Origin: an uncultured Woeseiaceae bacterium
Lineage (GTDB): Bacteria; Pseudomonadota; Gammaproteobacteria; Steroidobacterales; Woeseiaceae
Assembly: GCA_945787845.1 (NCBI GenBank)
Contig: CALZJH010000004.1
Location: 186,001-250,000 of the forward strand
DNA length: 64,000 nt
Direction: 5' to 3'
Part shown: positions 1-64,000 of the stretch, piece by piece
How positions within the stretch are numbered: the first letter of the stretch is position 1
Layout of the letters: each line of letters starts with the position of its first letter
Made by a program: the position numbers and the translations under genes
The notes under the pieces: generated by a model
Told to the model about the DNA's origin: nothing
What the model saw: only the letters and a program-made list of their open reading frames with translations
The model's database searches: none

Positions 1-658
1 TGATGATGGACTCGACCTGTTTGGTGTACAGCACCTCGCTCGTGGTTGCGTCGATAAGCCGGAAGTTCAGACCGACCCGTCCCTTGCCACTCTTGATGCC
101 GACGCCGCCAACCAGTGGTACCTTCCGGAACAATCCGCCAACGCCGCCGCCGGTGCTCGAGGTGTTCTCCTCGTAGTCGGTGACAACAACCTGCATCAAT
201 AATTCGGCACCAAGCACTTGACCCGTCGCGGCTGCCGAAGGCTGTGCGACACGGCCGGACGTTGCCAGATCCTGCTCACCGAGTACGTTACCCAGCGCAG
301 CACGCTCGACCAGGCGGAAGCGCCCGGTACGATTCATGGTATCGGTGACGATCGCCTCGATGCCGTTGACCGGCACGGTTCCACCCCCGACGTTCCATTC
401 CGATTCGTAGGTGTTGCCGGCCGAATCAGTCACCTTGTAGGAACTGGCCGAGGAGTTGTTATCGACCTCCAGTACACCAACGCGAGTCTTTTTGCCCGCA
501 AAATCTCCCCACTCGATGTTGAGCAGGTACTTGGCATCGATTTCGTCAATCTGCTCAGGTAACGGCGAGCGGCCCTTCTCGCTCGCGGAATAGGCCAGGA
601 AGTCCGCGGACGCGAAGCTGAAGGCCAGAAGTAGAAAACCAGCAAGTAACAGGCGCAT
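1..658 (-). CDS. CsgG-like secretion/assembly family protein (3' end outside window)
   Basis: The reading frame opens with ATG at 658 and runs off the left edge after 219 codons, so the C-terminus is missing. It begins with a hydrophobic signal peptide (MRLLLAGFLLLAFSFASA). A CsgG/HfaB-type fold follows, with the features GVLEVDNNSS, DTMNRTGRFRLVERAALGNV and a Gly-rich stretch before GRVGLNFRLIDATTSEVLY. CsgG forms the outer-membrane curli secretion pore in E. coli, but many CsgG-domain proteins are not curli related. Unlike E. coli CsgG, no lipobox cysteine follows the signal peptide, so this copy is probably periplasmic or differently anchored. No other curli gene is visible here. Confidence 0.8.
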   Translation of the reverse strand, partial: MRLLLAGFLLLAFSFASADFLAYSASEKGRSPLPEQIDEIDAKYLLNIEWGDFAGKKTRVGVLEVDNNSSASSYKVTDSAGNTYESEWNVGGGTVPVNGIEAIVTDTMNRTGRFRLVERAALGNVLGEQDLATSGRVAQPSAAATGQVLGAELLMQVVVTDYEENTSSTGGGVGGLFRKVPLVGGVGIKSGKGRVGLNFRLIDATTSEVLYTKQVESII

Positions 659-816
659 TTGGATCCCCTTCAAGTAATTTTTCTTGTCGTTATATGGTCC
701 AATGATACTACTGCGCCCGCGCAACGTGGTGCAACCTGAACCCGGCTCCCGTCCGAAGAAGGCCCTGCCGCTGGCGTTGTGTGATCTGATCGTCTGGCGA
801 CTGCAAGCTCACAGAA

Positions 817-1530
817 TTAGGCTGGCGCCGGCGCAGAATATAAACCAAGTATCAGTGCGACATGTGCTGCTGAATGCGCCAATATGACTATCCATAAATT
901 GCGACCGCATAGCAGGTAGGCTGCGCCCCAGATCAATCCCATCACCGATGTCATCACTACTCCACCGAGGCCCCACTGGAAGTGTACTGAGCCGAATATC
1001 AACGCCTGCGACACAACTGCGAGCACCGCGGCCGCCGGGGCCTCGCCATAGAGACGCTCGAATTGCCGGATCAGGAAGCCGCGATACACGATTTCTTCGG
1101 GTATTGCGGCGGTCAGCGGTAGCAGTAACGCCATCGCCACGGCCGCCTGCGCATTGCCGCGAATGAAGTCGTATCGCGACATGTCCGGTGGCGGCAGGTC
1201 AAAATACGGCGCGAGTAGCTGGGGGACGAGCGCCTGTGCAGTGCCGAAGACAACCAGTATGCCGAACACCCAGAAGGGGACCGTCCACCAACGCCTGGGC
1301 CGGGTCATTCCCAGGCCAGCCAGCGATCCGGCCTGTCTAATCGTCAGCCACAACGCCGTGATCGCGCCTGCCATGACCGCAATGACGCCTCGTGCCTCCT
1401 CGCCCCAGGGGAGGCGGTCGGCCACGGCGAGCTCGCCGCCGAAAGCGACGGCCGATACGACAATAACAATGGCAATGGCGGTCAACGGACGTGGCCGCTG
1501 GTCCCGGACGTGCATTGATGTTCCGGTCAT
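817..1530 (-). CDS. CPBP family intramembrane metalloprotease
   Basis: This is a 237-aa polytopic membrane protein of the CAAX-protease/bacteriocin-processing (CPBP, Abi) family. The conserved motifs are present: the EExxxR motif as PEEIVYRGF, the FxxxH motif as FGSVHF, and a final HSAAH pair. In Rce1 relatives these Glu and His residues form the active site inside the membrane. The substrate cannot be predicted. The start at 1530 is supported by GGAGGG eight bases upstream. It is transcribed divergently from the DUF305-LVIVD gene and probably stands alone. Confidence 0.88.
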   Translation of the reverse strand: MTGTSMHVRDQRPRPLTAIAIVIVVSAVAFGGELAVADRLPWGEEARGVIAVMAGAITALWLTIRQAGSLAGLGMTRPRRWWTVPFWVFGILVVFGTAQALVPQLLAPYFDLPPPDMSRYDFIRGNAQAAVAMALLLPLTAAIPEEIVYRGFLIRQFERLYGEAPAAAVLAVVSQALIFGSVHFQWGLGGVVMTSVMGLIWGAAYLLCGRNLWIVILAHSAAHVALILGLYSAPAPA

Positions 1531-1692
1531 CGAAATTGCCCTCCATTGGAGACGTTGAAACGCCGCGACGGATTTCGCGTCAAGATAGCCGATCTGGCGG
1601 CAGGTGGGCTCGACATGCAGTAGGATTCAATAATCTGGAGTCACTACAGTCTATGTGAATACCCGTCGCACATCGACACTGGAGGAAGTACC

Positions 1693-4122
1693 TTGCAACG
1701 AGTTTCCGCTTTTCTACGTCGCTTGACTGGTTGCGCCATCGTGGGCGTCTTTTCTTTCGGTGCGTCGACAGCCGCGTTCTCACAGGCGCCGATCGTGCAG
1801 CCGGGTGCACCCGGCGAGCCTTCGCGTGAGCTGAGTGCCGACGCCGCCGTCGAGATAGCCGACACCAGTTACTCGCCCGATGACGCGCAGTTCATGCGGG
1901 ACATGATTCCGCACCACCACCAGGCCATCGAGATGGCGGACCTGGTTGCCGACCGGACCAACCGGCCGGAATTGATCGATGTCGCCGGGCGTATCAATGC
2001 GTCTCAGGGAGACGAGATTGCGTTCATGCAGCAATGGCTGCGCGAGCGCGGCGAGCCGGTTCCTGACCCCACGCTGCATCACGCCATGCATACATCCCAT
2101 ACGATGGCCGGTATGGCGACGCCTGAGCAGATGGCGGAGCTTGCGGCGTCGAAGGGTACCGCCTTTGATCGGTTGTTCCTGCAACTGATGATCACCCACC
2201 ATGAGGGCGCGGTGAAGATGGTGGAAGAGCTGCTCGAACAGCCCGGAGCGGCCTACGACCCGATTCTGTTCGAGTTTACGGGCGACATCACCAACGACCA
2301 GGCCGTCGAGATCGAGCGGATGAACGGGCTACTGGTTTCTCTGTCTGACGACCCACGTGCCGGGCTGAAGGCCGGACTTCTGGACGCAGGTGAGGCGATC
2401 AGGAACCTGGAACTCCTGGCGTCGCTGCCGAAGCCGCCCGGTTTTGTAGACCCTGACAACCCGGCAGAGGTGCCTGTCGCGCCCGGCGGCGATGAGGCAG
2501 AAACGGGCGAGGAGAACGAGAAGCCCACGGAGGACGACGGAGAAAAACGTTCCCCAATGCTCAGTTTTGCCAATACCGACCTGGCCTTTGCGGACGATGT
2601 GCTCGTGGCCGGCAACTACCACGGGTTCAACATTTACCGTCTGCAGGACGATGGTGTGCCGACGCTGATGACGTCGGTCGTCTGTCCTGGCGGGCAGGGT
2701 GACGTCTCAATCGTCGGCGACCTGTTGCTGATGTCGGCGCAGGAAACCCGGGGTCGCCTCGATTGCGGGCTCGGTGGCGTGAGCGAGGACGTCAGTGCAG
2801 AGCGGTTCCGTGGACTCCGGATTTTTGACATCAGCGACCTGTCACGTCCCGTGCAGGTTGGCGCTGTGCAGACCTGCCGCGGTTCGCATACCCACTCGGT
2901 GGTCGCGGGGCCTGGCGACGACGGGAAGATCGTCGTCTACAACTCGGGCACGTCGGCAGTGCGCGAGCAGGAAGAGATGGAGAGTTGCTTCGACGAATTA
3001 CCGGGCGACGAACGAACGGCGCTGTTCCGCATCGACGTCATCGAGATTCCAGTCGACGATCCCGGCAGTGCGCGCATTGTCCATAGCCCTGCCGTATTCG
3101 CCGATCCCGAGACGGGCGCGCTCGCCGGACTGTGGCGCGGCGGCGACCATGGTGATGAAACCCAGGAGACCAGCCAGACAGATCAGTGTCATGACATCAC
3201 CGTATTCCCGGATCTGAACATCGCAGCGGGTGCGTGCTCGGGCAACGGCATACTCTTCGATATTTCCGATCCACTGGATCCGCAGCGCATGGACGTCGTT
3301 GTCGACTCGGGCTTTGCCTACTGGCATTCAGCGACATTCAATAATGATGGCACCAAGGTCTTGTTCACCGACGAATGGGGGGGTGGCAGCCGGCCTCGAT
3401 GCCGCGCCTACGACCCGTTGGACTGGGGGGCCGACGCCATTTACGACATCGTCGATGGCAAGCTCGAATTCCGTGGTTACTTCAAGATGCCCGCGCCGCA
3501 GGTTGAACAGGAGAATTGCGTGGCCCACAACGGTTCGATCGTCCCGGTTCCGGGTCGCGACATCTTTGTTCAGGCCTGGTACCAGGGCGGTATCTCGGTC
3601 ATCGATTTCACGGACTCAGCCAACCCTGTGGAGATCGCGTTTTTCGATCGCGGTCCGATTGATGATGAAGACCTGGTCACGGGCGGTTTCTGGTCGACGT
3701 ACTGGTACAACGGAAGAATTTACGGCACTGAAATTGTGCGGGGTCTGGACGTGCTTGCTCTTCTGCCGAGTGAGCACCTGTCGGAGCACGAGATCGCAGC
3801 GGCCGCCGTTGCCGATCAGGGTGACGTGTTCAATCCGCAGCAGCAGTTCCGGGTAACCTGGCCCGCCGAGCCTGCGGTGGCGAGGGCGTACCTCGATCAA
3901 CTCGAACGCGACGACGCATTGCCGACGTCACTGGTCACCGATTTGGCCGCGGCCCTGGAGGGCGCCGAGGGGGCTCTCGAAGAAGGCACGGGTAGCGCTG
4001 AGCTTGCGGCCAGTCTGGGAGCCCTGGCGCAGAATCTGGAATCAGACGGTGGCGGTCCGGAAAGTCGTCGACAGGTTGCCCTGGCGGCGTCATTGCGTGA
4101 CATCGCCGCAAGAATTCACTAG
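1693..4122 (+). CDS. Secreted DUF305-LVIVD two-domain protein
   Basis: This is an 809-aa exported protein starting at TTG, with GGAGG seven bases upstream and a signal peptide in residues 1-30. Residues 60-215 form a DUF305 four-helix domain with paired His-rich motifs: MIPHHHQAIEMAD near residue 71 and MITHHEGAVKM near residue 168. These motifs suggest metal binding. A Glu/Pro-rich linker (about 255-285) leads to a long LVIVD-type beta-propeller region (about 290-720) with several xxVFDIS-like blades and HTHSV and HNGS motifs. The tail is helical and Ala-rich. DUF305 proteins are often about 200 aa and stand alone, so the fusion is notable. Function is unknown; a periplasmic metal or redox role is inference. 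Confidence 0.85.
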   Translation: MQRVSAFLRRLTGCAIVGVFSFGASTAAFSQAPIVQPGAPGEPSRELSADAAVEIADTSYSPDDAQFMRDMIPHHHQAIEMADLVADRTNRPELIDVAGRINASQGDEIAFMQQWLRERGEPVPDPTLHHAMHTSHTMAGMATPEQMAELAASKGTAFDRLFLQLMITHHEGAVKMVEELLEQPGAAYDPILFEFTGDITNDQAVEIERMNGLLVSLSDDPRAGLKAGLLDAGEAIRNLELLASLPKPPGFVDPDNPAEVPVAPGGDEAETGEENEKPTEDDGEKRSPMLSFANTDLAFADDVLVAGNYHGFNIYRLQDDGVPTLMTSVVCPGGQGDVSIVGDLLLMSAQETRGRLDCGLGGVSEDVSAERFRGLRIFDISDLSRPVQVGAVQTCRGSHTHSVVAGPGDDGKIVVYNSGTSAVREQEEMESCFDELPGDERTALFRIDVIEIPVDDPGSARIVHSPAVFADPETGALAGLWRGGDHGDETQETSQTDQCHDITVFPDLNIAAGACSGNGILFDISDPLDPQRMDVVVDSGFAYWHSATFNNDGTKVLFTDEWGGGSRPRCRAYDPLDWGADAIYDIVDGKLEFRGYFKMPAPQVEQENCVAHNGSIVPVPGRDIFVQAWYQGGISVIDFTDSANPVEIAFFDRGPIDDEDLVTGGFWSTYWYNGRIYGTEIVRGLDVLALLPSEHLSEHEIAAAAVADQGDVFNPQQQFRVTWPAEPAVARAYLDQLERDDALPTSLVTDLAAALEGAEGALEEGTGSAELAASLGALAQNLESDGGGPESRRQVALAASLRDIAARIH

Positions 4123-4175
4123 GGTCGTCCCGCGCAAGCATGCGCCCCACCTGTCAAGCGCTTCAGGAGCTGTGA

Positions 4176-6176
4176 ATGCCCACCGAAATTGAGCAGCAGT
4201 TGCAGGCCGGCATCGAGCATCACCGTGCCGGGCGGCTTCGCGACGCTGAAAACGTCTATCGTTCGATTCTTGCAGATGAGCCGGAGCAGGCCGACGCGCT
4301 GAATCTCCTGGGTATCGTTGCCCTGCAATCGGGCAATGCGCAGGATGCCACGCGACTGTTCGAGGCGGCCGTTAACAGCCGTCCAGATAACCCCGAATTC
4401 CACAACATGCTGGGCGAGGCGCTACGGATGTCGGGGAAGGGGGAGTTGGCGGAATCGAGCTACAAACGCGCGCTCGAGCTCAACCCCGAGTTTGCCGGGG
4501 CTCACAATAATCTGGCCAACCTGTATTTGCAGATGGCCCGCCTCGACGAGGCCATCCGCCACTACCGCGTGGCAATCGACGCTAATCCCGGTTTTCCCAT
4601 GTCCTACAACAACCTGGGTTCGGCTTTGCGCCGGGCCGGCAGACTTGATGAGGCGCAGGATGCATTCAGGAAAGCGATCGAGTTGGTGCCGAACTATGCC
4701 GAGGCCCACACGGGCCTGGGTCTCGTGTACGAAGCGCTGGGGCAACAGGATGAGGCCATTCAGAGTCACCGCCAGGCCCTAACGTTCAATCCGTCCCTCG
4801 CCGAAGCTCACGGCAATCTCGGTAACGCGCTGCGGGCCGCCGGACAATTGGAAGAGGCACGGGTTCACTATGTCAAGAGCGTTGAGCTTAACCCGGCTGA
4901 TGCGCTGGCACATTATAACCTTGGCATCGCTCTCGACGAATCTGCGCGACCGACCGAAGCTATCGCGAGTTACGAGCGGGCGCTGGCACTGGATGCAGAG
5001 CATGCCGAGTCGCACAACAATCTTGGCAATGTGCTCGACCAGGTAGGACGTCACGACGAGGCTGTTTCGCACTACGAGACGGCGGTGGAACTCAAGCCAG
5101 ACTACGCGGAGGCGCGCCGTAACCTGACAAGACTGCGACCCGACGATTCGCAAATAGCAGCGCTTCAAAAGCTGCTGGACGATGCTGCGGTCGACGGCGA
5201 AGACGCGGTTCATTGCCACTATGCGTTGGGCAACATACATCATCGTGCAAAACGTCGCGACGAGGCTTTTCAACACTACCAGCAGGCCAACAATCTCAAG
5301 CGGGCGCGCATCCAGCACAGTTCCAAAGGGTATTCGGAGTTTGTTGATCGTTTGATCGCCGCCTACTCAAGCGAGCGGTTTCGCGACGTCGATGCGGGTG
5401 GTTCGACCAGTGAGGCGCCGGTATTTGTCCTCGGCATGCCGAGATCCGGGACGACGCTGGTCGAGCAGATACTGTCCAGTCATGCTGACGTACACGGTGC
5501 CGGGGAACTCGGGACCCTGGGTGATATCGAACTCGACCTCACCATGCGCTTTGCAGAGCAGGGTGGTTACCCGGAATGCGTATCGGCGCTGTCGAAGGCC
5601 GACCTGGAGGAGGCCGCGTCGCGATACCTGCAGGTGCTGACGGCACGTTCGGGAGAGGCCAGGCGCGTCACTGACAAAATGCCGTCCAATTTTGCGCGTA
5701 TTGGACTGATCAAATTGCTAATGCCGCAAGCGCGAATTATCCACTGTACGCGCGAACCGCTCGACACGTGCCTGTCGAACTATTTTCACTATTTCGCGGT
5801 TGGCAACGAGTTCGCGTGCCGCTTCGAAGAACTGGCTGCTTACTATGCGGATTATCGCCGTTTAATGGCGCACTGGAAAAGCGTATTCCCGCGTGAAATT
5901 ATCGACGTCGCTTACGAGGATGTCGTAGCAGGCCAGGAAGCGACCAGCCGTCGGCTAATCGATGCCATTGGGCTGGACTGGGACCCCAACTGCCTGCGCT
6001 TCCACGAAAACAAGCGGGCGGTGAATACGTTTAACAGCATGCAGGTACGGCAGCCGATCTACACGCGGGCCGTCGGCCGGTGGCAGGAATACGAGGCGCA
6101 TCTTGAGCCGTTGATCAAGGCGCTGGAGTCGGCCGGAATAACAGACGCCGCACAGCGGAGCAGGCTGCCGCAATAG
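4176..6176 (+). CDS. TPR-repeat sulfotransferase family protein
   Basis: The product is 666 aa. The first ~330 residues are about nine tetratricopeptide repeats with the usual NNLGNxL and AxxxYxxALxxxP patterns. A short linker leads to a sulfotransferase domain. Its 5'-phosphosulfate loop is GMPRSGTTLVEQIL near residue 421, and the 3'-phosphate region contains RIIHCTREPLDTCLSNYF. This architecture is common in marine Proteobacteria; the likely donor is PAPS and the acceptor is unknown (protein, lipid or polysaccharide). It has no signal peptide, so it is cytoplasmic. It lies 53 bases after the DUF305-LVIVD gene in the same direction and is convergent with the GH3 gene. Confidence 0.88.
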   Translation: MPTEIEQQLQAGIEHHRAGRLRDAENVYRSILADEPEQADALNLLGIVALQSGNAQDATRLFEAAVNSRPDNPEFHNMLGEALRMSGKGELAESSYKRALELNPEFAGAHNNLANLYLQMARLDEAIRHYRVAIDANPGFPMSYNNLGSALRRAGRLDEAQDAFRKAIELVPNYAEAHTGLGLVYEALGQQDEAIQSHRQALTFNPSLAEAHGNLGNALRAAGQLEEARVHYVKSVELNPADALAHYNLGIALDESARPTEAIASYERALALDAEHAESHNNLGNVLDQVGRHDEAVSHYETAVELKPDYAEARRNLTRLRPDDSQIAALQKLLDDAAVDGEDAVHCHYALGNIHHRAKRRDEAFQHYQQANNLKRARIQHSSKGYSEFVDRLIAAYSSERFRDVDAGGSTSEAPVFVLGMPRSGTTLVEQILSSHADVHGAGELGTLGDIELDLTMRFAEQGGYPECVSALSKADLEEAASRYLQVLTARSGEARRVTDKMPSNFARIGLIKLLMPQARIIHCTREPLDTCLSNYFHYFAVGNEFACRFEELAAYYADYRRLMAHWKSVFPREIIDVAYEDVVAGQEATSRRLIDAIGLDWDPNCLRFHENKRAVNTFNSMQVRQPIYTRAVGRWQEYEAHLEPLIKALESAGITDAAQRSRLPQ

Positions 6177-6224
6177 TCAGGCAGCGCAGCCGTCACGCGA
6201 CGCAGGGGCGCGAGCGCCTGGGAT

Positions 6225-8594
6225 TCAAGGTGTGTACGTCAGTGCATTACAGCGCGCGATAAATTCCTCAATCATTGCGGCGTCGACTTCACCGGCTGTG
6301 AAGTACGGGAACTTGATCATCGGCTGGTCCTGCAGGAAGTCCTGGATGTTCGCGTCCGCCAGCGACATGCCATCGGCCGTGTGGCTGCCGAGCCATGTCG
6401 GCATCAGGTCCATCAACAGCGGTTTCAAATCGGGGTTCGACCAGAACTCCCTGAAGAAACTGTACTCACTGAAGCGATAGTTCAGTTCCCTGTCAGACTG
6501 CAGGGTCAGGTTGGCCTGCAGGCGAATGTCGCGGGACGACGCACCGACGAGTAGCTCGAAGTCACCGCTCTCGGCGATCCACTGGCCATGCCGGGTGCTG
6601 TAGTAGGCGAAATCCCTCTCCGTCAATGCAAATTGAATCGTCTGGCGCTGACCGGGTGCGAGTTCGACTTTTTGAAACCCCCTTAATTCTTTTTGCGGTC
6701 GTTCTACGCTGGCTTCGGAGTCCCGCACGTAGAGCTGGACGACCTCCTTGCCGGCGACGTTGCCCGAATTCGTGACCGTCGCGGAGACGGTCACGGTGTC
6801 CGTATTCGACGCGCGTTCCGGCGACACCGCAATATCGCTGTAAGTAAACTCGGTATACGACAGGCCGTGGCCAAACGGGAATAGCGGGGTGATCTTGCGC
6901 TTGTCGTAGTAGCGGTAGCCCACGAAGATGCGCTCTCCGTAGAGCACTTCGCCGTCTTCGGCAGGAAAATTCAGGAATGCGGGTGTGTCTTCCAGGCGCA
7001 CAGGAAACGTCTCGGCCAGTTTGCCGGACGGGTTGACCTTTCCAAAAATCACATCCGCAACGGCGCCTGCGCCGGCCTGGCCGCCCAGCCAGGCCTCGAC
7101 TATGGCGGGTGCGCTGTCGACCCAGGGCATTGCAACGGCGCTGCCGTTGGTCAACACAACCACGGTATTCGCCTGCCGGTCCGCGACGGTCTCGATAAGC
7201 CGGTTGTGCGATGGCGGGAGATCGATGTGCGTCCGGTCAATTCCTTCGGACTCGTATTGCGGCGGCAAACCGGCAAGCAGGATCGCGACATCGGCTTTTC
7301 CGGCCAGCTCGGCAGCTGCGTCGATCAACGTGAGGTCAGCGTCGTCGCTGAGGTTGTAACCCTGCGCGTATTCGATATCCAGGTTCTGGCCGTACTCGCG
7401 TTTCAGGACATTGAGGAAGCTGTCGATGCGGGGCGGTTTGACTTCCGAGCTGCCGTTGCCCTGGTAGCGCGGTGCCACCGCAAACTCGCCGATAACCGCG
7501 ATCTTCAGCGCCTCGTCGCCTGACAAAGGCAACACAGCACCTTCGTTCTTGAGAAGCGTAATCGCTTCGGATGCGACTTGCCGCGCAAGCTTATGATGTT
7601 CGTCGAGATTCTGCTTATAGGAGGAGCGCGCTTCGGCATGCGCTATTAATACGATACGGAGGATGTCGCGAACCACGCGGTCCAGCTGGGCCTCGTCCAA
7701 ATCGCCGTTCTTGACGGCGTCGACAAGCATCTGGTTCGTCAGGTGTGCGGGTTTGCCCGGCATCTCGAGGTGCATGCCGGCCCGAACACCTTCCACCCGG
7801 TCAATGACGGCATCCCAGTCAGAGATTACGATTCCCTCGAAACCCCATTCCTGCTTGAGTTTTTGGGTCAGCAAGTCCGCTGATTCGGTGCAATACACTC
7901 CCTGCACTCGGTTGTAACAGGCCATGACCGACCAGGGTTGCGCCTCACGTACGGCAATTTCGAATGGCGTCAGGTAGATCTCGTTGAGCGTCCGATCATC
8001 CACATCGGAATTGGCCCACATGCGCTCGGTTTCGAGGTTGTTCGCCGCGAAATGTTTGAGTGACGTCCCGATACCGCGCGATTGAACGCCCTCAATATAG
8101 GCGGCGCCCAGTTTGCCGGACAGGTAAGGATCCTCGGAAAAATACTCGAAGTTCCTGCCGCCAAGAGGCGAGCGCTTGATGTTGACGCCGGGGCCCAGCA
8201 GCAGGTTGACGTCCAGCGCGCCGGCCTCGTCGCCCAGCGCTTCTCCGACCGCTCGCAGGAGCGCCACGTCCCACGTTGCCGACAGCGCCGAGGCCGTCGG
8301 AAAACAGGTGGCCGGCCGTTGATCCCCGTATCCCCAGGTGTCGGTGGATGGCGCTCTCCGAAGCCCATGCGGACCGTCGGCCATCCAGATATACGGGATA
8401 TCGAGACGATCGATCGGCTGCGTGCTCCACGCATCGCGCCCGGAGGTCAGGATCGCCTTCTCTTCCAGGGTCATCTGCGACAGCAGGTGGTCGATATTCT
8501 CAATTGACACAGCGCGCTCTCCAGCGGCTTGGGCACTGCCGACCAGCAAGATACCAAGCAGGCCGCCGACCAGGCATAGACGTGTTGCATTCAT
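6225..8594 (-). CDS. Secreted glycoside hydrolase family 3 (beta-glucosidase-like)
   Basis: From ATG 8594 this is 789 aa. I prefer that ATG to the upstream one at 8636 because the signal peptide (MNATRLCLVGGLLGILLVGS) and a GAGAGAA ribosome site fit it. GH3 hallmarks are present: WMADGPHGLR near the N-terminus, KHFAANNLETERM, and the nucleophile Asp in GIVISDWDAV near residue 258. The second alpha/beta domain and a C-terminal fibronectin III-like domain (GKEVVQLYVRD, ELRGFQKV) follow. The last ~80 residues add a helical extension. It most likely hydrolyses beta-linked oligosaccharides in the periplasm or outside the cell. It lies 87 bases after the Rnf-operon peptidase gene and could be read through from it. 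Confidence 0.9.
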   Translation of the reverse strand: MNATRLCLVGGLLGILLVGSAQAAGERAVSIENIDHLLSQMTLEEKAILTSGRDAWSTQPIDRLDIPYIWMADGPHGLRRAPSTDTWGYGDQRPATCFPTASALSATWDVALLRAVGEALGDEAGALDVNLLLGPGVNIKRSPLGGRNFEYFSEDPYLSGKLGAAYIEGVQSRGIGTSLKHFAANNLETERMWANSDVDDRTLNEIYLTPFEIAVREAQPWSVMACYNRVQGVYCTESADLLTQKLKQEWGFEGIVISDWDAVIDRVEGVRAGMHLEMPGKPAHLTNQMLVDAVKNGDLDEAQLDRVVRDILRIVLIAHAEARSSYKQNLDEHHKLARQVASEAITLLKNEGAVLPLSGDEALKIAVIGEFAVAPRYQGNGSSEVKPPRIDSFLNVLKREYGQNLDIEYAQGYNLSDDADLTLIDAAAELAGKADVAILLAGLPPQYESEGIDRTHIDLPPSHNRLIETVADRQANTVVVLTNGSAVAMPWVDSAPAIVEAWLGGQAGAGAVADVIFGKVNPSGKLAETFPVRLEDTPAFLNFPAEDGEVLYGERIFVGYRYYDKRKITPLFPFGHGLSYTEFTYSDIAVSPERASNTDTVTVSATVTNSGNVAGKEVVQLYVRDSEASVERPQKELRGFQKVELAPGQRQTIQFALTERDFAYYSTRHGQWIAESGDFELLVGASSRDIRLQANLTLQSDRELNYRFSEYSFFREFWSNPDLKPLLMDLMPTWLGSHTADGMSLADANIQDFLQDQPMIKFPYFTAGEVDAAMIEEFIARCNALTYTP

Positions 8595-8681
8595 TGGATT
8601 GTTCTCTCGTGCCGTACACTGGACCAAATGTGTCACAGAGAGGAACAGGATGGCAACACCGCGCCGAGCCTCTTGTTGCGA

Positions 8682-10181
8682 TTAGTCCTGCTCGGACTCC
8701 GGCGAGGTCGCCGACTTGCGGGTCTCGATGCGTGCAATGAGCCCAGCGGCTTCTTCGGTGAGGGGCGTCTCCTGGTGTGACCACGCGATGACCGAGTTGG
8801 CGTGGGCGATTGCCTCGTCGTCCCGATCCGCTTTGGCGTACGCCTCGGCGAGCAGCATTCTGAGCTGCAGGTCTGATGGCAACATTGCCGCGGCCTCTTC
8901 AAGCATGCTGATTGCACGTTGATAGTCGCGTCCCTGGATCAGGTAGGCCTGGCCCGCCGCAACGAAGACTTCGGGTATCGAATTGTCGAGGCGATACGCT
9001 TTCACGACACCGGCTTTTGCATGCTCTGCGTATTCATCTCGAAGCGACGCGTCCTCAGTCGTGTTGGCGCGTCCGATCCAGTAGTTGGCGACGTTGAGAT
9101 GCACGTACGGATCCAGCGCATCGAGGGCTACCGCATCCGCCAGTTTTTTCTCAGCCAGGGCGAAGTCGCTATTTGCGATTGCGACCATCGCCGAGTCTGA
9201 CATCGCGCGGGGGCGAGTCCGTGGATTGCTCAATGCGGTGGTGAAGTAGGCCGCCGCCAGGTCGAACTTCTCCACGCGCACGGCGAGCTGGCCGAGCCCG
9301 AGCGCGGCCTCGGATCTGGAGATCGTCCTGATCGAGGGTGAGAAATCTGGCAGTATTTCAGCAGTCGGGACGCTCAGGTATTTGCAGCAACGCTTCACGA
9401 GGTAAGGATTGAGCCAGCCATACAGGCCATCCGCATCGAGGCCGAACGCCGTTTCAAAGCTCTCAACGTCATCGATGCCCGAGGCGACGAGCGACGCATA
9501 CTGCGTAATCCCATCAGCGAGCGACACCGGCGCATTCTCCGCGTGTTGCAGGAAGTGAACCAGCAACCAGGCTTCCGAGTAGAAGAGCGCGCCGCCATAA
9601 GCGTCCGAGCCGACGAAGTATTCCCCGTCCAGCCAGTCGATGTTGGTCAGGATATAGCCCGCGGCATCCGAGCCCTTGCCGATATGAAAATTGTCGCCAC
9701 GAATTTCAGAGTGGGCAAAATACTCGGCGATACCCTCGTCGTACCAGCGTGGATAGTTGAATCCGCCATGCGTACGGACCAGGTAATGCACGTACTCGTG
9801 CATGATGATCGAGGTTTCTTCCATGCCGACCGTTTCGCGAATCAGGATCGTGTTGTTGCGAATGCCGGGCATGAACATGCCGACGAAGTCCTGGTCGATG
9901 CCAAGCGTACGAAAGTCCTTTGCGCGTACCGCGTAAATGGTCGTGGGCACGGCAGCGCTGGTGCGCTCAATGTTCGTCAGGCTCGGCACGACGGAGCGCA
10001 TCAATTCGAGATGGTGGGCCAGATCGACAGTCTTGCGCTTGCTCAGGATGCTGCGGATCCGAAAATTCGTAGAGACGACTTCGATCCACGTCGCCTCGTC
10101 GAGTGACTTGGCGGAAACTTCAGGCGCTGCGGCGAAGGTCAGCAGCAGTGCCGTCAGCGCCGCAAGTAGTCCCGCTCTCAT
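8682..10181 (-). CDS. Secreted HExxH metallopeptidase-like protein with TPR repeats
   Basis: This is a 499-aa exported protein with a signal peptide at residues 1-24. A gluzincin-type zinc site is visible: HEYVH near residue 127 and, about 23 residues later, the Glu of DEGIAEYFA. This matches the DUF1570/peptidase-MA-like families. The C-terminal half consists of tetratricopeptide-like helices. Its ATG overlaps the stop codon of the upstream Cys-rich peptide (ATGA), making it the last gene of the Rnf operon. A role in maturation or quality control of the complex is possible but unproven; it may simply have been captured by the operon. Confidence 0.8.
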   Translation of the reverse strand: MRAGLLAALTALLLTFAAAPEVSAKSLDEATWIEVVSTNFRIRSILSKRKTVDLAHHLELMRSVVPSLTNIERTSAAVPTTIYAVRAKDFRTLGIDQDFVGMFMPGIRNNTILIRETVGMEETSIIMHEYVHYLVRTHGGFNYPRWYDEGIAEYFAHSEIRGDNFHIGKGSDAAGYILTNIDWLDGEYFVGSDAYGGALFYSEAWLLVHFLQHAENAPVSLADGITQYASLVASGIDDVESFETAFGLDADGLYGWLNPYLVKRCCKYLSVPTAEILPDFSPSIRTISRSEAALGLGQLAVRVEKFDLAAAYFTTALSNPRTRPRAMSDSAMVAIANSDFALAEKKLADAVALDALDPYVHLNVANYWIGRANTTEDASLRDEYAEHAKAGVVKAYRLDNSIPEVFVAAGQAYLIQGRDYQRAISMLEEAAAMLPSDLQLRMLLAEAYAKADRDDEAIAHANSVIAWSHQETPLTEEAAGLIARIETRKSATSPESEQD

Positions 10182-10378
10182 GTGGCAGGACGCGACCGGG
10201 AACAGGAGTTGCCGGAGTTACATTCGTCCCTGCGGCCACAGCCACCGCACTTTAGCGACCGCCGCTCGGCGTCCGGATCGTGCCTGAACAACCAGGTCTG
10301 GAATATGGCCCAGAACGCGCACAGTGCGACGATGGCCAGCAGTGGCAGAGCATACGTTGTCAGCATTTCGGCAAACAC
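10178..10378 (-). CDS. Cys-rich single-span membrane peptide, NqrM-like
   Basis: This 66-aa product has a GTG start, one N-terminal transmembrane helix (about residues 8-28) and a cytoplasmic tail with five cysteines: CGGCGRRDEC then CNSGNSC. It begins three bases after the rnfA stop and its own stop overlaps the next ATG. The layout recalls NqrM (DUF539), a small Cys-bearing membrane protein needed to insert iron into the NqrD/NqrE pair, the paralogs of RnfA/RnfE. Sequence similarity is weak, and FeoB-associated Cys-rich peptides look similar, so the family call is tentative. Delivery of iron to the RnfA-RnfE centre is inference. Confidence 0.6.
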   Translation of the reverse strand: MFAEMLTTYALPLLAIVALCAFWAIFQTWLFRHDPDAERRSLKCGGCGRRDECNSGNSCSRSRPAT

Positions 10379-10381
10379 TCC

Positions 10382-10960
10382 TCAGGTCGAGCTGAACAGC
10401 CCGGCAAATCCCATGAATGCCATCGACAGTATACCGGCGATGATGAGGTTCATGGCGGTGCCCTGGATCAACTTCGGAATACTGGACAATTCCGCCTCCT
10501 CGCGCAGACCCGCGAGCAGGACCAGCGCCAGCGTGAAGCCGATGCCGGCGCCGAGGGCGTAGACGATGCCTTCCCAGAAGCCGTAACCGCGATTGGTCGC
10601 AAAGATCGCAAGACCGAGAATCGCACAGTTCGTGGTGATCAATGGCAGGAAAATACCCATCGCACGAAACAGTGCAGGACTCAGTTTCTTGATCAGCATC
10701 TCGATGAACTGCACGGTACTGGCGATAACGACAATGAAGCAAATGAGCCGCAGGTAGGGAGCGTGAATCAGGACGTACGTATTGAGAACCCAGGCACAAA
10801 CGGCCGTCACCAGCATCACGAAGGTTGTAGCGAGGCCCAGGCGGGCCGAGGTTTCCAGCGAATTGGATACGCCGAGGAACGGACATAGCCCAAGAAAATA
10901 GGTCAGGACAAAATTATTGACCAGCAGTGCGCTGATGAAGATCCAGGGCAGGTTATCCAT
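10382..10960 (-). CDS. rnfA: Ion-translocating oxidoreductase subunit RnfA
   Basis: This is a 192-aa integral membrane subunit with six predicted helices. Diagnostic stretches are FISALLVNNFVLTYFLGLCP, LETSARLGLATTFVM and TTNCAILGLAIFA. RnfA and RnfE are inverted paralogs that together hold an intramembrane iron centre, and the conserved cysteines in GLCPF and NCAIL are present. RnfA takes part in electron passage across the membrane coupled to Na+ or H+ transport. Its ATG overlaps the rnfE stop by one base (TAATG). Confidence 0.96.
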   Translation of the reverse strand: MDNLPWIFISALLVNNFVLTYFLGLCPFLGVSNSLETSARLGLATTFVMLVTAVCAWVLNTYVLIHAPYLRLICFIVVIASTVQFIEMLIKKLSPALFRAMGIFLPLITTNCAILGLAIFATNRGYGFWEGIVYALGAGIGFTLALVLLAGLREEAELSSIPKLIQGTAMNLIIAGILSMAFMGFAGLFSST

Positions 10961-11604
10961 TAGTGGCCACTCCTCTCAGCTTCCGCAACGTCTTCCAGGA
11001 ACTCGTCCTTTTTGAACTTGAACCAGTTGAAGAACAGCAGGATCACGCCGAGCGTCAGGAAGCCACCCGGCGGCAGGATCATGATGACCCACGGTTCGAA
11101 GTTCGCACCGAAAAGTTTGACACCGAACAGCGCGCCGTCGCCCAGGATCTCGCGCACGGCGCCGAGAGAGAAAAGCGCCAGCAGGAAGCCCGTGGCCATG
11201 CCGACGGCGTCCATCACGGCGAGACGCGTCGGGTAGCGTGATGCGAATGCTTCCTGCCGACCCAGAATGAGGCAGTTCGCAACGATGAGCGGAATAAAGG
11301 CGCCGAGTTCTTTGTGCACTTTAGGCACGAGCGCAAGGAGCGTGTAGTCGGCAATCGTCACAAAGGTGGCAATGATGATGATAAAGCAGGAGATACGAAC
11401 CTGTTTGGGAATCCAGTTTCGGAAGCTCGATACCAGGAAACTCGAGCCGACCAGGACAAAAAACGTCGCCATTCCCATGGCAACTGCGTTGACTGCTGAA
11501 TTGGTCACCGCCAGCATCGGGCACATTCCGAGCACTTGCGCAAACACCGGGTTGTCGCGCCAGACGCCCTTGATGAACTCTTCGTAGGACTGGTTATTCT
11601 TCAC
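10960..11604 (-). CDS. rnfE: Ion-translocating oxidoreductase subunit RnfE
   Basis: The product is 214 aa and a six-helix membrane protein homologous to RnfA and NqrD. Key stretches are FAQVLGMCPMLAVTNSAVN and LIVANCLILGRQEAFA, each carrying the conserved cysteine for the shared iron centre. The C-terminus has a charged cytoplasmic tail. The GTG start overlaps the rnfG stop (GTGA), which indicates translational coupling. Confidence 0.96.
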   Translation of the reverse strand: MKNNQSYEEFIKGVWRDNPVFAQVLGMCPMLAVTNSAVNAVAMGMATFFVLVGSSFLVSSFRNWIPKQVRISCFIIIIATFVTIADYTLLALVPKVHKELGAFIPLIVANCLILGRQEAFASRYPTRLAVMDAVGMATGFLLALFSLGAVREILGDGALFGVKLFGANFEPWVIMILPPGGFLTLGVILLFFNWFKFKKDEFLEDVAEAERSGH

Positions 11605-12284
11605 TGTCCCCCCTCGGCGCTGGTTGGTTCTGACGCTTTGATCGACGGTTCGGATCCCGGGGCAGGCAGTTTGCCGGACCAGGCGGTATGGGTCTCGTTG
11701 ATGATCCGAACGATGGCTTTCGAGGAAATGGTCGCACCGGTTATCGCGTCAATTTCATTGGCATTGCTGCTGGTGCCTTTCTTCACGGCGACAATTTCAG
11801 GATCGATGGACAGGGCGCTGAATCCGCCGACGAACTCGGCGTCCTTATAGATTTTGTCCCCCAGACCCGGCGTCTCCCGGCTCTCGAGAACTTCCATGCC
11901 GACGACCAGTTTTTGTGCCGGCTGGTAGCCGTACAAAATGGCGATCGTGTCCTGGAAGCCGGGCCCCGCCGCCGGCACCGCATAACCCACGAATTCGCGA
12001 CTGTCGTCGTAGCCTCCGTAGACAACGGGCTCGTCCTTTTTTGCTTCCTCCACGACGACCAACTCGCCGTCCCGGTACACGAGTGCCTGCATCTGGCTGA
12101 CGCCGGGAAGAACCTTGAATACGGCTTCACGCAACTCCCGTGCCTTGTTTGCAGTAATCGTGGGCAGCGTCGACTCATAAATGCCGATTATCGCGATCCC
12201 TGAGATCAACCCGGCGATCGCCAGCGTCAGCACGAGACGCAGCGAACTGGGTGTCACCGTTTCCCTGTTTGCTCCGGCCGTCAT
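11601..12284 (-). CDS. rnfG: Ion-translocating oxidoreductase subunit RnfG
   Basis: This 227-aa protein has one N-terminal transmembrane helix (LVLTLAIAGLISGIAIIGIY) and a periplasmic FMN-binding domain. The flavinylation motif is visible as DAITGATISSKAIV, where the Thr of GAT carries covalent FMN. ETPGLGDKI is the other family signature. The motif implies an ApbE flavin transferase elsewhere in the genome, since none is in this window. Start ATG overlaps the rnfD stop (ATGA). Confidence 0.96.
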   Translation of the reverse strand: MTAGANRETVTPSSLRLVLTLAIAGLISGIAIIGIYESTLPTITANKARELREAVFKVLPGVSQMQALVYRDGELVVVEEAKKDEPVVYGGYDDSREFVGYAVPAAGPGFQDTIAILYGYQPAQKLVVGMEVLESRETPGLGDKIYKDAEFVGGFSALSIDPEIVAVKKGTSSNANEIDAITGATISSKAIVRIINETHTAWSGKLPAPGSEPSIKASEPTSAEGGQ

Positions 12285-13300
12285 TGGCTATCGCCTCCAC
12301 GACCGAACACCCGGGGCTGCGTGTAACGATCGATGAGCGGCGTAGCAGCATTCATGAGCAGGATGGCGTACATCACGCCTTCCGGCAGCCCGCCGAAAAC
12401 GCGGATCAACATCACGAGGACGCCAGTGCCGATGCCAAAGATCCAGGCCCCTTTCGGCGTGACCGGGGAGGTCACGGGATCGGTGGCCATGTAGATAGCC
12501 CCGAGCAGCAGGCCTCCGGAGAAGACCGAGAACAGCGGGGATGGGAAACGATCCGCATCGAAGAGCCCGAGGATGGCGGAGAAAACCACAACGGTCACAA
12601 GGATACTTACAGGGATGCGCCAATCGAGGTCTCGCCTCAACCACAGGAAGACACCGCCGAGCAGCAGCAGCAGCCCACTGGTCTCGCCGAGCGAGCCGGT
12701 GGTCTTGCCGAACATCAGGTTGGTAAGCGGCGTGACCTCTTGTTCGAATTTCATGAGTCCCAGCGGCGTGGCGGAGCTCATCGCGTCTATCTGCACCTGC
12801 ATGAATGGCAAAGCGAGGTTCCCAGGATAGACCTGCAGGAACCCACCGTCGGTCACAGCGGGCACCCAGGTCGTCATGGCTATCGGAAACGTGGCGAGTA
12901 GAAATGCACGGCCCAGCAGCGCGGGGTTGAACAGGTTCTGTCCCAGTCCGCCCCATATCACTTTGCCCAGCGCAATGCCGATGAACCCGCCCAGAAATGC
13001 CATCCAGAGCGGCAGGCCCGGCGGCAGGGTAAGCCCGAGCAGGAGTCCGGTCAGTACGCAGCTGGCGTCGCGCAGTGATTCCCCGCGAGCCTGCCGGTCG
13101 GCGAACAGCCACTCCGCTGCCACCGCACCGCCAATGCAGGACGCGAGTATGAGAACGGCACTGAGACCGAAAAACCACATCGACGCGAGGGTCGCCGGCG
13201 CGAGTGCGAGCAGCACGTCGCGCATCGCCTTTGGCGTCGTCATACCCTGGCGCAACAACGGCGCGTGGAAAAGCAGCAGGTCCGGATCGCGTTGCTTCAC
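12281..13300 (-). CDS. rnfD: Ion-translocating oxidoreductase subunit RnfD
   Basis: From GTG 13300 this is 339 aa, and that start overlaps the rnfC stop (GTGA). A longer frame upstream lies entirely within rnfC and is not needed. The protein is polytopic. Family features are GGLGQNLFNPALLGRAFL, the FMN-attachment region DAMSSATPLGL (Thr as acceptor) and MATDPVTSPVTPKG. With RnfG it forms the membrane flavin relay of the pump. Confidence 0.95.
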   Translation of the reverse strand: MKQRDPDLLLFHAPLLRQGMTTPKAMRDVLLALAPATLASMWFFGLSAVLILASCIGGAVAAEWLFADRQARGESLRDASCVLTGLLLGLTLPPGLPLWMAFLGGFIGIALGKVIWGGLGQNLFNPALLGRAFLLATFPIAMTTWVPAVTDGGFLQVYPGNLALPFMQVQIDAMSSATPLGLMKFEQEVTPLTNLMFGKTTGSLGETSGLLLLLGGVFLWLRRDLDWRIPVSILVTVVVFSAILGLFDADRFPSPLFSVFSGGLLLGAIYMATDPVTSPVTPKGAWIFGIGTGVLVMLIRVFGGLPEGVMYAILLMNAATPLIDRYTQPRVFGRGGDSQ

Positions 13301-14637
13301 GCGTCGGGCTCCTTGCGATGAGTCAGGTCGTCCTTCGCCGTGCGAATCAGCTGCACGATCGGAATGTTGGACGGGCAGGCAAAAGTGCAGCAGCCGCACT
13401 CAACGCAGTCGAAGACGTTGTACGCTTTCATCTCGTCGAACATGCGCGCCTTCGACAGTCGTGCAAGCCGGGACGGATTGAGGAAGTAGGGGCAGGCCTC
13501 CAGGCAGCGGCCGCAGCTGATGCACGGATACTCCTTGCGCCGCGCAGTCTCTGCCTCGGTAAAGACCAGTACGCCCGAGCATCCCTTGAGGATCGGAACA
13601 TCGAGGCTGGCTATAGGTCGGCCCATCATCGGCCCGCCCATGATCATCTCGCGCGTGCCCGGCTTGAGGCCGCCACAAAACTTCACCACATCACGCACCG
13701 GTGTCCCGAGCGGCACGATCAGGTTGGCGGGGTAGGTTACGCCAGGACCCGCGACCGTCACGACCCGCTCGATCAAGGGTATGCCGCGCAGAAAATAATC
13801 CGCTATTGCGACAATCGTGCCGACGTTGTTGACGTTAACGCCCACGTCGCGCGGCAATTGACCGGCAGGTACCTCCACGTTGAAGACGCTCTTGATCATC
13901 ATCTTCTCGGCGCCCTGCGGATACTTGACCTTCAAGGGCACGACGCGCACCGGATCTCCCGGCGCTATGTGTTGCTGAATGATCTTGATGGCGTCAGGCT
14001 TGTTCGCCTCGATGCCGATGACGGTCTCCTCGGCGCCGAGTTTCTGCCGCATGATCTCTGCGCCCTCAAGCAGTGCCTCAGGACGCTCGAGCATGAGTCG
14101 ATGGTCGGTTGTCAGGTACGGCTCACACTCGGCCCCGTTGATCAGCAGATGCCTGATTGTGACGCCGTCGGGCACGGACAGCTTCACGTGGGCCGGAAAC
14201 GCCGCACCGCCCATGCCGACGATGCCTGCCATCTGCACGGCCTTGATGAACTCCTCGAGTGACAAGGCCTCCCAGTCGATGCCGTCGCCGGCGTCCACCT
14301 GCTGGGTCGCAAAGGCGTCGGCCTCAATCGCTATCGCCGGTGCAAAACGTCCGTCGACTCCCCGGAAATCGCCGATCTCGCGGACCGTCCCGGTCACGGG
14401 GCTGTGCAGCCCTGTGGAGACAAAGCCACCCGGCTCAGCGATTAACTGCCCGCGTGTTACGCGTTCGCCGGCAGTAACAATCGCCTGTGCCGGAACGCCG
14501 ATGTGCTGCCCGAGCGGCATGACATAGTCCTTGCCGAAGGGCACGCGCTGTATTGGCAGGTCGGCGGTTTGTTCCTTGAAATGAGCTGGATGCACTCCGT
14601 GCTCAAAATTGCGGCGTAGTCGACGAAATGCGCGCAT
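13297..14637 (-). CDS. rnfC: Ion-translocating oxidoreductase subunit RnfC
   Basis: I start this at ATG 14637, four bases after the upstream stop, giving 446 aa; the upstream extension of the open frame lies inside the preceding gene. RnfC is the peripheral NADH-binding subunit. It shows the N-terminal RnfC/barrel-sandwich region (LHSPVTGTVREIG), the NADH/FMN-binding SLBB-type core (GMGGAAFPAHVKL, INGAECEPYLTTDHRLM) and two [4Fe-4S] motifs near the C-terminus (CISCGRCLEACPY and CVECGCCTFACPS). It lacks the long Ala/Lys-rich tail of E. coli RsxC. Confidence 0.95.
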   Translation of the reverse strand: MRAFRRLRRNFEHGVHPAHFKEQTADLPIQRVPFGKDYVMPLGQHIGVPAQAIVTAGERVTRGQLIAEPGGFVSTGLHSPVTGTVREIGDFRGVDGRFAPAIAIEADAFATQQVDAGDGIDWEALSLEEFIKAVQMAGIVGMGGAAFPAHVKLSVPDGVTIRHLLINGAECEPYLTTDHRLMLERPEALLEGAEIMRQKLGAEETVIGIEANKPDAIKIIQQHIAPGDPVRVVPLKVKYPQGAEKMMIKSVFNVEVPAGQLPRDVGVNVNNVGTIVAIADYFLRGIPLIERVVTVAGPGVTYPANLIVPLGTPVRDVVKFCGGLKPGTREMIMGGPMMGRPIASLDVPILKGCSGVLVFTEAETARRKEYPCISCGRCLEACPYFLNPSRLARLSKARMFDEMKAYNVFDCVECGCCTFACPSNIPIVQLIRTAKDDLTHRKEPDA

Positions 14638-14641
14638 CGTT

Positions 14642-17600
14642 TCAGTCTCGCTTCTTCGACGCCAGCTGCAACAGGCGACTGCGAATCGTGCTCGCGATCT
14701 CAGCCTGCGTCTTTTCCCGGATATCACGGATCTCGGCTTCCGACGCCTTCTTTTGTGCAGCCAGTGCCGCTTCGTGTTCGGAAGCAAGGTCCGCACGAAT
14801 ATCCTGTTCGAGCCGCTCCGTAAACGGCGTGACGATTCCGGCGAGCTCCTGCAGCGTTTGCCAGTTCGCGAGGCACTCTGCGCTTGCTTCGGCCAGCCGC
14901 CGGGACACTGCATGGCGATGTTCGTCGTCGCCATCGAGCGTTGCGACAAACGGCGTCTTTCCCTTGCGGCTCGCGACGTTGAGGCGCAGCCATTCCGGCA
15001 GCGGGAGCGGGCTGGCGGCATCGTCCGCGAGGGTGGTGAAACCAGATGCAAAGCGGGTCTGCCCAAGCGCCCAGTCAGCCAGTGTCTGGCTCGGCTGACT
15101 GTCTTCGGGGTTGCCGTCCAGGGAAATGCGTGACCCGAATACGCCTTCCGCGGCGGGGTCGTAGCGGAATAGTGGCAGCGCGCGGCAATCGACCGCTCGC
15201 TGCGCCTGTGCAAGCGACTCGCGCGGCGCGAATCCGTGGCGTCGTGGGCTGGGTGCGTATGCCTGGACGAGGGCGGGGCCTGCGTGGCGCAGTGCATGCA
15301 ACAGGCTTTCGGCGAAGTGTGCGGTATCGGCAATAGAGGTCTGCGCGACAAACGCCTTGCGCTGCGCCAGCGCCAGCAGGCCGAGAATTGCTCTCGGGTT
15401 ATTGGTCTGTTCCTCGAGCAGCCCGAAGTCCAACTCGCTCAGTACCAGGACCTTCACGGGCAGGCCGGAGTTCAGCAGCCAGATCAACTGGCTCAGACCC
15501 TGGCCCGCAAGCATTTCGTCGCTGCCGACCAGGATGAGCGGCGGACAAAGCGCGATCTCTTCGGGGTCCAGATCCTGCCAACACAGGCTTGCGAGTGCTT
15601 CGCGTTTCCAGTCGGCCCCGTCGGGCGGGTCGACTTCGAGGCGCGCGCGCCGCAACAAGCGAATCAGTTCTGTTGTTTCCTGCAGGTGACCCTCGATCAG
15701 GCCGGCGGCCAACTGCGCGGCATCGCCGCTCATATCGATGAGCACTGGCGCCTGGAAGGGGTTGTGCGGAAATGCGCCGGCCCAGGCAGCTGTGCTGCCG
15801 CCCGCAATCGCGAGGCCATAGCGTGCTCGACCCAGCCCGTGTTCTCCCACAATGAGCCGGTGGTGAGCTGTGGCAATGCTGTTCGAGAGGTCGATCAGCC
15901 TGAGAAGGAGGTCGGTATCGACGGAATGATTGCCGCCGCCACTGCCGACGCTCTCCGCCAGGTCCTGCAGGTCGACACGCGGGCTCGATGTGTTTCTCAG
16001 TTTTTCGCTAACGGCATCGAGATCATCGACCGCGAGTGTGCTCGAGAGCGTCTCGTTGATGAGCGACGCGACGGACTCGCCGGCCTCCGACAGCGTCTTC
16101 GCGAATCGTTGCACGATGGGCTGTTGTTGAAACTCGGTCGCCGACAATGCCATCCGGACAGCGATCTTCTCGCCGGAACCAGCTTCAGCCGGATCACCAC
16201 CGGGCAACGCGAACTGGCAGTATCGCGACAACAGGATCGCGGCCATTGCGCCGACGTCGGGGTCTTCAGCGACACGTTCCAGTGTTGCTGAAGCCGTGTC
16301 GGGTGTCGACGTGAAGACGGCCCACAGGTCTCTTGCGTGGTTCAGCACAGCCGCATCCTGCGCGGCACCGCGCAGAGCTTCCGGTTCGCAATGGCTCACG
16401 CACAGGCCACAGGACTTGCAGGCATCTGGGTTGACGACCACTGACAGCAGTTCGGCACTGTCTTTCTTGCGCGCTTCAGCATCGTGGAAGAAGGGCTTGG
16501 TGACCGCGACCGGCAGCGCGCCATAGGCCGCGCGGATTTCGCCGATACCTTCTGCAATCGCCTGCTTGCGCTCATCCGGCAAGGGCATTTTGTCCTTGAG
16601 CCATGTGTAGGCCTCGTCGAGCATTTCGCCAAACGTCGGCGCAGGATGTTCGGCTTTCCGGTTGCTCGAGATCATGCGCGCCGCAAGTTTGGCTGCTACC
16701 TGGCGTACGGCATCGGCACCGGTGCGGTCGATGCCGGCTTCGATCAGGGCTGCAGGACTGGACGCAACGACGCCGATAGCGCTGTCGGGACAGTGTGTCC
16801 AGCATTTGCCGCAGCCAGTGCACAGCGACGGATCGAATACCGGCAATCGAGTGCGGGCCCCGCTCGTATCGTGGAAAGTAGAACTCAAAGGCGGCATGGT
16901 GCCCGTTGCAAGGAACGGGTCTGCCGTCAGGCGGTCAGTCTTTCCGTCGCGATAGAGTATGCCGGTCTGGTCCCAGAAACGGGGCAGGCTGGCAAAGTGA
17001 TCGTCGTCCCGCGCGAGGTGGCGCACGGCGGCAGGTACGGCTCCCTCCCAGGAACTAGCGGCGGGATCTGTGCCGGTTGATTCGCCGTCGCGCTCGACGA
17101 CGCCCTCAAGACCGGCCTGAAACGATGCAAGCATCGCGTCGCGGCGATCGGCGGGAACGGTCTCCAGCAGGCCACGGCGCGCGGCGATAATCCGGCGCAG
17201 TTTGTGATCGACCAATCCTGCGGACTGCAGCACGCCAAACAGCCCACCGAGTAAGGCCTCCTGCGCGTTTGTGTCGTCGGGATCGACTGGCACATGAAAG
17301 GTCTTTGTGCCGTCAGTGAGCAGCACTTCGCTGCGCGCACTTAGCAACGTCGCGTCGGCGACGACTTCATCGCCAGGGTCCTGCAGCGAAGCATCGCCGT
17401 GCGTGAGCCAGTCAAGCTGCGTGTCGCGCCAGCGTTCCCACGTAAGCGCAGGGCGGCTGCGAATGCGTCCCCCATCGAGTTGTTGCAGTATCGCGCCCGC
17501 CGCACCGAGCAGGCCTTCATTGTCGTCGCCGGTAGTCCGCTGTATCGCAATGCTCAGCGTGTTTTCTTTGCGCAGCCGGCTGGTGCCGCGCGCAGCGCGG

Positions 17601-18907
17601 ATACCGAGTTGGGCGGTGTCAGGATAGGCGCGCCGCAACGCGTCGAGTAAGACCTCGCGCTTGGGTTCTTCGGCCGATGGGTCATCGAAAGACAGGCCCA
17701 GGTAAACAGGCGTCGCCGGCGGCGGATCCGTGCGTGCACAAAGTTCGACAAGATCGGCAACGCGCAGCGGTAATCCACCAACGCCAAAGACGATGGGCGA
17801 ACAGGCAGGTCGCGTCCCGGCTTGCGCTTGCCCGAGGCTGGCGCGAACCTCGCGGCATAGGGGTGGTTCGCCGGACAAGGGCGAAGCCATGCGTTCAAGC
17901 ACGAAGACGTGTTTGCATTGCTCGAGCGCTGCACCGATCGCAGCGGACGGGAACGGACGCAGTACATGAATGCCAAGGACTCCGACTTTTATCTTGTGCC
18001 GCTCGCGAACGAAGTCTGCGGCCACTCGCGCTGTCTCGAGCGCGGAGCCTTGCGCCATGATCACAATGCTCGCGTCGTCCACGCGGTAGTTGGAGACTGC
18101 CTCGTGTTGGCGGCCCGTCTTGCCCGCAAATGCCGCGAAAGACGCTTGCAGCGACTCGTCGACAAACGCGTCAAAATAGGGGCCGCGAGCGGCCGCTCCG
18201 AGCGCGAAGCTCCCTGGTTCAAACAAGGCACCTGTGAGCGCCGGCTCGTCGAGATCGTGCCAGGCGGGCACGCGCCGCCGCATTGCGCCGAACAGGAGCT
18301 TCTGCGCGGACGTCGGCGACTCGATTTGATCACGCGGGGAACCGAGGAAACCACTGACCTGCGCGGGCGATAGCAGGCGCGTGTCCTGCGGGGCGAGGGC
18401 GGTTTGCTCACTGTCCATGACAACCATCCCAGGTACCAGTGACGCCTCGGTCACGCGCCTGGCAATGTAGGTGAAGTCGATGGCCTCCTGCACATTGGCC
18501 GCAAACAACATGAAGAAACCGGAATCCGCACTGAGATGGACGCTTTCATGCCCACTGCCCAATGCTGCGCCATGTGCCGCGAGCGCGCGCGTGTTGAGAT
18601 GCAAGACCAGGGGCGCGTGTTTGCCTGCCGCGGACGTCAGCAGATCCTGGCTTGCCGCGATTTCCGTTCCGGACAGGAATGCGGCCGCGCGCCGGCCGGC
18701 CAGCGCCATGCCGGTGGCCGCGGCAACGCGACCCCGGGGACCTTCGGCGTTGTGCACCGCGTGGCTGGTAATGGCGGCTTCAGACAACGAGACCGCAGTG
18801 TTACCGTCGAGCACCGTGTCCAGACCTTCTTCGCGGATGTCTGATCCGGCAGGTGCCCCAAAGACCTTGCGGTACCAGCGGATGGCAATGCTACGCATAC
18901 CGGGCAT
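14642..18907 (-). CDS. PFOR-like 4Fe-4S protein lacking TPP and catalytic residues
   Basis: From ATG 18907, which overlaps the rnfB stop as TGATG, the product is 1421 aa. It follows the layout of pyruvate:ferredoxin oxidoreductase throughout. There is a pyrimidine-type domain (DGNTAV at residue 34, TRALAAHG near 106), a transketolase-C-like domain (265-390), a gamma-like domain (405-610), two ferredoxin clusters (Cys 696/699/702/706 and 830/833/836/840) and a C-terminal domain (VQAYAPSPRRHGF, LPLFRYDP). The YPITP motif, the catalytic Glu, the proximal-cluster cysteines, the GDG motif (here GSDE at 1128) and the SNTGGQ metal loop are all missing. It should not bind thiamine pyrophosphate. A Trp-x-TLQELAG motif (1349-1357) and a coiled coil end the protein. 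An electron-transfer or scaffold role for Rnf is inference. Confidence 0.85.
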   Translation of the reverse strand: MPGMRSIAIRWYRKVFGAPAGSDIREEGLDTVLDGNTAVSLSEAAITSHAVHNAEGPRGRVAAATGMALAGRRAAAFLSGTEIAASQDLLTSAAGKHAPLVLHLNTRALAAHGAALGSGHESVHLSADSGFFMLFAANVQEAIDFTYIARRVTEASLVPGMVVMDSEQTALAPQDTRLLSPAQVSGFLGSPRDQIESPTSAQKLLFGAMRRRVPAWHDLDEPALTGALFEPGSFALGAAARGPYFDAFVDESLQASFAAFAGKTGRQHEAVSNYRVDDASIVIMAQGSALETARVAADFVRERHKIKVGVLGIHVLRPFPSAAIGAALEQCKHVFVLERMASPLSGEPPLCREVRASLGQAQAGTRPACSPIVFGVGGLPLRVADLVELCARTDPPPATPVYLGLSFDDPSAEEPKREVLLDALRRAYPDTAQLGIRAARGTSRLRKENTLSIAIQRTTGDDNEGLLGAAGAILQQLDGGRIRSRPALTWERWRDTQLDWLTHGDASLQDPGDEVVADATLLSARSEVLLTDGTKTFHVPVDPDDTNAQEALLGGLFGVLQSAGLVDHKLRRIIAARRGLLETVPADRRDAMLASFQAGLEGVVERDGESTGTDPAASSWEGAVPAAVRHLARDDDHFASLPRFWDQTGILYRDGKTDRLTADPFLATGTMPPLSSTFHDTSGARTRLPVFDPSLCTGCGKCWTHCPDSAIGVVASSPAALIEAGIDRTGADAVRQVAAKLAARMISSNRKAEHPAPTFGEMLDEAYTWLKDKMPLPDERKQAIAEGIGEIRAAYGALPVAVTKPFFHDAEARKKDSAELLSVVVNPDACKSCGLCVSHCEPEALRGAAQDAAVLNHARDLWAVFTSTPDTASATLERVAEDPDVGAMAAILLSRYCQFALPGGDPAEAGSGEKIAVRMALSATEFQQQPIVQRFAKTLSEAGESVASLINETLSSTLAVDDLDAVSEKLRNTSSPRVDLQDLAESVGSGGGNHSVDTDLLLRLIDLSNSIATAHHRLIVGEHGLGRARYGLAIAGGSTAAWAGAFPHNPFQAPVLIDMSGDAAQLAAGLIEGHLQETTELIRLLRRARLEVDPPDGADWKREALASLCWQDLDPEEIALCPPLILVGSDEMLAGQGLSQLIWLLNSGLPVKVLVLSELDFGLLEEQTNNPRAILGLLALAQRKAFVAQTSIADTAHFAESLLHALRHAGPALVQAYAPSPRRHGFAPRESLAQAQRAVDCRALPLFRYDPAAEGVFGSRISLDGNPEDSQPSQTLADWALGQTRFASGFTTLADDAASPLPLPEWLRLNVASRKGKTPFVATLDGDDEHRHAVSRRLAEASAECLANWQTLQELAGIVTPFTERLEQDIRADLASEHEAALAAQKKASEAEIRDIREKTQAEIASTIRSRLLQLASKKRD

Positions 18908-19749
18908 CAGACGCCCCCCGCTTTTCTGGATTCCTGGTCCTGGAACTGCTCGCCCTCGAGCCACACGATCGAGCGCGTAGCGCATCGAAACACGGCCTCA
19001 GGGGCGGCCGGACCGCCTGCCGAATAATCGATCACGGGGAGGTTGTTTTCCATGCGTATTAGTCCGGGCGCGGCGTCCGCGACACACTTTCCGCAAGCGT
19101 CGCATGCGACTGAACAGAGCTGTGTTGCCGCCTCGCCCGCCAGCGGAATGTTGCATTGCACGAACAGGTTCTGGCTGAGCGGCACGAGTTCAAACAAGTC
19201 CCTGGGGCAGGCAGCAACGCAGTCCGGGCAGGCACGGCACTTCTCGGTGTCTACCTGAGGGAGACCGTTTTTATTCATATGAATCGCGTCGAAAGTGCAG
19301 GCGACTTCACAATCGCCCAGGCCAAGGCAGCCCCAGGAGCAGCCTTTCCCGCCGCCCGACACCATGGCGGCTGCCCGGCAGCCTTCAAAACCCTGGTATT
19401 CAGCAATCTGGTGCGCCTGCAAGCCACCGCCATTGCAGCGCAGCCGGGATACCAGCTTCTCCTGGCTGCCGGCATCCACTTCGAGAAACTCGGCAATTTG
19501 CTCGATGTTCTCTTTGGTACTGACGGTGCACTGGCTGGGGTCGACGGTCCCGGCCACGAGTTTTTCCGCAAACGGCAGGCACCCGGGTTGTCCGCATGCG
19601 CCGCAGTTGGTGCCCGGGAGTAATTCGTTGGTTACCTCAATGCGTGGGTCCTCGTCCACCTTCAGGAAGCGCTGCGCGATAGCGAGAATCGTTCCGAAGA
19701 ACAATCCGATCCCAACCATGATGGCCGGCGCTACGAGCAGGCTGTTCAT
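18907..19749 (-). CDS. rnfB: Ion-translocating oxidoreductase subunit RnfB, long form
   Basis: RnfB, 280 aa, is the ferredoxin-interacting subunit. It has an N-terminal membrane helix, then an Fe-S motif (NCGACGQPGCLPFAE), then a double-cluster ferredoxin domain (CSWGCLGLGDCEVAC and CRACPDCVAACP). A further Cys-rich segment follows (CNIPLAG, CSVACDACGKC, FRCATRSI). Gammaproteobacterial RnfB is usually about 190 aa, so the extra C-terminal Fe-S region resembles the longer Bacteroides/anaerobe type. Its ATG overlaps the upstream stop by one base (TGATG). Confidence 0.95.
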   Translation of the reverse strand: MNSLLVAPAIMVGIGLFFGTILAIAQRFLKVDEDPRIEVTNELLPGTNCGACGQPGCLPFAEKLVAGTVDPSQCTVSTKENIEQIAEFLEVDAGSQEKLVSRLRCNGGGLQAHQIAEYQGFEGCRAAAMVSGGGKGCSWGCLGLGDCEVACTFDAIHMNKNGLPQVDTEKCRACPDCVAACPRDLFELVPLSQNLFVQCNIPLAGEAATQLCSVACDACGKCVADAAPGLIRMENNLPVIDYSAGGPAAPEAVFRCATRSIVWLEGEQFQDQESRKAGGV

Positions 19750-22208
19750 CAGTTAAACGGCGCGGCGCGGGCTACCAGCTCGTCCAGCCCGGGCTCGTTG
19801 GGGTTCAGCGGTTTACCCGGGTGGATGCACTTGGCGGGGCAGATCTCGGCTGCCGCCACGAGGTCCGCATAGGTTCCCGCGTTCACATCCTTGATGATCG
19901 CCTGCTTGTCGCTGTTGTACGCGAACATCATTTTGTTCACGCCCATACAGTCGTCGCAGGTTGTGCACATCGACGTATCGAGCCAGGGCTCGTCAAAGCT
20001 GAGCTCTTCTTCCGGCTCCTCTTCGGGCTCGGGCTCTGGTTCGGGACTGACGTCGGAGGCGGTCTCGGTTTCGGTGGTCGGCAGGGGCGTCGGCATCGTG
20101 GCGAGCTGGCCGCCGTCGGCTACCACGCTGGAGAGATCGGCACCCATCAGGACGTCGACGAGCTGGCCCATGGCCTCACCAGCCGCTTCGCTACGCGCGC
20201 TCTCCAGCTCCTCCTCGTGTGCCTTCTTCAGTTGCTCCCGTTCGGCTTCGATCGCCGCCTGTTGTTCCTCGATAATTCGGTCGACAGCGGCTTCGACGTA
20301 GAAATTTTGCACGCCGGCAAGTTCCTGCAGGGTGCGCCAGTAGTTCAAGCGGTCGCGGCAGGCGAAGACGAGCGTACGGGATACGACCAGCCGCACGAGG
20401 ACACCCTTGTCATCGATACCCCAGACAAACGGCACCAGCCGATCAACGACCACCTCGCCGGCGCCGAGGAACTCGTCAACGGTTACCAGGTTCGGTGCCT
20501 CGAAGCCGGCGGGTACCACGCGGAAATGTTCGTGCAGCTCCGGCATCAGGAGTGCGTAGTCCGCAAACGTGAACGCAAGGTCCATCTCGGTCACTTCGCC
20601 GTCTGCGCTGCGAAATTCGAGCTTCTCAACGGGCCAGTCGCCGTCCGCCTGAGGGTTTCCGGTAAAGCTGACTCGCTCTGCGGCATGGTCGCCACGGTCC
20701 GGATTCACGAGGAGGTAGGGATGGGCGCGACCCTCGAGCGCAGCACTTGCAACGAACCAGGCATCGAGCAGTGGCTTCTCCGTCCTGCTCTGGGTACCGC
20801 GATTAATCAGGTGCAGGCCCGTCCGATTGCTGTCGAGGGCGCAAAGGAAGCCAGACAGCAGATCCTGGTGGCGCGCCGCCGACGACTGCGCGACAACAAC
20901 GTGGCGGTGACCGACACCGAAGTAGGCCAATTCAAAACGATAGGTATCGAAGGGCCCCTCACCGGCGCGCGCTGCCGGATTGTCATAGGCCCGAACCCAG
21001 GTCAATACCTGGACCGGGAGACGTGACCCCAGCAAATGTGAAAACGACGACAAGCCGTCGCCCGCGAGATAGTCGGCCGATGCCAGCGCTACGACTCGCG
21101 TTACAAGCTGCATTTCCTCGTCAGAGAAGGCCTGCCAGTCGAAACTGGCAAACCAGGAATCGTGTATCGCGGGATCGTAATTTCCGTCGATCTCCAGCGC
21201 TGCGATGCGCGCTGCAGCGAACAGCTGAGCGAATTGCGCAGCGTCCTCTGCGAACACCTCGGCCGCGGTTGTGCACGGAGTGTTGCTGGTGACGACCTCA
21301 AGTGCAGGCAAGTCGGTCAGTGCCGGGTCGTCGAGCTTGCCGACAAACCGGACCAGCACAGGATCATCTTGCCACGATTGCAATGTCTGCAAGGCTTGCT
21401 CAATGCGCTCGCGCCGTTCTGCGATCATGTCGACCGAACCGTGCGCGCGCTGTCCAAGCATTCCGGACAAGGCGCTCGTGTCGAAGTATTGCGACGCAGC
21501 ACCGGCTTCAGTCTTGCTCTTGCGGCCTTCTTCGCTTGTTGCTGCCTTGGCTTTCTCGACCTCCAGCAAGGAACGCAAGCCGTGGATGTGCTTGCTGACC
21601 TGCTGTCGAAACGCCTCGCGCCGATCGTCGTGCCGGTGACGAATGGCATGCACCATCAGGTGCAGCGACGTATGCGGTCCGTAGCCGAGGAACTGCCCAC
21701 CGGGCGCGATGGCGTCTGCGAGACGCGCCAGGTCGGCGGCCAGGACTTCGCGACTCTCGGGTTCCAGATCCAGCTGCTCCTGCATCGCCGTCGCAGCCGA
21801 CGCAAAAAAACCGGGTGCCTCGACGGGGTCAGGGTCTGCCAGTTTCTGCCGGATGTAGCGCTCGATCCAGGGAAGGTTATCTTTGAGTATCCGGGCGTTG
21901 TCGTCGCCGAGTGCAAACTCGTCAATCGCATCGAGCAGGTGTTCGCCCACCGGTTTGGCCAGCACCGCCTGCTCCGTGCCGTCGGGTGGTACGAGATACA
22001 GTGGGTACTGGTAACGAATGACTGACGCATCCCGGTAGGGATTGAGAAGGGCGGGCAATATGCCGCCGCTGGGCCGGGAGGTACTTGCGGTCGCTGCGGG
22101 CTCGCCGTAATGGAAACGGCGGAGTACGTCGAGCACATTGGTGCCGTCATCACCCACAATTTCGCCCTTGTCGGCTTCGTTACGTTTATTTTCCGTTACG
22201 GAATTCAT
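19749..22208 (-). CDS. PFOR-derived ferredoxin-tailed protein of the Rnf operon
   Basis: The 819-aa product has no family I can name with certainty. Its middle and C-terminal part parallels the neighbouring 1421-aa PFOR-like protein: LAGDGLSSFSHLLGSRLPVQ (382-401) matches LAGQGLSQLIWLLNSGLPVK there, and both carry a W-x-TLQELAG motif (624-632 here) followed by a coiled coil (640-685). A Glu/Pro-rich linker (705-740) then leads to a ferredoxin-like domain with Cys 748, 751, 754 and 790, plus Cys 794. The first ~300 residues are helical with no recognised motif. It probably relays electrons or holds the complex together. Confidence 0.75.
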   Translation of the reverse strand: MNSVTENKRNEADKGEIVGDDGTNVLDVLRRFHYGEPAATASTSRPSGGILPALLNPYRDASVIRYQYPLYLVPPDGTEQAVLAKPVGEHLLDAIDEFALGDDNARILKDNLPWIERYIRQKLADPDPVEAPGFFASAATAMQEQLDLEPESREVLAADLARLADAIAPGGQFLGYGPHTSLHLMVHAIRHRHDDRREAFRQQVSKHIHGLRSLLEVEKAKAATSEEGRKSKTEAGAASQYFDTSALSGMLGQRAHGSVDMIAERRERIEQALQTLQSWQDDPVLVRFVGKLDDPALTDLPALEVVTSNTPCTTAAEVFAEDAAQFAQLFAAARIAALEIDGNYDPAIHDSWFASFDWQAFSDEEMQLVTRVVALASADYLAGDGLSSFSHLLGSRLPVQVLTWVRAYDNPAARAGEGPFDTYRFELAYFGVGHRHVVVAQSSAARHQDLLSGFLCALDSNRTGLHLINRGTQSRTEKPLLDAWFVASAALEGRAHPYLLVNPDRGDHAAERVSFTGNPQADGDWPVEKLEFRSADGEVTEMDLAFTFADYALLMPELHEHFRVVPAGFEAPNLVTVDEFLGAGEVVVDRLVPFVWGIDDKGVLVRLVVSRTLVFACRDRLNYWRTLQELAGVQNFYVEAAVDRIIEEQQAAIEAEREQLKKAHEEELESARSEAAGEAMGQLVDVLMGADLSSVVADGGQLATMPTPLPTTETETASDVSPEPEPEPEEEPEEELSFDEPWLDTSMCTTCDDCMGVNKMMFAYNSDKQAIIKDVNAGTYADLVAAAEICPAKCIHPGKPLNPNEPGLDELVARAAPFN

Positions 22209-22236
22209 CGTGTCGGTCCGCTCAATGGCACGCCAG

Positions 22237-23190
22237 CTACAAGGCGAAATGATCCAGTGCTTCGTTCATGCCTGCCAACCTGTCCTCGATCGTCATATCG
22301 AGGCCGGTCGCAGTCATCTTGTCATACTGCGGTGCGTCGGGGTTGTGGTACAGGATGCCCAATGGCAAGACGCTGTCGTCCTCCGCCAACGCACGCGCTG
22401 CGGCGAGATCGGAGGGGTCGTGCTCGGCATTGTTCGGGAACAAACGCTTGACCATGTCGTCAACCTGGACGCCTTTTTCATGCGTCAGGAGCCGCATGCG
22501 CGCGGGTTCGTCCTGAAGGGCCTTGCCGATCGACTCCACGTAGACAGGGCAACGTTGAATGATGCGTACAAAGCTCGTTCCCTTGTGCTCGTGTGCTTTC
22601 TTGATGACCTCATGACGGAGCGGGGCATTCCAGTCGACGATCTGGGCGACAAAAGAAATATTCGTGATACCAAGGGTAACGGACAGCGGGTTGAGCGGCG
22701 GAAGCAGGGCGCCTGACGGGTGGGTGTTGGTCGGCACGTCGAGCGGCGTGGTTGGCGACGTCTGTTTCTTGGTCAGCCCGTAAATGCCGTTGTCGAATAC
22801 CAGGAGCGTGATGTCCATGTTGTAACGCATGGCATGGATCCAGTGGGCGGCACCAATCGAGAAGCAATCGCCGTCGCCGGTCGCGACCCAGACGTCCAGA
22901 TCAGGGCGCCGCGACTTGATACCGCAGGCGACAGGCAGTGCACGCCCGTGCAAGCCATGGAACCCGTACGTGCTCATGTAGTGCGGCAGGCGGCTGGAGC
23001 AGCCGATACCGGATACCGCCACCGTCTTCTCGGGTTTGATCTGCGAGTCGCGGCAAACGCGATGGACTGCAGCAAGGATGCCATGGTCGCCGCAACCTGT
23101 GCACCAGCGCGGCACCGCGCCGGTGTAGTCTTCCAGTGTGAAGTATCGATCCTTGACCTCGAGAGACCAATCACCTTTTAAGCCGAACAT
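22237..23190 (-). CDS. korB: 2-oxoacid:ferredoxin oxidoreductase beta subunit (KorB type)
   Basis: At 317 aa this matches the thiamine-pyrophosphate-binding beta subunit. The cluster cysteines are Cys30 and Cys33 (CTGCGDHG), Cys64 (GIGCSS) and Cys214 (QRCPVY). The TPP/Mg motif is intact: GDGD at 105-108 through DNGIYGL at 133-139, then KKQTSPTTP. This makes it catalytically competent, in contrast to the PFOR-like protein downstream. The substrate is a 2-oxoacid; 2-oxoglutarate is the most likely from the overall type, but pyruvate is not excluded. Confidence 0.92.
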   Translation of the reverse strand: MFGLKGDWSLEVKDRYFTLEDYTGAVPRWCTGCGDHGILAAVHRVCRDSQIKPEKTVAVSGIGCSSRLPHYMSTYGFHGLHGRALPVACGIKSRRPDLDVWVATGDGDCFSIGAAHWIHAMRYNMDITLLVFDNGIYGLTKKQTSPTTPLDVPTNTHPSGALLPPLNPLSVTLGITNISFVAQIVDWNAPLRHEVIKKAHEHKGTSFVRIIQRCPVYVESIGKALQDEPARMRLLTHEKGVQVDDMVKRLFPNNAEHDPSDLAAARALAEDDSVLPLGILYHNPDAPQYDKMTATGLDMTIEDRLAGMNEALDHFAL

Positions 23191-25340
23191 GCTTCTGCTC
23201 CTTCGATCTCTTCAAGTCGTGATTCGATGACGTTGTGGATAGTGCCGGGTTGCAGCGGGTGGCCCGGAACCTTGGACCAGCAGTCGATATCCATCAGCGT
23301 ATGCGCGCGCAGTACGAGCGCCAGCTGCGAGTAGCGACGGTTCTCTTCAGTAACGAGCGGTGAACCGGGTTCATCGCTGTAGTTGATCTCGATCGTCATC
23401 ACCTTCTTGAACCTCGAGAAAATTTCTTTCAGGCCGGGCTCCATCGGCGACAGGAAGCGGAGATGCACGGAGGACACCTTCAGACCCTGGGCCCTCGCGC
23501 GATCGACTGCTTCCTCGATGGCACCCAGCGTAGAGCCCCATCCGACAATGAGCAGGTCGCCTTCGGGATCACCGTGAACCTCGGGAGGCTTCATGGTGGC
23601 AAACATGGCGGCCAGTTTGCGGCTACGCATGTCCATGCCTTCCTGGTTGGATGCTGTGTCATAAGCGATCTTGCTATTGCGATTGTGTGCGAGCCCCGTG
23701 AGGATGTACTCGCCGCCGCGCATGCCCGGGATAGGCCGTTCCGACAGGCCGGTTTTTTCGTCCCAGTCAAAGGGCGCGACGTCCTCGTCCCAGTCAGACT
23801 GGTCCAGCGGCGGCGCGAACCACTCTTCGGTAACTTCCGGCCGCTCTATGGGCTGCACACCCGTGCCCAAGTTGGCATCGGTCAGCATGATCACCGGGGT
23901 ACGGAAGGACTCGGCCAGTCTGCGAGCCATGACCACGAAATGGAAACACTCTGAAATGGTCGCCGCCGCCATGACGATCTTGGGTGAGTCGCCTGGCGCA
24001 CCGTACAGGGTCGACAGCAGGTCGCCCTGTTCGACCTTCGTAGGCAGGCCGGTTGACGGACCGCCGCGTTGCACATCGATGATAACGAGCGGTACCTCGG
24101 CCATGACGGCAAGACCGATCATCTCGGTCTTCAGCGCCATGCCCGGCCCGGAGGTAATCGTGCACGCGGTTTTGCCCGCATACGACGCCCCGATCGCGAA
24201 TCCGATCGCAGCGATCTCGTCTTCCGCCTGGTGGACGAAGCCGCCGGTCAGGTGGAAATCTTCAGCGAGATAATGTGATGCGGATGTTGCCGGCGTAATG
24301 GGATACATCGCCACCATTTCGATGCCGGCAGCCATAACGCCCAGCCCGGCCGCGGTGTTGCCGTTCATGACGACCGCCGATTCGAGGCGATCCTCTTCGG
24401 AGGCCGGGATCTCGAACGAAAAGCCAATATGCTCGCGGGCGAATGCATAGCCGGCGTCGAACAGGTCGTGGTTAATATTGATGACCTTTTCGCTCTTCTT
24501 CTTGAAGATCTTGGCAATCTCGGCTTTCGCGATGTCGGTATCGCGGTGGTAAATGCTGCAGATCATGCCGAGGACAAACATATTCTTGCCCTTGCGGGGA
24601 TCGGGTACGAGCTTGAGGCACTCTTGCTGGATGGGCAGTTCGATGACATTGAGTCCCTGCGCCTCGAAATCGGCCAGCGCCTCCTTGTACTGGTTGCGGA
24701 TTCGCTCATCAGGATCTTCCGCCCACATGTTCTCCAGCAGGACGACCGTGCCTTTCCTGTAAGCGCGGTTCGAGATGCGGGAGTAGAGCACCTGCTCGTT
24801 GAACGCGACTACCACATCGGCCTCATCGCCCATATTGGTCATGTAATTCGACCCCATGCGAACGCGAATGCCGCTGGCACCCTGGCGTTCCCGGGCCGGC
24901 GGTTGAATCTCGGCCGGAATGATCTCGACGGTCCAGACACCGTTGCCCATCTTGCCGCTGACCAGCCCCAGGATCTGGCCGCACTTCTGTGCGCCCTCGC
25001 CGGAGTCGCTGACAATTTCGACAATATGCTGATCCACCTGGCGAACACCGCGCTGGAGCTCCAGGGGCTCGTCCGACTCATCGACAGGGTGGATCACAGC
25101 TGCAGCCGTGCCGTTCGCCTGTGTCGCCCGGATCTCGTCAAACCTGGAGCGGAATTCTTCGATTGCCTCCCAGCGAGCTTCCCGCGCGGTTTCGACGTCG
25201 TCGGTGTGCAGTGAGCGCCGCAAGTCGTAGCCAAGCGCGCCTCGCAGCGGCCGCGGGACGGCGAGCTTCACCCACCAGGTCTTGTCGCGCTTGAACAAGT
25301 ACTTGGTGTCGCCCGAGATTCGTGTTGTTGACATGCTCAT
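23178..25340 (-). CDS. korA: 2-oxoacid:ferredoxin oxidoreductase gamma-alpha fusion with integrase-type N-terminal domain
   Basis: The product is 720 aa. Residues 104-300 form the gamma domain (GRxxxG-like GEGAQKCGQILG) and 320-720 the alpha domain. The alpha domain has intact YPITPATS (346-353) and the QAEDE motif (371-375) holding the catalytic Glu. Residues 14-72 are unusual: YLFKRDKTWWVKLAVPRPLR and LRRSLHTDDVETAREAR resemble the DUF6538/arm-type domain normally at the N-terminus of tyrosine recombinases. Two in-frame ATGs exist, at 25340 and 25334; GGAG eight bases before the second favours 25334. It is the first gene of the operon. Confidence 0.9.
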   Translation of the reverse strand: MSMSTTRISGDTKYLFKRDKTWWVKLAVPRPLRGALGYDLRRSLHTDDVETAREARWEAIEEFRSRFDEIRATQANGTAAAVIHPVDESDEPLELQRGVRQVDQHIVEIVSDSGEGAQKCGQILGLVSGKMGNGVWTVEIIPAEIQPPARERQGASGIRVRMGSNYMTNMGDEADVVVAFNEQVLYSRISNRAYRKGTVVLLENMWAEDPDERIRNQYKEALADFEAQGLNVIELPIQQECLKLVPDPRKGKNMFVLGMICSIYHRDTDIAKAEIAKIFKKKSEKVININHDLFDAGYAFAREHIGFSFEIPASEEDRLESAVVMNGNTAAGLGVMAAGIEMVAMYPITPATSASHYLAEDFHLTGGFVHQAEDEIAAIGFAIGASYAGKTACTITSGPGMALKTEMIGLAVMAEVPLVIIDVQRGGPSTGLPTKVEQGDLLSTLYGAPGDSPKIVMAAATISECFHFVVMARRLAESFRTPVIMLTDANLGTGVQPIERPEVTEEWFAPPLDQSDWDEDVAPFDWDEKTGLSERPIPGMRGGEYILTGLAHNRNSKIAYDTASNQEGMDMRSRKLAAMFATMKPPEVHGDPEGDLLIVGWGSTLGAIEEAVDRARAQGLKVSSVHLRFLSPMEPGLKEIFSRFKKVMTIEINYSDEPGSPLVTEENRRYSQLALVLRAHTLMDIDCWSKVPGHPLQPGTIHNVIESRLEEIEGAEACSA

Positions 25341-25714
25341 TACTCCGCCGTACCTGCTATTTACAGGGCTGTACCTTTTTACTTGCGGGCGTTATTGCAC
25401 GGGGGTTTGGGCATGTAAATAGGTAGATACATAAGTGTTTTCTAATTTGTCGGAGGTACGCCGGGCCCAGCCTGCGACCCGGCACGAAACGGTGCTCTGA
25501 CCGCAGTCCCTGCACGCGCAGTGGGTAGTCTCAAAGGCAGACGACGCAGATGGCCGCTGGTTCGAGTACTCCTAGGTAGTAAGCGCAGCCAGGAGGGGGC
25601 GCGAGTGCCGAATGAAGAGGCTCTGGTGAGAATAATCCCGCATGTCCCGCATGGCCGGATAATGCTGTAGAATCCCGCCAGCAATTCCAATCAACCTGTT
25701 ATTCAGAGGCTATC
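25341..25714. other. Divergent intergenic region between korA operon and aldolase gene
   Basis: This 374-base stretch separates two divergently transcribed genes. The korA-proximal side is AT-rich and holds a convincing minus-strand promoter (25391-25419). The middle has a GCCGGG/CCCGGC inverted repeat at 25460-25483. Near the aldolase gene, TAGAAT at 25668-25673 could be a -10 element but has no good -35 partner. I see no gene; an 82-codon minus-strand frame here has no ribosome site and shadow-like composition. Confidence 0.6.
25391..25419 (-). promoter_or_regulatory. Putative sigma-70 promoter of the korAB-rnf operon
   Basis: On the minus strand TTTACA (25419-25414) and AATAAC (25396-25391) are separated by exactly 17 bases. 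This would place the transcript start about 45 bases before the korA start codon. The -35 matches 4-5 of 6 consensus positions and the -10 four of six. No FNR or other operator was obvious. Confidence 0.45.
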
Positions 25715-26605
25715 GTGAGCAACGCAGAACAACTCCAGAAGATCAAAACCGCACCAGGATTTATCGCCGCACTTGACCAGAGTGGCGGTAGTACACCCAA
25801 GGCACTGGGACTTTACGGCGTAACCCCCGACGCCTGGTCGAACGACGAAGAGATGTTCGATGTCGTGCACGCGATGCGTACCCGCATCATGACGAGCCCG
25901 TCGTTTGGCGGCGATCGTATCCTTGGCGCGATTCTGTTCGAAAACACCATGGACCGCGAGGTCGAAGACCAGTCGACAGCCAGCTACCTGTGGAATGTGA
26001 AGAATGTCGTACCGTTCCTGAAAGTCGACAAGGGACTCGCCGATGTCGTCGATGGTGCGCAGGTGATGAAGCCCATACCGGATCTCGATGCATTGCTGGC
26101 GAAAGCCAAGGCGGCCGGCATTTTCGGCACCAAGATGCGTTCTGTGATCAAGGAAGCCAATGAGGCCGGAGTCAAGGCCGTTGCGGGCCAGCAGTTCGAC
26201 ATCGGCCGACAGATCGTCGCGGCAGGTCTCGTACCGATCATTGAGCCGGAAGTTGACATCCACTGTCCGGACAAAGCGGCGGCGGAAGACATGCTGCACG
26301 CGGAAATTATGGCGCAGCTGAATAGCCTGAATGCCGATGAGATTGTCATGCTCAAGCTGACGCTGCCTGAAAAGGACGATCTGTATGCGGACTGCATTGC
26401 GCATCCGAATGTTGCGCGCGTCGTCGCACTGTCCGGCGGCTATTCCCGCGAAGAGGCGAACGACCGGCTTAGTCGTCAGCACGGGATGGTTGCCAGCTTC
26501 TCGCGCGCCCTGTCAGAGGGTCTCAGTGCGCAGCAGTCGGACGAGGAGTTCGATGCGACGCTCGATGCGTCTATCGGCAGCATCGCCGCAGCGTCCGCGA
26601 CCTGA
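25715..26605 (+). CDS. Fructose-bisphosphate aldolase class I
   Basis: The 296-aa product belongs to the bacterial class I (Schiff-base) aldolases, cleaving or forming fructose 1,6-bisphosphate. It begins with [18 protein letters not shown], the phosphate- and substrate-binding start of the barrel. It continues with [28 protein letters not shown] and [10 protein letters not shown], whose Lys is the likely Schiff-base residue. The start is GTG with AGAGG five bases upstream. It is monocistronic: a strong terminator follows 26 bases after the stop. Confidence 0.93.
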
Positions 26606-26631
26606 CCCCGCAATAATATGACAAGTGCTGG

Positions 26632-26656
26632 AAAAGGGGCCTGCGGGCCCCTTTTT
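26632..26656 (+). terminator. Rho-independent terminator after the aldolase gene
   Basis: A perfect 10-bp stem, AAAAGGGGCC pairing with GGCCCCTTTT around a TGCG loop, is followed directly by a T. The A-tract on the left arm means it could also act on the opposite strand. Confidence 0.9.
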
Positions 26657-26689
26657 CGCGGCTTGGCCGAAAACCTGGCAATAGTGTAT

Positions 26690-26733
26690 TTTCCGTATTC
26701 AGGAACGGCTCCAAACGGCCGAAAATACGGAAA
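26690..26733. repeat. Inverted repeat upstream of ppk2
   Basis: TTTCCGTATT (26690-26699) is repeated as AATACGGAAA (26724-26733) with 24 bases between, in the 91-base gap between the aldolase terminator and ppk2. The loop holds two AACGGC copies. It could be an operator or a 5'-leader hairpin of ppk2; the protein that might bind it is unknown. Confidence 0.55.
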
Positions 26734-26747
26734 TATTATTAATCGCA

Positions 26748-27692
26748 GTGAGCGCTCTTATGACCGAGAAAGAAGCCAGCCAGGCGGATACCGTCGTCGA
26801 CATTGCCAAGCCGCAGCCAAAGCAGGAAATCGACACCTCAACGCCGTCTCATATTTTCGGTGAAATGCGGCACAGCCCCGAGCAGATCAAGGATCTGTTT
26901 CGCCACGGGAAATATCCCTACAAGACAAAGATCCGCAAAGCCGCCTACGAGAAACACAAGGAAGAGCTGCAGGTTGAGCTGCTCAAGGTACAGAGCTGGG
27001 TCAAGGAAAGCGGTCAGCGTATCGTCCTCCTGTTCGAGGGTCGCGACGCGGCCGGGAAGGGCGGCACCATCAAGCGCTTCATGGAACACCTGAACCCGCG
27101 TGCCGCACGCGTTGTGGCGCTCGAGAAGCCGACCGACCATGAGCGCGGGGAGTGGTACTTCCAGCGTTACATCAAGCATCTGCCGACCGAGGGCGAAATG
27201 GTGTTTTTTGACCGCTCCTGGTACAACCGCGCCGGCGTAGAGCGCGTGATGGGTTTCTGCGATTCCCTGGAATACCTCGAATTCATGCGCCAGGTACCCG
27301 ATCTCGAGCGGATGCTCGTACGTTCCGGGATCCGTCTCTTCAAGTTCTGGTTCTCGGTGACTCACGAGGAACAGGATCGGCGTTTCAACTCGCGCATTGG
27401 TGATCCTCTCAAGCAGTGGAAACTCAGTCCCATTGACCGGGAATCCCAGGACAAATGGGACGAGTACACCGAGGCCAAGGAGGCCATGTTCTTCTATACC
27501 GATACCGCGGACGCGCCTTGGACGATCGTGAAATCCGACGACAAAAAGCGGGCCCGGCTCAACTGCATGCAGCATTTCCTCTCTGAGCTCGACTACCCGG
27601 GCAAGAACGAACATGTAGTGCGGGGACCCGATCCCCTGATCGTAGGCTCATCGGCACAGGTCATAGAAAAAGACCGCCACCTTTGGGGGTGA
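26748..27692 (+). CDS. ppk2: Polyphosphate kinase 2
   Basis: The 314-aa product is a PPK2-family enzyme transferring phosphate between polyphosphate and nucleotides. The Walker A motif is FEGRDAAGKGGTIKRF. Further signatures are EKPTDHERGEWYFQRY, FFDRSWYNRAGVERVMGF in the Walker B/lid region, and the C-terminal SPIDRESQDKWDEYTEAKE. Length and layout fit the single-domain, GTP/ATP-forming class. The GTG at 26748 and the ATG at 26760 are both possible starts; neither has a strong ribosome site. Confidence 0.93.
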   Translation: MSALMTEKEASQADTVVDIAKPQPKQEIDTSTPSHIFGEMRHSPEQIKDLFRHGKYPYKTKIRKAAYEKHKEELQVELLKVQSWVKESGQRIVLLFEGRDAAGKGGTIKRFMEHLNPRAARVVALEKPTDHERGEWYFQRYIKHLPTEGEMVFFDRSWYNRAGVERVMGFCDSLEYLEFMRQVPDLERMLVRSGIRLFKFWFSVTHEEQDRRFNSRIGDPLKQWKLSPIDRESQDKWDEYTEAKEAMFFYTDTADAPWTIVKSDDKKRARLNCMQHFLSELDYPGKNEHVVRGPDPLIVGSSAQVIEKDRHLWG

Positions 27693-27715
27693 TACCCCGA
27701 TCCGGACCCATGCCG

Positions 27716-27744
27716 TTGTATTGAGGCTGGCCAGCGGAGATAAT
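27716..27744 (+). promoter_or_regulatory. Promoter of the SRP RNA gene
   Basis: TTGTAT (27716-27721) and GATAAT (27739-27744) are spaced by 17 bases and lie just before the predicted 5' end of the 4.5S RNA. Both hexamers are close to the sigma-70 consensus. Confidence 0.75.
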
Positions 27745-27747
27745 CGC

Positions 27748-27856
<109 letters not shown>

Positions 27857-27919
27857 CACTTGGGCCACTTTACGATACACTTGTCCGTCCGGAACCAGCC
27901 CACAGGCAGCTAATCTCTT

Positions 27920-29530
27920 ATGAGTTACCTCGTCCTGGCCCGCAAATGGCGGCCCAAAGACTTCGCGGATACTGTTGGCCAGGAGCATGTGCTCCAGGCG
28001 CTGATCAATGCCCTGGAAACCGGCCGTCTGCATCATGCCTATCTCTTTACAGGGACGCGGGGAGTCGGCAAGACGACCATCGCGCGCATTCTGGCGAAGG
28101 CCCTCAACTGCGAAAAGGGCGTAACGGCCGAACCCTGCGGTGAATGCAGTGCCTGCCGTGAAATAGACGAGGGCCGCTTCGTCGATCTCATAGAGGTCGA
28201 TGCGGCTTCCAAGACCAAGGTTGACGATACCAGGGACCTTCTCGATAACGCGCAGTACGCACCGGCCCGAGGGCGCTACAAGGTATACCTGATCGACGAG
28301 ATCCACATGTTCTCCAAGAGCTCGTTCAACGCCTTGTTGAAGACTCTCGAAGAGCCCCCGCCACATGTGAAGTTCCTGCTGGCGACGACCGATCCTCAGA
28401 AACTGCCGGTGACCGTGCTGTCGCGGTGCCTGCAGTTCAATCTGAAGCGCATGACACCACGGCTTATCTCAGACCGGCTGACACATATCTGCGAGGCCGA
28501 ATCGGTGGAGGCGGAGGCAGCCGCGCTGGCGACCATTGCGCGGGCGGCCGATGGCAGCATGCGAGATGCCCTGAGCCTGCTTGACCAGGCTATCGCGTTC
28601 TGTGGCGGCAAGATTGAAGAGCCGCAGGTTGCGAAAATGCTGGGTACGATCGATCGCGATCATGTCGTCCGTCTACTGAGGCTGCTGGCGGCCAACGACG
28701 CAGGCGGCATCATCGATGCGATACGTGAAATTGATGAGCAATTCCCGAACTATTCCCGCTTGCTCGAGGACCTGGCGCGAGACCTGCAGCGCATTGCCGT
28801 TTACCAGGTGGTCGGCACGTGCGACAGCGAAGATGATCTCAACGAGCAGGAGTACGCGGAGCTATCCGAGGCCCTGCCAACGGATGACGTCCAGCTGTTC
28901 TACCAGATAGCCATCATGGGCAGGCGTGACCTGCACCTTGCGCCGGACCCGCGCAGCGGTGCTGAAATGACCTTGCTTCGCATGCTGGCATTTCGGCCGG
29001 CCAGTGCGGCGGAGGTCCCTTCCGCTGCGGGCGGCGGGGCGCCAGCCAGGTCGGTGGCAAAGCAGGCTGCGGCAACCGCTCCCAGAGCGGTGAAAGCGCA
29101 GGCGCAAGAGCTTGTTAGTGCGGCCCATCAATGGGCAGACCCCGACTGGAGTGCACTCGTGGCAGAACTCCGCCTGAGCGGCGCTGTGCGTTTGCTGGCG
29201 AGCAACTGCGCCTACCTGAAGCGTGAGAAGAACACGATTCTCCTGGGGCTCGATCCCAGGTCCGAGTCCTTGCTGACGAAACAACGTAAAGACGTACTTG
29301 GGGAACGATTGTCGACACACTTCGGCGAGAAGCTGACGGTCGACATCGAACTCGGCGCGGATAAGGGTGAAACACCGGTCCAGGAAGAAACCCGCATAGA
29401 AGACGAACGCATCGAGGCGGCGCGGCAAACACTGGAAGCCGATCCGAACGTGCAGGCGCTAAAGAACATGTTTGGCGCGGAATTGAAAACGGATTCGATT
29501 GAGCTGATCAATCCATCGCAATCAGACTGA
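27920..29530 (+). CDS. dnaX: DNA polymerase III subunits gamma/tau
   Basis: The clamp-loader ATPase is 536 aa. It shows Walker A (GTRGVGKTTIARI), the four-Cys zinc module (C-x8-C-x2-C-x2-C around AEPCGECSACRE), DEIHMFS as Walker B, and the SRC arginine-finger motif (VLSRCLQF). The last ~170 residues are the short tau region that contacts DnaE. I found no obvious A-rich slippery site like the one that makes gamma in E. coli. It is followed closely by ybaB and recR. Confidence 0.96.
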   Translation: MSYLVLARKWRPKDFADTVGQEHVLQALINALETGRLHHAYLFTGTRGVGKTTIARILAKALNCEKGVTAEPCGECSACREIDEGRFVDLIEVDAASKTKVDDTRDLLDNAQYAPARGRYKVYLIDEIHMFSKSSFNALLKTLEEPPPHVKFLLATTDPQKLPVTVLSRCLQFNLKRMTPRLISDRLTHICEAESVEAEAAALATIARAADGSMRDALSLLDQAIAFCGGKIEEPQVAKMLGTIDRDHVVRLLRLLAANDAGGIIDAIREIDEQFPNYSRLLEDLARDLQRIAVYQVVGTCDSEDDLNEQEYAELSEALPTDDVQLFYQIAIMGRRDLHLAPDPRSGAEMTLLRMLAFRPASAAEVPSAAGGGAPARSVAKQAAATAPRAVKAQAQELVSAAHQWADPDWSALVAELRLSGAVRLLASNCAYLKREKNTILLGLDPRSESLLTKQRKDVLGERLSTHFGEKLTVDIELGADKGETPVQEETRIEDERIEAARQTLEADPNVQALKNMFGAELKTDSIELINPSQSD

Positions 29531-29547
29531 ATGAACGGAGAGCATGA

Positions 29548-29871
29548 ATGAAAGGTGGCATTGGCCAGTTGATGAAGCAGGCACAGCAGATGCAGGCCGA
29601 TATGAAGAAGGCCCAGGAGGAGATGGCCTCACTCACAGTCACGGGAGAATCGGGTGCCGGAATGGTGCGCGTGACGATGACGTGTCAACACCGGGTGCAG
29701 AAAGTCGAGATTGATGATTCGATGATCGGCGACGACAAGGAAATGCTCGAGGATCTGACGGTGGCTGCTTTTAACGATGCCGTAAGCAAGGTCGAGAAAA
29801 CAGTCCAGGAGAAGTTCTCTGGAATGGCGTCCGGGATGAGTCTCCCGCCGGGCATGAAACTGCCGTTCTAG
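29548..29871 (+). CDS. ybaB: YbaB/EbfC family nucleoid-associated protein
   Basis: This 107-aa DNA-binding protein has the family pattern: [19 protein letters not shown] at the N-terminus, [10 protein letters not shown] in the centre, and a Gly/Met/Pro-rich tail ([17 protein letters not shown]). GGAG lies seven bases before the ATG. It sits between dnaX and recR, as in most Gammaproteobacteria. Confidence 0.95.
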
Positions 29872-29878
29872 ATTCCCA

Positions 29879-30478
29879 ATGTCGTATTCACCCCTGTTGA
29901 TCCGCCTGATTGAAGGCCTGCGCTGCATGCCTGGAATTGGACAGAAGTCCGCCCAGCGCATCGCGTTTCATTTGCTGGAGCGCGACCGGAACGGCGCGAA
30001 TGCCCTGTCAGCCGCGCTGGCCGAAGCGGTAAACGGCATCGGGCATTGCGGTCGTTGCCGCATGTTCACCGAGCATGAGTTGTGCTCGATATGTTCTGCG
30101 CCGGGTCGCGATACGACCCAGCTTTGCGTTGTGGAGTCGCCGGCCGACGTCATGGCACTGGAAGATGCGACCGGTTTTCGCGGCCTGTATTTCGTGTTGA
30201 TGGGCCACTTGTCGCCACTGGATGGGATTGGCCCCGAGGAACTCGGGCTCAGTCAACTCGACGAGTGGCTGGGGCAGGGTGAGGTCACGGAACTGATTAT
30301 CGCGACCAACCCGACCGTGGAGGGCGATGCCACCGCACACTACCTGGCAGACCTTGCGAGCCAGCGTGGTATCAAGGCGAGTCGCATCGCGCATGGCGTG
30401 CCGCTCGGGGGCGAATTAGAATACGTTGACGGCGGAACGCTTTCGCACGCGTTCTACGGCCGTCGAACGATCGACTAG
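29879..30478 (+). CDS. recR: Recombination protein RecR
   Basis: RecR, 199 aa, acts with RecF/RecO in gap repair. It contains the helix-hairpin-helix region ([20 protein letters not shown]), the C4 zinc finger ([16 protein letters not shown]), the TOPRIM domain ([14 protein letters not shown]) and the C-terminal Walker-B-like region ([20 protein letters not shown]). It starts seven bases after ybaB. Confidence 0.97.
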
Positions 30479-30488
30479 AGGAGCGAAA

Positions 30489-30839
30489 ATGTCGAACGAC
30501 AGCTGCCTGTTTTGCAAGATACTGGACGGTGACATCCCGGCGGACCTGGTTTACGAATCAGACGCCGCCATCGCCTTCCGCGACATAAACCCGCAGGCGC
30601 CGACCCACGTCCTGGTGATTCCGCGCAAGCACATTTCAACGATTAACCACATTGAAGAAGATGATGAGGCAATCATCGGCAGCCTGTATACCGCGGCTCG
30701 CGAAATAGCGTCCCGGGAAGGTATCGCCGAGGCGGGGTATCGAGCGGTCATGAATTGCAATGAGGGCGCCGGGCAAAGCGTCTTTCATATCCACCTGCAC
30801 GTACTCGGGGGGCGCCCCTTTAGTTGGCCGCCGGGCTAG
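30489..30839 (+). CDS. HIT family nucleotide-binding protein (HinT type)
   Basis: From ATG 30489, preceded by a GAGGAG site, the product is 116 aa; the longer open frame begins inside recR. It has the CLFCKILDGDIP start, HVLVIPRKHI, and the histidine triad VFHIHLHVLGG. These proteins hydrolyse nucleoside phosphoramidates such as AMP-lysine. It is convergent with rsgA. Confidence 0.94.
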   Translation: MSNDSCLFCKILDGDIPADLVYESDAAIAFRDINPQAPTHVLVIPRKHISTINHIEEDDEAIIGSLYTAAREIASREGIAEAGYRAVMNCNEGAGQSVFHIHLHVLGGRPFSWPPG

Positions 30840-30850
30840 TCGGCCAACTA
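30821..30850. terminator. Palindromic hairpin spanning both stop codons of HIT and rsgA genes
   Basis: TAGTTGGCCG and CGGCCAACTA form a perfect 10-bp stem around a 10-base loop. The HIT stop is in the loop and the rsgA stop is in the right arm. No T-tract follows on either side, so it may act as a bidirectional attenuator or an mRNA 3'-end stabiliser. Confidence 0.55.
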
Positions 30851-31738
30851 GTACCTGCCTTCGGCAAGCTGTTCTGTCAGGTTCACGATTCGCTTGAAAC
30901 TCTCATAGCGACGAGGGCTTATCGAGCCTTCTTCACATTTTGCTTTAACTGCGCAGCCGGGTTCACGCAGGTGCCGGCAATTGGCAAAACGGCATTCCTG
31001 CGCAGCATCACGGATCTCGCGGAACCCCTGCGACGCGATTGTCGAGGATTCGAGCGCGGGGGCGTAATCGCGAACCCCCGGCGAATCGATAATCGCGCCG
31101 CCACCTGGTAACGAGATCATCGCCGAATTCACCGTTGTGTGTCGGCCTTCGCGTGACTTGTCCGAAATTGCCGAGGTTTTTTGCACCTGATCGCCCAGGA
31201 GGCCGTTAATAATGCTGGACTTGCCGACCCCGGACTGGCCGACAATGATGGCGCGGTGCGTCGCCAGCAGATTCCGCACATTGTTCATGCCGTCGCCGGT
31301 CAAAGCGCTGCAAGCCACGACGTCGTAGCCAATGTCAAAGTAGGTATCCAGTTCGTAGCGAGCGTCTGCAATGCCGATGTCACTCTTGTTGAAGACAACG
31401 CATGCATCAATGCCCATCAGTTCGGCCGCGCACAGGTAGCGATCGACAATAAACCAGTCGGGCCGGGGTTCGGCTGCTGCGACAACAACAAGATAGTCGA
31501 GATTAGCGGCCAATATTTCGACCTGCCCCCGCATGTTGGGCCGCGTTAATTCATTGCGACGCGGTGCGATTTTGGTAATCAGCCAGTCGTCTTCCTGTTC
31601 GATCGGTTCCACCTCAACCTGATCGCCACAGACGGGCTTGATTCGCTTGCCCTTGATGCGCGCAAAGACTTCTCGTCCGTCATCCAGCGCCACGCGCATG
31701 CGGCGGCTGTAGGTGGCTATGACCGTGGCGTGATTCAT
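30848..31738 (-). CDS. rsgA: Ribosome small subunit GTPase RsgA
   Basis: From ATG 31738 the product is 296 aa; the longer open frame covers the orn gene antisense. RsgA assists late 30S maturation. Its circularly permuted GTPase shows NKSD (G4) before GQSGVGKSS (G1) and DSPGVRDY (G3), after an OB-fold N-terminus. The C-terminal zinc finger is CRFANCRHLREPGCAVKAKC. It is divergent from orn with 25 bases between the starts. Confidence 0.96.
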   Translation of the reverse strand: MNHATVIATYSRRMRVALDDGREVFARIKGKRIKPVCGDQVEVEPIEQEDDWLITKIAPRRNELTRPNMRGQVEILAANLDYLVVVAAAEPRPDWFIVDRYLCAAELMGIDACVVFNKSDIGIADARYELDTYFDIGYDVVACSALTGDGMNNVRNLLATHRAIIVGQSGVGKSSIINGLLGDQVQKTSAISDKSREGRHTTVNSAMISLPGGGAIIDSPGVRDYAPALESSTIASQGFREIRDAAQECRFANCRHLREPGCAVKAKCEEGSISPRRYESFKRIVNLTEQLAEGRY

Positions 31739-31763
31739 GGCGGAAGTATAGACTGCGGGAACC

Positions 31764-32351
31764 ATGACCACACCCGCCAGCGATCCATCGACCAACCTTA
31801 TCTGGATAGACCTGGAGATGACGGGTCTGTGCACGGCGAGCGATTCGATTATCGAGATTGCGACCGTGGTGACCGACAAGCTGCTGAACGAACTCGCCGA
31901 GGGCCCGGTACTTGCAATTCGGCAGTCGCGGGAAATCATGGATGGTATGGACGAGTGGAATACGCGGCAGCACGGCAAATCCGGCCTGACTGCGCGAGTA
32001 CTTGAGAGTGAGACCGATGTCGCCGAGGCCGAAGCTGCGACGCTCACATTCCTCGGAGAATGGGTTGATGCCGGTGCGTCGCCGATGTGCGGCAACAGTA
32101 TTTGCCAGGACCGCCGGTTCCTTGCGCGCGAAATGCCCGCGCTCGAAGCCTTTTTCCACTATCGCAACCTGGACGTTAGTACGCTGAAGATATTGGCGCA
32201 GCAATGGGCTCCTCAAGTTGCCAAAGGCTTTGTGAAAGAGTCGGCGCACCAGGCCTTGTCCGATATTCGAGATTCCATTGAGGAACTGGCCTGGTATCGG
32301 GATCACCTTTTCGATGCGAGCGTGCTGGATTTGCCGGGTGGCGATGGCTGA
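31764..32351 (+). CDS. orn: Oligoribonuclease
   Basis: The 195-aa product is a DEDDh 3'-5' exoribonuclease that degrades 2-5-nt RNAs and pGpG. Active-site motifs are WIDLEMTGL, the [15 protein letters not shown] region, and [16 protein letters not shown]. The stop codon overlaps the start of the DUF938 methyltransferase gene. Confidence 0.97.
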
Positions 32352-32949
32352 GCAATCTTTTTCCGAATATGCAGCGCGCAATGCCGCGCCAATTCTGGAA
32401 ATACTGCGGCGTGAATTTCGTAGTGCCTCGAGCGTGATTGAGATTGGCTCCGGAACCGGACAGCATGCGGTTGCATTCGCTGCGGCGCTTGATCATCTGC
32501 GATGGCAGACCAGTGACCTCGATGAGAACCATGCGGGCATCTGCGCGTGGATCGAAAGCGCGCGGCTACCGAATGTCGAGCCGCCGCTGTCCGTTGACGT
32601 TCTCAGCGCGTCGCTGGAAGACGAGTCCTTCGATGCGGCGTTCTCGTCGAACACGGCGCACATCATGGGTATCGAGGCGGTCGAGCGCATGTTCGCGCTG
32701 GTAGGCGGCGCGCTCCGCGCAGGCGGTGTGTTCTGCCTCTACGGGCCGTTCAAAACGGGTGGCGAGTTTAATTCGCCGAGCAACGCAGACTTTGACCAGG
32801 GCCTGAAGCGGCGCGATCCTGTTATGGGAATTCGCGATATCGAAGTACTCGACGAATATGCGGCGGCGTCCGGGTTGCGACGGGTCCGGTTTTACGCTGT
32901 ACCCTCCAACAACAATGTCGCGGTGTATCTGAAGACAGGTGACGAATGA
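32344..32949 (+). CDS. DUF938 SAM-dependent methyltransferase-like protein
   Basis: From ATG 32344, which overlaps the orn stop, the product is 201 aa. It has a class I methyltransferase fold with [13 protein letters not shown] as the SAM-binding loop and the DUF938 signatures FSSNTAHIM and [12 protein letters not shown]. The substrate is unknown. It overlaps the next gene by four bases (ATGA). Confidence 0.9.
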
Positions 32950-33329
32950 CCACACACACGGGAGGGTGCCATTGCGGGGAAGTACGCTTCGAGGTGGACG
33001 GTCCGGCTGAGATTAGCGCGACAGAGTGCAATTGCAGTATCTGCGGCAAGGCCGGGTACCTGCACCTGTTCGTGACTCGTGAGGAGTTTCGGCTGTTGCG
33101 GGGCGAGGATGCCTTGTCAACGTATACGTTCAACACGGGGGCCGCCAAGCATCACTTCTGCCGACATTGTGGCATCAAGTCGTTCTATATTCCGCGTTCC
33201 CACCCAGACGGCGTGAGCGTAAATGTGCGTTGCCTTGATGAAGCCACGATAAAGAGTGTCGATGTGACGCCATTTGATGGCCGCAACTGGGAACAGAATG
33301 TGTCAAAACTGTCGCGGTTAAGCGACTGA
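32946..33329 (+). CDS. GFA family (CENP-V/DUF636) zinc protein
   Basis: The product is 127 aa. It carries the GFA zinc ligands: GGCHCGEVRF, CNCSICGKAGYLH and HHFCRHCGIKSFY. The family is named for a glutathione-dependent formaldehyde-activating enzyme, but most members have no proven activity. It is translationally coupled to the methyltransferase gene by ATGA. Confidence 0.9.
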   Translation: MTTHTGGCHCGEVRFEVDGPAEISATECNCSICGKAGYLHLFVTREEFRLLRGEDALSTYTFNTGAAKHHFCRHCGIKSFYIPRSHPDGVSVNVRCLDEATIKSVDVTPFDGRNWEQNVSKLSRLSD

Positions 33330-33383
33330 TTTGGCTGACTATTAGTGGAAGGCTGGCACGGCTTGCCTTATAGTTGCGGCATT

Positions 33384-34055
33384 ATGAAAAGACTAATTGC
33401 CATTGCGGTCCTTGCGACTGCCTTCGTGGGGCCTGTCGCGTTCGCGCAGTCTGCCTGGGTCACCGACCAGTTTGAGATTACGCTGCGGTCAGGCCCGAGT
33501 ACGAGCAACGCCATCCAGCTGATGGTGGGGAGTGGCACGCGCCTCGACGTGCTCGAGCGCGATGCCGACAGCGGCTACACGCGCGTGCGGACGCAGGGCG
33601 GCACGGAGGGGTGGGTGTTGACGCGCTACCTGATGACCGAACCCAGCGCTCGCGAACAACTCGAGCGGCTGACAAGCCAGCTCACCAACGCGAATTCGCG
33701 CGGCAGTTCACTGGATTCGCAGCTGAATGCCATCAGGAGCGAGTACGATTCGGCGAAGCAGCAAATTGCGGCGCTCGAGCGCGAGAAGGCCGCCGCGGAG
33801 ACGGAACTAGCGGAAATCAAACGGACGGCGGCCAACGTGCTTGCGATCAGCGACCAAAACAAGACACTGATGGACCAGTTGACGGCAGCCCAGATACGGG
33901 GCGATACGCTGGAACAGGAAAACCGGCAATTGGCCAGCCAGACGACTCGCTACTGGTTCATGGCGGGCGGACTCGTACTGCTCGTCGGCTTTCTGCTGGG
34001 TATCTGGCTGCCGCGCATCCAGTGGCAGCGCCGTTCGCGCTACGATCGATTCTGA
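33384..34055 (+). CDS. TIGR04211-type SH3 domain protein (YgiM-like)
   Basis: From ATG 33384 the product is 223 aa. It has a signal peptide (MKRLIAIAVLATAFVGPVAFA) and a bacterial SH3 domain (ITLRSGPSTSN, GTEGWVLTRYL). A long coiled coil (about 90-185) and a C-terminal transmembrane helix (FMAGGLVLLVGFLLGIWLP) with a basic tail follow. This is the layout of YgiM/TIGR04211, an envelope protein of uncertain role. It is convergent with ppsA, 12 bases apart. Confidence 0.88.
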   Translation: MKRLIAIAVLATAFVGPVAFAQSAWVTDQFEITLRSGPSTSNAIQLMVGSGTRLDVLERDADSGYTRVRTQGGTEGWVLTRYLMTEPSAREQLERLTSQLTNANSRGSSLDSQLNAIRSEYDSAKQQIAALEREKAAAETELAEIKRTAANVLAISDQNKTLMDQLTAAQIRGDTLEQENRQLASQTTRYWFMAGGLVLLVGFLLGIWLPRIQWQRRSRYDRF

Positions 34056-34067
34056 TCGCTGTATTTT

Positions 34068-36434
34068 CTAGTCGACAGTTTCGCCCGCGAGGAACATCCA
34101 GGTCTCGATAACCGTATCGGGATTGAGCGACATACTTTCAATTCCCTGGTCCAGCAGCCAGCGAGCCAGGTCGGCATGGTCCGACGGCCCCTGCCCACAG
34201 ATGCCAACGTACTTGTTGTGCGCCTTGCAGGCGGAAATCGTCATGGCCAGCAGGGCCTTGACCGCATCATCGCGCTCATCGAAATTATCCGCGACCAGCG
34301 CAGAGTCGCGATCCAGTCCCAGGGCCAGTTGCGTCATGTCGTTTGAGCCAATCGACATACCATCGAAGTGCTCGAGATACTGATCCGCCAGCAGGGCATT
34401 CGTGGGCAGTTCCGACATCATGATCACCTTGAGATCGTGTTTGCCACGTTCCAGGCCGTTAGCTGCCATCAGGTCGATAACGTCTTTCGCCTGCTTCACG
34501 GTCCGAACGAACGGAATCATGATCTGCACGTTCTTGAGGCCCATGTCCTCGCGCACCCGGCGTAGCGCCCGACACTCCAGTTCAAAACATGGTTTGAAAC
34601 TCTCAGACACATAGCGGGCGGCGCCACGGAATCCGAGCATCGGGTTTTCTTCGTCGGGTTCATAACGCCTGCCACCGATCAGGTTGGCGTATTCATTGGA
34701 CTTGAAGTCAGACATCCGCACGATGACTGGCTCCGGCGCAAACGCGGCTGCAATCGTCGCCACACCCTCGGCCAGTTTGTCGACAAAGAACTCGACCGGA
34801 TCGGGATACCCGGCCATCTGGTCATCGATTGCCGCCTTCGTATCCGCATCCTGACCGTTATAGTCGAGCAGGGCCTGTGGATGAACGCCGATCATGCGGT
34901 TGATGATGAACTCGAGTCGTGCGAGACCCACACCCCGGTTTGGAATATTTGCAAAGTCAAACGCGCGATCCGGGTTGCCGACATTCATCATGATCTTGAC
35001 CGGAATGTCCGGCAGGGCATCCAGCTCGATGTTCTTTTCTTCAAAATCGAGGCGACCCTCGTAGACAAAGCCCTCGTCGCCTTCGGCGCAACTGACGGTT
35101 ACGTCGGCGCCGTCCGGGATCGTCTCGGTTGCATTACCGCAGCCAACGACGGCCGGGATGCCGAGCTCACGCGCGATGATGGCGGCGTGGCAGGTGCGTC
35201 CACCACGATTCGTGACAATTGCCGAGGCGCGTTTCATCACCGGCTCCCAGTCCGGGTCCGTCATGTCCGATACGAGCACGTCGCCGGCGCGCACGCGATT
35301 CATTTCGGCCACCGAACGAATAACTTTCGCCGTGCCCGAACCTATCTTGTGCCCGATACTCCGGCCGGTAATGATGACGTCGCCAGAGTCCTTGAGTGTA
35401 AACCGCTGTATGGACCTGCCGCTGCGACTTTGCACCGTTTCGGGGCGAGCCTGCAGAATGTACAGCTTGCCGTCATTGCCGTCCTTGCCCCATTCAATAT
35501 CCATGGGTCGGCCATAGTGGTTCTCAATCGTGACGGCCATTTTTGCCAGCTCAACAATGTCGTCATCGCTGATGGAAAACGTCAGGCTGTCGCCTTCGTC
35601 GACGTCCACAGTATCGACCGTCTTGCCCGGCGCAGGATTGTCGCTGTAGACCATCTTGATCGCCTTGCTGCCGAGGTTCTTGCGCAAAATCGGATGCTTA
35701 CCATTGGCCAGCGCGGGCTTGTACACATAGAACTCGTCGGGATTGACCGCTCCCTGCACGACCGTCTCACCGAGTCCCCACGATGACGTGATAAACACCG
35801 CGTCACGGAATCCCGTCTCGGTATCCAGCGTAAACAGGACGCCCGACGAGCCGACGTCGCTACGAACCATTGTCTGGACACCCGCTGACAGCGCGACGTC
35901 CGCATGCACGAAACCATGGTGAACGCGATAGGCAATGGCACGATCGTTGAAAAGTGATGCGAATACCTGGTGCATGGCCTCGACCACGTTGTCCAGGCCG
36001 CGTACGTTGAGGTAGGTTTCCTGCTGGCCGGCGAAAGAGGCGTCGGGCAGGTCCTCCGCGGTCGCGGACGAGCGCACGGCCACAGCGATATCCCGGCCCC
36101 CGTGCATTTCTTCCCAGGCTGCGCCCACATCCCGCATCAGGTCGTCGGGGAGGGGAGTCTCCATTATCCAGCCACGAATCGATGCACCGGCGCTTGTCAG
36201 GGCCTCGATGTCGTCGACATCGAGGCTATCCAGCACCTCGTGGATACGCTTGTCGAGCCCGCCGGTGCTCAGGAACTTGCGATACGCCGCTGCGGTAGTT
36301 GCGAATCCTCCCGGAACTGCGACGCCAAGGTTGGAAAGGTTGCTGATCATTTCACCGAGGGAGGCATTCTTCCCGCCGACGGTTTCAACGTCGTCCATGC
36401 CAAGCTCATCGAGCTTGATGACATATGGCTCCAA
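34068..36434 (-). CDS. ppsA: Phosphoenolpyruvate synthase
   Basis: The 788-aa enzyme makes PEP from pyruvate and ATP for gluconeogenesis. It has the ATP-grasp domain ([32 protein letters not shown]), the phospho-His domain ([20 protein letters not shown]) and the C-terminal PEP-binding barrel ([26 protein letters not shown]). The start is TTG with GGGAG six bases upstream. It is divergent from its regulator, 46 bases apart. Confidence 0.97.
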
Positions 36435-36480
36435 GTCCTACTCCCTTGTGTTCCCCGGCAGGAACTGGACAATCCTACCG

Positions 36481-37305
36481 ATGGACGAGCGCGTCGTATT
36501 TTTTGTTTCCGATCAAACCGGGGTCACGGCAGAGACCCTCGGTCACAGCCTGATTACGCAGTTTGCCGGCCAGAATTTTCGCCAAACGACTTTGCCATTT
36601 ATAGATTCTGATGACAAGGCGCACGAGGCTGTCGAGACAATTAACGCTGTTGCCGCAAAGAGTGCGCTGAACCCGATCGTCTTTTCGACCATGGTTCAGC
36701 CCAATCTGCGTGAGATTGTTAAGGAATCCGCGGGCCTGCACCTCGACATTTTCGACGCATTTCTCCAGCAGCTGGCGGACGAATTTGGCGAGGTGCCCGG
36801 ATACCAGCCAGGCCGGGCGCACGGCATGAGTGACATCGATGCTTACATGAAGCGGATCGAGGCCACCAATTTTGCACTGGCGAACGATGACGGCGGGATC
36901 AGCCGCAACTATGACGTCGCCGACGTTATTCTCGTCGGTGTTTCCCGGTCGGGAAAGACGCCGACCTGTCTGTACCTGGCACTGCAGTACGGCGTATACG
37001 CGGCAAATTACCCGTTGACCGACGACGAACTCGAGAGCGGCGCACTGCCGGATTTCCTGCTACAGCAAAAGCACAAGCTCTTCGGATTAACGATTGCACC
37101 GGAACGCTTGCGCGAAATTCGCAAGGAGCGGCGACCGTTAGGGAACTATTCGTCGGCGCAGCAGGTACGCTTTGAACTACGAGAAGCCGACAAGATCTTC
37201 CGTCGCTACGGGATTCCGAATGTCAATACGACGAGTTTTTCGATCGAAGAGATTTCCAGCAGAATCCTGGATAGTACCGGGGTAGAGCGCAGAGTTCGAC
37301 CCTGA
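36481..37305 (+). CDS. ppsR: PEP synthetase regulatory protein (kinase/pyrophosphorylase)
   Basis: From ATG 36481 the product is 274 aa; the longer frame is antisense to ppsA. It is a DUF299 protein that ADP-dependently phosphorylates, and Pi-dependently reactivates, PEP synthase. Signatures are FFVSDQTGVTAETLGHSL, the P-loop GVSRSGKTPTCLYLA, and NVNTTSFSIEEISSRI. Its divergent position next to ppsA confirms the target. Confidence 0.96.
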   Translation: MDERVVFFVSDQTGVTAETLGHSLITQFAGQNFRQTTLPFIDSDDKAHEAVETINAVAAKSALNPIVFSTMVQPNLREIVKESAGLHLDIFDAFLQQLADEFGEVPGYQPGRAHGMSDIDAYMKRIEATNFALANDDGGISRNYDVADVILVGVSRSGKTPTCLYLALQYGVYAANYPLTDDELESGALPDFLLQQKHKLFGLTIAPERLREIRKERRPLGNYSSAQQVRFELREADKIFRRYGIPNVNTTSFSIEEISSRILDSTGVERRVRP

Positions 37306-37338
37306 TATTGACGGACGGGTGCTGCTATATTTGGCGGC

Positions 37339-37794
37339 ATGTTGCTCGATTCACACCTTGTACCTGAGACCGCTGCCAGGCCCGGAAGCTTCGTTGGCCT
37401 GATGGCCCTGTATGAGAGTAACTACCTGCGACTGATGCGCCTGATTCCCGAGGTCGAGCGTCTCGACGGTTGCTTTCGCTCGCGCGTGGCGGGTGACTGC
37501 GATCTGCACGTGGAGATTCTGGAGCGGTGTCGGTACACGGTGACGCTGTCCCTGACCTATCATTTTGAAACCGACGACGGCCTGCTCGTGGACCCGGACA
37601 TGACGGTGCGTGTGTATCTCGACTGCCTGCTTGCCGAGGTCATGTCGATCGGCCCCAGGCAGCGACACGCGACACTCCGCAAGCTGGTACAGGAACACCA
37701 CAAGGAGCTGGGCCGGCGCTGGCGCCGGAATATCGTCCTGAACAAGTGGCTCGACTACCTGTCCGACCAGGGACACCTCGTCCTCGAGCGCTAA
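37339..37794 (+). CDS. DUF1249 protein (YqiB-like)
   Basis: The 151-aa cytoplasmic protein matches DUF1249: FVGLMALYESNYLRLMRLIP, then DPDMTVRVYLDCLLAEVMSI and NKWLDYLSDQGH. Function is unknown. It is conserved in Gammaproteobacteria. It lies 33 bases after ppsR in the same direction. Confidence 0.85.
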   Translation: MLLDSHLVPETAARPGSFVGLMALYESNYLRLMRLIPEVERLDGCFRSRVAGDCDLHVEILERCRYTVTLSLTYHFETDDGLLVDPDMTVRVYLDCLLAEVMSIGPRQRHATLRKLVQEHHKELGRRWRRNIVLNKWLDYLSDQGHLVLER

Positions 37795-37841
37795 AACTGT
37801 CGATTCGGTCAGGGTAAGCACCCGGCATTGCTGAGATCATT

Positions 37842-38933
37842 ATGTCCGACAACGCTCCCCGCGAACGCGCGTTGCATTTGGATTATGTAAAGAGATTAGC
37901 TTTGACGAGTATCACGACAATATTCAAAGGTGAGCCTGAACCGGCCGAGGAACCGGACAAGCTTGTTGACCTGTTCCGCAACCGCATCGAACTCAAAAAA
38001 GAGTTTGCAGCGCTGCGCGACGAGAAATATGAGCTCCAGGACCGCATCAAGGCGCACTGCGGTGCTACTGAACGCGTTCAGCAGAAACTCAATCACATCG
38101 AGGCGCTACTGCTCGATCCGGAATGGGTGCACAACGTTGTTGTGTTCTACCAGCTGCGGCGGCTCGCTGCTCACTGCGAGGGGAGACTCGAGCGCTTCGC
38201 AGAACAACTCAAGCAACAACGCGAACAGCGCGTCCACAGCCGCGTGCTGGTGTCCTGGAACAAGGAGAAAACCAAATTAATGGAGCGCGTGACGGCGCGC
38301 ATCGGTGAACACCGTATGCGCGTGCAGACGCTCGAGGACCAATTGCAGGCCCAACGTCACAAGCTGCAAACAATGGGTGGGATAGCGAAGATGCTTCACG
38401 GTCGGTCACAGGAAACTTCTGTCGACCAGCTGGAGGCGTCGGTGGCAGCGGCCCAGGGGCGGGAGCGCGAGTTGTTACAGAAACTCGAAGACACCGAAAA
38501 GCTCGAGCCGCCTCCGCACCAGGGGCTGGACATCACGGCCAAGCGGTCGATCAATTTCATGATTCTTGCGTTTGCCCAACAGCTCTACCTCGACTACGTG
38601 GAAGACGACCTGGTCGCGCTCGCCAAGGAATCGAGAGAGAAGAGCGTCGGCGCCGTTAACTACGGCAGCAAGGCTGACTGTGATGACCTTCTGGAGCTCA
38701 TCACCCGGCGCAAGGAAGAAATAGAGCAGGCGGGTGACTTTGCGGATGTGCTGCAAGCCCGAGCAAAGAAAATCGCAGAATTCGCCCAGTTTCGTCATGA
38801 CGACGATGCGGTGCCCGTGCCGGCGACGGTCGCGACGATTTTCGAGATCGACAAAAACGGCGTCATCAGAACATCGGACGCCAACCTTCTCGGCGAGAAT
38901 TACTTCAGTATTGCAAAGGTAATGAGCCGATAG
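37842..38933 (+). CDS. Unrecognised coiled-coil protein
   Basis: The 363-aa product has no signal peptide, no membrane segment and no domain I can name. A conserved-looking start (HLDYVKRLALTSITTIFKGE) leads into long charged helices (45-230) rich in Glu, Lys, Arg and Gln. A helical globular segment follows (SINFMILAFAQQLYLDYVED) and then a short C-terminal beta-like end (VPATVATIFEIDKNGVI). Codon use matches its neighbours, so it is a real gene. It is convergent with a small exported protein gene. Confidence 0.75.
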   Translation: MSDNAPRERALHLDYVKRLALTSITTIFKGEPEPAEEPDKLVDLFRNRIELKKEFAALRDEKYELQDRIKAHCGATERVQQKLNHIEALLLDPEWVHNVVVFYQLRRLAAHCEGRLERFAEQLKQQREQRVHSRVLVSWNKEKTKLMERVTARIGEHRMRVQTLEDQLQAQRHKLQTMGGIAKMLHGRSQETSVDQLEASVAAAQGRERELLQKLEDTEKLEPPPHQGLDITAKRSINFMILAFAQQLYLDYVEDDLVALAKESREKSVGAVNYGSKADCDDLLELITRRKEEIEQAGDFADVLQARAKKIAEFAQFRHDDDAVPVPATVATIFEIDKNGVIRTSDANLLGENYFSIAKVMSR

Positions 38934-38936
38934 GCT

Positions 38937-39359
38937 CTAGATATCTTTTCGGAACATCTGCCGTCTGAAGGGCACCAGTTCGTTGTCCGAGACACGGCGC
39001 AGCCTGGTCTCCGTAACCTCGTCGCCCTCGGACTCCGCCACTTCAGCGTCCTGCGACGCACTGTCGTCGGCGAATACTTTGCGTGCAGCAGCTTCTACAC
39101 GGGGTTTCAGGAGGTGGTCGTCGGCGACGGACTCTATAGTCGTGGCCACTGACCTGGGTTCGTCATTGCCGCTGACCTCGTGGCTCGCCGTGGCCAGCTC
39201 ATGGGTTTCAACGTCCAGCGATGCGGCACGATCGTCCCTGCAGGCGAGGCCACGGTCGGGTGCGGCCAGCACAGGTACAGCAAAACAGCCAGTCAGCAGA
39301 AGCACAGCGGCTGTTGCCGCGATATTGCCTCGTTTCGGCGCTGTTGGCCGTACTGCCAT
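38937..39359 (-). CDS. Small exported hypothetical protein
   Basis: The 140-aa product has an N-terminal signal peptide (ATAAVLLLTGCFAVPVLAA) with a possible lipobox Cys (LTGC), followed by an acidic, low-complexity region. I recognise no family. The gene lies upstream of nothing obvious and is separated by 92 bases from prc, in the same direction. It is likely real, but its function is unknown. Confidence 0.6.
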   Translation of the reverse strand: MAVRPTAPKRGNIAATAAVLLLTGCFAVPVLAAPDRGLACRDDRAASLDVETHELATASHEVSGNDEPRSVATTIESVADDHLLKPRVEAAARKVFADDSASQDAEVAESEGDEVTETRLRRVSDNELVPFRRQMFRKDI

Positions 39360-39451
39360 GGCGTGCCCCCATCACATTGATCGCAGAGTACGATCGGCTA
39401 GGTGTTATAGCCGAGTATAACACCGCGATTTATCGGGTCAAGCGCGCGCCG

Positions 39452-41575
39452 TCAGGGCCGCACCTGGGCCGTTTTTGCCGGTTGGCTCGCCATTTCCCGC
39501 ATCGTGGCGAGGTCCGTGACGATGCCCGCCGCCTGATCCAGCAGGATGTCCGGGAACTCGTCTTCCTCAATATCGTCGAGGCTTTCGACCGGTTCGATAC
39601 CCAGGGCCACACGGCGCTCGTTCTCGCGATCCAGGCGGCGCTGTAACTCCTGCTCGTGTTCATCGCGGCGCGTCTGCATATTCAGCGACATGGTCTTCTT
39701 CGCCGAGATCTCCTCGGCGGCCCGAATCATATCCAGCTGGTACTGGAAGTTCGGGTCGTCCTTGGTGCGTTCTGCATAGGACACCGTAAGCGATTCGATC
39801 ATACCCTCGAGCGGCTTGCCGGCCCGGAAGCGGGTCGTCTGTACCGTGTCCCAGGGCAGGGCCGTGTCACGGGCACTTTCACCGATCAGTTCTGCATTGA
39901 TGTGCGATGGCAGCGCAATATCCGGGTCGACCCCGCGATGCTGCGTGCTCTCGCCGGTTACCCGATAGTACTTGCCAATCGTCAGCGTAAGTTGCCCAAA
40001 GCCCTTGTCGTCTTCACTGCGCAGGTACTGGTCGAGCGAATACAGGTTCTGCACGGTGCCTTTGCCGAAGGTCTGCTGGCCAACGACAACACCGCGCGCA
40101 TAATCCTGGATGGCGGCGGAGAAAATCTCGGACGCAGACGCACTGTAGCGATCGACCAAAACGGCCATTGGGCCGCTGTAGGCGACGCGTGGCACGGGAT
40201 CGGGGTCATCGAGACGACTGATACGGCCGTTGGCGTTGCGCAGTTGCACAACCGGGCCGTTGTCGATGAACAGTCCTGACAGGGCGGTCGCCTCCGTGAG
40301 GTGTCCGCCACCATTGCCACGAAGATCGATCACAAGTCCGTCAATGCCTTCTTCCTCGAGTTCGGCGATAAGGCGCTTGACGTCTTTGGTCGTGCTCTTG
40401 TAATCCTTGTCGCCGCTGCTCAGGGCGCGGTAGTCACGATAGAAGCTCGGGACATCGATCACGCCGATGGACCACTCACGACCATCGCGCTGGATCTTGG
40501 TGATCTCGGCCTTGGCAGCCTGCTCTTCAAGTTTCACCTGGCCACGAGTCAGGTCGACGAATGTCTTGGGGCTTCCCGGCAGCGAATTCGCCGGGATTAT
40601 CTCCAGGCGAACCACGGACTCCGCGGGGCCGCGGATCAGCTCAACGACGTCGTCGAGCCGCCAGCCGATCACGTCAACGATTTCTCCATCGCTACCCTGA
40701 GCGACCCCGGTAATGCGGTCTTCAGGCTTGAGGGAACCGTCGGCGGCGGCAGGACCGCCCGGTATGATCCCGGCGATTTTTACGAAGTCCCCATCCGTCT
40801 GCAGCGAGGCCCCGATACCGAAGTACGACAGGCTCATCTGGATGCGGTACTCCTCGGAATTGCGAGGCGACAGGTAGCTCGAGTGTGGATCCAGCGTGTG
40901 CGCGAACGCGTTCATGAAGCGCTCAAACACATCATCATTATTGACCTGGTTCAGGCGTTTCAGGAAACCTCGATAACGATCGCCAAGCACCTCCTGGATC
41001 TTCTCCCAGGGTTCCTCTTCCAACGCGAGGTTCAGCGCATCGTTCTTGACGCGTTGGCGCCAGATCTCGTCGAGTTCGGCCGAGGACGCTACCCAGGGCT
41101 CCTCGGAACGGTCGAACTGGTAGGTTTCGTCGACGGTGAAGTCCGGCTCCGTCTCAAGTTGCGTTAGCGCAAAGTCCAGCCTTTCGCGAACGCGTGTCTG
41201 GTACACCTGGAACATCTCGAATACCGGATCCAGCGGTTTGCTCTTGACGAGGTCGTCAAGTTCGTAGCGGAATGTCTCGAAGTACTCGATATCTCCCTTG
41301 AGCAGGTACATCCGGTTCCGGTCGAGAGACTCGATGTAAAGATCAAGGACCTGCGAGGACAGTTCGTCATCGACAGCGACATGATTGTAGTGCTGCTGCT
41401 GAACAAACTGGGTGATGATCTCACCAATCTTCTCGTGACGTTGTTCAGGGTGAAGAAAGCTCTTCTGATCGAGTGCGGTTGTCGTGCTCAGTACGGGCGC
41501 GCAGACGAGGGCGATGCCCAGTCCTGCAAGCCAGTTGATACGGCGTATTCCGGTTTTCGTCAAAGCAATCTCCAA
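39452..41575 (-). CDS. prc: Tail-specific (carboxy-terminal processing) protease Prc
   Basis: The periplasmic protease is 707 aa, close to E. coli Prc. It starts with a signal segment (WLAGLGIALVCAPVLSTTTA), then the N-terminal helical domain, a PDZ domain (about 235-325) and the S41 peptidase core. The catalytic Ser and Lys are in YSASASEIFSAA and QQTFGKGTVQ. The C-terminal DUF3340 region has LPWDTVQTTRF. It trims lipoproteins and murein hydrolases in relatives. Confidence 0.95.
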   Translation of the reverse strand: MEIALTKTGIRRINWLAGLGIALVCAPVLSTTTALDQKSFLHPEQRHEKIGEIITQFVQQQHYNHVAVDDELSSQVLDLYIESLDRNRMYLLKGDIEYFETFRYELDDLVKSKPLDPVFEMFQVYQTRVRERLDFALTQLETEPDFTVDETYQFDRSEEPWVASSAELDEIWRQRVKNDALNLALEEEPWEKIQEVLGDRYRGFLKRLNQVNNDDVFERFMNAFAHTLDPHSSYLSPRNSEEYRIQMSLSYFGIGASLQTDGDFVKIAGIIPGGPAAADGSLKPEDRITGVAQGSDGEIVDVIGWRLDDVVELIRGPAESVVRLEIIPANSLPGSPKTFVDLTRGQVKLEEQAAKAEITKIQRDGREWSIGVIDVPSFYRDYRALSSGDKDYKSTTKDVKRLIAELEEEGIDGLVIDLRGNGGGHLTEATALSGLFIDNGPVVQLRNANGRISRLDDPDPVPRVAYSGPMAVLVDRYSASASEIFSAAIQDYARGVVVGQQTFGKGTVQNLYSLDQYLRSEDDKGFGQLTLTIGKYYRVTGESTQHRGVDPDIALPSHINAELIGESARDTALPWDTVQTTRFRAGKPLEGMIESLTVSYAERTKDDPNFQYQLDMIRAAEEISAKKTMSLNMQTRRDEHEQELQRRLDRENERRVALGIEPVESLDDIEEDEFPDILLDQAAGIVTDLATMREMASQPAKTAQVRP

Positions 41576-41704
41576 TCTGCCAAAGAGGTTTCAGCCAACC
41601 CTGTTGTGGGCTAGGCTAGAGGTCCTGTGCCCGTTGTTCAAGGGCATATTCGTCATATTCTTCAATAATGTGCGGCTAGCTTTACCGCAACGGAAAAAAA
41701 TCAC

Positions 41705-41989
41705 ATGCGTCCATTGTCTGCCGTCACGCTGATCATCCTGGGATCGTGCTTTGCGATCACTTTCAGCCTGACCGCCGTCATTATCGTCGTCCTTGTGCTC
41801 GGGGACGAGTATCCTCGCCTGCAACGAGAATTCGAGCCCTTGCTGAACAGCCTGTTTCTCTTTCTCGGTATGACCGTGATCTCAGCCTTAAGTTTCTACA
41901 CGCTCGTAAAAAACCACCGTCTGCGCTTTTGGGCGCAGGCCGCCATGTGGCTCGGCCTGTTCGGCACCGGCTATTACTATTGGCCGTGA
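41705..41989 (+). CDS. Small membrane protein, unknown
   Basis: The 94-aa product has three predicted membrane spans: about 5-32, 46-68 and 74-92. No family is recognised. It is divergent from prc and convergent with the DUF1232 gene; codon use is typical, so it is probably a real gene. Confidence 0.65.
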   Translation: MRPLSAVTLIILGSCFAITFSLTAVIIVVLVLGDEYPRLQREFEPLLNSLFLFLGMTVISALSFYTLVKNHRLRFWAQAAMWLGLFGTGYYYWP

Positions 41990-41996
41990 TGTAAGG

Positions 41997-42530
41997 TCAA
42001 CGTAGCAGGCGACTGACTTTGCCGCGTCGCCGCCGCATCCGGGCCTGCAGTTCCTTGCGGCGAGTATTGAGCCAGCCCTCGCGATTCGCCGTGCTGCCAT
42101 CACCGCTCTGGGAAAGCCGCTCGCGGTAGTCGCAGAAGTCCTGGTACGCCTCGAGTTCGTGTTTAAGTTCGCGCACGACCAGTTCGATCATGATGGCGTC
42201 ATCGAGGAAACCCAGTCCCGGGATGTGGTCGGGAATCAGGTCCTCTGGTTCGGCAAAGTAGGCCAGCGCGTTCAGTACGCGAGTCGCTTCCTGGTGCGGC
42301 AGGCGCCACTCGATGTCCGAGAGCATACGGATCATCATGCGCAGTCGCTCCAGCCGATCAACGATAAAGCCGGGGGCGTCCGAGGTCGGGACGGAACTGA
42401 GAAGGTCTTCGGCGGCGGCAACGATATCCTCAGGCTGCAGGCGGCGCGCGGCATTGCGAGCCTCACTCATGATGAGGCGGAAGTGCTTCAGGTCGTCGTC
42501 GTCGAGTTCAAATGATATTCGCATGGTCAT
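41997..42530 (-). CDS. DUF1232 (YkvA-type) protein
   Basis: The 177-aa product has the YkvA/DUF1232 core: LNALAYFAEPEDLIPDHIPG followed by LGFLDDAIMIELVV. An N-terminal helical region precedes it and a basic tail (RMRRRRGKVSRLLR) follows. The function of the family is unknown. It is followed in the same direction by further small genes. Confidence 0.8.
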   Translation of the reverse strand: MTMRISFELDDDDLKHFRLIMSEARNAARRLQPEDIVAAAEDLLSSVPTSDAPGFIVDRLERLRMMIRMLSDIEWRLPHQEATRVLNALAYFAEPEDLIPDHIPGLGFLDDAIMIELVVRELKHELEAYQDFCDYRERLSQSGDGSTANREGWLNTRRKELQARMRRRRGKVSRLLR

Positions 42531-42555
42531 AGGCGAATGGTACTAAAGACCGGGG

Positions 42556-42915
42556 TCATTTGCCGAAGCGGCGATCCCAGTTCTTGGAGCGATCAAACTC
42601 ACCCGTGTTGTAGGGGTCGATGCCGGTTTCCTCACCCGAGTCAACGAGGGAATCGTCGAGGATCTTGAGAGTCTCGTGAGTGCCGGTGTCTTCGCGAATA
42701 TACTTGTTGCGGATCAGGACGTTCTTACCGGGTCCCTGGCTTTCGATTTCGCCGGACAGATCGTCATCCGCATCGACATACTCCGGGGTGCGCCGAGGGA
42801 CCTTCTGCGCAGGCGTGGGCCGCGCCGGGGTGCGCGGTGAGCGCTGAGCGGCCACAGCGTCGGGCCCACCGTCAGAAAATCGGTCTTTGAACCAGTTCTT
42901 GAGTCTCTCCAGCAT
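42556..42915 (-). CDS. Small hydrophilic hypothetical protein
   Basis: The 119-aa product has an amphipathic N-terminus (MLERLKNWFKDRFSDGGP), a Pro/Arg-rich disordered centre and a more conserved-looking end (NVLIRNKYIREDTG, GIDPYNTGEFDRSKNW). I do not recognise the family. The gene lies 26 bases before DUF1232 in the same direction and may form an operon with it. Confidence 0.6.
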   Translation of the reverse strand: MLERLKNWFKDRFSDGGPDAVAAQRSPRTPARPTPAQKVPRRTPEYVDADDDLSGEIESQGPGKNVLIRNKYIREDTGTHETLKILDDSLVDSGEETGIDPYNTGEFDRSKNWDRRFGK

Positions 42916-43056
42916 GGCAAGTAATCGGGGGTGCGTCGAGATGGGACCATTCGGTCAGGTTATTCACTGAGTCTTGCAGGATGCACCAAGCCCGACGTTA
43001 TTTCTACGCGCCCTGCCAGAGTTGTGGAGCAGGACAACTCGGATCTGTGATACAGG

Positions 43057-43356
43057 TCACGTTTTTGTGGCCGTGCGCCAGCCAAGTGCCATAAGCCGCA
43101 GGCATTGCAAAACCAGCCAGGGCGACAGGACGAGAAACCAGGCGACGGCATCACCAGACCGGATCTTGCCGCTCAGCATGCCGTAGAATTCGACGTAGCC
43201 GGCGCCCTCGTAGGCCCCGAATACCGCGTGTCCCACAAACCACACAGCGACGGGCAGAAGGACCAGCCCGACGAACAGAGAGCCGATAAGCAGCATGGCT
43301 TCGGTCTTCAGGAATTTGCCCAATGTGGACGGTTTTTTAACTGCGTCTTCACTCAC
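43057..43356 (-). CDS. Small inner-membrane protein, unknown
   Basis: The 99-aa product has two hydrophobic helices (about 18-45 and 70-92) and charged ends. The family is not recognised. The gene lies in a row of minus-strand hypothetical genes between prc and the FHA protein. Confidence 0.6.
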   Translation of the reverse strand: MSEDAVKKPSTLGKFLKTEAMLLIGSLFVGLVLLPVAVWFVGHAVFGAYEGAGYVEFYGMLSGKIRSGDAVAWFLVLSPWLVLQCLRLMALGWRTATKT

Positions 43357-43409
43357 GAATCGGCGCCAGGGGATTTGGGCCGTTATCGTTGCCTAGCCGC
43401 GTGTTCAGG

Positions 43410-43694
43410 TCAAGCGTCGTAATCGGTGCTGCGGCGCCGACGGCGATATACCAGCGCACCAAGGTGTATACAGGCGACCGAGAACAGCAGGTAGTGGGGC
43501 AGGACCCAGAACCAGGCGCTAATGTAGAGCGTAGCGAAAAATGCCAGGAAGCCGGATGCCAGGTAGAAGTACGGCAGGGTGTCGTACAGCAGCTTGGGCA
43601 GCCAGATCTTCCTACTCAAGGCGCTACTGGTCTGTCGGGTGACCTGTTGCGTATCGCTGAGCCTCGCCGACTTCCCTGCGGTGGTGCTGAGCAT
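43410..43694 (-). CDS. Small membrane protein with basic C-terminus
   Basis: I start this at ATG 43694 (94 aa), which has AGGAAGAG upstream; a TTG at 43775 overlapping the FHA stop is the alternative. Two membrane spans (LLYDTLPYFYLASGFLAFFA and a second with YISAWFWVLPHYLLF) are followed by YRRRRRS. The family is not recognised. The position suggests the end of the FHA gene's transcript. Confidence 0.6.
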   Translation of the reverse strand: MLSTTAGKSARLSDTQQVTRQTSSALSRKIWLPKLLYDTLPYFYLASGFLAFFATLYISAWFWVLPHYLLFSVACIHLGALVYRRRRRSTDYDA

Positions 43695-43771
43695 CGTGCC
43701 GTCTCTCTTCCTGATTACAGAAGAAGACTTTAGACCACTCGTAAAGAAAAGACCGTGATTACACTCACAAA

Positions 43772-45202
43772 TCAACTATCCCGCTTGGGTCGTTCCTCGT
43801 AGCGGAAATGAGCGTTGCCGATTGTCACGATATCGCCGTTTTGCAGAAAGTGCTCGGTAACGCGCTTGGAGTTAACATAAACGCCGTTTTTGCTACCCCA
43901 GTCAATCACGCGGGTCGCGTCGCCGTCGGCCTGCACAACAGCATGCCGGCGGCTGATGTACACCGCGTTTAGCTGAATGTCGTTGTCGTCAGTTCGTCCG
44001 ATCGTGAGGCGATCCTTGAAGAGTGGAAAGCGCAGTAGCTGGTTGCCAACCTTGCCAACGAGTACACGCGTAACACGGTCTTGCGGTTTGTGTGGCTGCG
44101 CTACGAGCGTTGCTTCGTCTTCATCGAACTGTTCGGAAATGCGCACATCAATATCGGAAATGACCTCCCCGATTTCATTGATGGATTCGATTTGTTCGGA
44201 CTTCTTCGCAAGCTCAGCGAGCAGCACATTAATCGCATCGCTGCGGCTCTCGAGTTTTTCCTCGTAGTCGTTCGCGACCCGCGTGACTTTGGCGAGTTCC
44301 TTCTCCAATTTGTCGATGCGTTGCCGGGCTTTTTCGTCGTTGTCGCACAGCATCCGCTCAAGTTCTTCTTTGAAGCCGCGCGTGTCGACGAGATCGGATG
44401 CGAGTTGGCTGCTTAGTTCTTCAGACTGCGCGACGGTTTCCTGCGCTTCGCCGAGTTCAAATCTCAGGATGCGCATTTCGTCCTGATGTTTGTCGGCAAT
44501 CGATGCCAGCTCCTTATCAAGTTGCAGCTTGTCGTCGGCCGCATTGGCAAGCGCTTCTTCCAGGTATCGGTTCTTTTCGATGGTCTCCGCAAGTGAGCCA
44601 GACAGACGATCACGTTCGCTGCGGAGTCCATCCTGCAATGCAATGACATCCTGGAGCTTACGCCGCAGCGAGTCAGCGTAGGCCTCCGTTCGTTCCAGCC
44701 GGGTTGCATCATTGGCGAGAGCATCGGCGACTACGGGCGAAGGAGGCGGCTCCGGTATTTCACGGACTGCCTTGCGCATCGTCTCCAGTTCGTCCCTAAG
44801 TTCTCTGGTGACGGACCGGTGTTGTTCGTCGCGGACCCGAATCTCGGATTTAAGTGCCTTGATCTTTCGATCGCGAGTCTTAAGAAGTTTCGCCTTGCGT
44901 GCGAGTGAGTCACGCAAGTCTTCGATATCTGCATTGAGCTTGTCGGTCAGTTCTTCGCGCGCAGTGATCTCGGTTTCGAGCCCCAGCCACTTTGCGCGTA
45001 GCTGCTCGATATCGTACTGCAACCGACCAATCTTCTTTGCATCATCGCTGCGATGCCGCGAAAAGTCGCTGGTGTTTTCATCAGCTTCGCGCGGTGCATG
45101 TTGTTGCGACAGATGGTCCTTGCGAAACGTCACCGCTTCGAGTTCGGCCGTTTGGTCGTCGTCGGAGACTAATTCATTGATATTTTTCTTCTCATTAGTC
45201 AT
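43772..45202 (-). CDS. Coiled-coil protein with C-terminal FHA domain
   Basis: The 476-aa product has a long coiled coil (about 60-345) with heptad-like Glu/Leu/Lys patterning. The FHA domain (about 385-470) reads RLTIGRTDDNDIQLN, SRRHAVVQ and WGSKNGVYVNSKRV. FHA domains bind phosphothreonine, so this may be a scaffold in a kinase-linked pathway. No kinase lies next to it; an AAA ATPase gene lies 74 bases upstream in the same direction. Confidence 0.88.
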   Translation of the reverse strand: MTNEKKNINELVSDDDQTAELEAVTFRKDHLSQQHAPREADENTSDFSRHRSDDAKKIGRLQYDIEQLRAKWLGLETEITAREELTDKLNADIEDLRDSLARKAKLLKTRDRKIKALKSEIRVRDEQHRSVTRELRDELETMRKAVREIPEPPPSPVVADALANDATRLERTEAYADSLRRKLQDVIALQDGLRSERDRLSGSLAETIEKNRYLEEALANAADDKLQLDKELASIADKHQDEMRILRFELGEAQETVAQSEELSSQLASDLVDTRGFKEELERMLCDNDEKARQRIDKLEKELAKVTRVANDYEEKLESRSDAINVLLAELAKKSEQIESINEIGEVISDIDVRISEQFDEDEATLVAQPHKPQDRVTRVLVGKVGNQLLRFPLFKDRLTIGRTDDNDIQLNAVYISRRHAVVQADGDATRVIDWGSKNGVYVNSKRVTEHFLQNGDIVTIGNAHFRYEERPKRDS

Positions 45203-45276
45203 CCACGCAGTCTATCACGCAGACACTCATGCTCAATCGAGAGCCAGAAAAAATTCGGCGCTTAAGTTAAATGGGG

Positions 45277-46779
45277 TCAGTCGCAGGGCACGGTTCGGCC
45301 CGATGCCCAGTCGCGCATCGAACTGATACGTTCGGCCATCACCACCGACAGCGGCCGCGTCTGTGCAATCTCGGCCAGGATGTGGTCTGTTCCGAGCGGC
45401 TCGCTCTGAGCGTGTGCTGCATACAGTGACGAGACGATGGCCTGTTCAACTTCGGCGCCCGAGAAGCCCTCAGTCGCAGCCGTTAGTTGCTCGAGATCAA
45501 AATGATTGAGCGTTTGATCACGATTCGCGAGGTGAATAGCCAGTATCGATGTGCGAACCTCAGCGTTGGGCAGGTCGACGAAGAATATTTCATCGAAGCG
45601 CCCCTTGCGCACGAGTTCGGGAGGCAGTTCGCTGATGTCGTTCGCCGTTGCGACCACGAACACTTTCTTTTGCCGTTCGGCCATCCACGTGAGGAATGAC
45701 CCCAGTACTCTCTGCGTTGTTCCCGTTTCGCCGCCACGACCGGCGATACCTTTTTCTATCTCGTCTATCCAGAGGACGCACGGCGACATCACGTCGGCCG
45801 TCTTCAAAGATTCTCGGAGTTTGCGCTCGGTTTCACCATGGTACTTGTCGTAAATTGTTCCGAAGTCGAGGCGCAACAGGGGTACTCCAAAAATACCGGC
45901 TGTCGCTTTGGCTGCGAGGCTCTTGCCGCAACCCTGCACGCCGAGCAGCAAAATGCCTTTCGGGGTGTCGAGATGGGATGCGCTGTCGTCACCGCGAAAC
46001 ACAGGACGACGTTGCTGCAACCAGGACTTCAGGCGCGACAGGCCGCCGACGTCATTGAACTGGGCGGTGTCATATTCAAACTGCAAGGCACCGCCGCGAT
46101 TCAGCAGTTCGTACTTGGCCTGCATGACGTCCGGCAGGTCGCTGCGCGTAATGGCGCCGTCGAGGTAAATGGCATTGCGAGCCAGTCGCTCGGTGTCGGC
46201 CCAGGTCAGCCCCGAAAGATTCTGAATGAGCAATTCATGGGCCTTGCGGTCTACCTGCACCCGCGCACCCGGATGGTCCCGCATGTAATCTTTCGCTGCC
46301 TTTTTGACGATGTTGCTCCGATCTTTCTCGGATGGCAGTGCCATGTCGAAGCGGGCACAGAAACTTTCGAGCTCCTGCGGGATCTTGATGGAGTGGCTGA
46401 TGAGTACGATCTGCCGATTGACGTCTCTTGCGCGGATGCAAATATCCTTGAGCAGACGCACGTGCACGGGATCCTCGAGGAACGGGTGAAAATCGAGGAG
46501 TACATACAGGCCGGGTTTGGATACGGCCCGGATGTGCTTCAGGACGTCGGTGGGTGCCGCGTTGATTGCCTGGGGCTCCAGCGCGATGTCAAGGCGCTGC
46601 AGGCCATCCGTAATCGTCCATCGAAAGAGCGGAGTGTAAGTCTGGCTGGCCCGGGTGATCGTAATTGACTGCAGCAGGTCGAGCATCCGCTGCTCATCCT
46701 GTGACTCGATAACAATGATCGGTGTGCTCGACTGAAGGACCAGTTCGAGGTCGTGACGTCCATCCATGTTGCTATTCAT
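45277..46779 (-). CDS. AAA ATPase (Ycf46-like)
   Basis: The 500-aa product has one AAA module in its second half. Walker A is GVQGCGKSLAAKATAG near residue 280, Walker B is VLWIDEIEKG, sensor 1 is VVATANDISELP and the Arg finger is in RKGRFDEIF. The N-terminal half (about 1-230) matches the Ycf46 lead-in with a degenerate ATPase fold. The start overlaps the stop of the upstream lipoprotein gene (ATGA). A second in-frame ATG four codons in is also possible. Substrate is unknown. Confidence 0.85.
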   Translation of the reverse strand: MNSNMDGRHDLELVLQSSTPIIVIESQDEQRMLDLLQSITITRASQTYTPLFRWTITDGLQRLDIALEPQAINAAPTDVLKHIRAVSKPGLYVLLDFHPFLEDPVHVRLLKDICIRARDVNRQIVLISHSIKIPQELESFCARFDMALPSEKDRSNIVKKAAKDYMRDHPGARVQVDRKAHELLIQNLSGLTWADTERLARNAIYLDGAITRSDLPDVMQAKYELLNRGGALQFEYDTAQFNDVGGLSRLKSWLQQRRPVFRGDDSASHLDTPKGILLLGVQGCGKSLAAKATAGIFGVPLLRLDFGTIYDKYHGETERKLRESLKTADVMSPCVLWIDEIEKGIAGRGGETGTTQRVLGSFLTWMAERQKKVFVVATANDISELPPELVRKGRFDEIFFVDLPNAEVRTSILAIHLANRDQTLNHFDLEQLTAATEGFSGAEVEQAIVSSLYAAHAQSEPLGTDHILAEIAQTRPLSVVMAERISSMRDWASGRTVPCD

Positions 46780-48068
46780 GATTCCCGATTGTCGCTCTCA
46801 ATTGTACGGCAGCCGGGCAGTTTGTCGCTGTGAAGCGCGTCAGGACTTGAGCCGATCAGGTCCTCGACGGCAGCAGTGAGCGTCGCGAGATCGACGGTGT
46901 TGTTAGCGAGAACCGGTAACAAGGTATCGAGACTGAATTCCCCGTCGGTCTTGCTGACTATTTCCTCGTTAAGATCTCGTAACAAGGTGACCGCGAGCGC
47001 CGTCGATGCGCCGGTCGAATGCGCAGCGCAAAGCGTATCGGCGCGATCGGCCCACGCTGCCTGGCGTTCGAACGCCGTCGTTGCGCGACGCGCGGTGATC
47101 GCCCTGCCGCGTCGTAGCAGTTCAATGCTGTAGTACTCCGCCAGGCCCTCGACGATCCAGTCGTGGTCCGGCAAAGGCCGGAGTCCCAGTGCCGTATGCA
47201 TGACCTCGTGGAGCAGTGAGCTCGTACCGTTCTCGCTGATAAGCGGACGACTCGCATGCAGGAAGAAAGAGGCGGGGGCCGACAGACCGCCGCGCCACAT
47301 GGGCGATCCTGCACTGACAATCGTCAGGCGCGGTAACGCGTCCGGCAGGATTGCATTGAGTTCCGGCAGCGTCCAGTTGAGCAGCGCGAGCATGTCCATG
47401 CGCCGTACCTCATGTCCTTGCGGCGCCGCAATGGCAACGCGGGTGCCGGCGATACTTTCGCGCCGTACGCCGAGGTCACCCATGGCAATCCAGCCTGCGG
47501 GTTCGTCGTACCGCCGGTCCTCGCGGTCGACGACGATGGGCAGGTCGCGGGCCGAATATTCCGTAATGACGGACCAGCCGGCGGGCAGGTCAAAAGCAAG
47601 TGTGGTTCGCGACAATGCGCCCTTCAGCGTCCTTGAGCGAGCGCGCGGTATAACATCCTCGGCGCGAAACAGGCCCCACTGTGCGTTGAGCAGGGCGTCG
47701 AACGTGTCCTTGCCACGCGGATTGTGAACGACGACCCGCCATTCAAGGGTCCCGCCGTCTGACGGCGGCACCCACTGCACCCGGCCGTTGCGAATGCGCA
47801 GGTCGCCGTCGCCGCCGACATCGCTGATATCCGAGTTAATGGGAAACGAGATCTCCCGAACCAGGTCGAACGGTTGGCGCAGGCGCATGGACACCTGGAC
47901 CGTCGACGTTCTCGGGTCGGGTGAAAGCGTGTAGTGCAGGCTGTATTCGCGCTTGCCGGCGCGGTCCGCCGATTCGGAGCTGGGAATGCCGCACGCGGCG
48001 ACCAGGCCGGCCAGGACGAGCAGGGTCCAGCGGCGGGAAAATTGATTAAAAGCTGAGATGCAGTTCAT
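46776..48068 (-). CDS. HExxH lipoprotein (M1-like gluzincin)
   Basis: From ATG 48068 the product is 430 aa. It has a signal peptide and lipobox (VLAGLVAAC). The first half is beta-rich, like the N-terminal domain of M1 peptidases. A zinc site follows: HEVMH near residue 284 and the downstream Glu in EGLAEYYSIEL. It is divergent from and overlaps, by 36 bases, none of the coding part of the NlpC gene except through its unused upstream extension. It is translationally coupled to the AAA gene. No known substrate. Confidence 0.78.
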   Translation of the reverse strand: MNCISAFNQFSRRWTLLVLAGLVAACGIPSSESADRAGKREYSLHYTLSPDPRTSTVQVSMRLRQPFDLVREISFPINSDISDVGGDGDLRIRNGRVQWVPPSDGGTLEWRVVVHNPRGKDTFDALLNAQWGLFRAEDVIPRARSRTLKGALSRTTLAFDLPAGWSVITEYSARDLPIVVDREDRRYDEPAGWIAMGDLGVRRESIAGTRVAIAAPQGHEVRRMDMLALLNWTLPELNAILPDALPRLTIVSAGSPMWRGGLSAPASFFLHASRPLISENGTSSLLHEVMHTALGLRPLPDHDWIVEGLAEYYSIELLRRGRAITARRATTAFERQAAWADRADTLCAAHSTGASTALAVTLLRDLNEEIVSKTDGEFSLDTLLPVLANNTVDLATLTAAVEDLIGSSPDALHSDKLPGCRTIESDNRES

Positions 48069-48104
48069 TCCGGATTCAGGGTTTGCGGGGTATGCTCGGG
48101 GCCG

Positions 48105-48638
48105 ATGTCGATCAGAGTGTCGCGAATGATAGCGCAGCCGGGCCACACAATTCGGTTTTTTTCCTTAGCAATCACCGTGTTGAGTCTGGCCGCGTGCGGC
48201 TCCAATCCGGCTGCGCCGCCGGCAGCCAAACAGCCCTCATCCGGGCAGGTCGTGACCCGGGCCGAGCGCACGACAGCCGGCGATCGAGCCGCCGCCGTCG
48301 CCCTGGAGCAAGTCGGCGTGCCATACCGGTACGGTGGCAGCACGCCCAGCGGCTTCGATTGCAGTGGCCTTGTACAGTATTCATACACCCGCGCCGGAGT
48401 TCGTGTGCCGCGCACGACCGGCCAGTTATGGTCGGCCTCGGATCCTGTCGGGAGAGGCGAATTACGTGCCGGCGACCTTTTGTTCTTCAGTATCGAGGGC
48501 AAAATGTCGCACGTCGGCGTGTATCTTGGGGAGCAGCGCTTCGTGCATGCGCCTCAGTCAGGACGCAAGGTTTCGGTCGCGTCGCTGAACTCGCCCTTTT
48601 ACAGGACGGCTTTTATCCGCGCCGGCCGGCCGTACTGA
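48105..48638 (+). CDS. NlpC/P60 family lipoprotein endopeptidase
   Basis: The 177-aa product has an N-terminal signal and lipobox (VLSLAAC). The NlpC/P60 domain begins near residue 60 and has the catalytic Cys in GFDCSGLVQY and the His in MSHVGVYLG. These enzymes cleave peptide cross-links in murein, usually the D-Glu/meso-DAP bond. It is divergent from the HExxH lipoprotein gene and convergent with the next. Confidence 0.92.
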   Translation: MSIRVSRMIAQPGHTIRFFSLAITVLSLAACGSNPAAPPAAKQPSSGQVVTRAERTTAGDRAAAVALEQVGVPYRYGGSTPSGFDCSGLVQYSYTRAGVRVPRTTGQLWSASDPVGRGELRAGDLLFFSIEGKMSHVGVYLGEQRFVHAPQSGRKVSVASLNSPFYRTAFIRAGRPY

Positions 48639-48644
48639 ACCCGT

Positions 48645-49295
48645 CTACTGGACGATAAACGCTCGAAGTTGTTGCGCGAGACCCTTGCAGGCGCGGGTCT
48701 GGGTGCGCGCGATCAACGGTATCGGGACGACGAGCGCCGGCAAGAACGACGTGCCACTGACATCGGCTGAGACAGTGCCTGCTGACTCGCGACCCACCAT
48801 GTCCCACACCGCGGCTTCGTAATCGGCATCGTTCTGCCACCAGGCGAAGCCGAAACAGCCGCCGCCGCCAGGCCCGGCTGCGCAGGACAGGCTGCCACCT
48901 TCTGCAACGCGTTCTGTGTCGCCGTCAAGCCAGACGACGTATCTCACGCCCATATCCTCGATAGCTTTCGATACGCCGGGCCGTCCCATGAGGGCGGGTA
49001 GCCCCTTCGTGTCTGCCGGGGCAGTGCGTGGCTCGAACCAGGGAAACAGCTGGTCGACGAACTCCTGGTGCGGCACGACGTTGATGCCCTTGGAGCCCGA
49101 TTCAAGCGCCTTTTCAATACAGGTCAGGTAGTCGCCTTCGGTCTCATTACCCGAGTGGTAGCTCTTGGTCATGATGACCACGGACTGGTCTTCATTCAGG
49201 CCTGTGACCTTCTCGCGGTCATCCTCCAGCCTCGAGGTCACACACCCCGCCAGGCTCAGTCCGATCAGTACTACCAGGAATCTACTCTGCCGCAT
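48645..49295 (-). CDS. Lipoprotein of unknown function
   Basis: I start this at ATG 49295, which has GGAGG eight bases upstream, giving 216 aa. It has a lipobox (LIGLSLAGC). No family is recognised; the centre has DMGVRYVVWLDG and a Gly-rich Cys-containing stretch (SCAAGPGGGGCFGFAWW). The gene overlaps the upstream lipoprotein gene by 14 bases, so the two are probably co-translated. Confidence 0.7.
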   Translation of the reverse strand: MRQSRFLVVLIGLSLAGCVTSRLEDDREKVTGLNEDQSVVIMTKSYHSGNETEGDYLTCIEKALESGSKGINVVPHQEFVDQLFPWFEPRTAPADTKGLPALMGRPGVSKAIEDMGVRYVVWLDGDTERVAEGGSLSCAAGPGGGGCFGFAWWQNDADYEAAVWDMVGRESAGTVSADVSGTSFLPALVVPIPLIARTQTRACKGLAQQLRAFIVQ

Positions 49296-50001
49296 CGTCA
49301 ATGCCTCCAATCGCGAAGATGCCAATCACGCTGGCGGGTGCTTCGCTGTCATGCTCGGCGTCAGCCTGCAAGGTCTCTGTGTCCTCGGGCGCAGGCGCCA
49401 ACGGGCCGTCCGCCAGTTGCCGAATATTGGTTACCTTTTCCATCTGCATGATAATCAGTGCAGCCGCGTCGCGCATCGCCAATATGGCCGCCCGCTTCAG
49501 AGAGTCGCCACCGCCCAGTTCCTCTTTCTGTGCCTTGCCGTACGCGTTGACGGTCCAGCTTGACGCGCGATTACCCACGCTGTCGAAGATTGACATGCGA
49601 TAGCGAATCCAGACGGCAAACGCGTCGGACTGGCTTTGTTCAGGGGTCGCGAACTCGAATCCCTCGATTTCCGGCTCGATCAGCGCATCAAACTGGTAGT
49701 CGCGCGGATCGTCCTCAGGGCCGAGCACGACGACCGAGTCGAACATGTGGCCAAACAGCTGGGTGAAAAAGTTTGCGTTCGAGCGACCCAGATCGATCGT
49801 CCAGGTCGATTTTCCGAGGACTTCTTCAACATGCACGAAATTCTCAAATTCGGCCGGAATGCGGACCGCGACATCGACCGGAATCTTCTCGATGCGCGGC
49901 TCGGGGATCGTCGGCATTTCCATCGTCACAGTGGAACTGCAGCCGGCCATCAGGATGGCGGCCAGGCCGGCTAGCGATGCAAAGCGTAATCTGTCGATCA
50001 A
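49282..50001 (-). CDS. Lipoprotein of unknown function (pair member)
   Basis: The 239-aa product has a signal peptide with lipobox (AILMAGCSS). A central domain with VDVAVRIPAEF, DYQFDALIEPEIEGFEF and AAILAMRDAAALIIMQM resembles the small beta/alpha folds of outer-membrane lipoproteins such as LpoB/PelC, but I cannot place it. The C-terminus is acidic. It overlaps the downstream lipoprotein gene. Confidence 0.7.
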   Translation of the reverse strand: MIDRLRFASLAGLAAILMAGCSSTVTMEMPTIPEPRIEKIPVDVAVRIPAEFENFVHVEEVLGKSTWTIDLGRSNANFFTQLFGHMFDSVVVLGPEDDPRDYQFDALIEPEIEGFEFATPEQSQSDAFAVWIRYRMSIFDSVGNRASSWTVNAYGKAQKEELGGGDSLKRAAILAMRDAAALIIMQMEKVTNIRQLADGPLAPAPEDTETLQADAEHDSEAPASVIGIFAIGGIDDAAE

Positions 50002-50147
50002 AGTGGATAGAATCCGCGCGGGGTTTGTTGGCTGCTTAGTCAGAGCCTTTCCATCACACTTAAGTTCCCGGAAATGCTGAGTTCAAGCCCGATCAACTTT
50101 AGTGCTACCGTTGGTTCAGTGCAAATCAAAAGTAGGAAATTTCTCCG

Positions 50148-50900
50148 ATGGCTCGACCCAAGGTGCTCGTCTTCCAGCATGTTCCGTTCGAGCCGCTCGG
50201 CACCCTCGACCCCTTGCTCAAGAATGCCGGATTCCGGATCCGCTACGTCAATTTCGGACGCCAGCCCGAATCACGCCCGAAACTGGACGGTTACGAGGCG
50301 CTGATCATCCTGGGTGGGCCGATGAACTCCGACCAGATCGACAGCTACCCGAACCTGATTACCGAGGTCGACACTATCCGCGAGGCTGTTGAGCGCGACA
50401 TGTCGGTACTGGGGATTTGCCTGGGGGCGCAGTTGCTGGCCAAGGCGATCGGGGGTGCCGTCTCGCGCAACGCAGTGCGCGAGATCGGCTGGCATGACGT
50501 TGAATTGACCGAGGCGGGGCTCAACGACCCGGTCTTATCCACGTTTGCCCCCACCCAGGAAGTGTTCCAGTGGCACGAGGACGGCATCACGCTGCCCTCC
50601 GAGGCGGAGCTCCTGGCGACCTCACCGGCGAGTGCGGTGCAGGCATTTCGCTATGGCGAGCATGCCTACGGTTTCCAGTTTCACCTGGAGACCAACCGCG
50701 CGCTCATCGATCGCTGGCTGACCGTGCCGGCGCACCAGGACACCTTGCGCGAAGAGCGTGATGCGGTCGACCCGGAGCGGATTCGGCAGCAGGCGGAGGT
50801 GTCGACGGGTCCGCTGGAGGCGCTCAGCCGCGCAACGTTTTCGAGGTGGATCGACCGCTTCGAATTTGGGCCGCGTAAACAACGACTGCCGTCGCGCTAG
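50148..50900 (+). CDS. Class I glutamine amidotransferase-like protein
   Basis: The 250-aa product has the GATase1 fold: the nucleophile elbow GICLGAQLLAKAIGG and the His/Glu pair in YGFQFHLE. The fold is that of GMP-synthase-like proteins, with an N-terminal EPLGTLDPLL region. It may act on a small molecule such as a gamma-glutamyl compound; no synthase partner is adjacent. It is convergent with srkA. Confidence 0.88.
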   Translation: MARPKVLVFQHVPFEPLGTLDPLLKNAGFRIRYVNFGRQPESRPKLDGYEALIILGGPMNSDQIDSYPNLITEVDTIREAVERDMSVLGICLGAQLLAKAIGGAVSRNAVREIGWHDVELTEAGLNDPVLSTFAPTQEVFQWHEDGITLPSEAELLATSPASAVQAFRYGEHAYGFQFHLETNRALIDRWLTVPAHQDTLREERDAVDPERIRQQAEVSTGPLEALSRATFSRWIDRFEFGPRKQRLPSR

Positions 50901-50930
50901 CGTCACGCCGCCGCCGCGGTATTTCGTGCC

Positions 50931-51926
50931 CTAGTAGTCCAGCCATTGAAGCGGCGGCTCCTGCATCAGCGCGACCTGCTCGCGCAGTGAGAGTACGTGA
51001 TCGTCCCAGTAGCGGCGACTGTCGAACCACGGGAAGGCGACCTTGAAAGCCGGATCGTCCCAGCGCCGTGCCAGCCATGCCGCGTAGTGCATGATACGAA
51101 GGCTCCGCAGCGCTTCGATGAGATTGAGTTCCCGTGCGTCAAAGGGCCGGAACGCGGTGTAGCCCTCGAGCAGGGCCTTGAGCTGGGGCGCCTGTTCCTC
51201 CCGGTCCCCGGAGAGAAACATCCAAAGGTCCTGGACCGCCGGACCATGACGCGCATCGTCAAGATCGACAATGTGCAGCTGTTCGCCGCGCACGAGCACG
51301 TTGCCCGGGTGAAAGTCGCCATGCAGGCGAATTTCCCGAGTGGACCCCGCACGCTCGTAGCAGGCTTCCACACCGTCGAGTACGAGCTCGACAATGCTCT
51401 CATAGGCAGGGCGGTTATCGTCCGGAATGCAGTCGTTGTCGAGGAGGTATTCGATGGATTCCGTACCGTAGCTGTCGATATCGATGCTCGGTCGGTGCCG
51501 AAACCTCGACACCTCGCCCTCGAGGTGGATGCGTGCAACGAGGCGCCCAAGCTGTTTCTGCAGCTCGAAGTTATCGAGATCAGGCGCGCGACCGCCATAG
51601 CAGCGATAGACGGCGACACGATGGTGTCCCGCATGGTGGAGAGTAGCGCCGCCGTGCACCATCGGGGGGACAACAGGAATCTCCTGCTCGGCCAGCGCTG
51701 CCGCGAAGCTGTGTTCTTCGAGTATGGCGTCGTCGCTCCATCGTCCTGGACGATAGAACTTGGCAACGACGGGCGCATCGTCCTCGATCCCCACCTGGTA
51801 GACGCGGTTTTCGTAACTGTTCAGGGCAAGAAAACGGCCGTCGCAGGCGAATCCCAGTTCGTCGAGCGTCGCAATGATGTCCTCGGGCTGCAGGTCGGCG
51901 AACGCCAGTGTGGCCGGGTCGCTCAC
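50931..51926 (-). CDS. srkA: Stress response kinase SrkA (YihE/RdoA)
   Basis: The 331-aa product has a Ser/Thr kinase fold of the APH/choline-kinase type. HGDFHPGNVLVRG is the catalytic loop and IVDLDDARHGP the metal loop. In E. coli the family counters toxin-linked and Cpx stress. The GTG start overlaps the typA stop (GTGA), so the two are co-translated. Confidence 0.92.
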   Translation of the reverse strand: MSDPATLAFADLQPEDIIATLDELGFACDGRFLALNSYENRVYQVGIEDDAPVVAKFYRPGRWSDDAILEEHSFAAALAEQEIPVVPPMVHGGATLHHAGHHRVAVYRCYGGRAPDLDNFELQKQLGRLVARIHLEGEVSRFRHRPSIDIDSYGTESIEYLLDNDCIPDDNRPAYESIVELVLDGVEACYERAGSTREIRLHGDFHPGNVLVRGEQLHIVDLDDARHGPAVQDLWMFLSGDREEQAPQLKALLEGYTAFRPFDARELNLIEALRSLRIMHYAAWLARRWDDPAFKVAFPWFDSRRYWDDHVLSLREQVALMQEPPLQWLDY

Positions 51927-53749
51927 GAGGCCTTTTGGCGCGATTCCCGTTTGCGGTCGGTTTCCTTGAGCAGTTTCTTGCGCAATCGCAGGTTAGTTGG
52001 CGTGACCTCCAGCAACTCGTCGTCGTCGAGGAATTCGAGCGATTGTTCGAGCGAATAATTAAGCGGCGGCGACAGAATCAGGTTCTCGTCGGTACCGGCC
52101 GCCCGAACGTTCGTAAGCTGCTTCGCCTTGGTCGGGTTCACGACCAGGTCGTTCTGGCGCTTGTGAATACCGATGATCATGCCTTCGTAAACCGGCGCGC
52201 CATGCCCGATGAAGAGCTTGCCGCGTTCCTGCAGGTTGAACAGCGCATAGGCCAGTGCCTTGCCTTGAACCATGGAGACGAGCGTGCCGTTATTGCGTTG
52301 TGCAATCGCGCCGGGTACGCGTGGCGCATACTCGTCAAGTACGTGATAAATGAGCCCGGTGCCTGACGTTGCCGTGAGGTACTCGGTGCGGAATCCGATC
52401 AGGCCGCGGGTCGGTATCTTGTAGTCCAGGCGAATGCGGCCTTTTCCGTCAGGGAACATGTTCTGCAGCTCGCCTTTGCGGTCGGCAAGTCGCGTCATGA
52501 CCGCGCCCTGGTGTTCCTCATCGAAATCGACCGTGAGCTGTTCCCAGGGCTCATGCTCCGCCCCGTCGACGTCGTGCATGATGACCTCCGGACGCGATAC
52601 GGCGAGCTCAAATCCCTCACGGCGCATCGTTTCGACCAGCACGCTGAGGTGCAGTTCGCCACGGCCGGAAACGCGAAACTTGTCCGGATCGCTCGTGTTG
52701 TCGACGCGCAGTGCCACGTTGTGCTTGAGTTCCTGGTCGAGGCGTTCCCGGATCTGGCGGCTCGTCAGGTACTTGCCGTCCTGGCCGGCGAAGGGTGACT
52801 TGTTGACCTGGAACGTCATGTTCACGGTCGGTTCGTCGACGGTCAGCGCGGGCAGTGCTTCTTCATGCTCCGGGTCGCAGAGCGTGTCCGAGATGCCCAG
52901 CTTGTCGATGCCGCTGAACACAACGATGTTGCCGGCCGAGGCACTTTCCGTGCGTATGCGTTCAAGGCCGTGGAAACCAAAAAGCTCGAGGACGCGGGCG
53001 CGGCGGAACGACCCGTCCGGCGCAACGACGCTGACGGCAGAATTGGCCTTCAGTGTGCCCCGGCGAATGCGCCCGATACCGAGAACACCGACATACGTGT
53101 CGTAGTCCAGGCTCGACACCTGCAGCTGCAGCGGACCGTCTGCGTCCACATCGGGGTGCGGCACGTGCTTCACGATCGTTTCGAAGAGCGGGCTCATATC
53201 GCCGCTGCGCACATCGGATTCCTCGCCGGCATAACCTTCGAGGGCGGACGCGTAGATGATTGGGAAGTCGAGCTGCTCGTCGGTCGCGCCGAGCCTGTCG
53301 AACAGGTCGAATGTCTGGTCGATTACCCAGTCGGGGCGAGCGCCTTCGCGATCGATCTTGTTAATGACCACGATCGGCACGAGCCCCTGCGCAAACGCTT
53401 TCTGCGTGACGAAGCGAGTCTGGGGCATCGGGCCTTCGACGGCATCGACGAGCAAGAGAACGCTGTCCACCATTGAGAGCACGCGTTCGACCTCGCCGCC
53501 AAAGTCAGCGTGTCCCGGCGTGTCGACAATGTTGATGCGGTAGTCCTGCCAGTTGACGGCCGTGTTTTTCGACAGGATAGTAATGCCTCGCTCGCGTTCG
53601 AGATCACTGGAGTCCATGATGCGGTTGGGCACGTCGGCACGCGCGCCGAGAGTTCCGGACTGCTGCAGCATCCGGTCGACCAGGGTCGTTTTGCCATGGT
53701 CGACGTGAGCGATAATCGCAATATTGCGAAGTTTTGAAATATCAGACAT
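51923..53749 (-). CDS. typA: Ribosome-associated GTPase TypA/BipA
   Basis: The 608-aa translational GTPase has G1 [15 protein letters not shown], switch [26 protein letters not shown] as G4, and SALEGYAG as G5. The EF-G-like domains and C-terminal BipA domain follow ([17 protein letters not shown]). It assists 50S assembly and growth at low temperature. It is upstream of srkA. Confidence 0.97.
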
Positions 53750-53818
53750 TTGGGGCTGCGCAGTAGTGAGTGGCGGCGGATTATAGAGACCCGGTCTGTT
53801 AATTGATATGGGAAATGT

Positions 53819-54754
53819 ATGGTCAGGATATTCGTACCCACAGCGCTGGTCGCGGCAGCCATGCTACTGGCGGCTTGCGGGCAGGCCGGGGCAAAGCTGG
53901 ATCTTGTCGCGTATGAGCAGGAGATCCAGGAATGGCGCGATGCGCGGCGTGCGGCGCTGCTCAAACCCACGGGCTATCTGAACCAGATTGGCCTGCACTG
54001 GTTCGAACCCGGGACGTATTCCATCGGTTCCGACGCGGCCAACGATATCATCGTCCCGGCAACAGCGGCCGGCCGTATCGGCGAGTTCCGTGTTGGTGAC
54101 GAGGGCGTTCGCCTGGTCGTGGAAGAGGGTGTCGACGTCCAGATCGACGGCGAGCCTGTCACGAATGTGTTGATGCCTGCTGACGTTACGGGGCAGGGCG
54201 TGCTGGCGTCGCATGGCTCCCTGGCCTGGAGCGTTATCGAACGCGGCGGCAAGCTTGCCGTGCGTATTCGCGACTACGAGCACCCCTTCATCGATACGTT
54301 CGGGGAATTGCCGTACTACGATATCGACCCGTCGAAACGGGTGGTTGCGACACTGAGACTGTACGACGAGCCACGAACCATCACGGTCGATACGGTAATC
54401 GAGGGATTCCAGCAGTTTCCGGTGTCGCCGGGTATCGTCGAATTCGAAATCGATGGGCAGGCCTACGATCTCGAAGCGCAATCATCGGCAAACAACCGGC
54501 TGTTCATTATCTTTGGCGATGCGACCAATCGAGACGAGACATACGGCGCCGGACGTTTCGTCTACCTGGACGATCCGGGTGTCGACGGCGGTGAGTCTGT
54601 TCTCGACTTCAACAAGGCGTACAGCCCGCCGTGCGCGTTCAACGACTTTTCGACCTGCCCGGTCGCCTCTCCGCGGAATCGACTCGGCGTGAGAATCGAG
54701 GCAGGCGAGAAATTCGATCCCCGCCTGCATTACTCGGGTTCAGCGGCCCACTAG
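53819..54754 (+). CDS. DUF1684 lipoprotein
   Basis: The 311-aa product has a lipobox (AAAMLLAACG) and the DUF1684 domain: EWRDARRAALLKPTGYLNQI, then LHWFEPGTYSIGSDAAND, and the C-terminal FNKAYSPPCAFNDFSTCPVA and GVRIEAGEKF. Function is unknown. It ends on a CTAG whose other strand holds the stop of the convergent reductase gene. Confidence 0.88.
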   Translation: MVRIFVPTALVAAAMLLAACGQAGAKLDLVAYEQEIQEWRDARRAALLKPTGYLNQIGLHWFEPGTYSIGSDAANDIIVPATAAGRIGEFRVGDEGVRLVVEEGVDVQIDGEPVTNVLMPADVTGQGVLASHGSLAWSVIERGGKLAVRIRDYEHPFIDTFGELPYYDIDPSKRVVATLRLYDEPRTITVDTVIEGFQQFPVSPGIVEFEIDGQAYDLEAQSSANNRLFIIFGDATNRDETYGAGRFVYLDDPGVDGGESVLDFNKAYSPPCAFNDFSTCPVASPRNRLGVRIEAGEKFDPRLHYSGSAAH

Positions 54755-55989
54755 TCGACCACGTCAAACGTAAGCCCGGCTTTGTCGCGAAGTCTTGTCA
54801 GTAGTTTGGCGCCCATTGCCGCGGCAGGCGTCCACACGCCACCGCCGGTTGCGAGCTCATCGTTTGCGAGACAGACAGCGGACTCGGCCAGCATCTTGCT
54901 GGTGGAGCCGTAGCCCGGATCCTGGTCGCCCGTGATGCGAGTTTGCAGCGATTGTCCGTCGGGCAGTTTGCCAATCTGCATCAGGTTGAAGAAACCGGTC
55001 TTCTGCAATTCCGGAGACGGACCTTCGCCCGGCTTTGGCAGAACAAACTTCTTCAGGAAACTGCGTGTCGGGCCGAAACTCGCTCCCAGCACCAGCGCGC
55101 CGAGACCGAGTGTCATGGTTGTGCCTTTCAGCCGCCCCGAGACGCCGTCTCCCATCAGCATGGTTTCCCGATAGCGGAACTCCCGGCCGTAGGGATAGCC
55201 TGCGAGCGCGTTGCTGCGCCTCACGACGCGCATGTTGACGCCCCCCATGACAAATGGCGCCGTCCAGTAGCCCGTGTCGTCGTCGCGGACGACGCTTTGC
55301 TGGTCGTAGCCGTCGGGGCCTTCGCGCTCGCCTTCCGGGTTCAGGGCGTAGGGGTCCGCCATCAACCTGGCGATCGAGCGGTCTTTCTTAACCTCTTCCA
55401 TGATGTTCATCATGCTGGCCATCGTGCCCCCGCTAAACGTGCCCTTGGTCGCCTTAACGTACATCGTGATGCTCTGGCAGTACGCGCCATGGCGCTTCAT
55501 GGCTTCGTCCTGCAGGAACCACACGCCAATATCGGACGGGATGGAGTCAAACCCGCAGCAGTGGACGATGCGTGCGCCCGTCTCTGCGGCGCGCTGGCTG
55601 TGCGTGTCGATCATTTTCCGGATCCACTGGACCTCACCCGCAAGGTCGCAGTAATCGGTGCCGGCATCGACGCAGGCTGCAACCAGGTCCGAGCCATAGA
55701 GCGCGTAGGGGCCGACCGTGGACAGCACGACCCGGGTCTCTTGCGCCAGCCCCGCCATGGCGTTCTTGTCGTGACTGTCCGCGACAAGGGTCTTCAGGGC
55801 GGCGGCATCTGCGCCAAGGTCGTCCCGCACCTGCTCTAGCTTGGCCGCATTGCGGCCCGCAATCGCCCAGCACACGTCGCGATCAACGCCATACTCGCGC
55901 AGCAGATAGGCCGCGACCAGCTGGCCGGTAAAGCCGGTCGCACCGTAGACGATGACGTCAAAGGTCCTGTCATTGGCAGAATCATTCAC
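54751..55989 (-). CDS. Saccharopine dehydrogenase-like / trans-acting enoyl reductase family protein
   Basis: The 412-aa product has an N-terminal Rossmann fold (FDVIVYGATGFTGQLVAAYL) and the family patterns VVLSTVGPYALYGSDLV and HCCGFDSIPSDIGVW. It resembles mycobacterial trans-acting enoyl reductases of lipid synthesis and the saccharopine dehydrogenase NADP domain. The substrate is unknown. Its start overlaps the GNAT gene's stop (ATGA). Confidence 0.88.
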   Translation of the reverse strand: MNDSANDRTFDVIVYGATGFTGQLVAAYLLREYGVDRDVCWAIAGRNAAKLEQVRDDLGADAAALKTLVADSHDKNAMAGLAQETRVVLSTVGPYALYGSDLVAACVDAGTDYCDLAGEVQWIRKMIDTHSQRAAETGARIVHCCGFDSIPSDIGVWFLQDEAMKRHGAYCQSITMYVKATKGTFSGGTMASMMNIMEEVKKDRSIARLMADPYALNPEGEREGPDGYDQQSVVRDDDTGYWTAPFVMGGVNMRVVRRSNALAGYPYGREFRYRETMLMGDGVSGRLKGTTMTLGLGALVLGASFGPTRSFLKKFVLPKPGEGPSPELQKTGFFNLMQIGKLPDGQSLQTRITGDQDPGYGSTSKMLAESAVCLANDELATGGGVWTPAAAMGAKLLTRLRDKAGLTFDVVD

Positions 55990-56468
55990 AGTTTCTTCTC
56001 CAGTAGGGCGACTTTCTTGGAGCCGCCTTCCGTTTCCTGGGTTGCCACCTGTCTGAAGCCGTGCTGTTCGTGATAACGCATCGACGATTCGTTCGGTGGC
56101 ATTAGGTTTACTTCACAGGTCATATACGGGACTACGCCCTTGAGCAACGTGGCGAAGTCTTCGTAAAGGGCAGACGCAACGCCAAAGCGGCGGGCCGCCT
56201 CGTCAACCGCCACACGGTCGACATAAGCGAAGTCCGCATAATTATCGCAGAACCAGCGATAGTTCTCGCTACGATAATCAAGGCCGGGTCTGAGGCCGAT
56301 CAGGAAACCTGCGAGATGCTCATCGATCGTGGCGATCTTGAAATAAAACGCGTTGTCTGCGAACCAACGCATCTGTTCGAGGTCAATACTGTTTACGTGC
56401 GGCACGGCAGCTTCATTCAGTGCCAGCACGTGTTCGAGGTCTGCTGCAGTTACGACGGACAGTTGCAT
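55986..56468 (-). CDS. GNAT family N-acetyltransferase
   Basis: The 160-aa product has the GNAT fold: AYVDRVAVDEAARRFGVASA is the acetyl-CoA loop and YMTCEVNLMPPNESSMRYHE is the C-terminal part, as in a DUF-type acetyltransferase. The substrate is unknown. It is the first of a two-gene minus-strand unit. Confidence 0.86.
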   Translation of the reverse strand: MQLSVVTAADLEHVLALNEAAVPHVNSIDLEQMRWFADNAFYFKIATIDEHLAGFLIGLRPGLDYRSENYRWFCDNYADFAYVDRVAVDEAARRFGVASALYEDFATLLKGVVPYMTCEVNLMPPNESSMRYHEQHGFRQVATQETEGGSKKVALLEKKL

Positions 56469-56679
56469 CCTCGCAGTGTACCTTGATAATGTGAGCTTAA
56501 GACGGCAAGCGACATCCGCTACCTATCAGACCGTCACGCGTCACAACTTAACTCGTCTTCGAGAAGGAAATGAACTCGCAGCTTTGCGGTTGCGGGGTTC
56601 CCTGTGTGTGACGGAGCGCACCGCATTCAAACGTTCCCGGCATACACTTCGATCTGTCATTTGAAAGGAAAGACCCGTT

Positions 56680-58404
56680 ATGAATCACCTCGCTCGAATC
56701 TCGATAGTTGTTGTTGCCGTCTGCGCATTCCTGTTCAGCGCGAATGCCGAGGCGGCTCGCAAGGCCAAGGACCTGCTGCAATACATCCCGGAGGACACGC
56801 CCTATGTGATGGCATTCACGAAGCCGCTCCCGGATGACGTCATGGACAAATTCGAGCCGGCTGTCGACAAAACGCTGTCTGCGTACAGGCGCATTCTGCA
56901 GTACCACCTGTCGGAGCAAATGGTCGAGTTGTCCAATCAAGAGGGCGGTCCAGAGCAGGCCGAGCAATTGCAGTCGTTCATGGACGAAATCCTCGGCCTG
57001 ATGAGTGTTGAAGGCCTCCGTGACGCCGGGATGGGCCGCGATGCGCTCTTCGCGGTGTACGGCGATGGTCTGTTGCCGGTCTTCCGGATTGCGTTGTCGA
57101 ATCGCGCGCAGTTTGACGCCACCATCGAACGCATTGAATCCAAGGCGAGCGAGAAGCTGCCCACTGCCAAGGTGTCGGGCGAAAGCTACCGCTATCTGGA
57201 TCTCGACGACATGCGAGTTGTGATCGCGACGCTCGGTAACGATGCGGTCATTTCGCTCGTGCCTGCGAGTGTCAGCGATGAGCGGCTCTCCCAGACGCTC
57301 GGTCTGACCAAACCCCGGAAGAATCTTGCCAAGAGCAAAACCCTGAAAAACATCAACAAGGAATACGGTTACACGGATCACTTCATGAGCTTCATTGATG
57401 TGGAGCGCATTGCGTCGGCGTTCATGGGCGATCCGAGCGGCCGCAATGCCGAATTGCTGGCGGTCCTGGACCACGATCCGTCAAAACTCTCTGCCCAGTG
57501 CCAGGCCGAGTTCAAGAGCCTCGCCAGCGTCGCACCGCGTGTCGTCGTTGGTTACAAAGCCGTCAACAAGGACTACCTTGAAACCGGGATGGTCGTTGAA
57601 CTCCGTGACGATATTGCCGCGGGCCTCGCCACGCTGCCGGCTGCAGTACCGGGCCTCGGGCCGGACCTCGGCGGCCTGTTCTCGTTTGGATTCAGCCTCG
57701 ACCCGCTCGCACTGCGCAGCTTCTATGAGGCGCGCCTCGACGCCATGGAAGCCGATCCGTTTGAGTGCGAGATGCTCGGCGATCTGCAGGCAAGTACCGT
57801 GAAGGGTCGGGAGGCGCTGGCGCAGCCTGTGCCACCAGTGGTCTACAGCTTCCGCGGATTTCTTGCGAATATCACGAACATTGAAGGCATGGATGTCGCG
57901 ACTGATACGCCGCCTGAGTCGATCGATGCGAGCATCCTGTTCGCGATCGAGAATGCTCAGGATCTCGTGACGATGGCTGCCATGATGAGTCCGGAAGTCG
58001 CAGCACTGAATCTCGTTCCTGACGGCAAGGCGAAGCTCCTGGATCTGCCGCAGCTGGCTGAGTTTGCCGAGCAGGCCTTTGCCGCGTTATCGGACAACGG
58101 CCTGTCGGTGTCGATGGGCGAGGGGGCCGACGCCAACGCCGAGGCGATGCTCACAGCGGATGTCGCCACGTCGAAGCCGTTGATGAGTACCGCATTCGAT
58201 GCCAAGCGTTACTATGAATTCGTCGGCAAGGCGATGATGGAAGAAGAAGCAGCGGAAGACGGCGAGCAGATCCCGCTGGCAATGCGCGTCGCGCTGCGCG
58301 ACGCCATGGTATCGTCTGGCGAGATGTACGAGCGCATGGCAGTTAACGTGCACCTGACGAAACGGGGCGTCGAGGTCAACACGCGCATGACGCTGGCGGA
58401 CTAG
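56680..58404 (+). CDS. Large periplasmic protein of unknown function
   Basis: The 574-aa product has a signal peptide (SIVVVAVCAFLFSANAEA). Its start, LLQYIPEDTPYVMAFTKPLP, resembles the opening of DUF3352-type proteins, but I cannot confirm that. The body alternates helical stretches with beta segments (YRYLDLDDMRVVIATLGNDA). GAAAGG precedes the ATG. Two further exported-protein genes follow in the same direction, 21 and 6 bases apart, so it leads a probable operon. Confidence 0.75.
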   Translation: MNHLARISIVVVAVCAFLFSANAEAARKAKDLLQYIPEDTPYVMAFTKPLPDDVMDKFEPAVDKTLSAYRRILQYHLSEQMVELSNQEGGPEQAEQLQSFMDEILGLMSVEGLRDAGMGRDALFAVYGDGLLPVFRIALSNRAQFDATIERIESKASEKLPTAKVSGESYRYLDLDDMRVVIATLGNDAVISLVPASVSDERLSQTLGLTKPRKNLAKSKTLKNINKEYGYTDHFMSFIDVERIASAFMGDPSGRNAELLAVLDHDPSKLSAQCQAEFKSLASVAPRVVVGYKAVNKDYLETGMVVELRDDIAAGLATLPAAVPGLGPDLGGLFSFGFSLDPLALRSFYEARLDAMEADPFECEMLGDLQASTVKGREALAQPVPPVVYSFRGFLANITNIEGMDVATDTPPESIDASILFAIENAQDLVTMAAMMSPEVAALNLVPDGKAKLLDLPQLAEFAEQAFAALSDNGLSVSMGEGADANAEAMLTADVATSKPLMSTAFDAKRYYEFVGKAMMEEEAAEDGEQIPLAMRVALRDAMVSSGEMYERMAVNVHLTKRGVEVNTRMTLAD

Positions 58405-58425
58405 CCCCGGGACAGAGCGAAGACG

Positions 58426-58956
58426 ATGAAACGACTGACACTATTTATATGCCTGGCGTTTGCCGGGGTAGTTGCCTGCGCCGATGAGACACAACTCGCT
58501 GCCGTCAGCAGCCTCAAGGTGGATCTTGATGCCGTTACAGAGCTTGGCGTGGTCAATGCGGTCGGCGGCGTCTCGACGGCCGGTCAGCCGGATGAGTCGA
58601 GTTTCAAGGTATTTGCCGAGATGGGTTACGCGGCCGTCATCGACCTGCGCACGGCCGGCGAGGACCGGGGGCTCGATGAGCCCGCGGTGGTCGATGCCCT
58701 GGGCATGGACTACATCAACCTGCCGGTTGGCCGCGATGGCATTACCTATGCCAACGCGAAGGCGCTGGAAGATGCGATCGCCAGCTACGACGCGCCCGTG
58801 CTGGTCCATTGTGGCAGCGCCAACCGCGTCGGTGCGTTGTTTGCCCTGAGCGAATACGCGAAGTCGAAGGACCTCGAGAAGGCGCTGGAGGCGGGCAGAG
58901 CCGCCGGCTTGACCGGCATGGAAGGCACCGTCAGAAAAGTCCTGAGCGAGGAATAG
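58426..58956 (+). CDS. Exported DUF442/phosphatase-like protein
   Basis: The 176-aa product has a signal peptide with possible lipobox (FAGVVAC). The rest matches the DUF442/dual-specificity-phosphatase-like fold: STAGQPDESSF near residue 50, AAVIDLRTAGED, INLPVGRDG and the P-loop-like HCGSANRVG. That loop is C-x4-R, as in DUF442 members, rather than the classical C-x5-R, so phosphatase activity is uncertain. It sits between two exported-protein genes. Confidence 0.82.
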   Translation: MKRLTLFICLAFAGVVACADETQLAAVSSLKVDLDAVTELGVVNAVGGVSTAGQPDESSFKVFAEMGYAAVIDLRTAGEDRGLDEPAVVDALGMDYINLPVGRDGITYANAKALEDAIASYDAPVLVHCGSANRVGALFALSEYAKSKDLEKALEAGRAAGLTGMEGTVRKVLSEE

Positions 58957-58962
58957 GCGCTC

Positions 58963-59979
58963 ATGAAATCGGGGTTGGCCTTACTGGTTGTCGCGCTAAG
59001 CGTAGCGACAGGTCTCACCGCTGCATTTGCCGAGTCCGTGCCGGACGCGCCGCCGATCGCGATCGCGATTCACGGCGGCGCCGGGACCATGAACCGCGCG
59101 GATCTGACGGACGAGAAGGAGCAGGCGATACGCGAGGCCTTGAGTCTTGCGCTGCAGGCGGGTCACAAGCAGCTGGCGCAGGGCGAATCCGCGGTTAGCG
59201 CGGTTGAAGCGGCCATTGTCGTTCTCGAGAACTCACCGCTGTTCAACGCGGGGCATGGCGCCGTGTTCAACAGCGGGGGTGCGCATGAACTCGACGCGGC
59301 GATCATGGACGGCCGCACGCGCAATGCCGGGGCCATTGCCGGTGTTGGTCATATCCGGAATCCTATCCTGCTGGCGGGCGAGGTCATGACGGCGTCGCCG
59401 CATGTGATGCTCGCGGGGGCAGGTGCCGAGGAGTTTGCGGTTTCTCAAGGGTTCGAGCTCGTTGAAAACGACTACTTTTCAACAGAGTTTCGGCGCCAGC
59501 AGCTCGAGCGTGCCCAGGCCGAACAGACTTCCCGGAACAGCCTTCCTCCGCCCGAGCTTCGCTTTGGCACGGTGGGCGCCGTCGCGCTCGATCAAGACGG
59601 CAATATTGCGGCAGGGACCTCGACCGGTGGTATGACCAACAAACGCTTCGGGCGTATTGGCGATGTGCCTGTTATCGGCGCAGGTACGTACGCCGACAAT
59701 GAGACCTGCGCCGTGTCCGCCACGGGGCACGGCGAGTATTTCATACGCTCCGTTGTAGCCCATGACATCGCAGCCCTGATGCGGTATTCCGATAAGTCCC
59801 TGCAGGAGGCGGTTGACGAAGTCGTGCTCGAAAAGCTCGTGGAGTTCGGCGGTTCCGGCGGCGTCATCAGCATCAATCGTCAGGGTGACATCGTGATGGA
59901 GCACAATACGCCGGGGATGTACCGGGGCGCGATCGATACCAGCGGGCGTTTGACGACGGCGATTTATAAAGACGAGTGA
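58963..59979 (+). CDS. iaaA: Isoaspartyl peptidase / L-asparaginase (Ntn type)
   Basis: The 338-aa product has a signal peptide and the family start AIAIHGGAGTMNRADL. The autocleavage site is in RFGTVGAVALDQDGNIAAG, with the Thr of GTVG as the nucleophile; TSTGGMTNKRFGRIGD and GAGTYAD follow. The export signal indicates action in the periplasm on isoaspartyl peptides or asparagine. It ends the three-gene exported-protein unit. Confidence 0.93.
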   Translation: MKSGLALLVVALSVATGLTAAFAESVPDAPPIAIAIHGGAGTMNRADLTDEKEQAIREALSLALQAGHKQLAQGESAVSAVEAAIVVLENSPLFNAGHGAVFNSGGAHELDAAIMDGRTRNAGAIAGVGHIRNPILLAGEVMTASPHVMLAGAGAEEFAVSQGFELVENDYFSTEFRRQQLERAQAEQTSRNSLPPPELRFGTVGAVALDQDGNIAAGTSTGGMTNKRFGRIGDVPVIGAGTYADNETCAVSATGHGEYFIRSVVAHDIAALMRYSDKSLQEAVDEVVLEKLVEFGGSGGVISINRQGDIVMEHNTPGMYRGAIDTSGRLTTAIYKDE

Positions 59980-60063
59980 GTGGCGAGAATGGATGAGCCG
60001 CCTGCGGCGCCTCACCCCTTCGGGGCGCACTGCGTGCGTCCAAAACGGGCTTCGCCGCGTTTT
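59980..60063. repeat. Tandem hairpin (REP-like) stretch downstream of iaaA
   Basis: Four short inverted repeats sit end to end: GCCGC/GCGGC (59997-60008), CCCC-TTC-GGGG (60015-60025), CGCAC-TGC-GTGCG (60026-60038) and AAAACG/CGTTTT around TTCG (60042-60063). The stretch begins with GTGGCGAGAAT, an 11-base copy of the tmRNA 3'-end antisense. It looks like an intergenic palindromic element, but copies elsewhere cannot be seen here. Confidence 0.5.
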
Positions 60064-60104
60064 GTGAACTCGCTACGCGACCTCGACTCGCACCGTCTGC
60101 ACAA

Positions 60105-60142
60105 ATAGAAAAGGGCCCGCCGAATGGCGAGCCCTTTTCTAT
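60105..60142 (-). terminator. Bidirectional terminator between iaaA and tmRNA
   Basis: A perfect 12-bp stem (ATAGAAAAGGGC / GCCCTTTTCTAT) around a 14-base loop lies just after the tmRNA CCA end. T- and A-rich arms on both strands fit termination of ssrA and, from the other side, of iaaA. Confidence 0.85.
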
Positions 60143-60144
60143 AT

Positions 60145-60504
60145 TGGTGGAGGTGGCGAGAATCGAACTCGCGTCCGCAAGTCCTCCGCTACGAGGTCTA
60201 CATGCTTATTCCGTCATTGATCTCACTGCAGGCTACCCGACGGGCAGGGAAAACTTACAGCCAGTTCAGTAAGGATTTAACGGTTCGAGCCCTGAACATG
60301 CCCTTGCCGCGGTCCTGTGTCGGTGACTCCAGCGATCCAGACGCACAGGCACGATCCGGGCTGAAGGCATTTACTGGTTTTTAAGCAGCTAGTGCGTAGT
60401 TGTCGTCGTTGGCAACTATAAGTTTTACAGTTGGATTTACGAGGTACTCTGTCCCTCGGCATGCACTCGGAGTTTCGCGACCCACGTCGAAGCTAATCGC
60501 AGGA
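60145..60504 (-). ncRNA. ssrA: Transfer-messenger RNA (one-piece)
   Basis: About 360 nt, near E. coli length. The tag reading frame encodes ANDDNYALAA followed by TAA (about 60388-60418). GCTTCGACG near the 5' side, GTGCATGCCGAGG, and the TTCGATT T-loop with an encoded CCA at the 3' end all fit. It is in standard order, not permuted. The 5' boundary is set by length: at that place the bases TCCTGCG do not pair with the 3' acceptor strand CACCTCC, which is unexplained. It lies next to smpB. Confidence 0.85.
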
Positions 60505-60573
60505 AAACAATGCGATAGCGTCATTATTTCGCAGGAATTATTGAAGAAACGACTTTAGGTAATAAGAATAAAG

Positions 60574-60592
60574 CATTGATTAATAATCAATG
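60574..60592. repeat. 19-bp AT-rich palindrome at the smpB stop
   Basis: CATTGATTA-A-TAATCAATG is a perfect palindrome that includes the smpB stop codon. On the smpB strand it is followed by a T-rich stretch, so it may be a weak terminator for smpB or part of the ssrA promoter region. Confidence 0.5.
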
Positions 60593-61060
60593 TTTTAGAA
60601 TTCTTTCTTTCTGGCGCTGCCAGTCGCGGTCTTTCTTGTCGACGCGCTTGTCATGCTGCTTTTTGCCTTTGGCCAGTCCGATAGTGAGCTTCGCCTTACC
60701 CTTGAACCAGTGCAGGTCCAACGGCACCAGCGCGTAGCCTTTGCGTTCGACGGCCCCGGTCAGGCGATCCAGCTCATAGCGGTGCAACAGCAGCTTGCGC
60801 GCCCGAGTCGGGTCTGCCTTGATATGGGTGGAGACGGTCTTGAGCGGGGCAAAATGGGCGCCGACGAGCCAGGCTTCGCCTTTGCGCAAGTTGACATAAG
60901 CTTCGGTCAGCTGGGCATTACCCGCGCGCAGGCTTTTCACCTCCCATCCCTCGAGCGCCAGTCCGGCCTCGAAGCGATCCTCGATGAAATAGTCGTGGCG
61001 CGCCCGGCGATTGACCGCGATGACGTCACCCGCCGGTTTCTTTGTCTTTTTCTTGCCCAT
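60587..61060 (-). CDS. smpB: SsrA-binding protein SmpB
   Basis: The 157-aa tmRNA-binding protein has the family sequence [50 protein letters not shown] and the Lys-rich C-terminal tail ([20 protein letters not shown]) that enters the ribosomal mRNA channel. It lies 82 bases before the tmRNA gene on the same strand. Confidence 0.97.
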
Positions 61061-61172
61061 GTAAATGTTGGCCGATGTCTTTGTTTGCGGCGCGATTATA
61101 CGGGCAAAGCGTTGTATGGCACCGGGATTTGTATAAGAATCCTCCGATAATCGGGGGAATTAGAGAACAAAA

Positions 61173-62543
61173 ATGCTCAGCAATCAGCCAGACGGCGGCA
61201 AGCGTAGCTCTTTGCACGGCCACTGGTCATCCAGGATGGCCTTTATTCTTGCCGTTACCGGGTCAGCCGTTGGCCTCGGCAATATCTGGAAGTTCCCCTA
61301 CATCGCCGGCCAAAACGGTGGTGGCGCATTTGTCCTTGTGTATCTCGTCTGCGTCATTGTGATCGGTATGCCCGTCATGATGTCCGAAATCCTCATTGGC
61401 CGGCGAGGGCGTCGCAACCCGGTTGCGACCATGAAGCTGCTCGGCGAGGAGGAAGGCAGTTCGTCAAAGTGGGGCTGGGTAGGCGGCATGGGCGTGATTG
61501 CCGGGATCTTCATCCTGTCGTACTACAGCGTGATCGCCGGCTGGACGCTGGCCTACGTTGTCAAGAGTGCCACCGGCACGTTTGCGGGGGCATCACCTGA
61601 AGCTGTCGGGGCCGCGTTCGACAGTTTTGTGGGGGACTGGCGCCTCATCGCGCTGTGCCACACGATCTTCATGGGTCTGACAGTCTTTGTCGTTGCGCGT
61701 GGGGTGGAACGCGGGCTCGAGCAGGCCGTGCGTTTCATGGTGCCGGCTTTACTGCTTCTGATGCTGGTCCTGCTCGGCTATTCGATCTCGACAGGCTACT
61801 TCGGGCAGGGCGTCGCGTTCATGTTTACGCCCGATTTTGAACGCTTGACCTGGGGCAGCGTGCTCGCGGCGCTGGGCCAGGCATTCTTCACGCTGAGCAT
61901 CGGTATGGGCGCGGTCATGGCCTACGGCGCCTACCTTCCCGAGGAAACGTCGATTACGGGTGCGTCAGCGGCGGTCGTTACCGCGGACACTGGTATCGCG
62001 ATCCTTGCCGGACTGGCCATCTTCCCGCTCGTCTTCGCCAATGGACTGACGCCGGCCGACGGACCGGGGCTGGTTTTCAACACGCTGCCACTTGCGTTCG
62101 GCCAGATGGCGGGCGGCGTGTTCTTCTCCACCATTTTCTTTGTCCTGTTGTCGTTCGCCGCCTGGACGTCGGCGATCGGACTCATGGAGCCCGCCGTGGC
62201 TTGGATCGTGGAACGATTCAACAAGACCAGGGCGCAGGCCTGCGTCGGTGTCGGCCTGCTCATCTGGATCCTGGGCTTTGGTTCGGTGCTGTCGTTCAAC
62301 GTGCTTGCCGATACCACGTTCCTGGCCGGTACGATCTTCGACAACGTCGATTACCTGACCAGCAACATTATGCTGCCGCTCGGCGGCCTGCTGATCACGA
62401 TTTTCGCCGGATGGGTCATGTGCCGGAATTCGACGTCTGACGAACTCGGCAATTCCGGTGGCCTGTTCCGCTCGTGGCGCATGCTGGCCCGGTTTGTGGC
62501 GCCGATCGGCATCCTGCTGGTGCTGATCAACGCGGTTCTCTAA
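61173..62543 (+). CDS. Sodium-dependent transporter, NSS/SNF family
   Basis: The 456-aa product has about eleven membrane helices. TM1 carries the sodium-binding signature ILAVTGSAVGLGNIWKFPYI, followed by GQNGGGAFVLVYLVCVIVIG. Bacterial members import amino acids such as tryptophan or tyrosine with Na+. The substrate cannot be told here. It is divergent from smpB and splits the usual smpB-ratA neighbourhood. Confidence 0.93.
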   Translation: MLSNQPDGGKRSSLHGHWSSRMAFILAVTGSAVGLGNIWKFPYIAGQNGGGAFVLVYLVCVIVIGMPVMMSEILIGRRGRRNPVATMKLLGEEEGSSSKWGWVGGMGVIAGIFILSYYSVIAGWTLAYVVKSATGTFAGASPEAVGAAFDSFVGDWRLIALCHTIFMGLTVFVVARGVERGLEQAVRFMVPALLLLMLVLLGYSISTGYFGQGVAFMFTPDFERLTWGSVLAALGQAFFTLSIGMGAVMAYGAYLPEETSITGASAAVVTADTGIAILAGLAIFPLVFANGLTPADGPGLVFNTLPLAFGQMAGGVFFSTIFFVLLSFAAWTSAIGLMEPAVAWIVERFNKTRAQACVGVGLLIWILGFGSVLSFNVLADTTFLAGTIFDNVDYLTSNIMLPLGGLLITIFAGWVMCRNSTSDELGNSGGLFRSWRMLARFVAPIGILLVLINAVL

Positions 62544-62567
62544 GGGCGCCGCGTTTCTGCAAAAGAC

Positions 62568-63002
62568 ATGCGAAAAGTAAGCCGTAGCGCGCTGGTGCCG
62601 TATTCGGCCGCCCAGATGTTCAAGCTCGTGAAGGATGTCGAGCAGTACCCGTCATTTCTGCCCTGGTGCAATGATGCCGAAGTTCATATTCGCGGCGAGG
62701 ACTTTATCGAGGCCTCGCTCGAGTTGCACCGTGGGCGTATCAGCAAGCGCTTCAGGACTCGCAACGTGTTTCGTGAGAACAAATCGCTGGGCATCGCATT
62801 GGTCGGAGGGCCGTTTCGACACATGTCTGGTGGCTGGACGTTCGAGCAACTGGGTGATGCGGGGAGCAAGGTGACGCTCGTACTGGAATTCGAGTTTGAA
62901 AGCCGGGCGACCGATGTGATCTTCGGGCGCTTCTTCGAGCACACCTGCAACGCGCTGGTCGATTCATTCACACAGCGGGCGGCGAACATCTATGCAGGTT
63001 GA
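62568..63002 (+). CDS. ratA: RatA/COQ10-type START domain protein
   Basis: The 144-aa product matches the coenzyme Q-binding polyketide cyclase family: VPYSAAQMFKLVKDVEQYPS, FLPWCNDAEV, FRTRNVFRENKSLGIALVGG and a helical C-terminus. In E. coli RatA is reported to affect 70S association, while homologs bind ubiquinone. It overlaps rnfH by 11 bases. Confidence 0.92.
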   Translation: MRKVSRSALVPYSAAQMFKLVKDVEQYPSFLPWCNDAEVHIRGEDFIEASLELHRGRISKRFRTRNVFRENKSLGIALVGGPFRHMSGGWTFEQLGDAGSKVTLVLEFEFESRATDVIFGRFFEHTCNALVDSFTQRAANIYAG

Positions 63003-63258
63003 GATCGTCTTTGCACTGCCGACCCGGCAGCTCCTGAAGCAACTGCACGTGGAAGACGGGGCGACGGTCGCCGACGTGATTCTCGCCAGTCGTATCGCCG
63101 TGGCGTTTCCAGGGCACGACCTGGACGAACTGCAGGCAGGCATCTGGGGCCAGCCCGTTGATCGCACACATCCGGTGAAGGAGGGAGACCGGGTCGAGTT
63201 GTTCCGGCCGCTGGAGATGGACCCGCGCGAGGCGCGCAGGCTAAAGGCCGGGATCTAG
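62992..63258 (+). CDS. rnfH: RnfH/RatB family beta-grasp protein
   Basis: The 88-aa ubiquitin-like-fold protein matches RnfH: VEIVFALPTRQLLKQLHVED, GIWGQPVDRTHPVKEGDRVE and LFRPLEMDPREARR. Despite its name it is not linked to the Rnf operon here. Its tail overlaps the convergent bamE by 18 bases. Confidence 0.92.
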   Translation: MQVEIVFALPTRQLLKQLHVEDGATVADVILASRIAVAFPGHDLDELQAGIWGQPVDRTHPVKEGDRVELFRPLEMDPREARRLKAGI

Positions 63259-63573
63259 TTCCTGGTCCTTGCGGATTTCACTGACGATATCGTCCTCGAA
63301 GAAGACCGATACCCAGCGCTTGAAGGCGGCGTCGTTACGGCCCAGTTTCAGGTAGTAGACGTAGTCCCAGCGTTCCTTGTTGAACGGATCGTCGATCATC
63401 GGCGTGCCCAGCAGGAAGCGCACCTGGACCTTGGTCATGCCGACTTCGAGCTGCGCGAGATTTTCTTCCTTGACGAGGTTTCCCTGCGATATCGACGCGC
63501 GATAGACGCAGCCGCTGCTGATCGCCAGCGCGAAAGTCATGAGAATAAGTGCGATCCATTTGCGGTTAGTCAT
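63241..63573 (-). CDS. bamE: Outer membrane assembly factor BamE
   Basis: The 110-aa lipoprotein has a lipobox (ALAISSGC) and the SmpA/OmlA fold: GNLVKEENLAQLEVGMTKVQ, VRFLLGTPMIDDPFNKERWD and YVYYLKLG. It is part of the BAM complex that inserts beta-barrel proteins. It is divergent from fur, 60 bases apart. Confidence 0.95.
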   Translation of the reverse strand: MTNRKWIALILMTFALAISSGCVYRASISQGNLVKEENLAQLEVGMTKVQVRFLLGTPMIDDPFNKERWDYVYYLKLGRNDAAFKRWVSVFFEDDIVSEIRKDQELDPGL

Positions 63574-63633
63574 AGAGTCCGGCTGCCACCTGCGTCATAA
63601 TAGGCGCGCATCATACCTTGAAAGAGTTTGTTC

Positions 63634-64000
63634 ATGCAGCAACGAAAAGAACTTCGCAAAGCAGGGCTGAAGATCACTCTGCCGCGCCTGAAGATCCTTG
63701 AAATCCTCGAGGTGGCGAGGTCCCGTCACATGAGCGCTGAGGATATTTACAAGGAGCTGCTGCAGTCAGGCGAGGATATCGGCCTGGCCACGGTTTACCG
63801 TGTTCTGACGCAATTCGAGGCTGCCGGCCTCGTGACACGCCACAATTTTGAAGGCGGGCATTCCGTCTTCGAGCTCGATGACGGGGATCACCACGATCAT
63901 ATGGTCTGCGTCGAGACCGGCGACGTGGTCGAGTTCGTGAGTGAGGAAATCGAGCGCCTGCAGCACGAAGTGGCGGAAAAATTCGGTTACGAGCTCATTG
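63634..64000 (+). CDS. fur: Ferric uptake regulator Fur (3' end outside window)
   Basis: From ATG 63634 the visible 122 codons show the winged-helix DNA-binding domain (LKITLPRLKILEIL, SAEDIYKELLQSGEDIGLAT, VYRVLTQFEAAGLVTRHNF) and the start of the metal-binding domain (DGDHHDHMVCVETGDVVEFV). The C-terminus lies beyond the window. It should repress iron uptake genes; I see no clear Fur box in its own upstream region. Confidence 0.96.
   Translation, partial: MQQRKELRKAGLKITLPRLKILEILEVARSRHMSAEDIYKELLQSGEDIGLATVYRVLTQFEAAGLVTRHNFEGGHSVFELDDGDHHDHMVCVETGDVVEFVSEEIERLQHEVAEKFGYELI

Follow-up and report, generated by a model that had tools for sequence, protein, structure and literature searches.

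A KorAB, PFOR-derived protein and Rnf operon shared by a Woeseiaceae bacterium and other gammaproteobacteria

Introduction

The Rnf complex (RnfABCDGE) is a ferredoxin:NAD+ oxidoreductase according to the part of a review drawn on here (PMC12174285). The described arrangement closest to the one reported below is that of the Solemya velum symbiont (PMC4287430, 2014), in which PFOR genes lie between rnfB2 and rnfC2, and whose authors suggest pyruvate as an electron donor for one Rnf. The sections of that paper dealing with these genes describe neither a version with KorAB nor dead PFOR copies. Rnf is treated in general terms in the relevant part of a Woeseiales transcriptome paper (PMC7451513), and the sections concerned of three papers on Endoriftia (PMC9796809, PMC11636981, PMC7787665) mention korAB without placing it with Rnf in one operon; this applies as well to the 'PFOR-like' gene and the Rnf of PMC11636981. 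The arrangement was not found in the available portions of papers on Thiomargarita (PMC4914600), Gallionellaceae (PMC10734462), Kentron (PMC6593406) and Aquifex (PMC10052474), nor in those of two papers on Rnf itself (PMC4014512, PMC12174285).

Here we describe an operon in a window of 64,000 nucleotides from an uncultured Woeseiaceae bacterium, in which korAB, two PFOR-derived genes and a complete rnf set follow one another. The original prediction, made from the letters of this DNA, stated that no described complex of such composition was known to it. This stands for the KorAB version, of which we found no account in the open-licence literature, but not for the insertion of PFOR between rnfB and rnfC, already in print for the Solemya symbiont in the sections cited above.

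Results

From korA to p499, twelve genes occupy the minus strand from 25340 to 8682, in the order korA, korB, p819 (encoding 819 aa), rnfB, p1421 (1421 aa), rnfC, rnfD, rnfG, rnfE, rnfA, a 62-aa gene and p499; every feature located below is on that strand. All twelve were found where the original prediction had put them. It remarked that nearly all are joined by stop-start overlaps; overlaps occur at seven of the eleven junctions (korA/korB, 13 nt; p819/rnfB, rnfB/p1421 and rnfE/rnfA, 1 nt each; rnfD/rnfG, rnfG/rnfE and 62-aa gene/p499, 4 nt each), and at the other four the genes are separated by no more than 53 nt (korB/p819, 28 nt; p1421/rnfC, 4 nt; rnfC/rnfD, 53 nt; rnfA/62-aa gene, 15 nt). 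A simple promoter scan returned one site where 3.8 were expected, and none upstream of korA.

By gene content the Rnf pump is full, as predicted, all six subunits being present. The NCBIfam models are passed above cut-off by RnfB (280 aa, 18907..19749, a long cysteine-rich form; 74.5 bits), RnfC (446 aa, 13297..14637, with Complex1_51K, RnfC_N, SLBB and Fer4 domains; 519.5 bits), RnfD (320 aa, 12281..13243; 336.4 bits), RnfE (214 aa, 10960..11604; 225 bits) and RnfA (192 aa, 10382..10960; 235.9 bits). RnfG (227 aa, 11601..12284) has FMN_bind above the Pfam cut-off and reaches 92.5 bits with its NCBIfam model, below the cut-off of 102. The subunits are those of the Rnf complex, but their order is B-[p1421]-C-D-G-E-A, and in a tree of RnfC the KorAB-type and PFOR-ferredoxin-type proteins each form a clade of their own, neither of which includes the host genome's second RnfC or E. 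coli RsxC.

KorA (720 aa, 23178..25340) is a fused gamma and alpha subunit of a 2-oxoacid:acceptor oxidoreductase (TIGR03710, 509 bits, cut-off 482.75) with an N-terminal DUF6538 domain, and KorB (317 aa, 22237..23190) is the thiamine-diphosphate subunit, above the Pfam cut-offs for TPP_enzyme_C and PFO_beta_C and below that of NCBIfam TIGR02177 (232.1 against 261.9 bits). The catalytic motifs are kept, as had been claimed: YPITPATS is present in 34 of 34 aligned KorA rows and GDGD in 36 of 36 KorB rows. Cysteines 30, 33, 64 and 214 of KorB are conserved and probably bind a 4Fe-4S cluster. The best solved relative of KorA is the 2-oxoglutarate:ferredoxin oxidoreductase KorAB of Magnetococcus marinus (6n2n, E 7.6e-85), from which the present system differs in the DUF6538 fusion and in having the genes of Rnf and of two PFOR-derived proteins alongside. 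We considered whether the KorA N-terminus could be a stray recombinase fragment and do not favour this, given that DUF6538 (aa 14-71, 25128..25301) is conserved as protein (median pN/pS 0.30 over 13 comparisons) and also occurs fused to an NfnA-like protein at one related locus (L061).

The two large proteins are PFOR-derived iron-sulfur proteins, as the original prediction had it, and keep cluster motifs. The coordinates of p1421 (14642..18907) take the ATG at 18907 as its start; beginning at an ATG further upstream, at 18985, would lengthen it to 1447 aa, and it is in this longer numbering that its cysteines are counted. Its first 4Fe-4S motif (Cys 722-732, 16790..16822) is found in 31 of 31 homologous rows and its second (Cys 856-866, 16388..16420) in 30 of 31, the sole exception, L100, being cut short. 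These correspond to the medial and distal clusters of PFOR. The proximal cluster is lost, its cysteines appearing in 0 of 31 rows (one to three of which are gaps there), and the thiamine motifs are absent as well: YPITP from all 31 rows, GDG and NTGG from all 28 whose coverage extends to domain VI. Close relatives have a similar altered thiamine region (mostly GSDEMLAG-like), and the replacements of the domain I and VI motifs differ between subclades. p819 (19749..22208) comprises a degenerate PFOR domain VI and a ferredoxin-like C-terminal domain. It has no YPITP, GDG or NTGG and none of the three PFOR clusters, and carries instead a 4Fe-4S tail (Fer4_13, aa 744-796, 19821..19979) supported by domain and fold matches, D. 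africanus ferredoxin I being among the latter (target TM 0.78, E 0.036). The tail cluster is present in 34 of 36 rows, the other two being cut or split frames. These motif counts exclude frames of 600 aa or less and loci L062-L065 (L065 as a fragment, L063 and L064 as contigs equal in length to those of L034 and L039, and L062 by the same filter).

The PFORs of Moorella thermoacetica (6cin) and Desulfovibrio africanus (1b0p) head the fold search with p1421, which aligns to parts of their domains I, II, V and VI and differs from them in retaining neither thiamine motifs nor proximal cluster. Neither large protein thus has the thiamine motifs or the full three clusters of a PFOR, and common descent with it is indicated by sequence, tree and fold-search E-values, overall TM-scores of the single-chain models to PFOR being low (about 0.1 to 0.2). 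These models have modest pLDDT values (65.0 for p819 and 63.6 for p1421), too weak for docking.

The kin of both proteins is a PFOR of about 1650 aa with a ferredoxin-like tail, whose gene is found between rnfB and rnfC where the operon has no korAB. It retains GDG, NTGG and the proximal-cluster cysteines in 14 of 14 rows, and YPITP in all 13 rows covering it. Flanks of this type P were compared at 14 loci, 11 plus 10 genomes with matches of about 1650 aa or shorter being left out. In a tree of 54 rows (20 of the 36 p819, 18 of the 31 p1421, all 14 PFOR-ferredoxin and two canonical sequences), p819 and p1421 each form one clade, placed as sisters beside the PFOR-ferredoxin rows; AU tests (p 0.28, 0.17 and 0.24) leave the branching order unsettled. 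Since the PFOR-ferredoxin proteins keep the active site that p1421 and p819 have lost, and since KorAB is kept, it seems from these sequences that a dead PFOR became an iron-sulfur wire, catalysis being left to KorAB.

The block from korA to rnfA is common to other gammaproteobacteria, and the proposed check, a search for the same gene order in other genomes, found it in many. korA-korB and korB-p819 are adjacent at 36 of 36 loci, and a second, stricter distance test placed korB upstream of p819 at 35 loci, with two contig starts and one miss (L054). Adjacency holds at 33 loci for p819-rnfB (three contig ends, two exceptions), at 31 for rnfB-p1421 (two contig ends) and at 22 for p1421-rnfC (four contig ends, five exceptions). 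Because these counts are high over the loci compared, the arrangement is beyond chance. At four of the p1421-rnfC exceptions (L097, L101, L102, L103) sucC and sucD intervene; the fifth is L104. At the two p819-rnfB exceptions (L061, L106), korAB and a p819-like gene stand beside NfnAB-like genes with no adjoining rnfB, and p819 therefore need not always serve Rnf.

Of the genes after rnfA, the 62-aa gene (10178..10366) encodes one hydrophobic stretch, by hydropathy, and a KCGGCG...C motif; it matches no family at its cut-off in a profile search, has homologues at 14 other loci (two duplicate contigs excluded) and is perhaps an NqrM-like Fe-S maturation factor. p499 (8682..10181), with TPR and weak peptidase-like matches, had been counted as an operon partner but does not seem to belong to the conserved block: at E <= 1e-4 it matched nothing in the related loci, many of which end soon after rnfA, although L062, L063 and L064 extend at least 2.5 kb beyond it. 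It is probably outside the system.

Discussion

The substrate is suggested by neighbour genes in relatives. Besides sucCD at four loci, some relatives carry, upstream of korA, genes like those of fumarate reductase and NuoF, and together these point to succinyl-CoA and 2-oxoglutarate, which we infer to be the KorAB substrate pair. Neither suc nor frd genes occur in the window's own operon, and at L045, L098, L099 and L105, where upstream sequence is present, there was no frd, nuoF or nfn match. No 2-oxoglutarate dehydrogenase E1 above cut-off was found in four of the ten type-K genomes searched. Two of the four sucCD genomes (G256, G072) encode the dehydrogenase. G140 and G257 combine sucCD with fumarate-reductase-like and nuoF-like genes, the dehydrogenase not being found there. 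The window's genome also encodes 2-oxoglutarate dehydrogenase, along with five further POR_N places; ATP-citrate lyase gave no match in it, nor in the control genomes.

We propose, with a probability of roughly 0.6, that the operon encodes a reversible, ion-pumping 2-oxoglutarate:NAD+ oxidoreductase working without free ferredoxin, its contacts, electron path, substrate and direction being inferred from the gene and motif patterns above. KorAB would interconvert 2-oxoglutarate and CoA with succinyl-CoA and CO2, and electrons would be exchanged between RnfB and the Fe-S site of KorB by way of built-in wires, to which p1421 would contribute its medial and distal clusters and p819 its ferredoxin-like cluster, in an order that may be otherwise than listed. 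p819 and p1421, whose PFOR active site and proximal cluster are gone, would leave catalysis to KorAB, and RnfBCDGEA would reduce NAD+ with these electrons and pump Na+ or H+ in doing so or, in reverse, take them from NADH at the expense of the gradient. The earlier suggestion that the two proteins may replace a soluble ferredoxin agrees with their nature, as PFOR-derived Fe-S proteins could stand in for one.

Such an assembly has to be set against the view that the genes share only an operon, KorAB, p819, p1421 and Rnf drawing on a soluble ferredoxin pool and their clustering reflecting co-regulation. The ferredoxin-linked activity described for Rnf in the cited part of PMC12174285 speaks for it, as do L061 and L106, with korAB and p819 and no rnf. 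We nevertheless hold it to be unlikely, as p1421 keeps two cluster motifs with no active site and sits between rnfB and rnfC, and as its PFOR kin bear a ferredoxin-like domain of their own. The same retention of clusters bears on the idea that p1421 and p819 are mainly scaffold or assembly factors docking KorAB at the membrane, with electrons going directly from KorB to RnfB. Large parts of both do match the PFOR family without its catalytic motifs, but the cluster cysteines persist in every covering row though other PFOR sites have decayed, which makes this improbable. That p1421 is a new catalyst with a remodelled active site for another substrate could draw on the likeness of its thiamine region among close relatives; with the motifs of domains I and VI both gone and their replacements varying between subclades, we give it hardly any weight.

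If the wired 2-oxoglutarate:NAD+ oxidoreductase exists, relatives such as G140 and G257 might, as a tentative extension that we find possible and rather less probable than the wiring itself, run it as an ion-gradient-driven carboxylase, taking fumarate through succinate and succinyl-CoA to 2-oxoglutarate on NADH. Rnf would then lift electrons to the low potential of the carboxylation via the pseudo-PFOR wire, within one assembly, so that no free reduced ferredoxin would meet oxygen.

In conclusion, the operon, if our reading is right, would encode a membrane energy converter that directly links an ion gradient to a carbon step of the citric acid cycle. It would also show clearly that a large metabolic enzyme, its active site lost, can be put to new use as a wire. 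Rnf would gain a dedicated carbon partner, and it would become testable how some marine gammaproteobacteria with no detected 2-oxoglutarate dehydrogenase could make 2-oxoglutarate from NADH.

Composition and variants of the operon

All twelve minus-strand genes of the original prediction were confirmed in the window, which belongs to a 3.68-Mb genome of 33 contigs with a completeness of 99.79%. KorA, KorB and all six Rnf subunits are recognised by Pfam and NCBIfam. Fer4_13 is the single accepted Pfam domain in the 819-residue p819, and the 1421-residue p1421 contains POR_N, PFOR_II and two Fer4 motifs. Beyond the operon, POR_N occurs at five more sites in the same genome (L127 to L131); these include a NifJ adjoining a GltD-like gene and a 783-aa protein in which alpha and beta parts are fused. 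Located 3′ of rnfA, a 62-aa gene (10178-10366) codes for a product that has a CGGCG motif and a single hydrophobic stretch and might serve Rnf as an NqrM-like factor for cluster maturation.

The gene order of the window, korA-korB-p819-rnfB-p1421-rnfCDGEA, defines type K. In type P, the order is rnfB-PFORfd-rnfCDGEA, PFORfd being a protein of about 1650 aa, and rnfB precedes PFORfd in 12 of the 14 loci examined; in the two exceptions rnfB follows rnfA (L109) or the locus ends with its contig (L060). KorAB is no part of the examined type P operons; a stretch resembling KorB (31%) occurs close to the edge of L055. A third arrangement, found at L061 and L106, joins NfnAB-like genes to korAB and a p819-like gene, with no adjoining rnfB. 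Because these two loci pair korAB with a p819-like gene away from rnfB, we infer that p819 may act as the adapter on the KorAB side and p1421 as that on the Rnf side. The C-terminal end of the p819-like protein of L106 (8137-11067) seems to consist of three ferredoxin-like repeats rather than one. At L105, an aldehyde:ferredoxin oxidoreductase gene (3387-5705; Pfam AFOR_N, AFOR_C) lies directly upstream of korA.

PFOR genes have been reported between rnfB2 and rnfC2 of the Solemya velum symbiont (PMC4287430). No description of the KorAB version was found in the open-licence literature searched.

Motifs, folds and descent

Solved PFORs can be aligned with the PFORfd of L059, and ferredoxin I with its tail; against the PFOR equivalog model this protein scores 413 bits, under the cut-off of 911. 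Motifs were compared in one alignment of 14 PFORfd, 31 p1421, 36 p819 and two canonical PFOR rows (E. coli YdbK and the NifJ of the window's genome). PFORfd retains YPITP in 13/13 covering rows, and GDG and NTGG in 14/14; p1421 has YPITP in 0/31, and GDG and NTGG in none of the 28 covering rows (L044, L050 and L100 are cut short). The proximal-cluster cysteines are present in all 14 PFORfd and in none of the 31 p1421 rows (1 to 3 gaps, depending on the column), and the remaining two clusters persist in p1421 (31/31 and 30/31, L100 being cut). The ferredoxin-tail cysteines are found in 14/14 PFORfd, 0/31 p1421 and 34/36 p819 rows, the two incomplete ones being cut (L043) or a split frame (L102). 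KorAB does keep its catalytic motifs, as had been claimed (KorA YPITPATS, 34/34 rows; KorB GDGD, 36/36).

PFOR is the top PDB match for the AlphaFold2 models of p819 (pLDDT 65.0; E 5e-05) and of p1421 residues 228-1421 (pLDDT 63.6; E 4e-20), although the overall TM-scores are low, at about 0.1 to 0.2. The predicted models support kinship with PFOR, not a detailed shape.

In a 54-row tree of the shared domain, p819 (99/97) and p1421 (100/98) each form a single clade, and the two are sisters (99/99), beside PFORfd and distant from canonical PFOR. None of three alternative arrangements was rejected by AU tests (p 0.28, 0.17 and 0.24). The kinship of p819, p1421 and PFORfd is firm, but not the order of events. 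In the 34-row RnfC tree, type K (97/90) and type P (99/95) sequences each form a clade, and neither clade includes E. coli RsxC or the second RnfC encoded in the window's genome.

The DUF6538 at the KorA N-terminus (25128-25301), a domain familiar from recombinases, shows conservation across 14 aligned loci. Median pN/pS against the window (13 comparisons) was 0.30 for DUF6538, 0.81 for the linker that follows, and 0.13 for the KorA core. The korA match starts only past DUF6538 in L045, L047, L048, L049, L052 and L053, and at L061 (8624-9697) the domain is fused to an NfnA-like protein.

Distribution

A p819 scan of named genomes returned 23 loci, assigned by title to Woeseiaceae (8), Gammaproteobacteria (12), Chromatiales (1), Pseudomonadales (1) and Pseudomonadota (1). 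Matches occur in 15 of 40 related genomes at E <= 0.001, the window's own counted, some through a protein of about 1650 aa only. With the p819 alignment as query, 29 of the 369 genomes searched in the class match at E <= 1e-20: 13 have a separate p819-like gene (judged by reading rows), and the other 16 match through frames of about 1650-1720 aa (11 genomes) or shorter ones (5). Of 398 genomes in the phylum sample, 11 match; eight of these belong to a single family that lies outside the class, and their frames span 1681-1698 aa. Both kinds, p819-like and PFORfd-like, coexist in G205, G256, G388 and G023; G381 combines a p819 gene with a 287-aa fragment of the second kind. In genome G027, a 3.2-kb contig (L065, G027:C70) bears a copy similar to the window's (RnfC 89%), alongside a divergent copy (L054, G027:C120); this genome is perhaps a mixed bin. 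In the single-contig genome G072, L102 (C1:2156500-2176400) has korA in three frames and p819 in two, reflecting decay or sequencing error.

Substrate and direction

In L097, L101, L102 and L103, p1421 and rnfC are separated by sucC and sucD (blastp for all four, Pfam for L097 and L101). A NuoF-like gene is found upstream of korA in ten loci (L047, L048, L052, L053, L096, L097, L101-L104), and eight of these also have a fumarate-reductase-like flavoprotein gene, none being seen in L052 and L102; both families were assigned from L048. Neither had a match upstream of korA in L045, L098, L099, L105 or the DUF6538-fusion loci. Among ten chosen genomes, 2-oxoglutarate dehydrogenase E1 is above cut-off in six, the window's included; G374 gave just a weak match, and the search found none in G140, G257 and G357 (1.6-1.9 Mb, 95-99% complete). 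G256 and G072 carry sucCD in the operon, yet have the dehydrogenase. The neighbouring genes and the dehydrogenase pattern fit 2-oxoglutarate/succinyl-CoA as the substrate pair, and a reductive direction of the operon in G140 and G257 at least. For the window's organism, an oxidative, energy-saving direction seems as likely.
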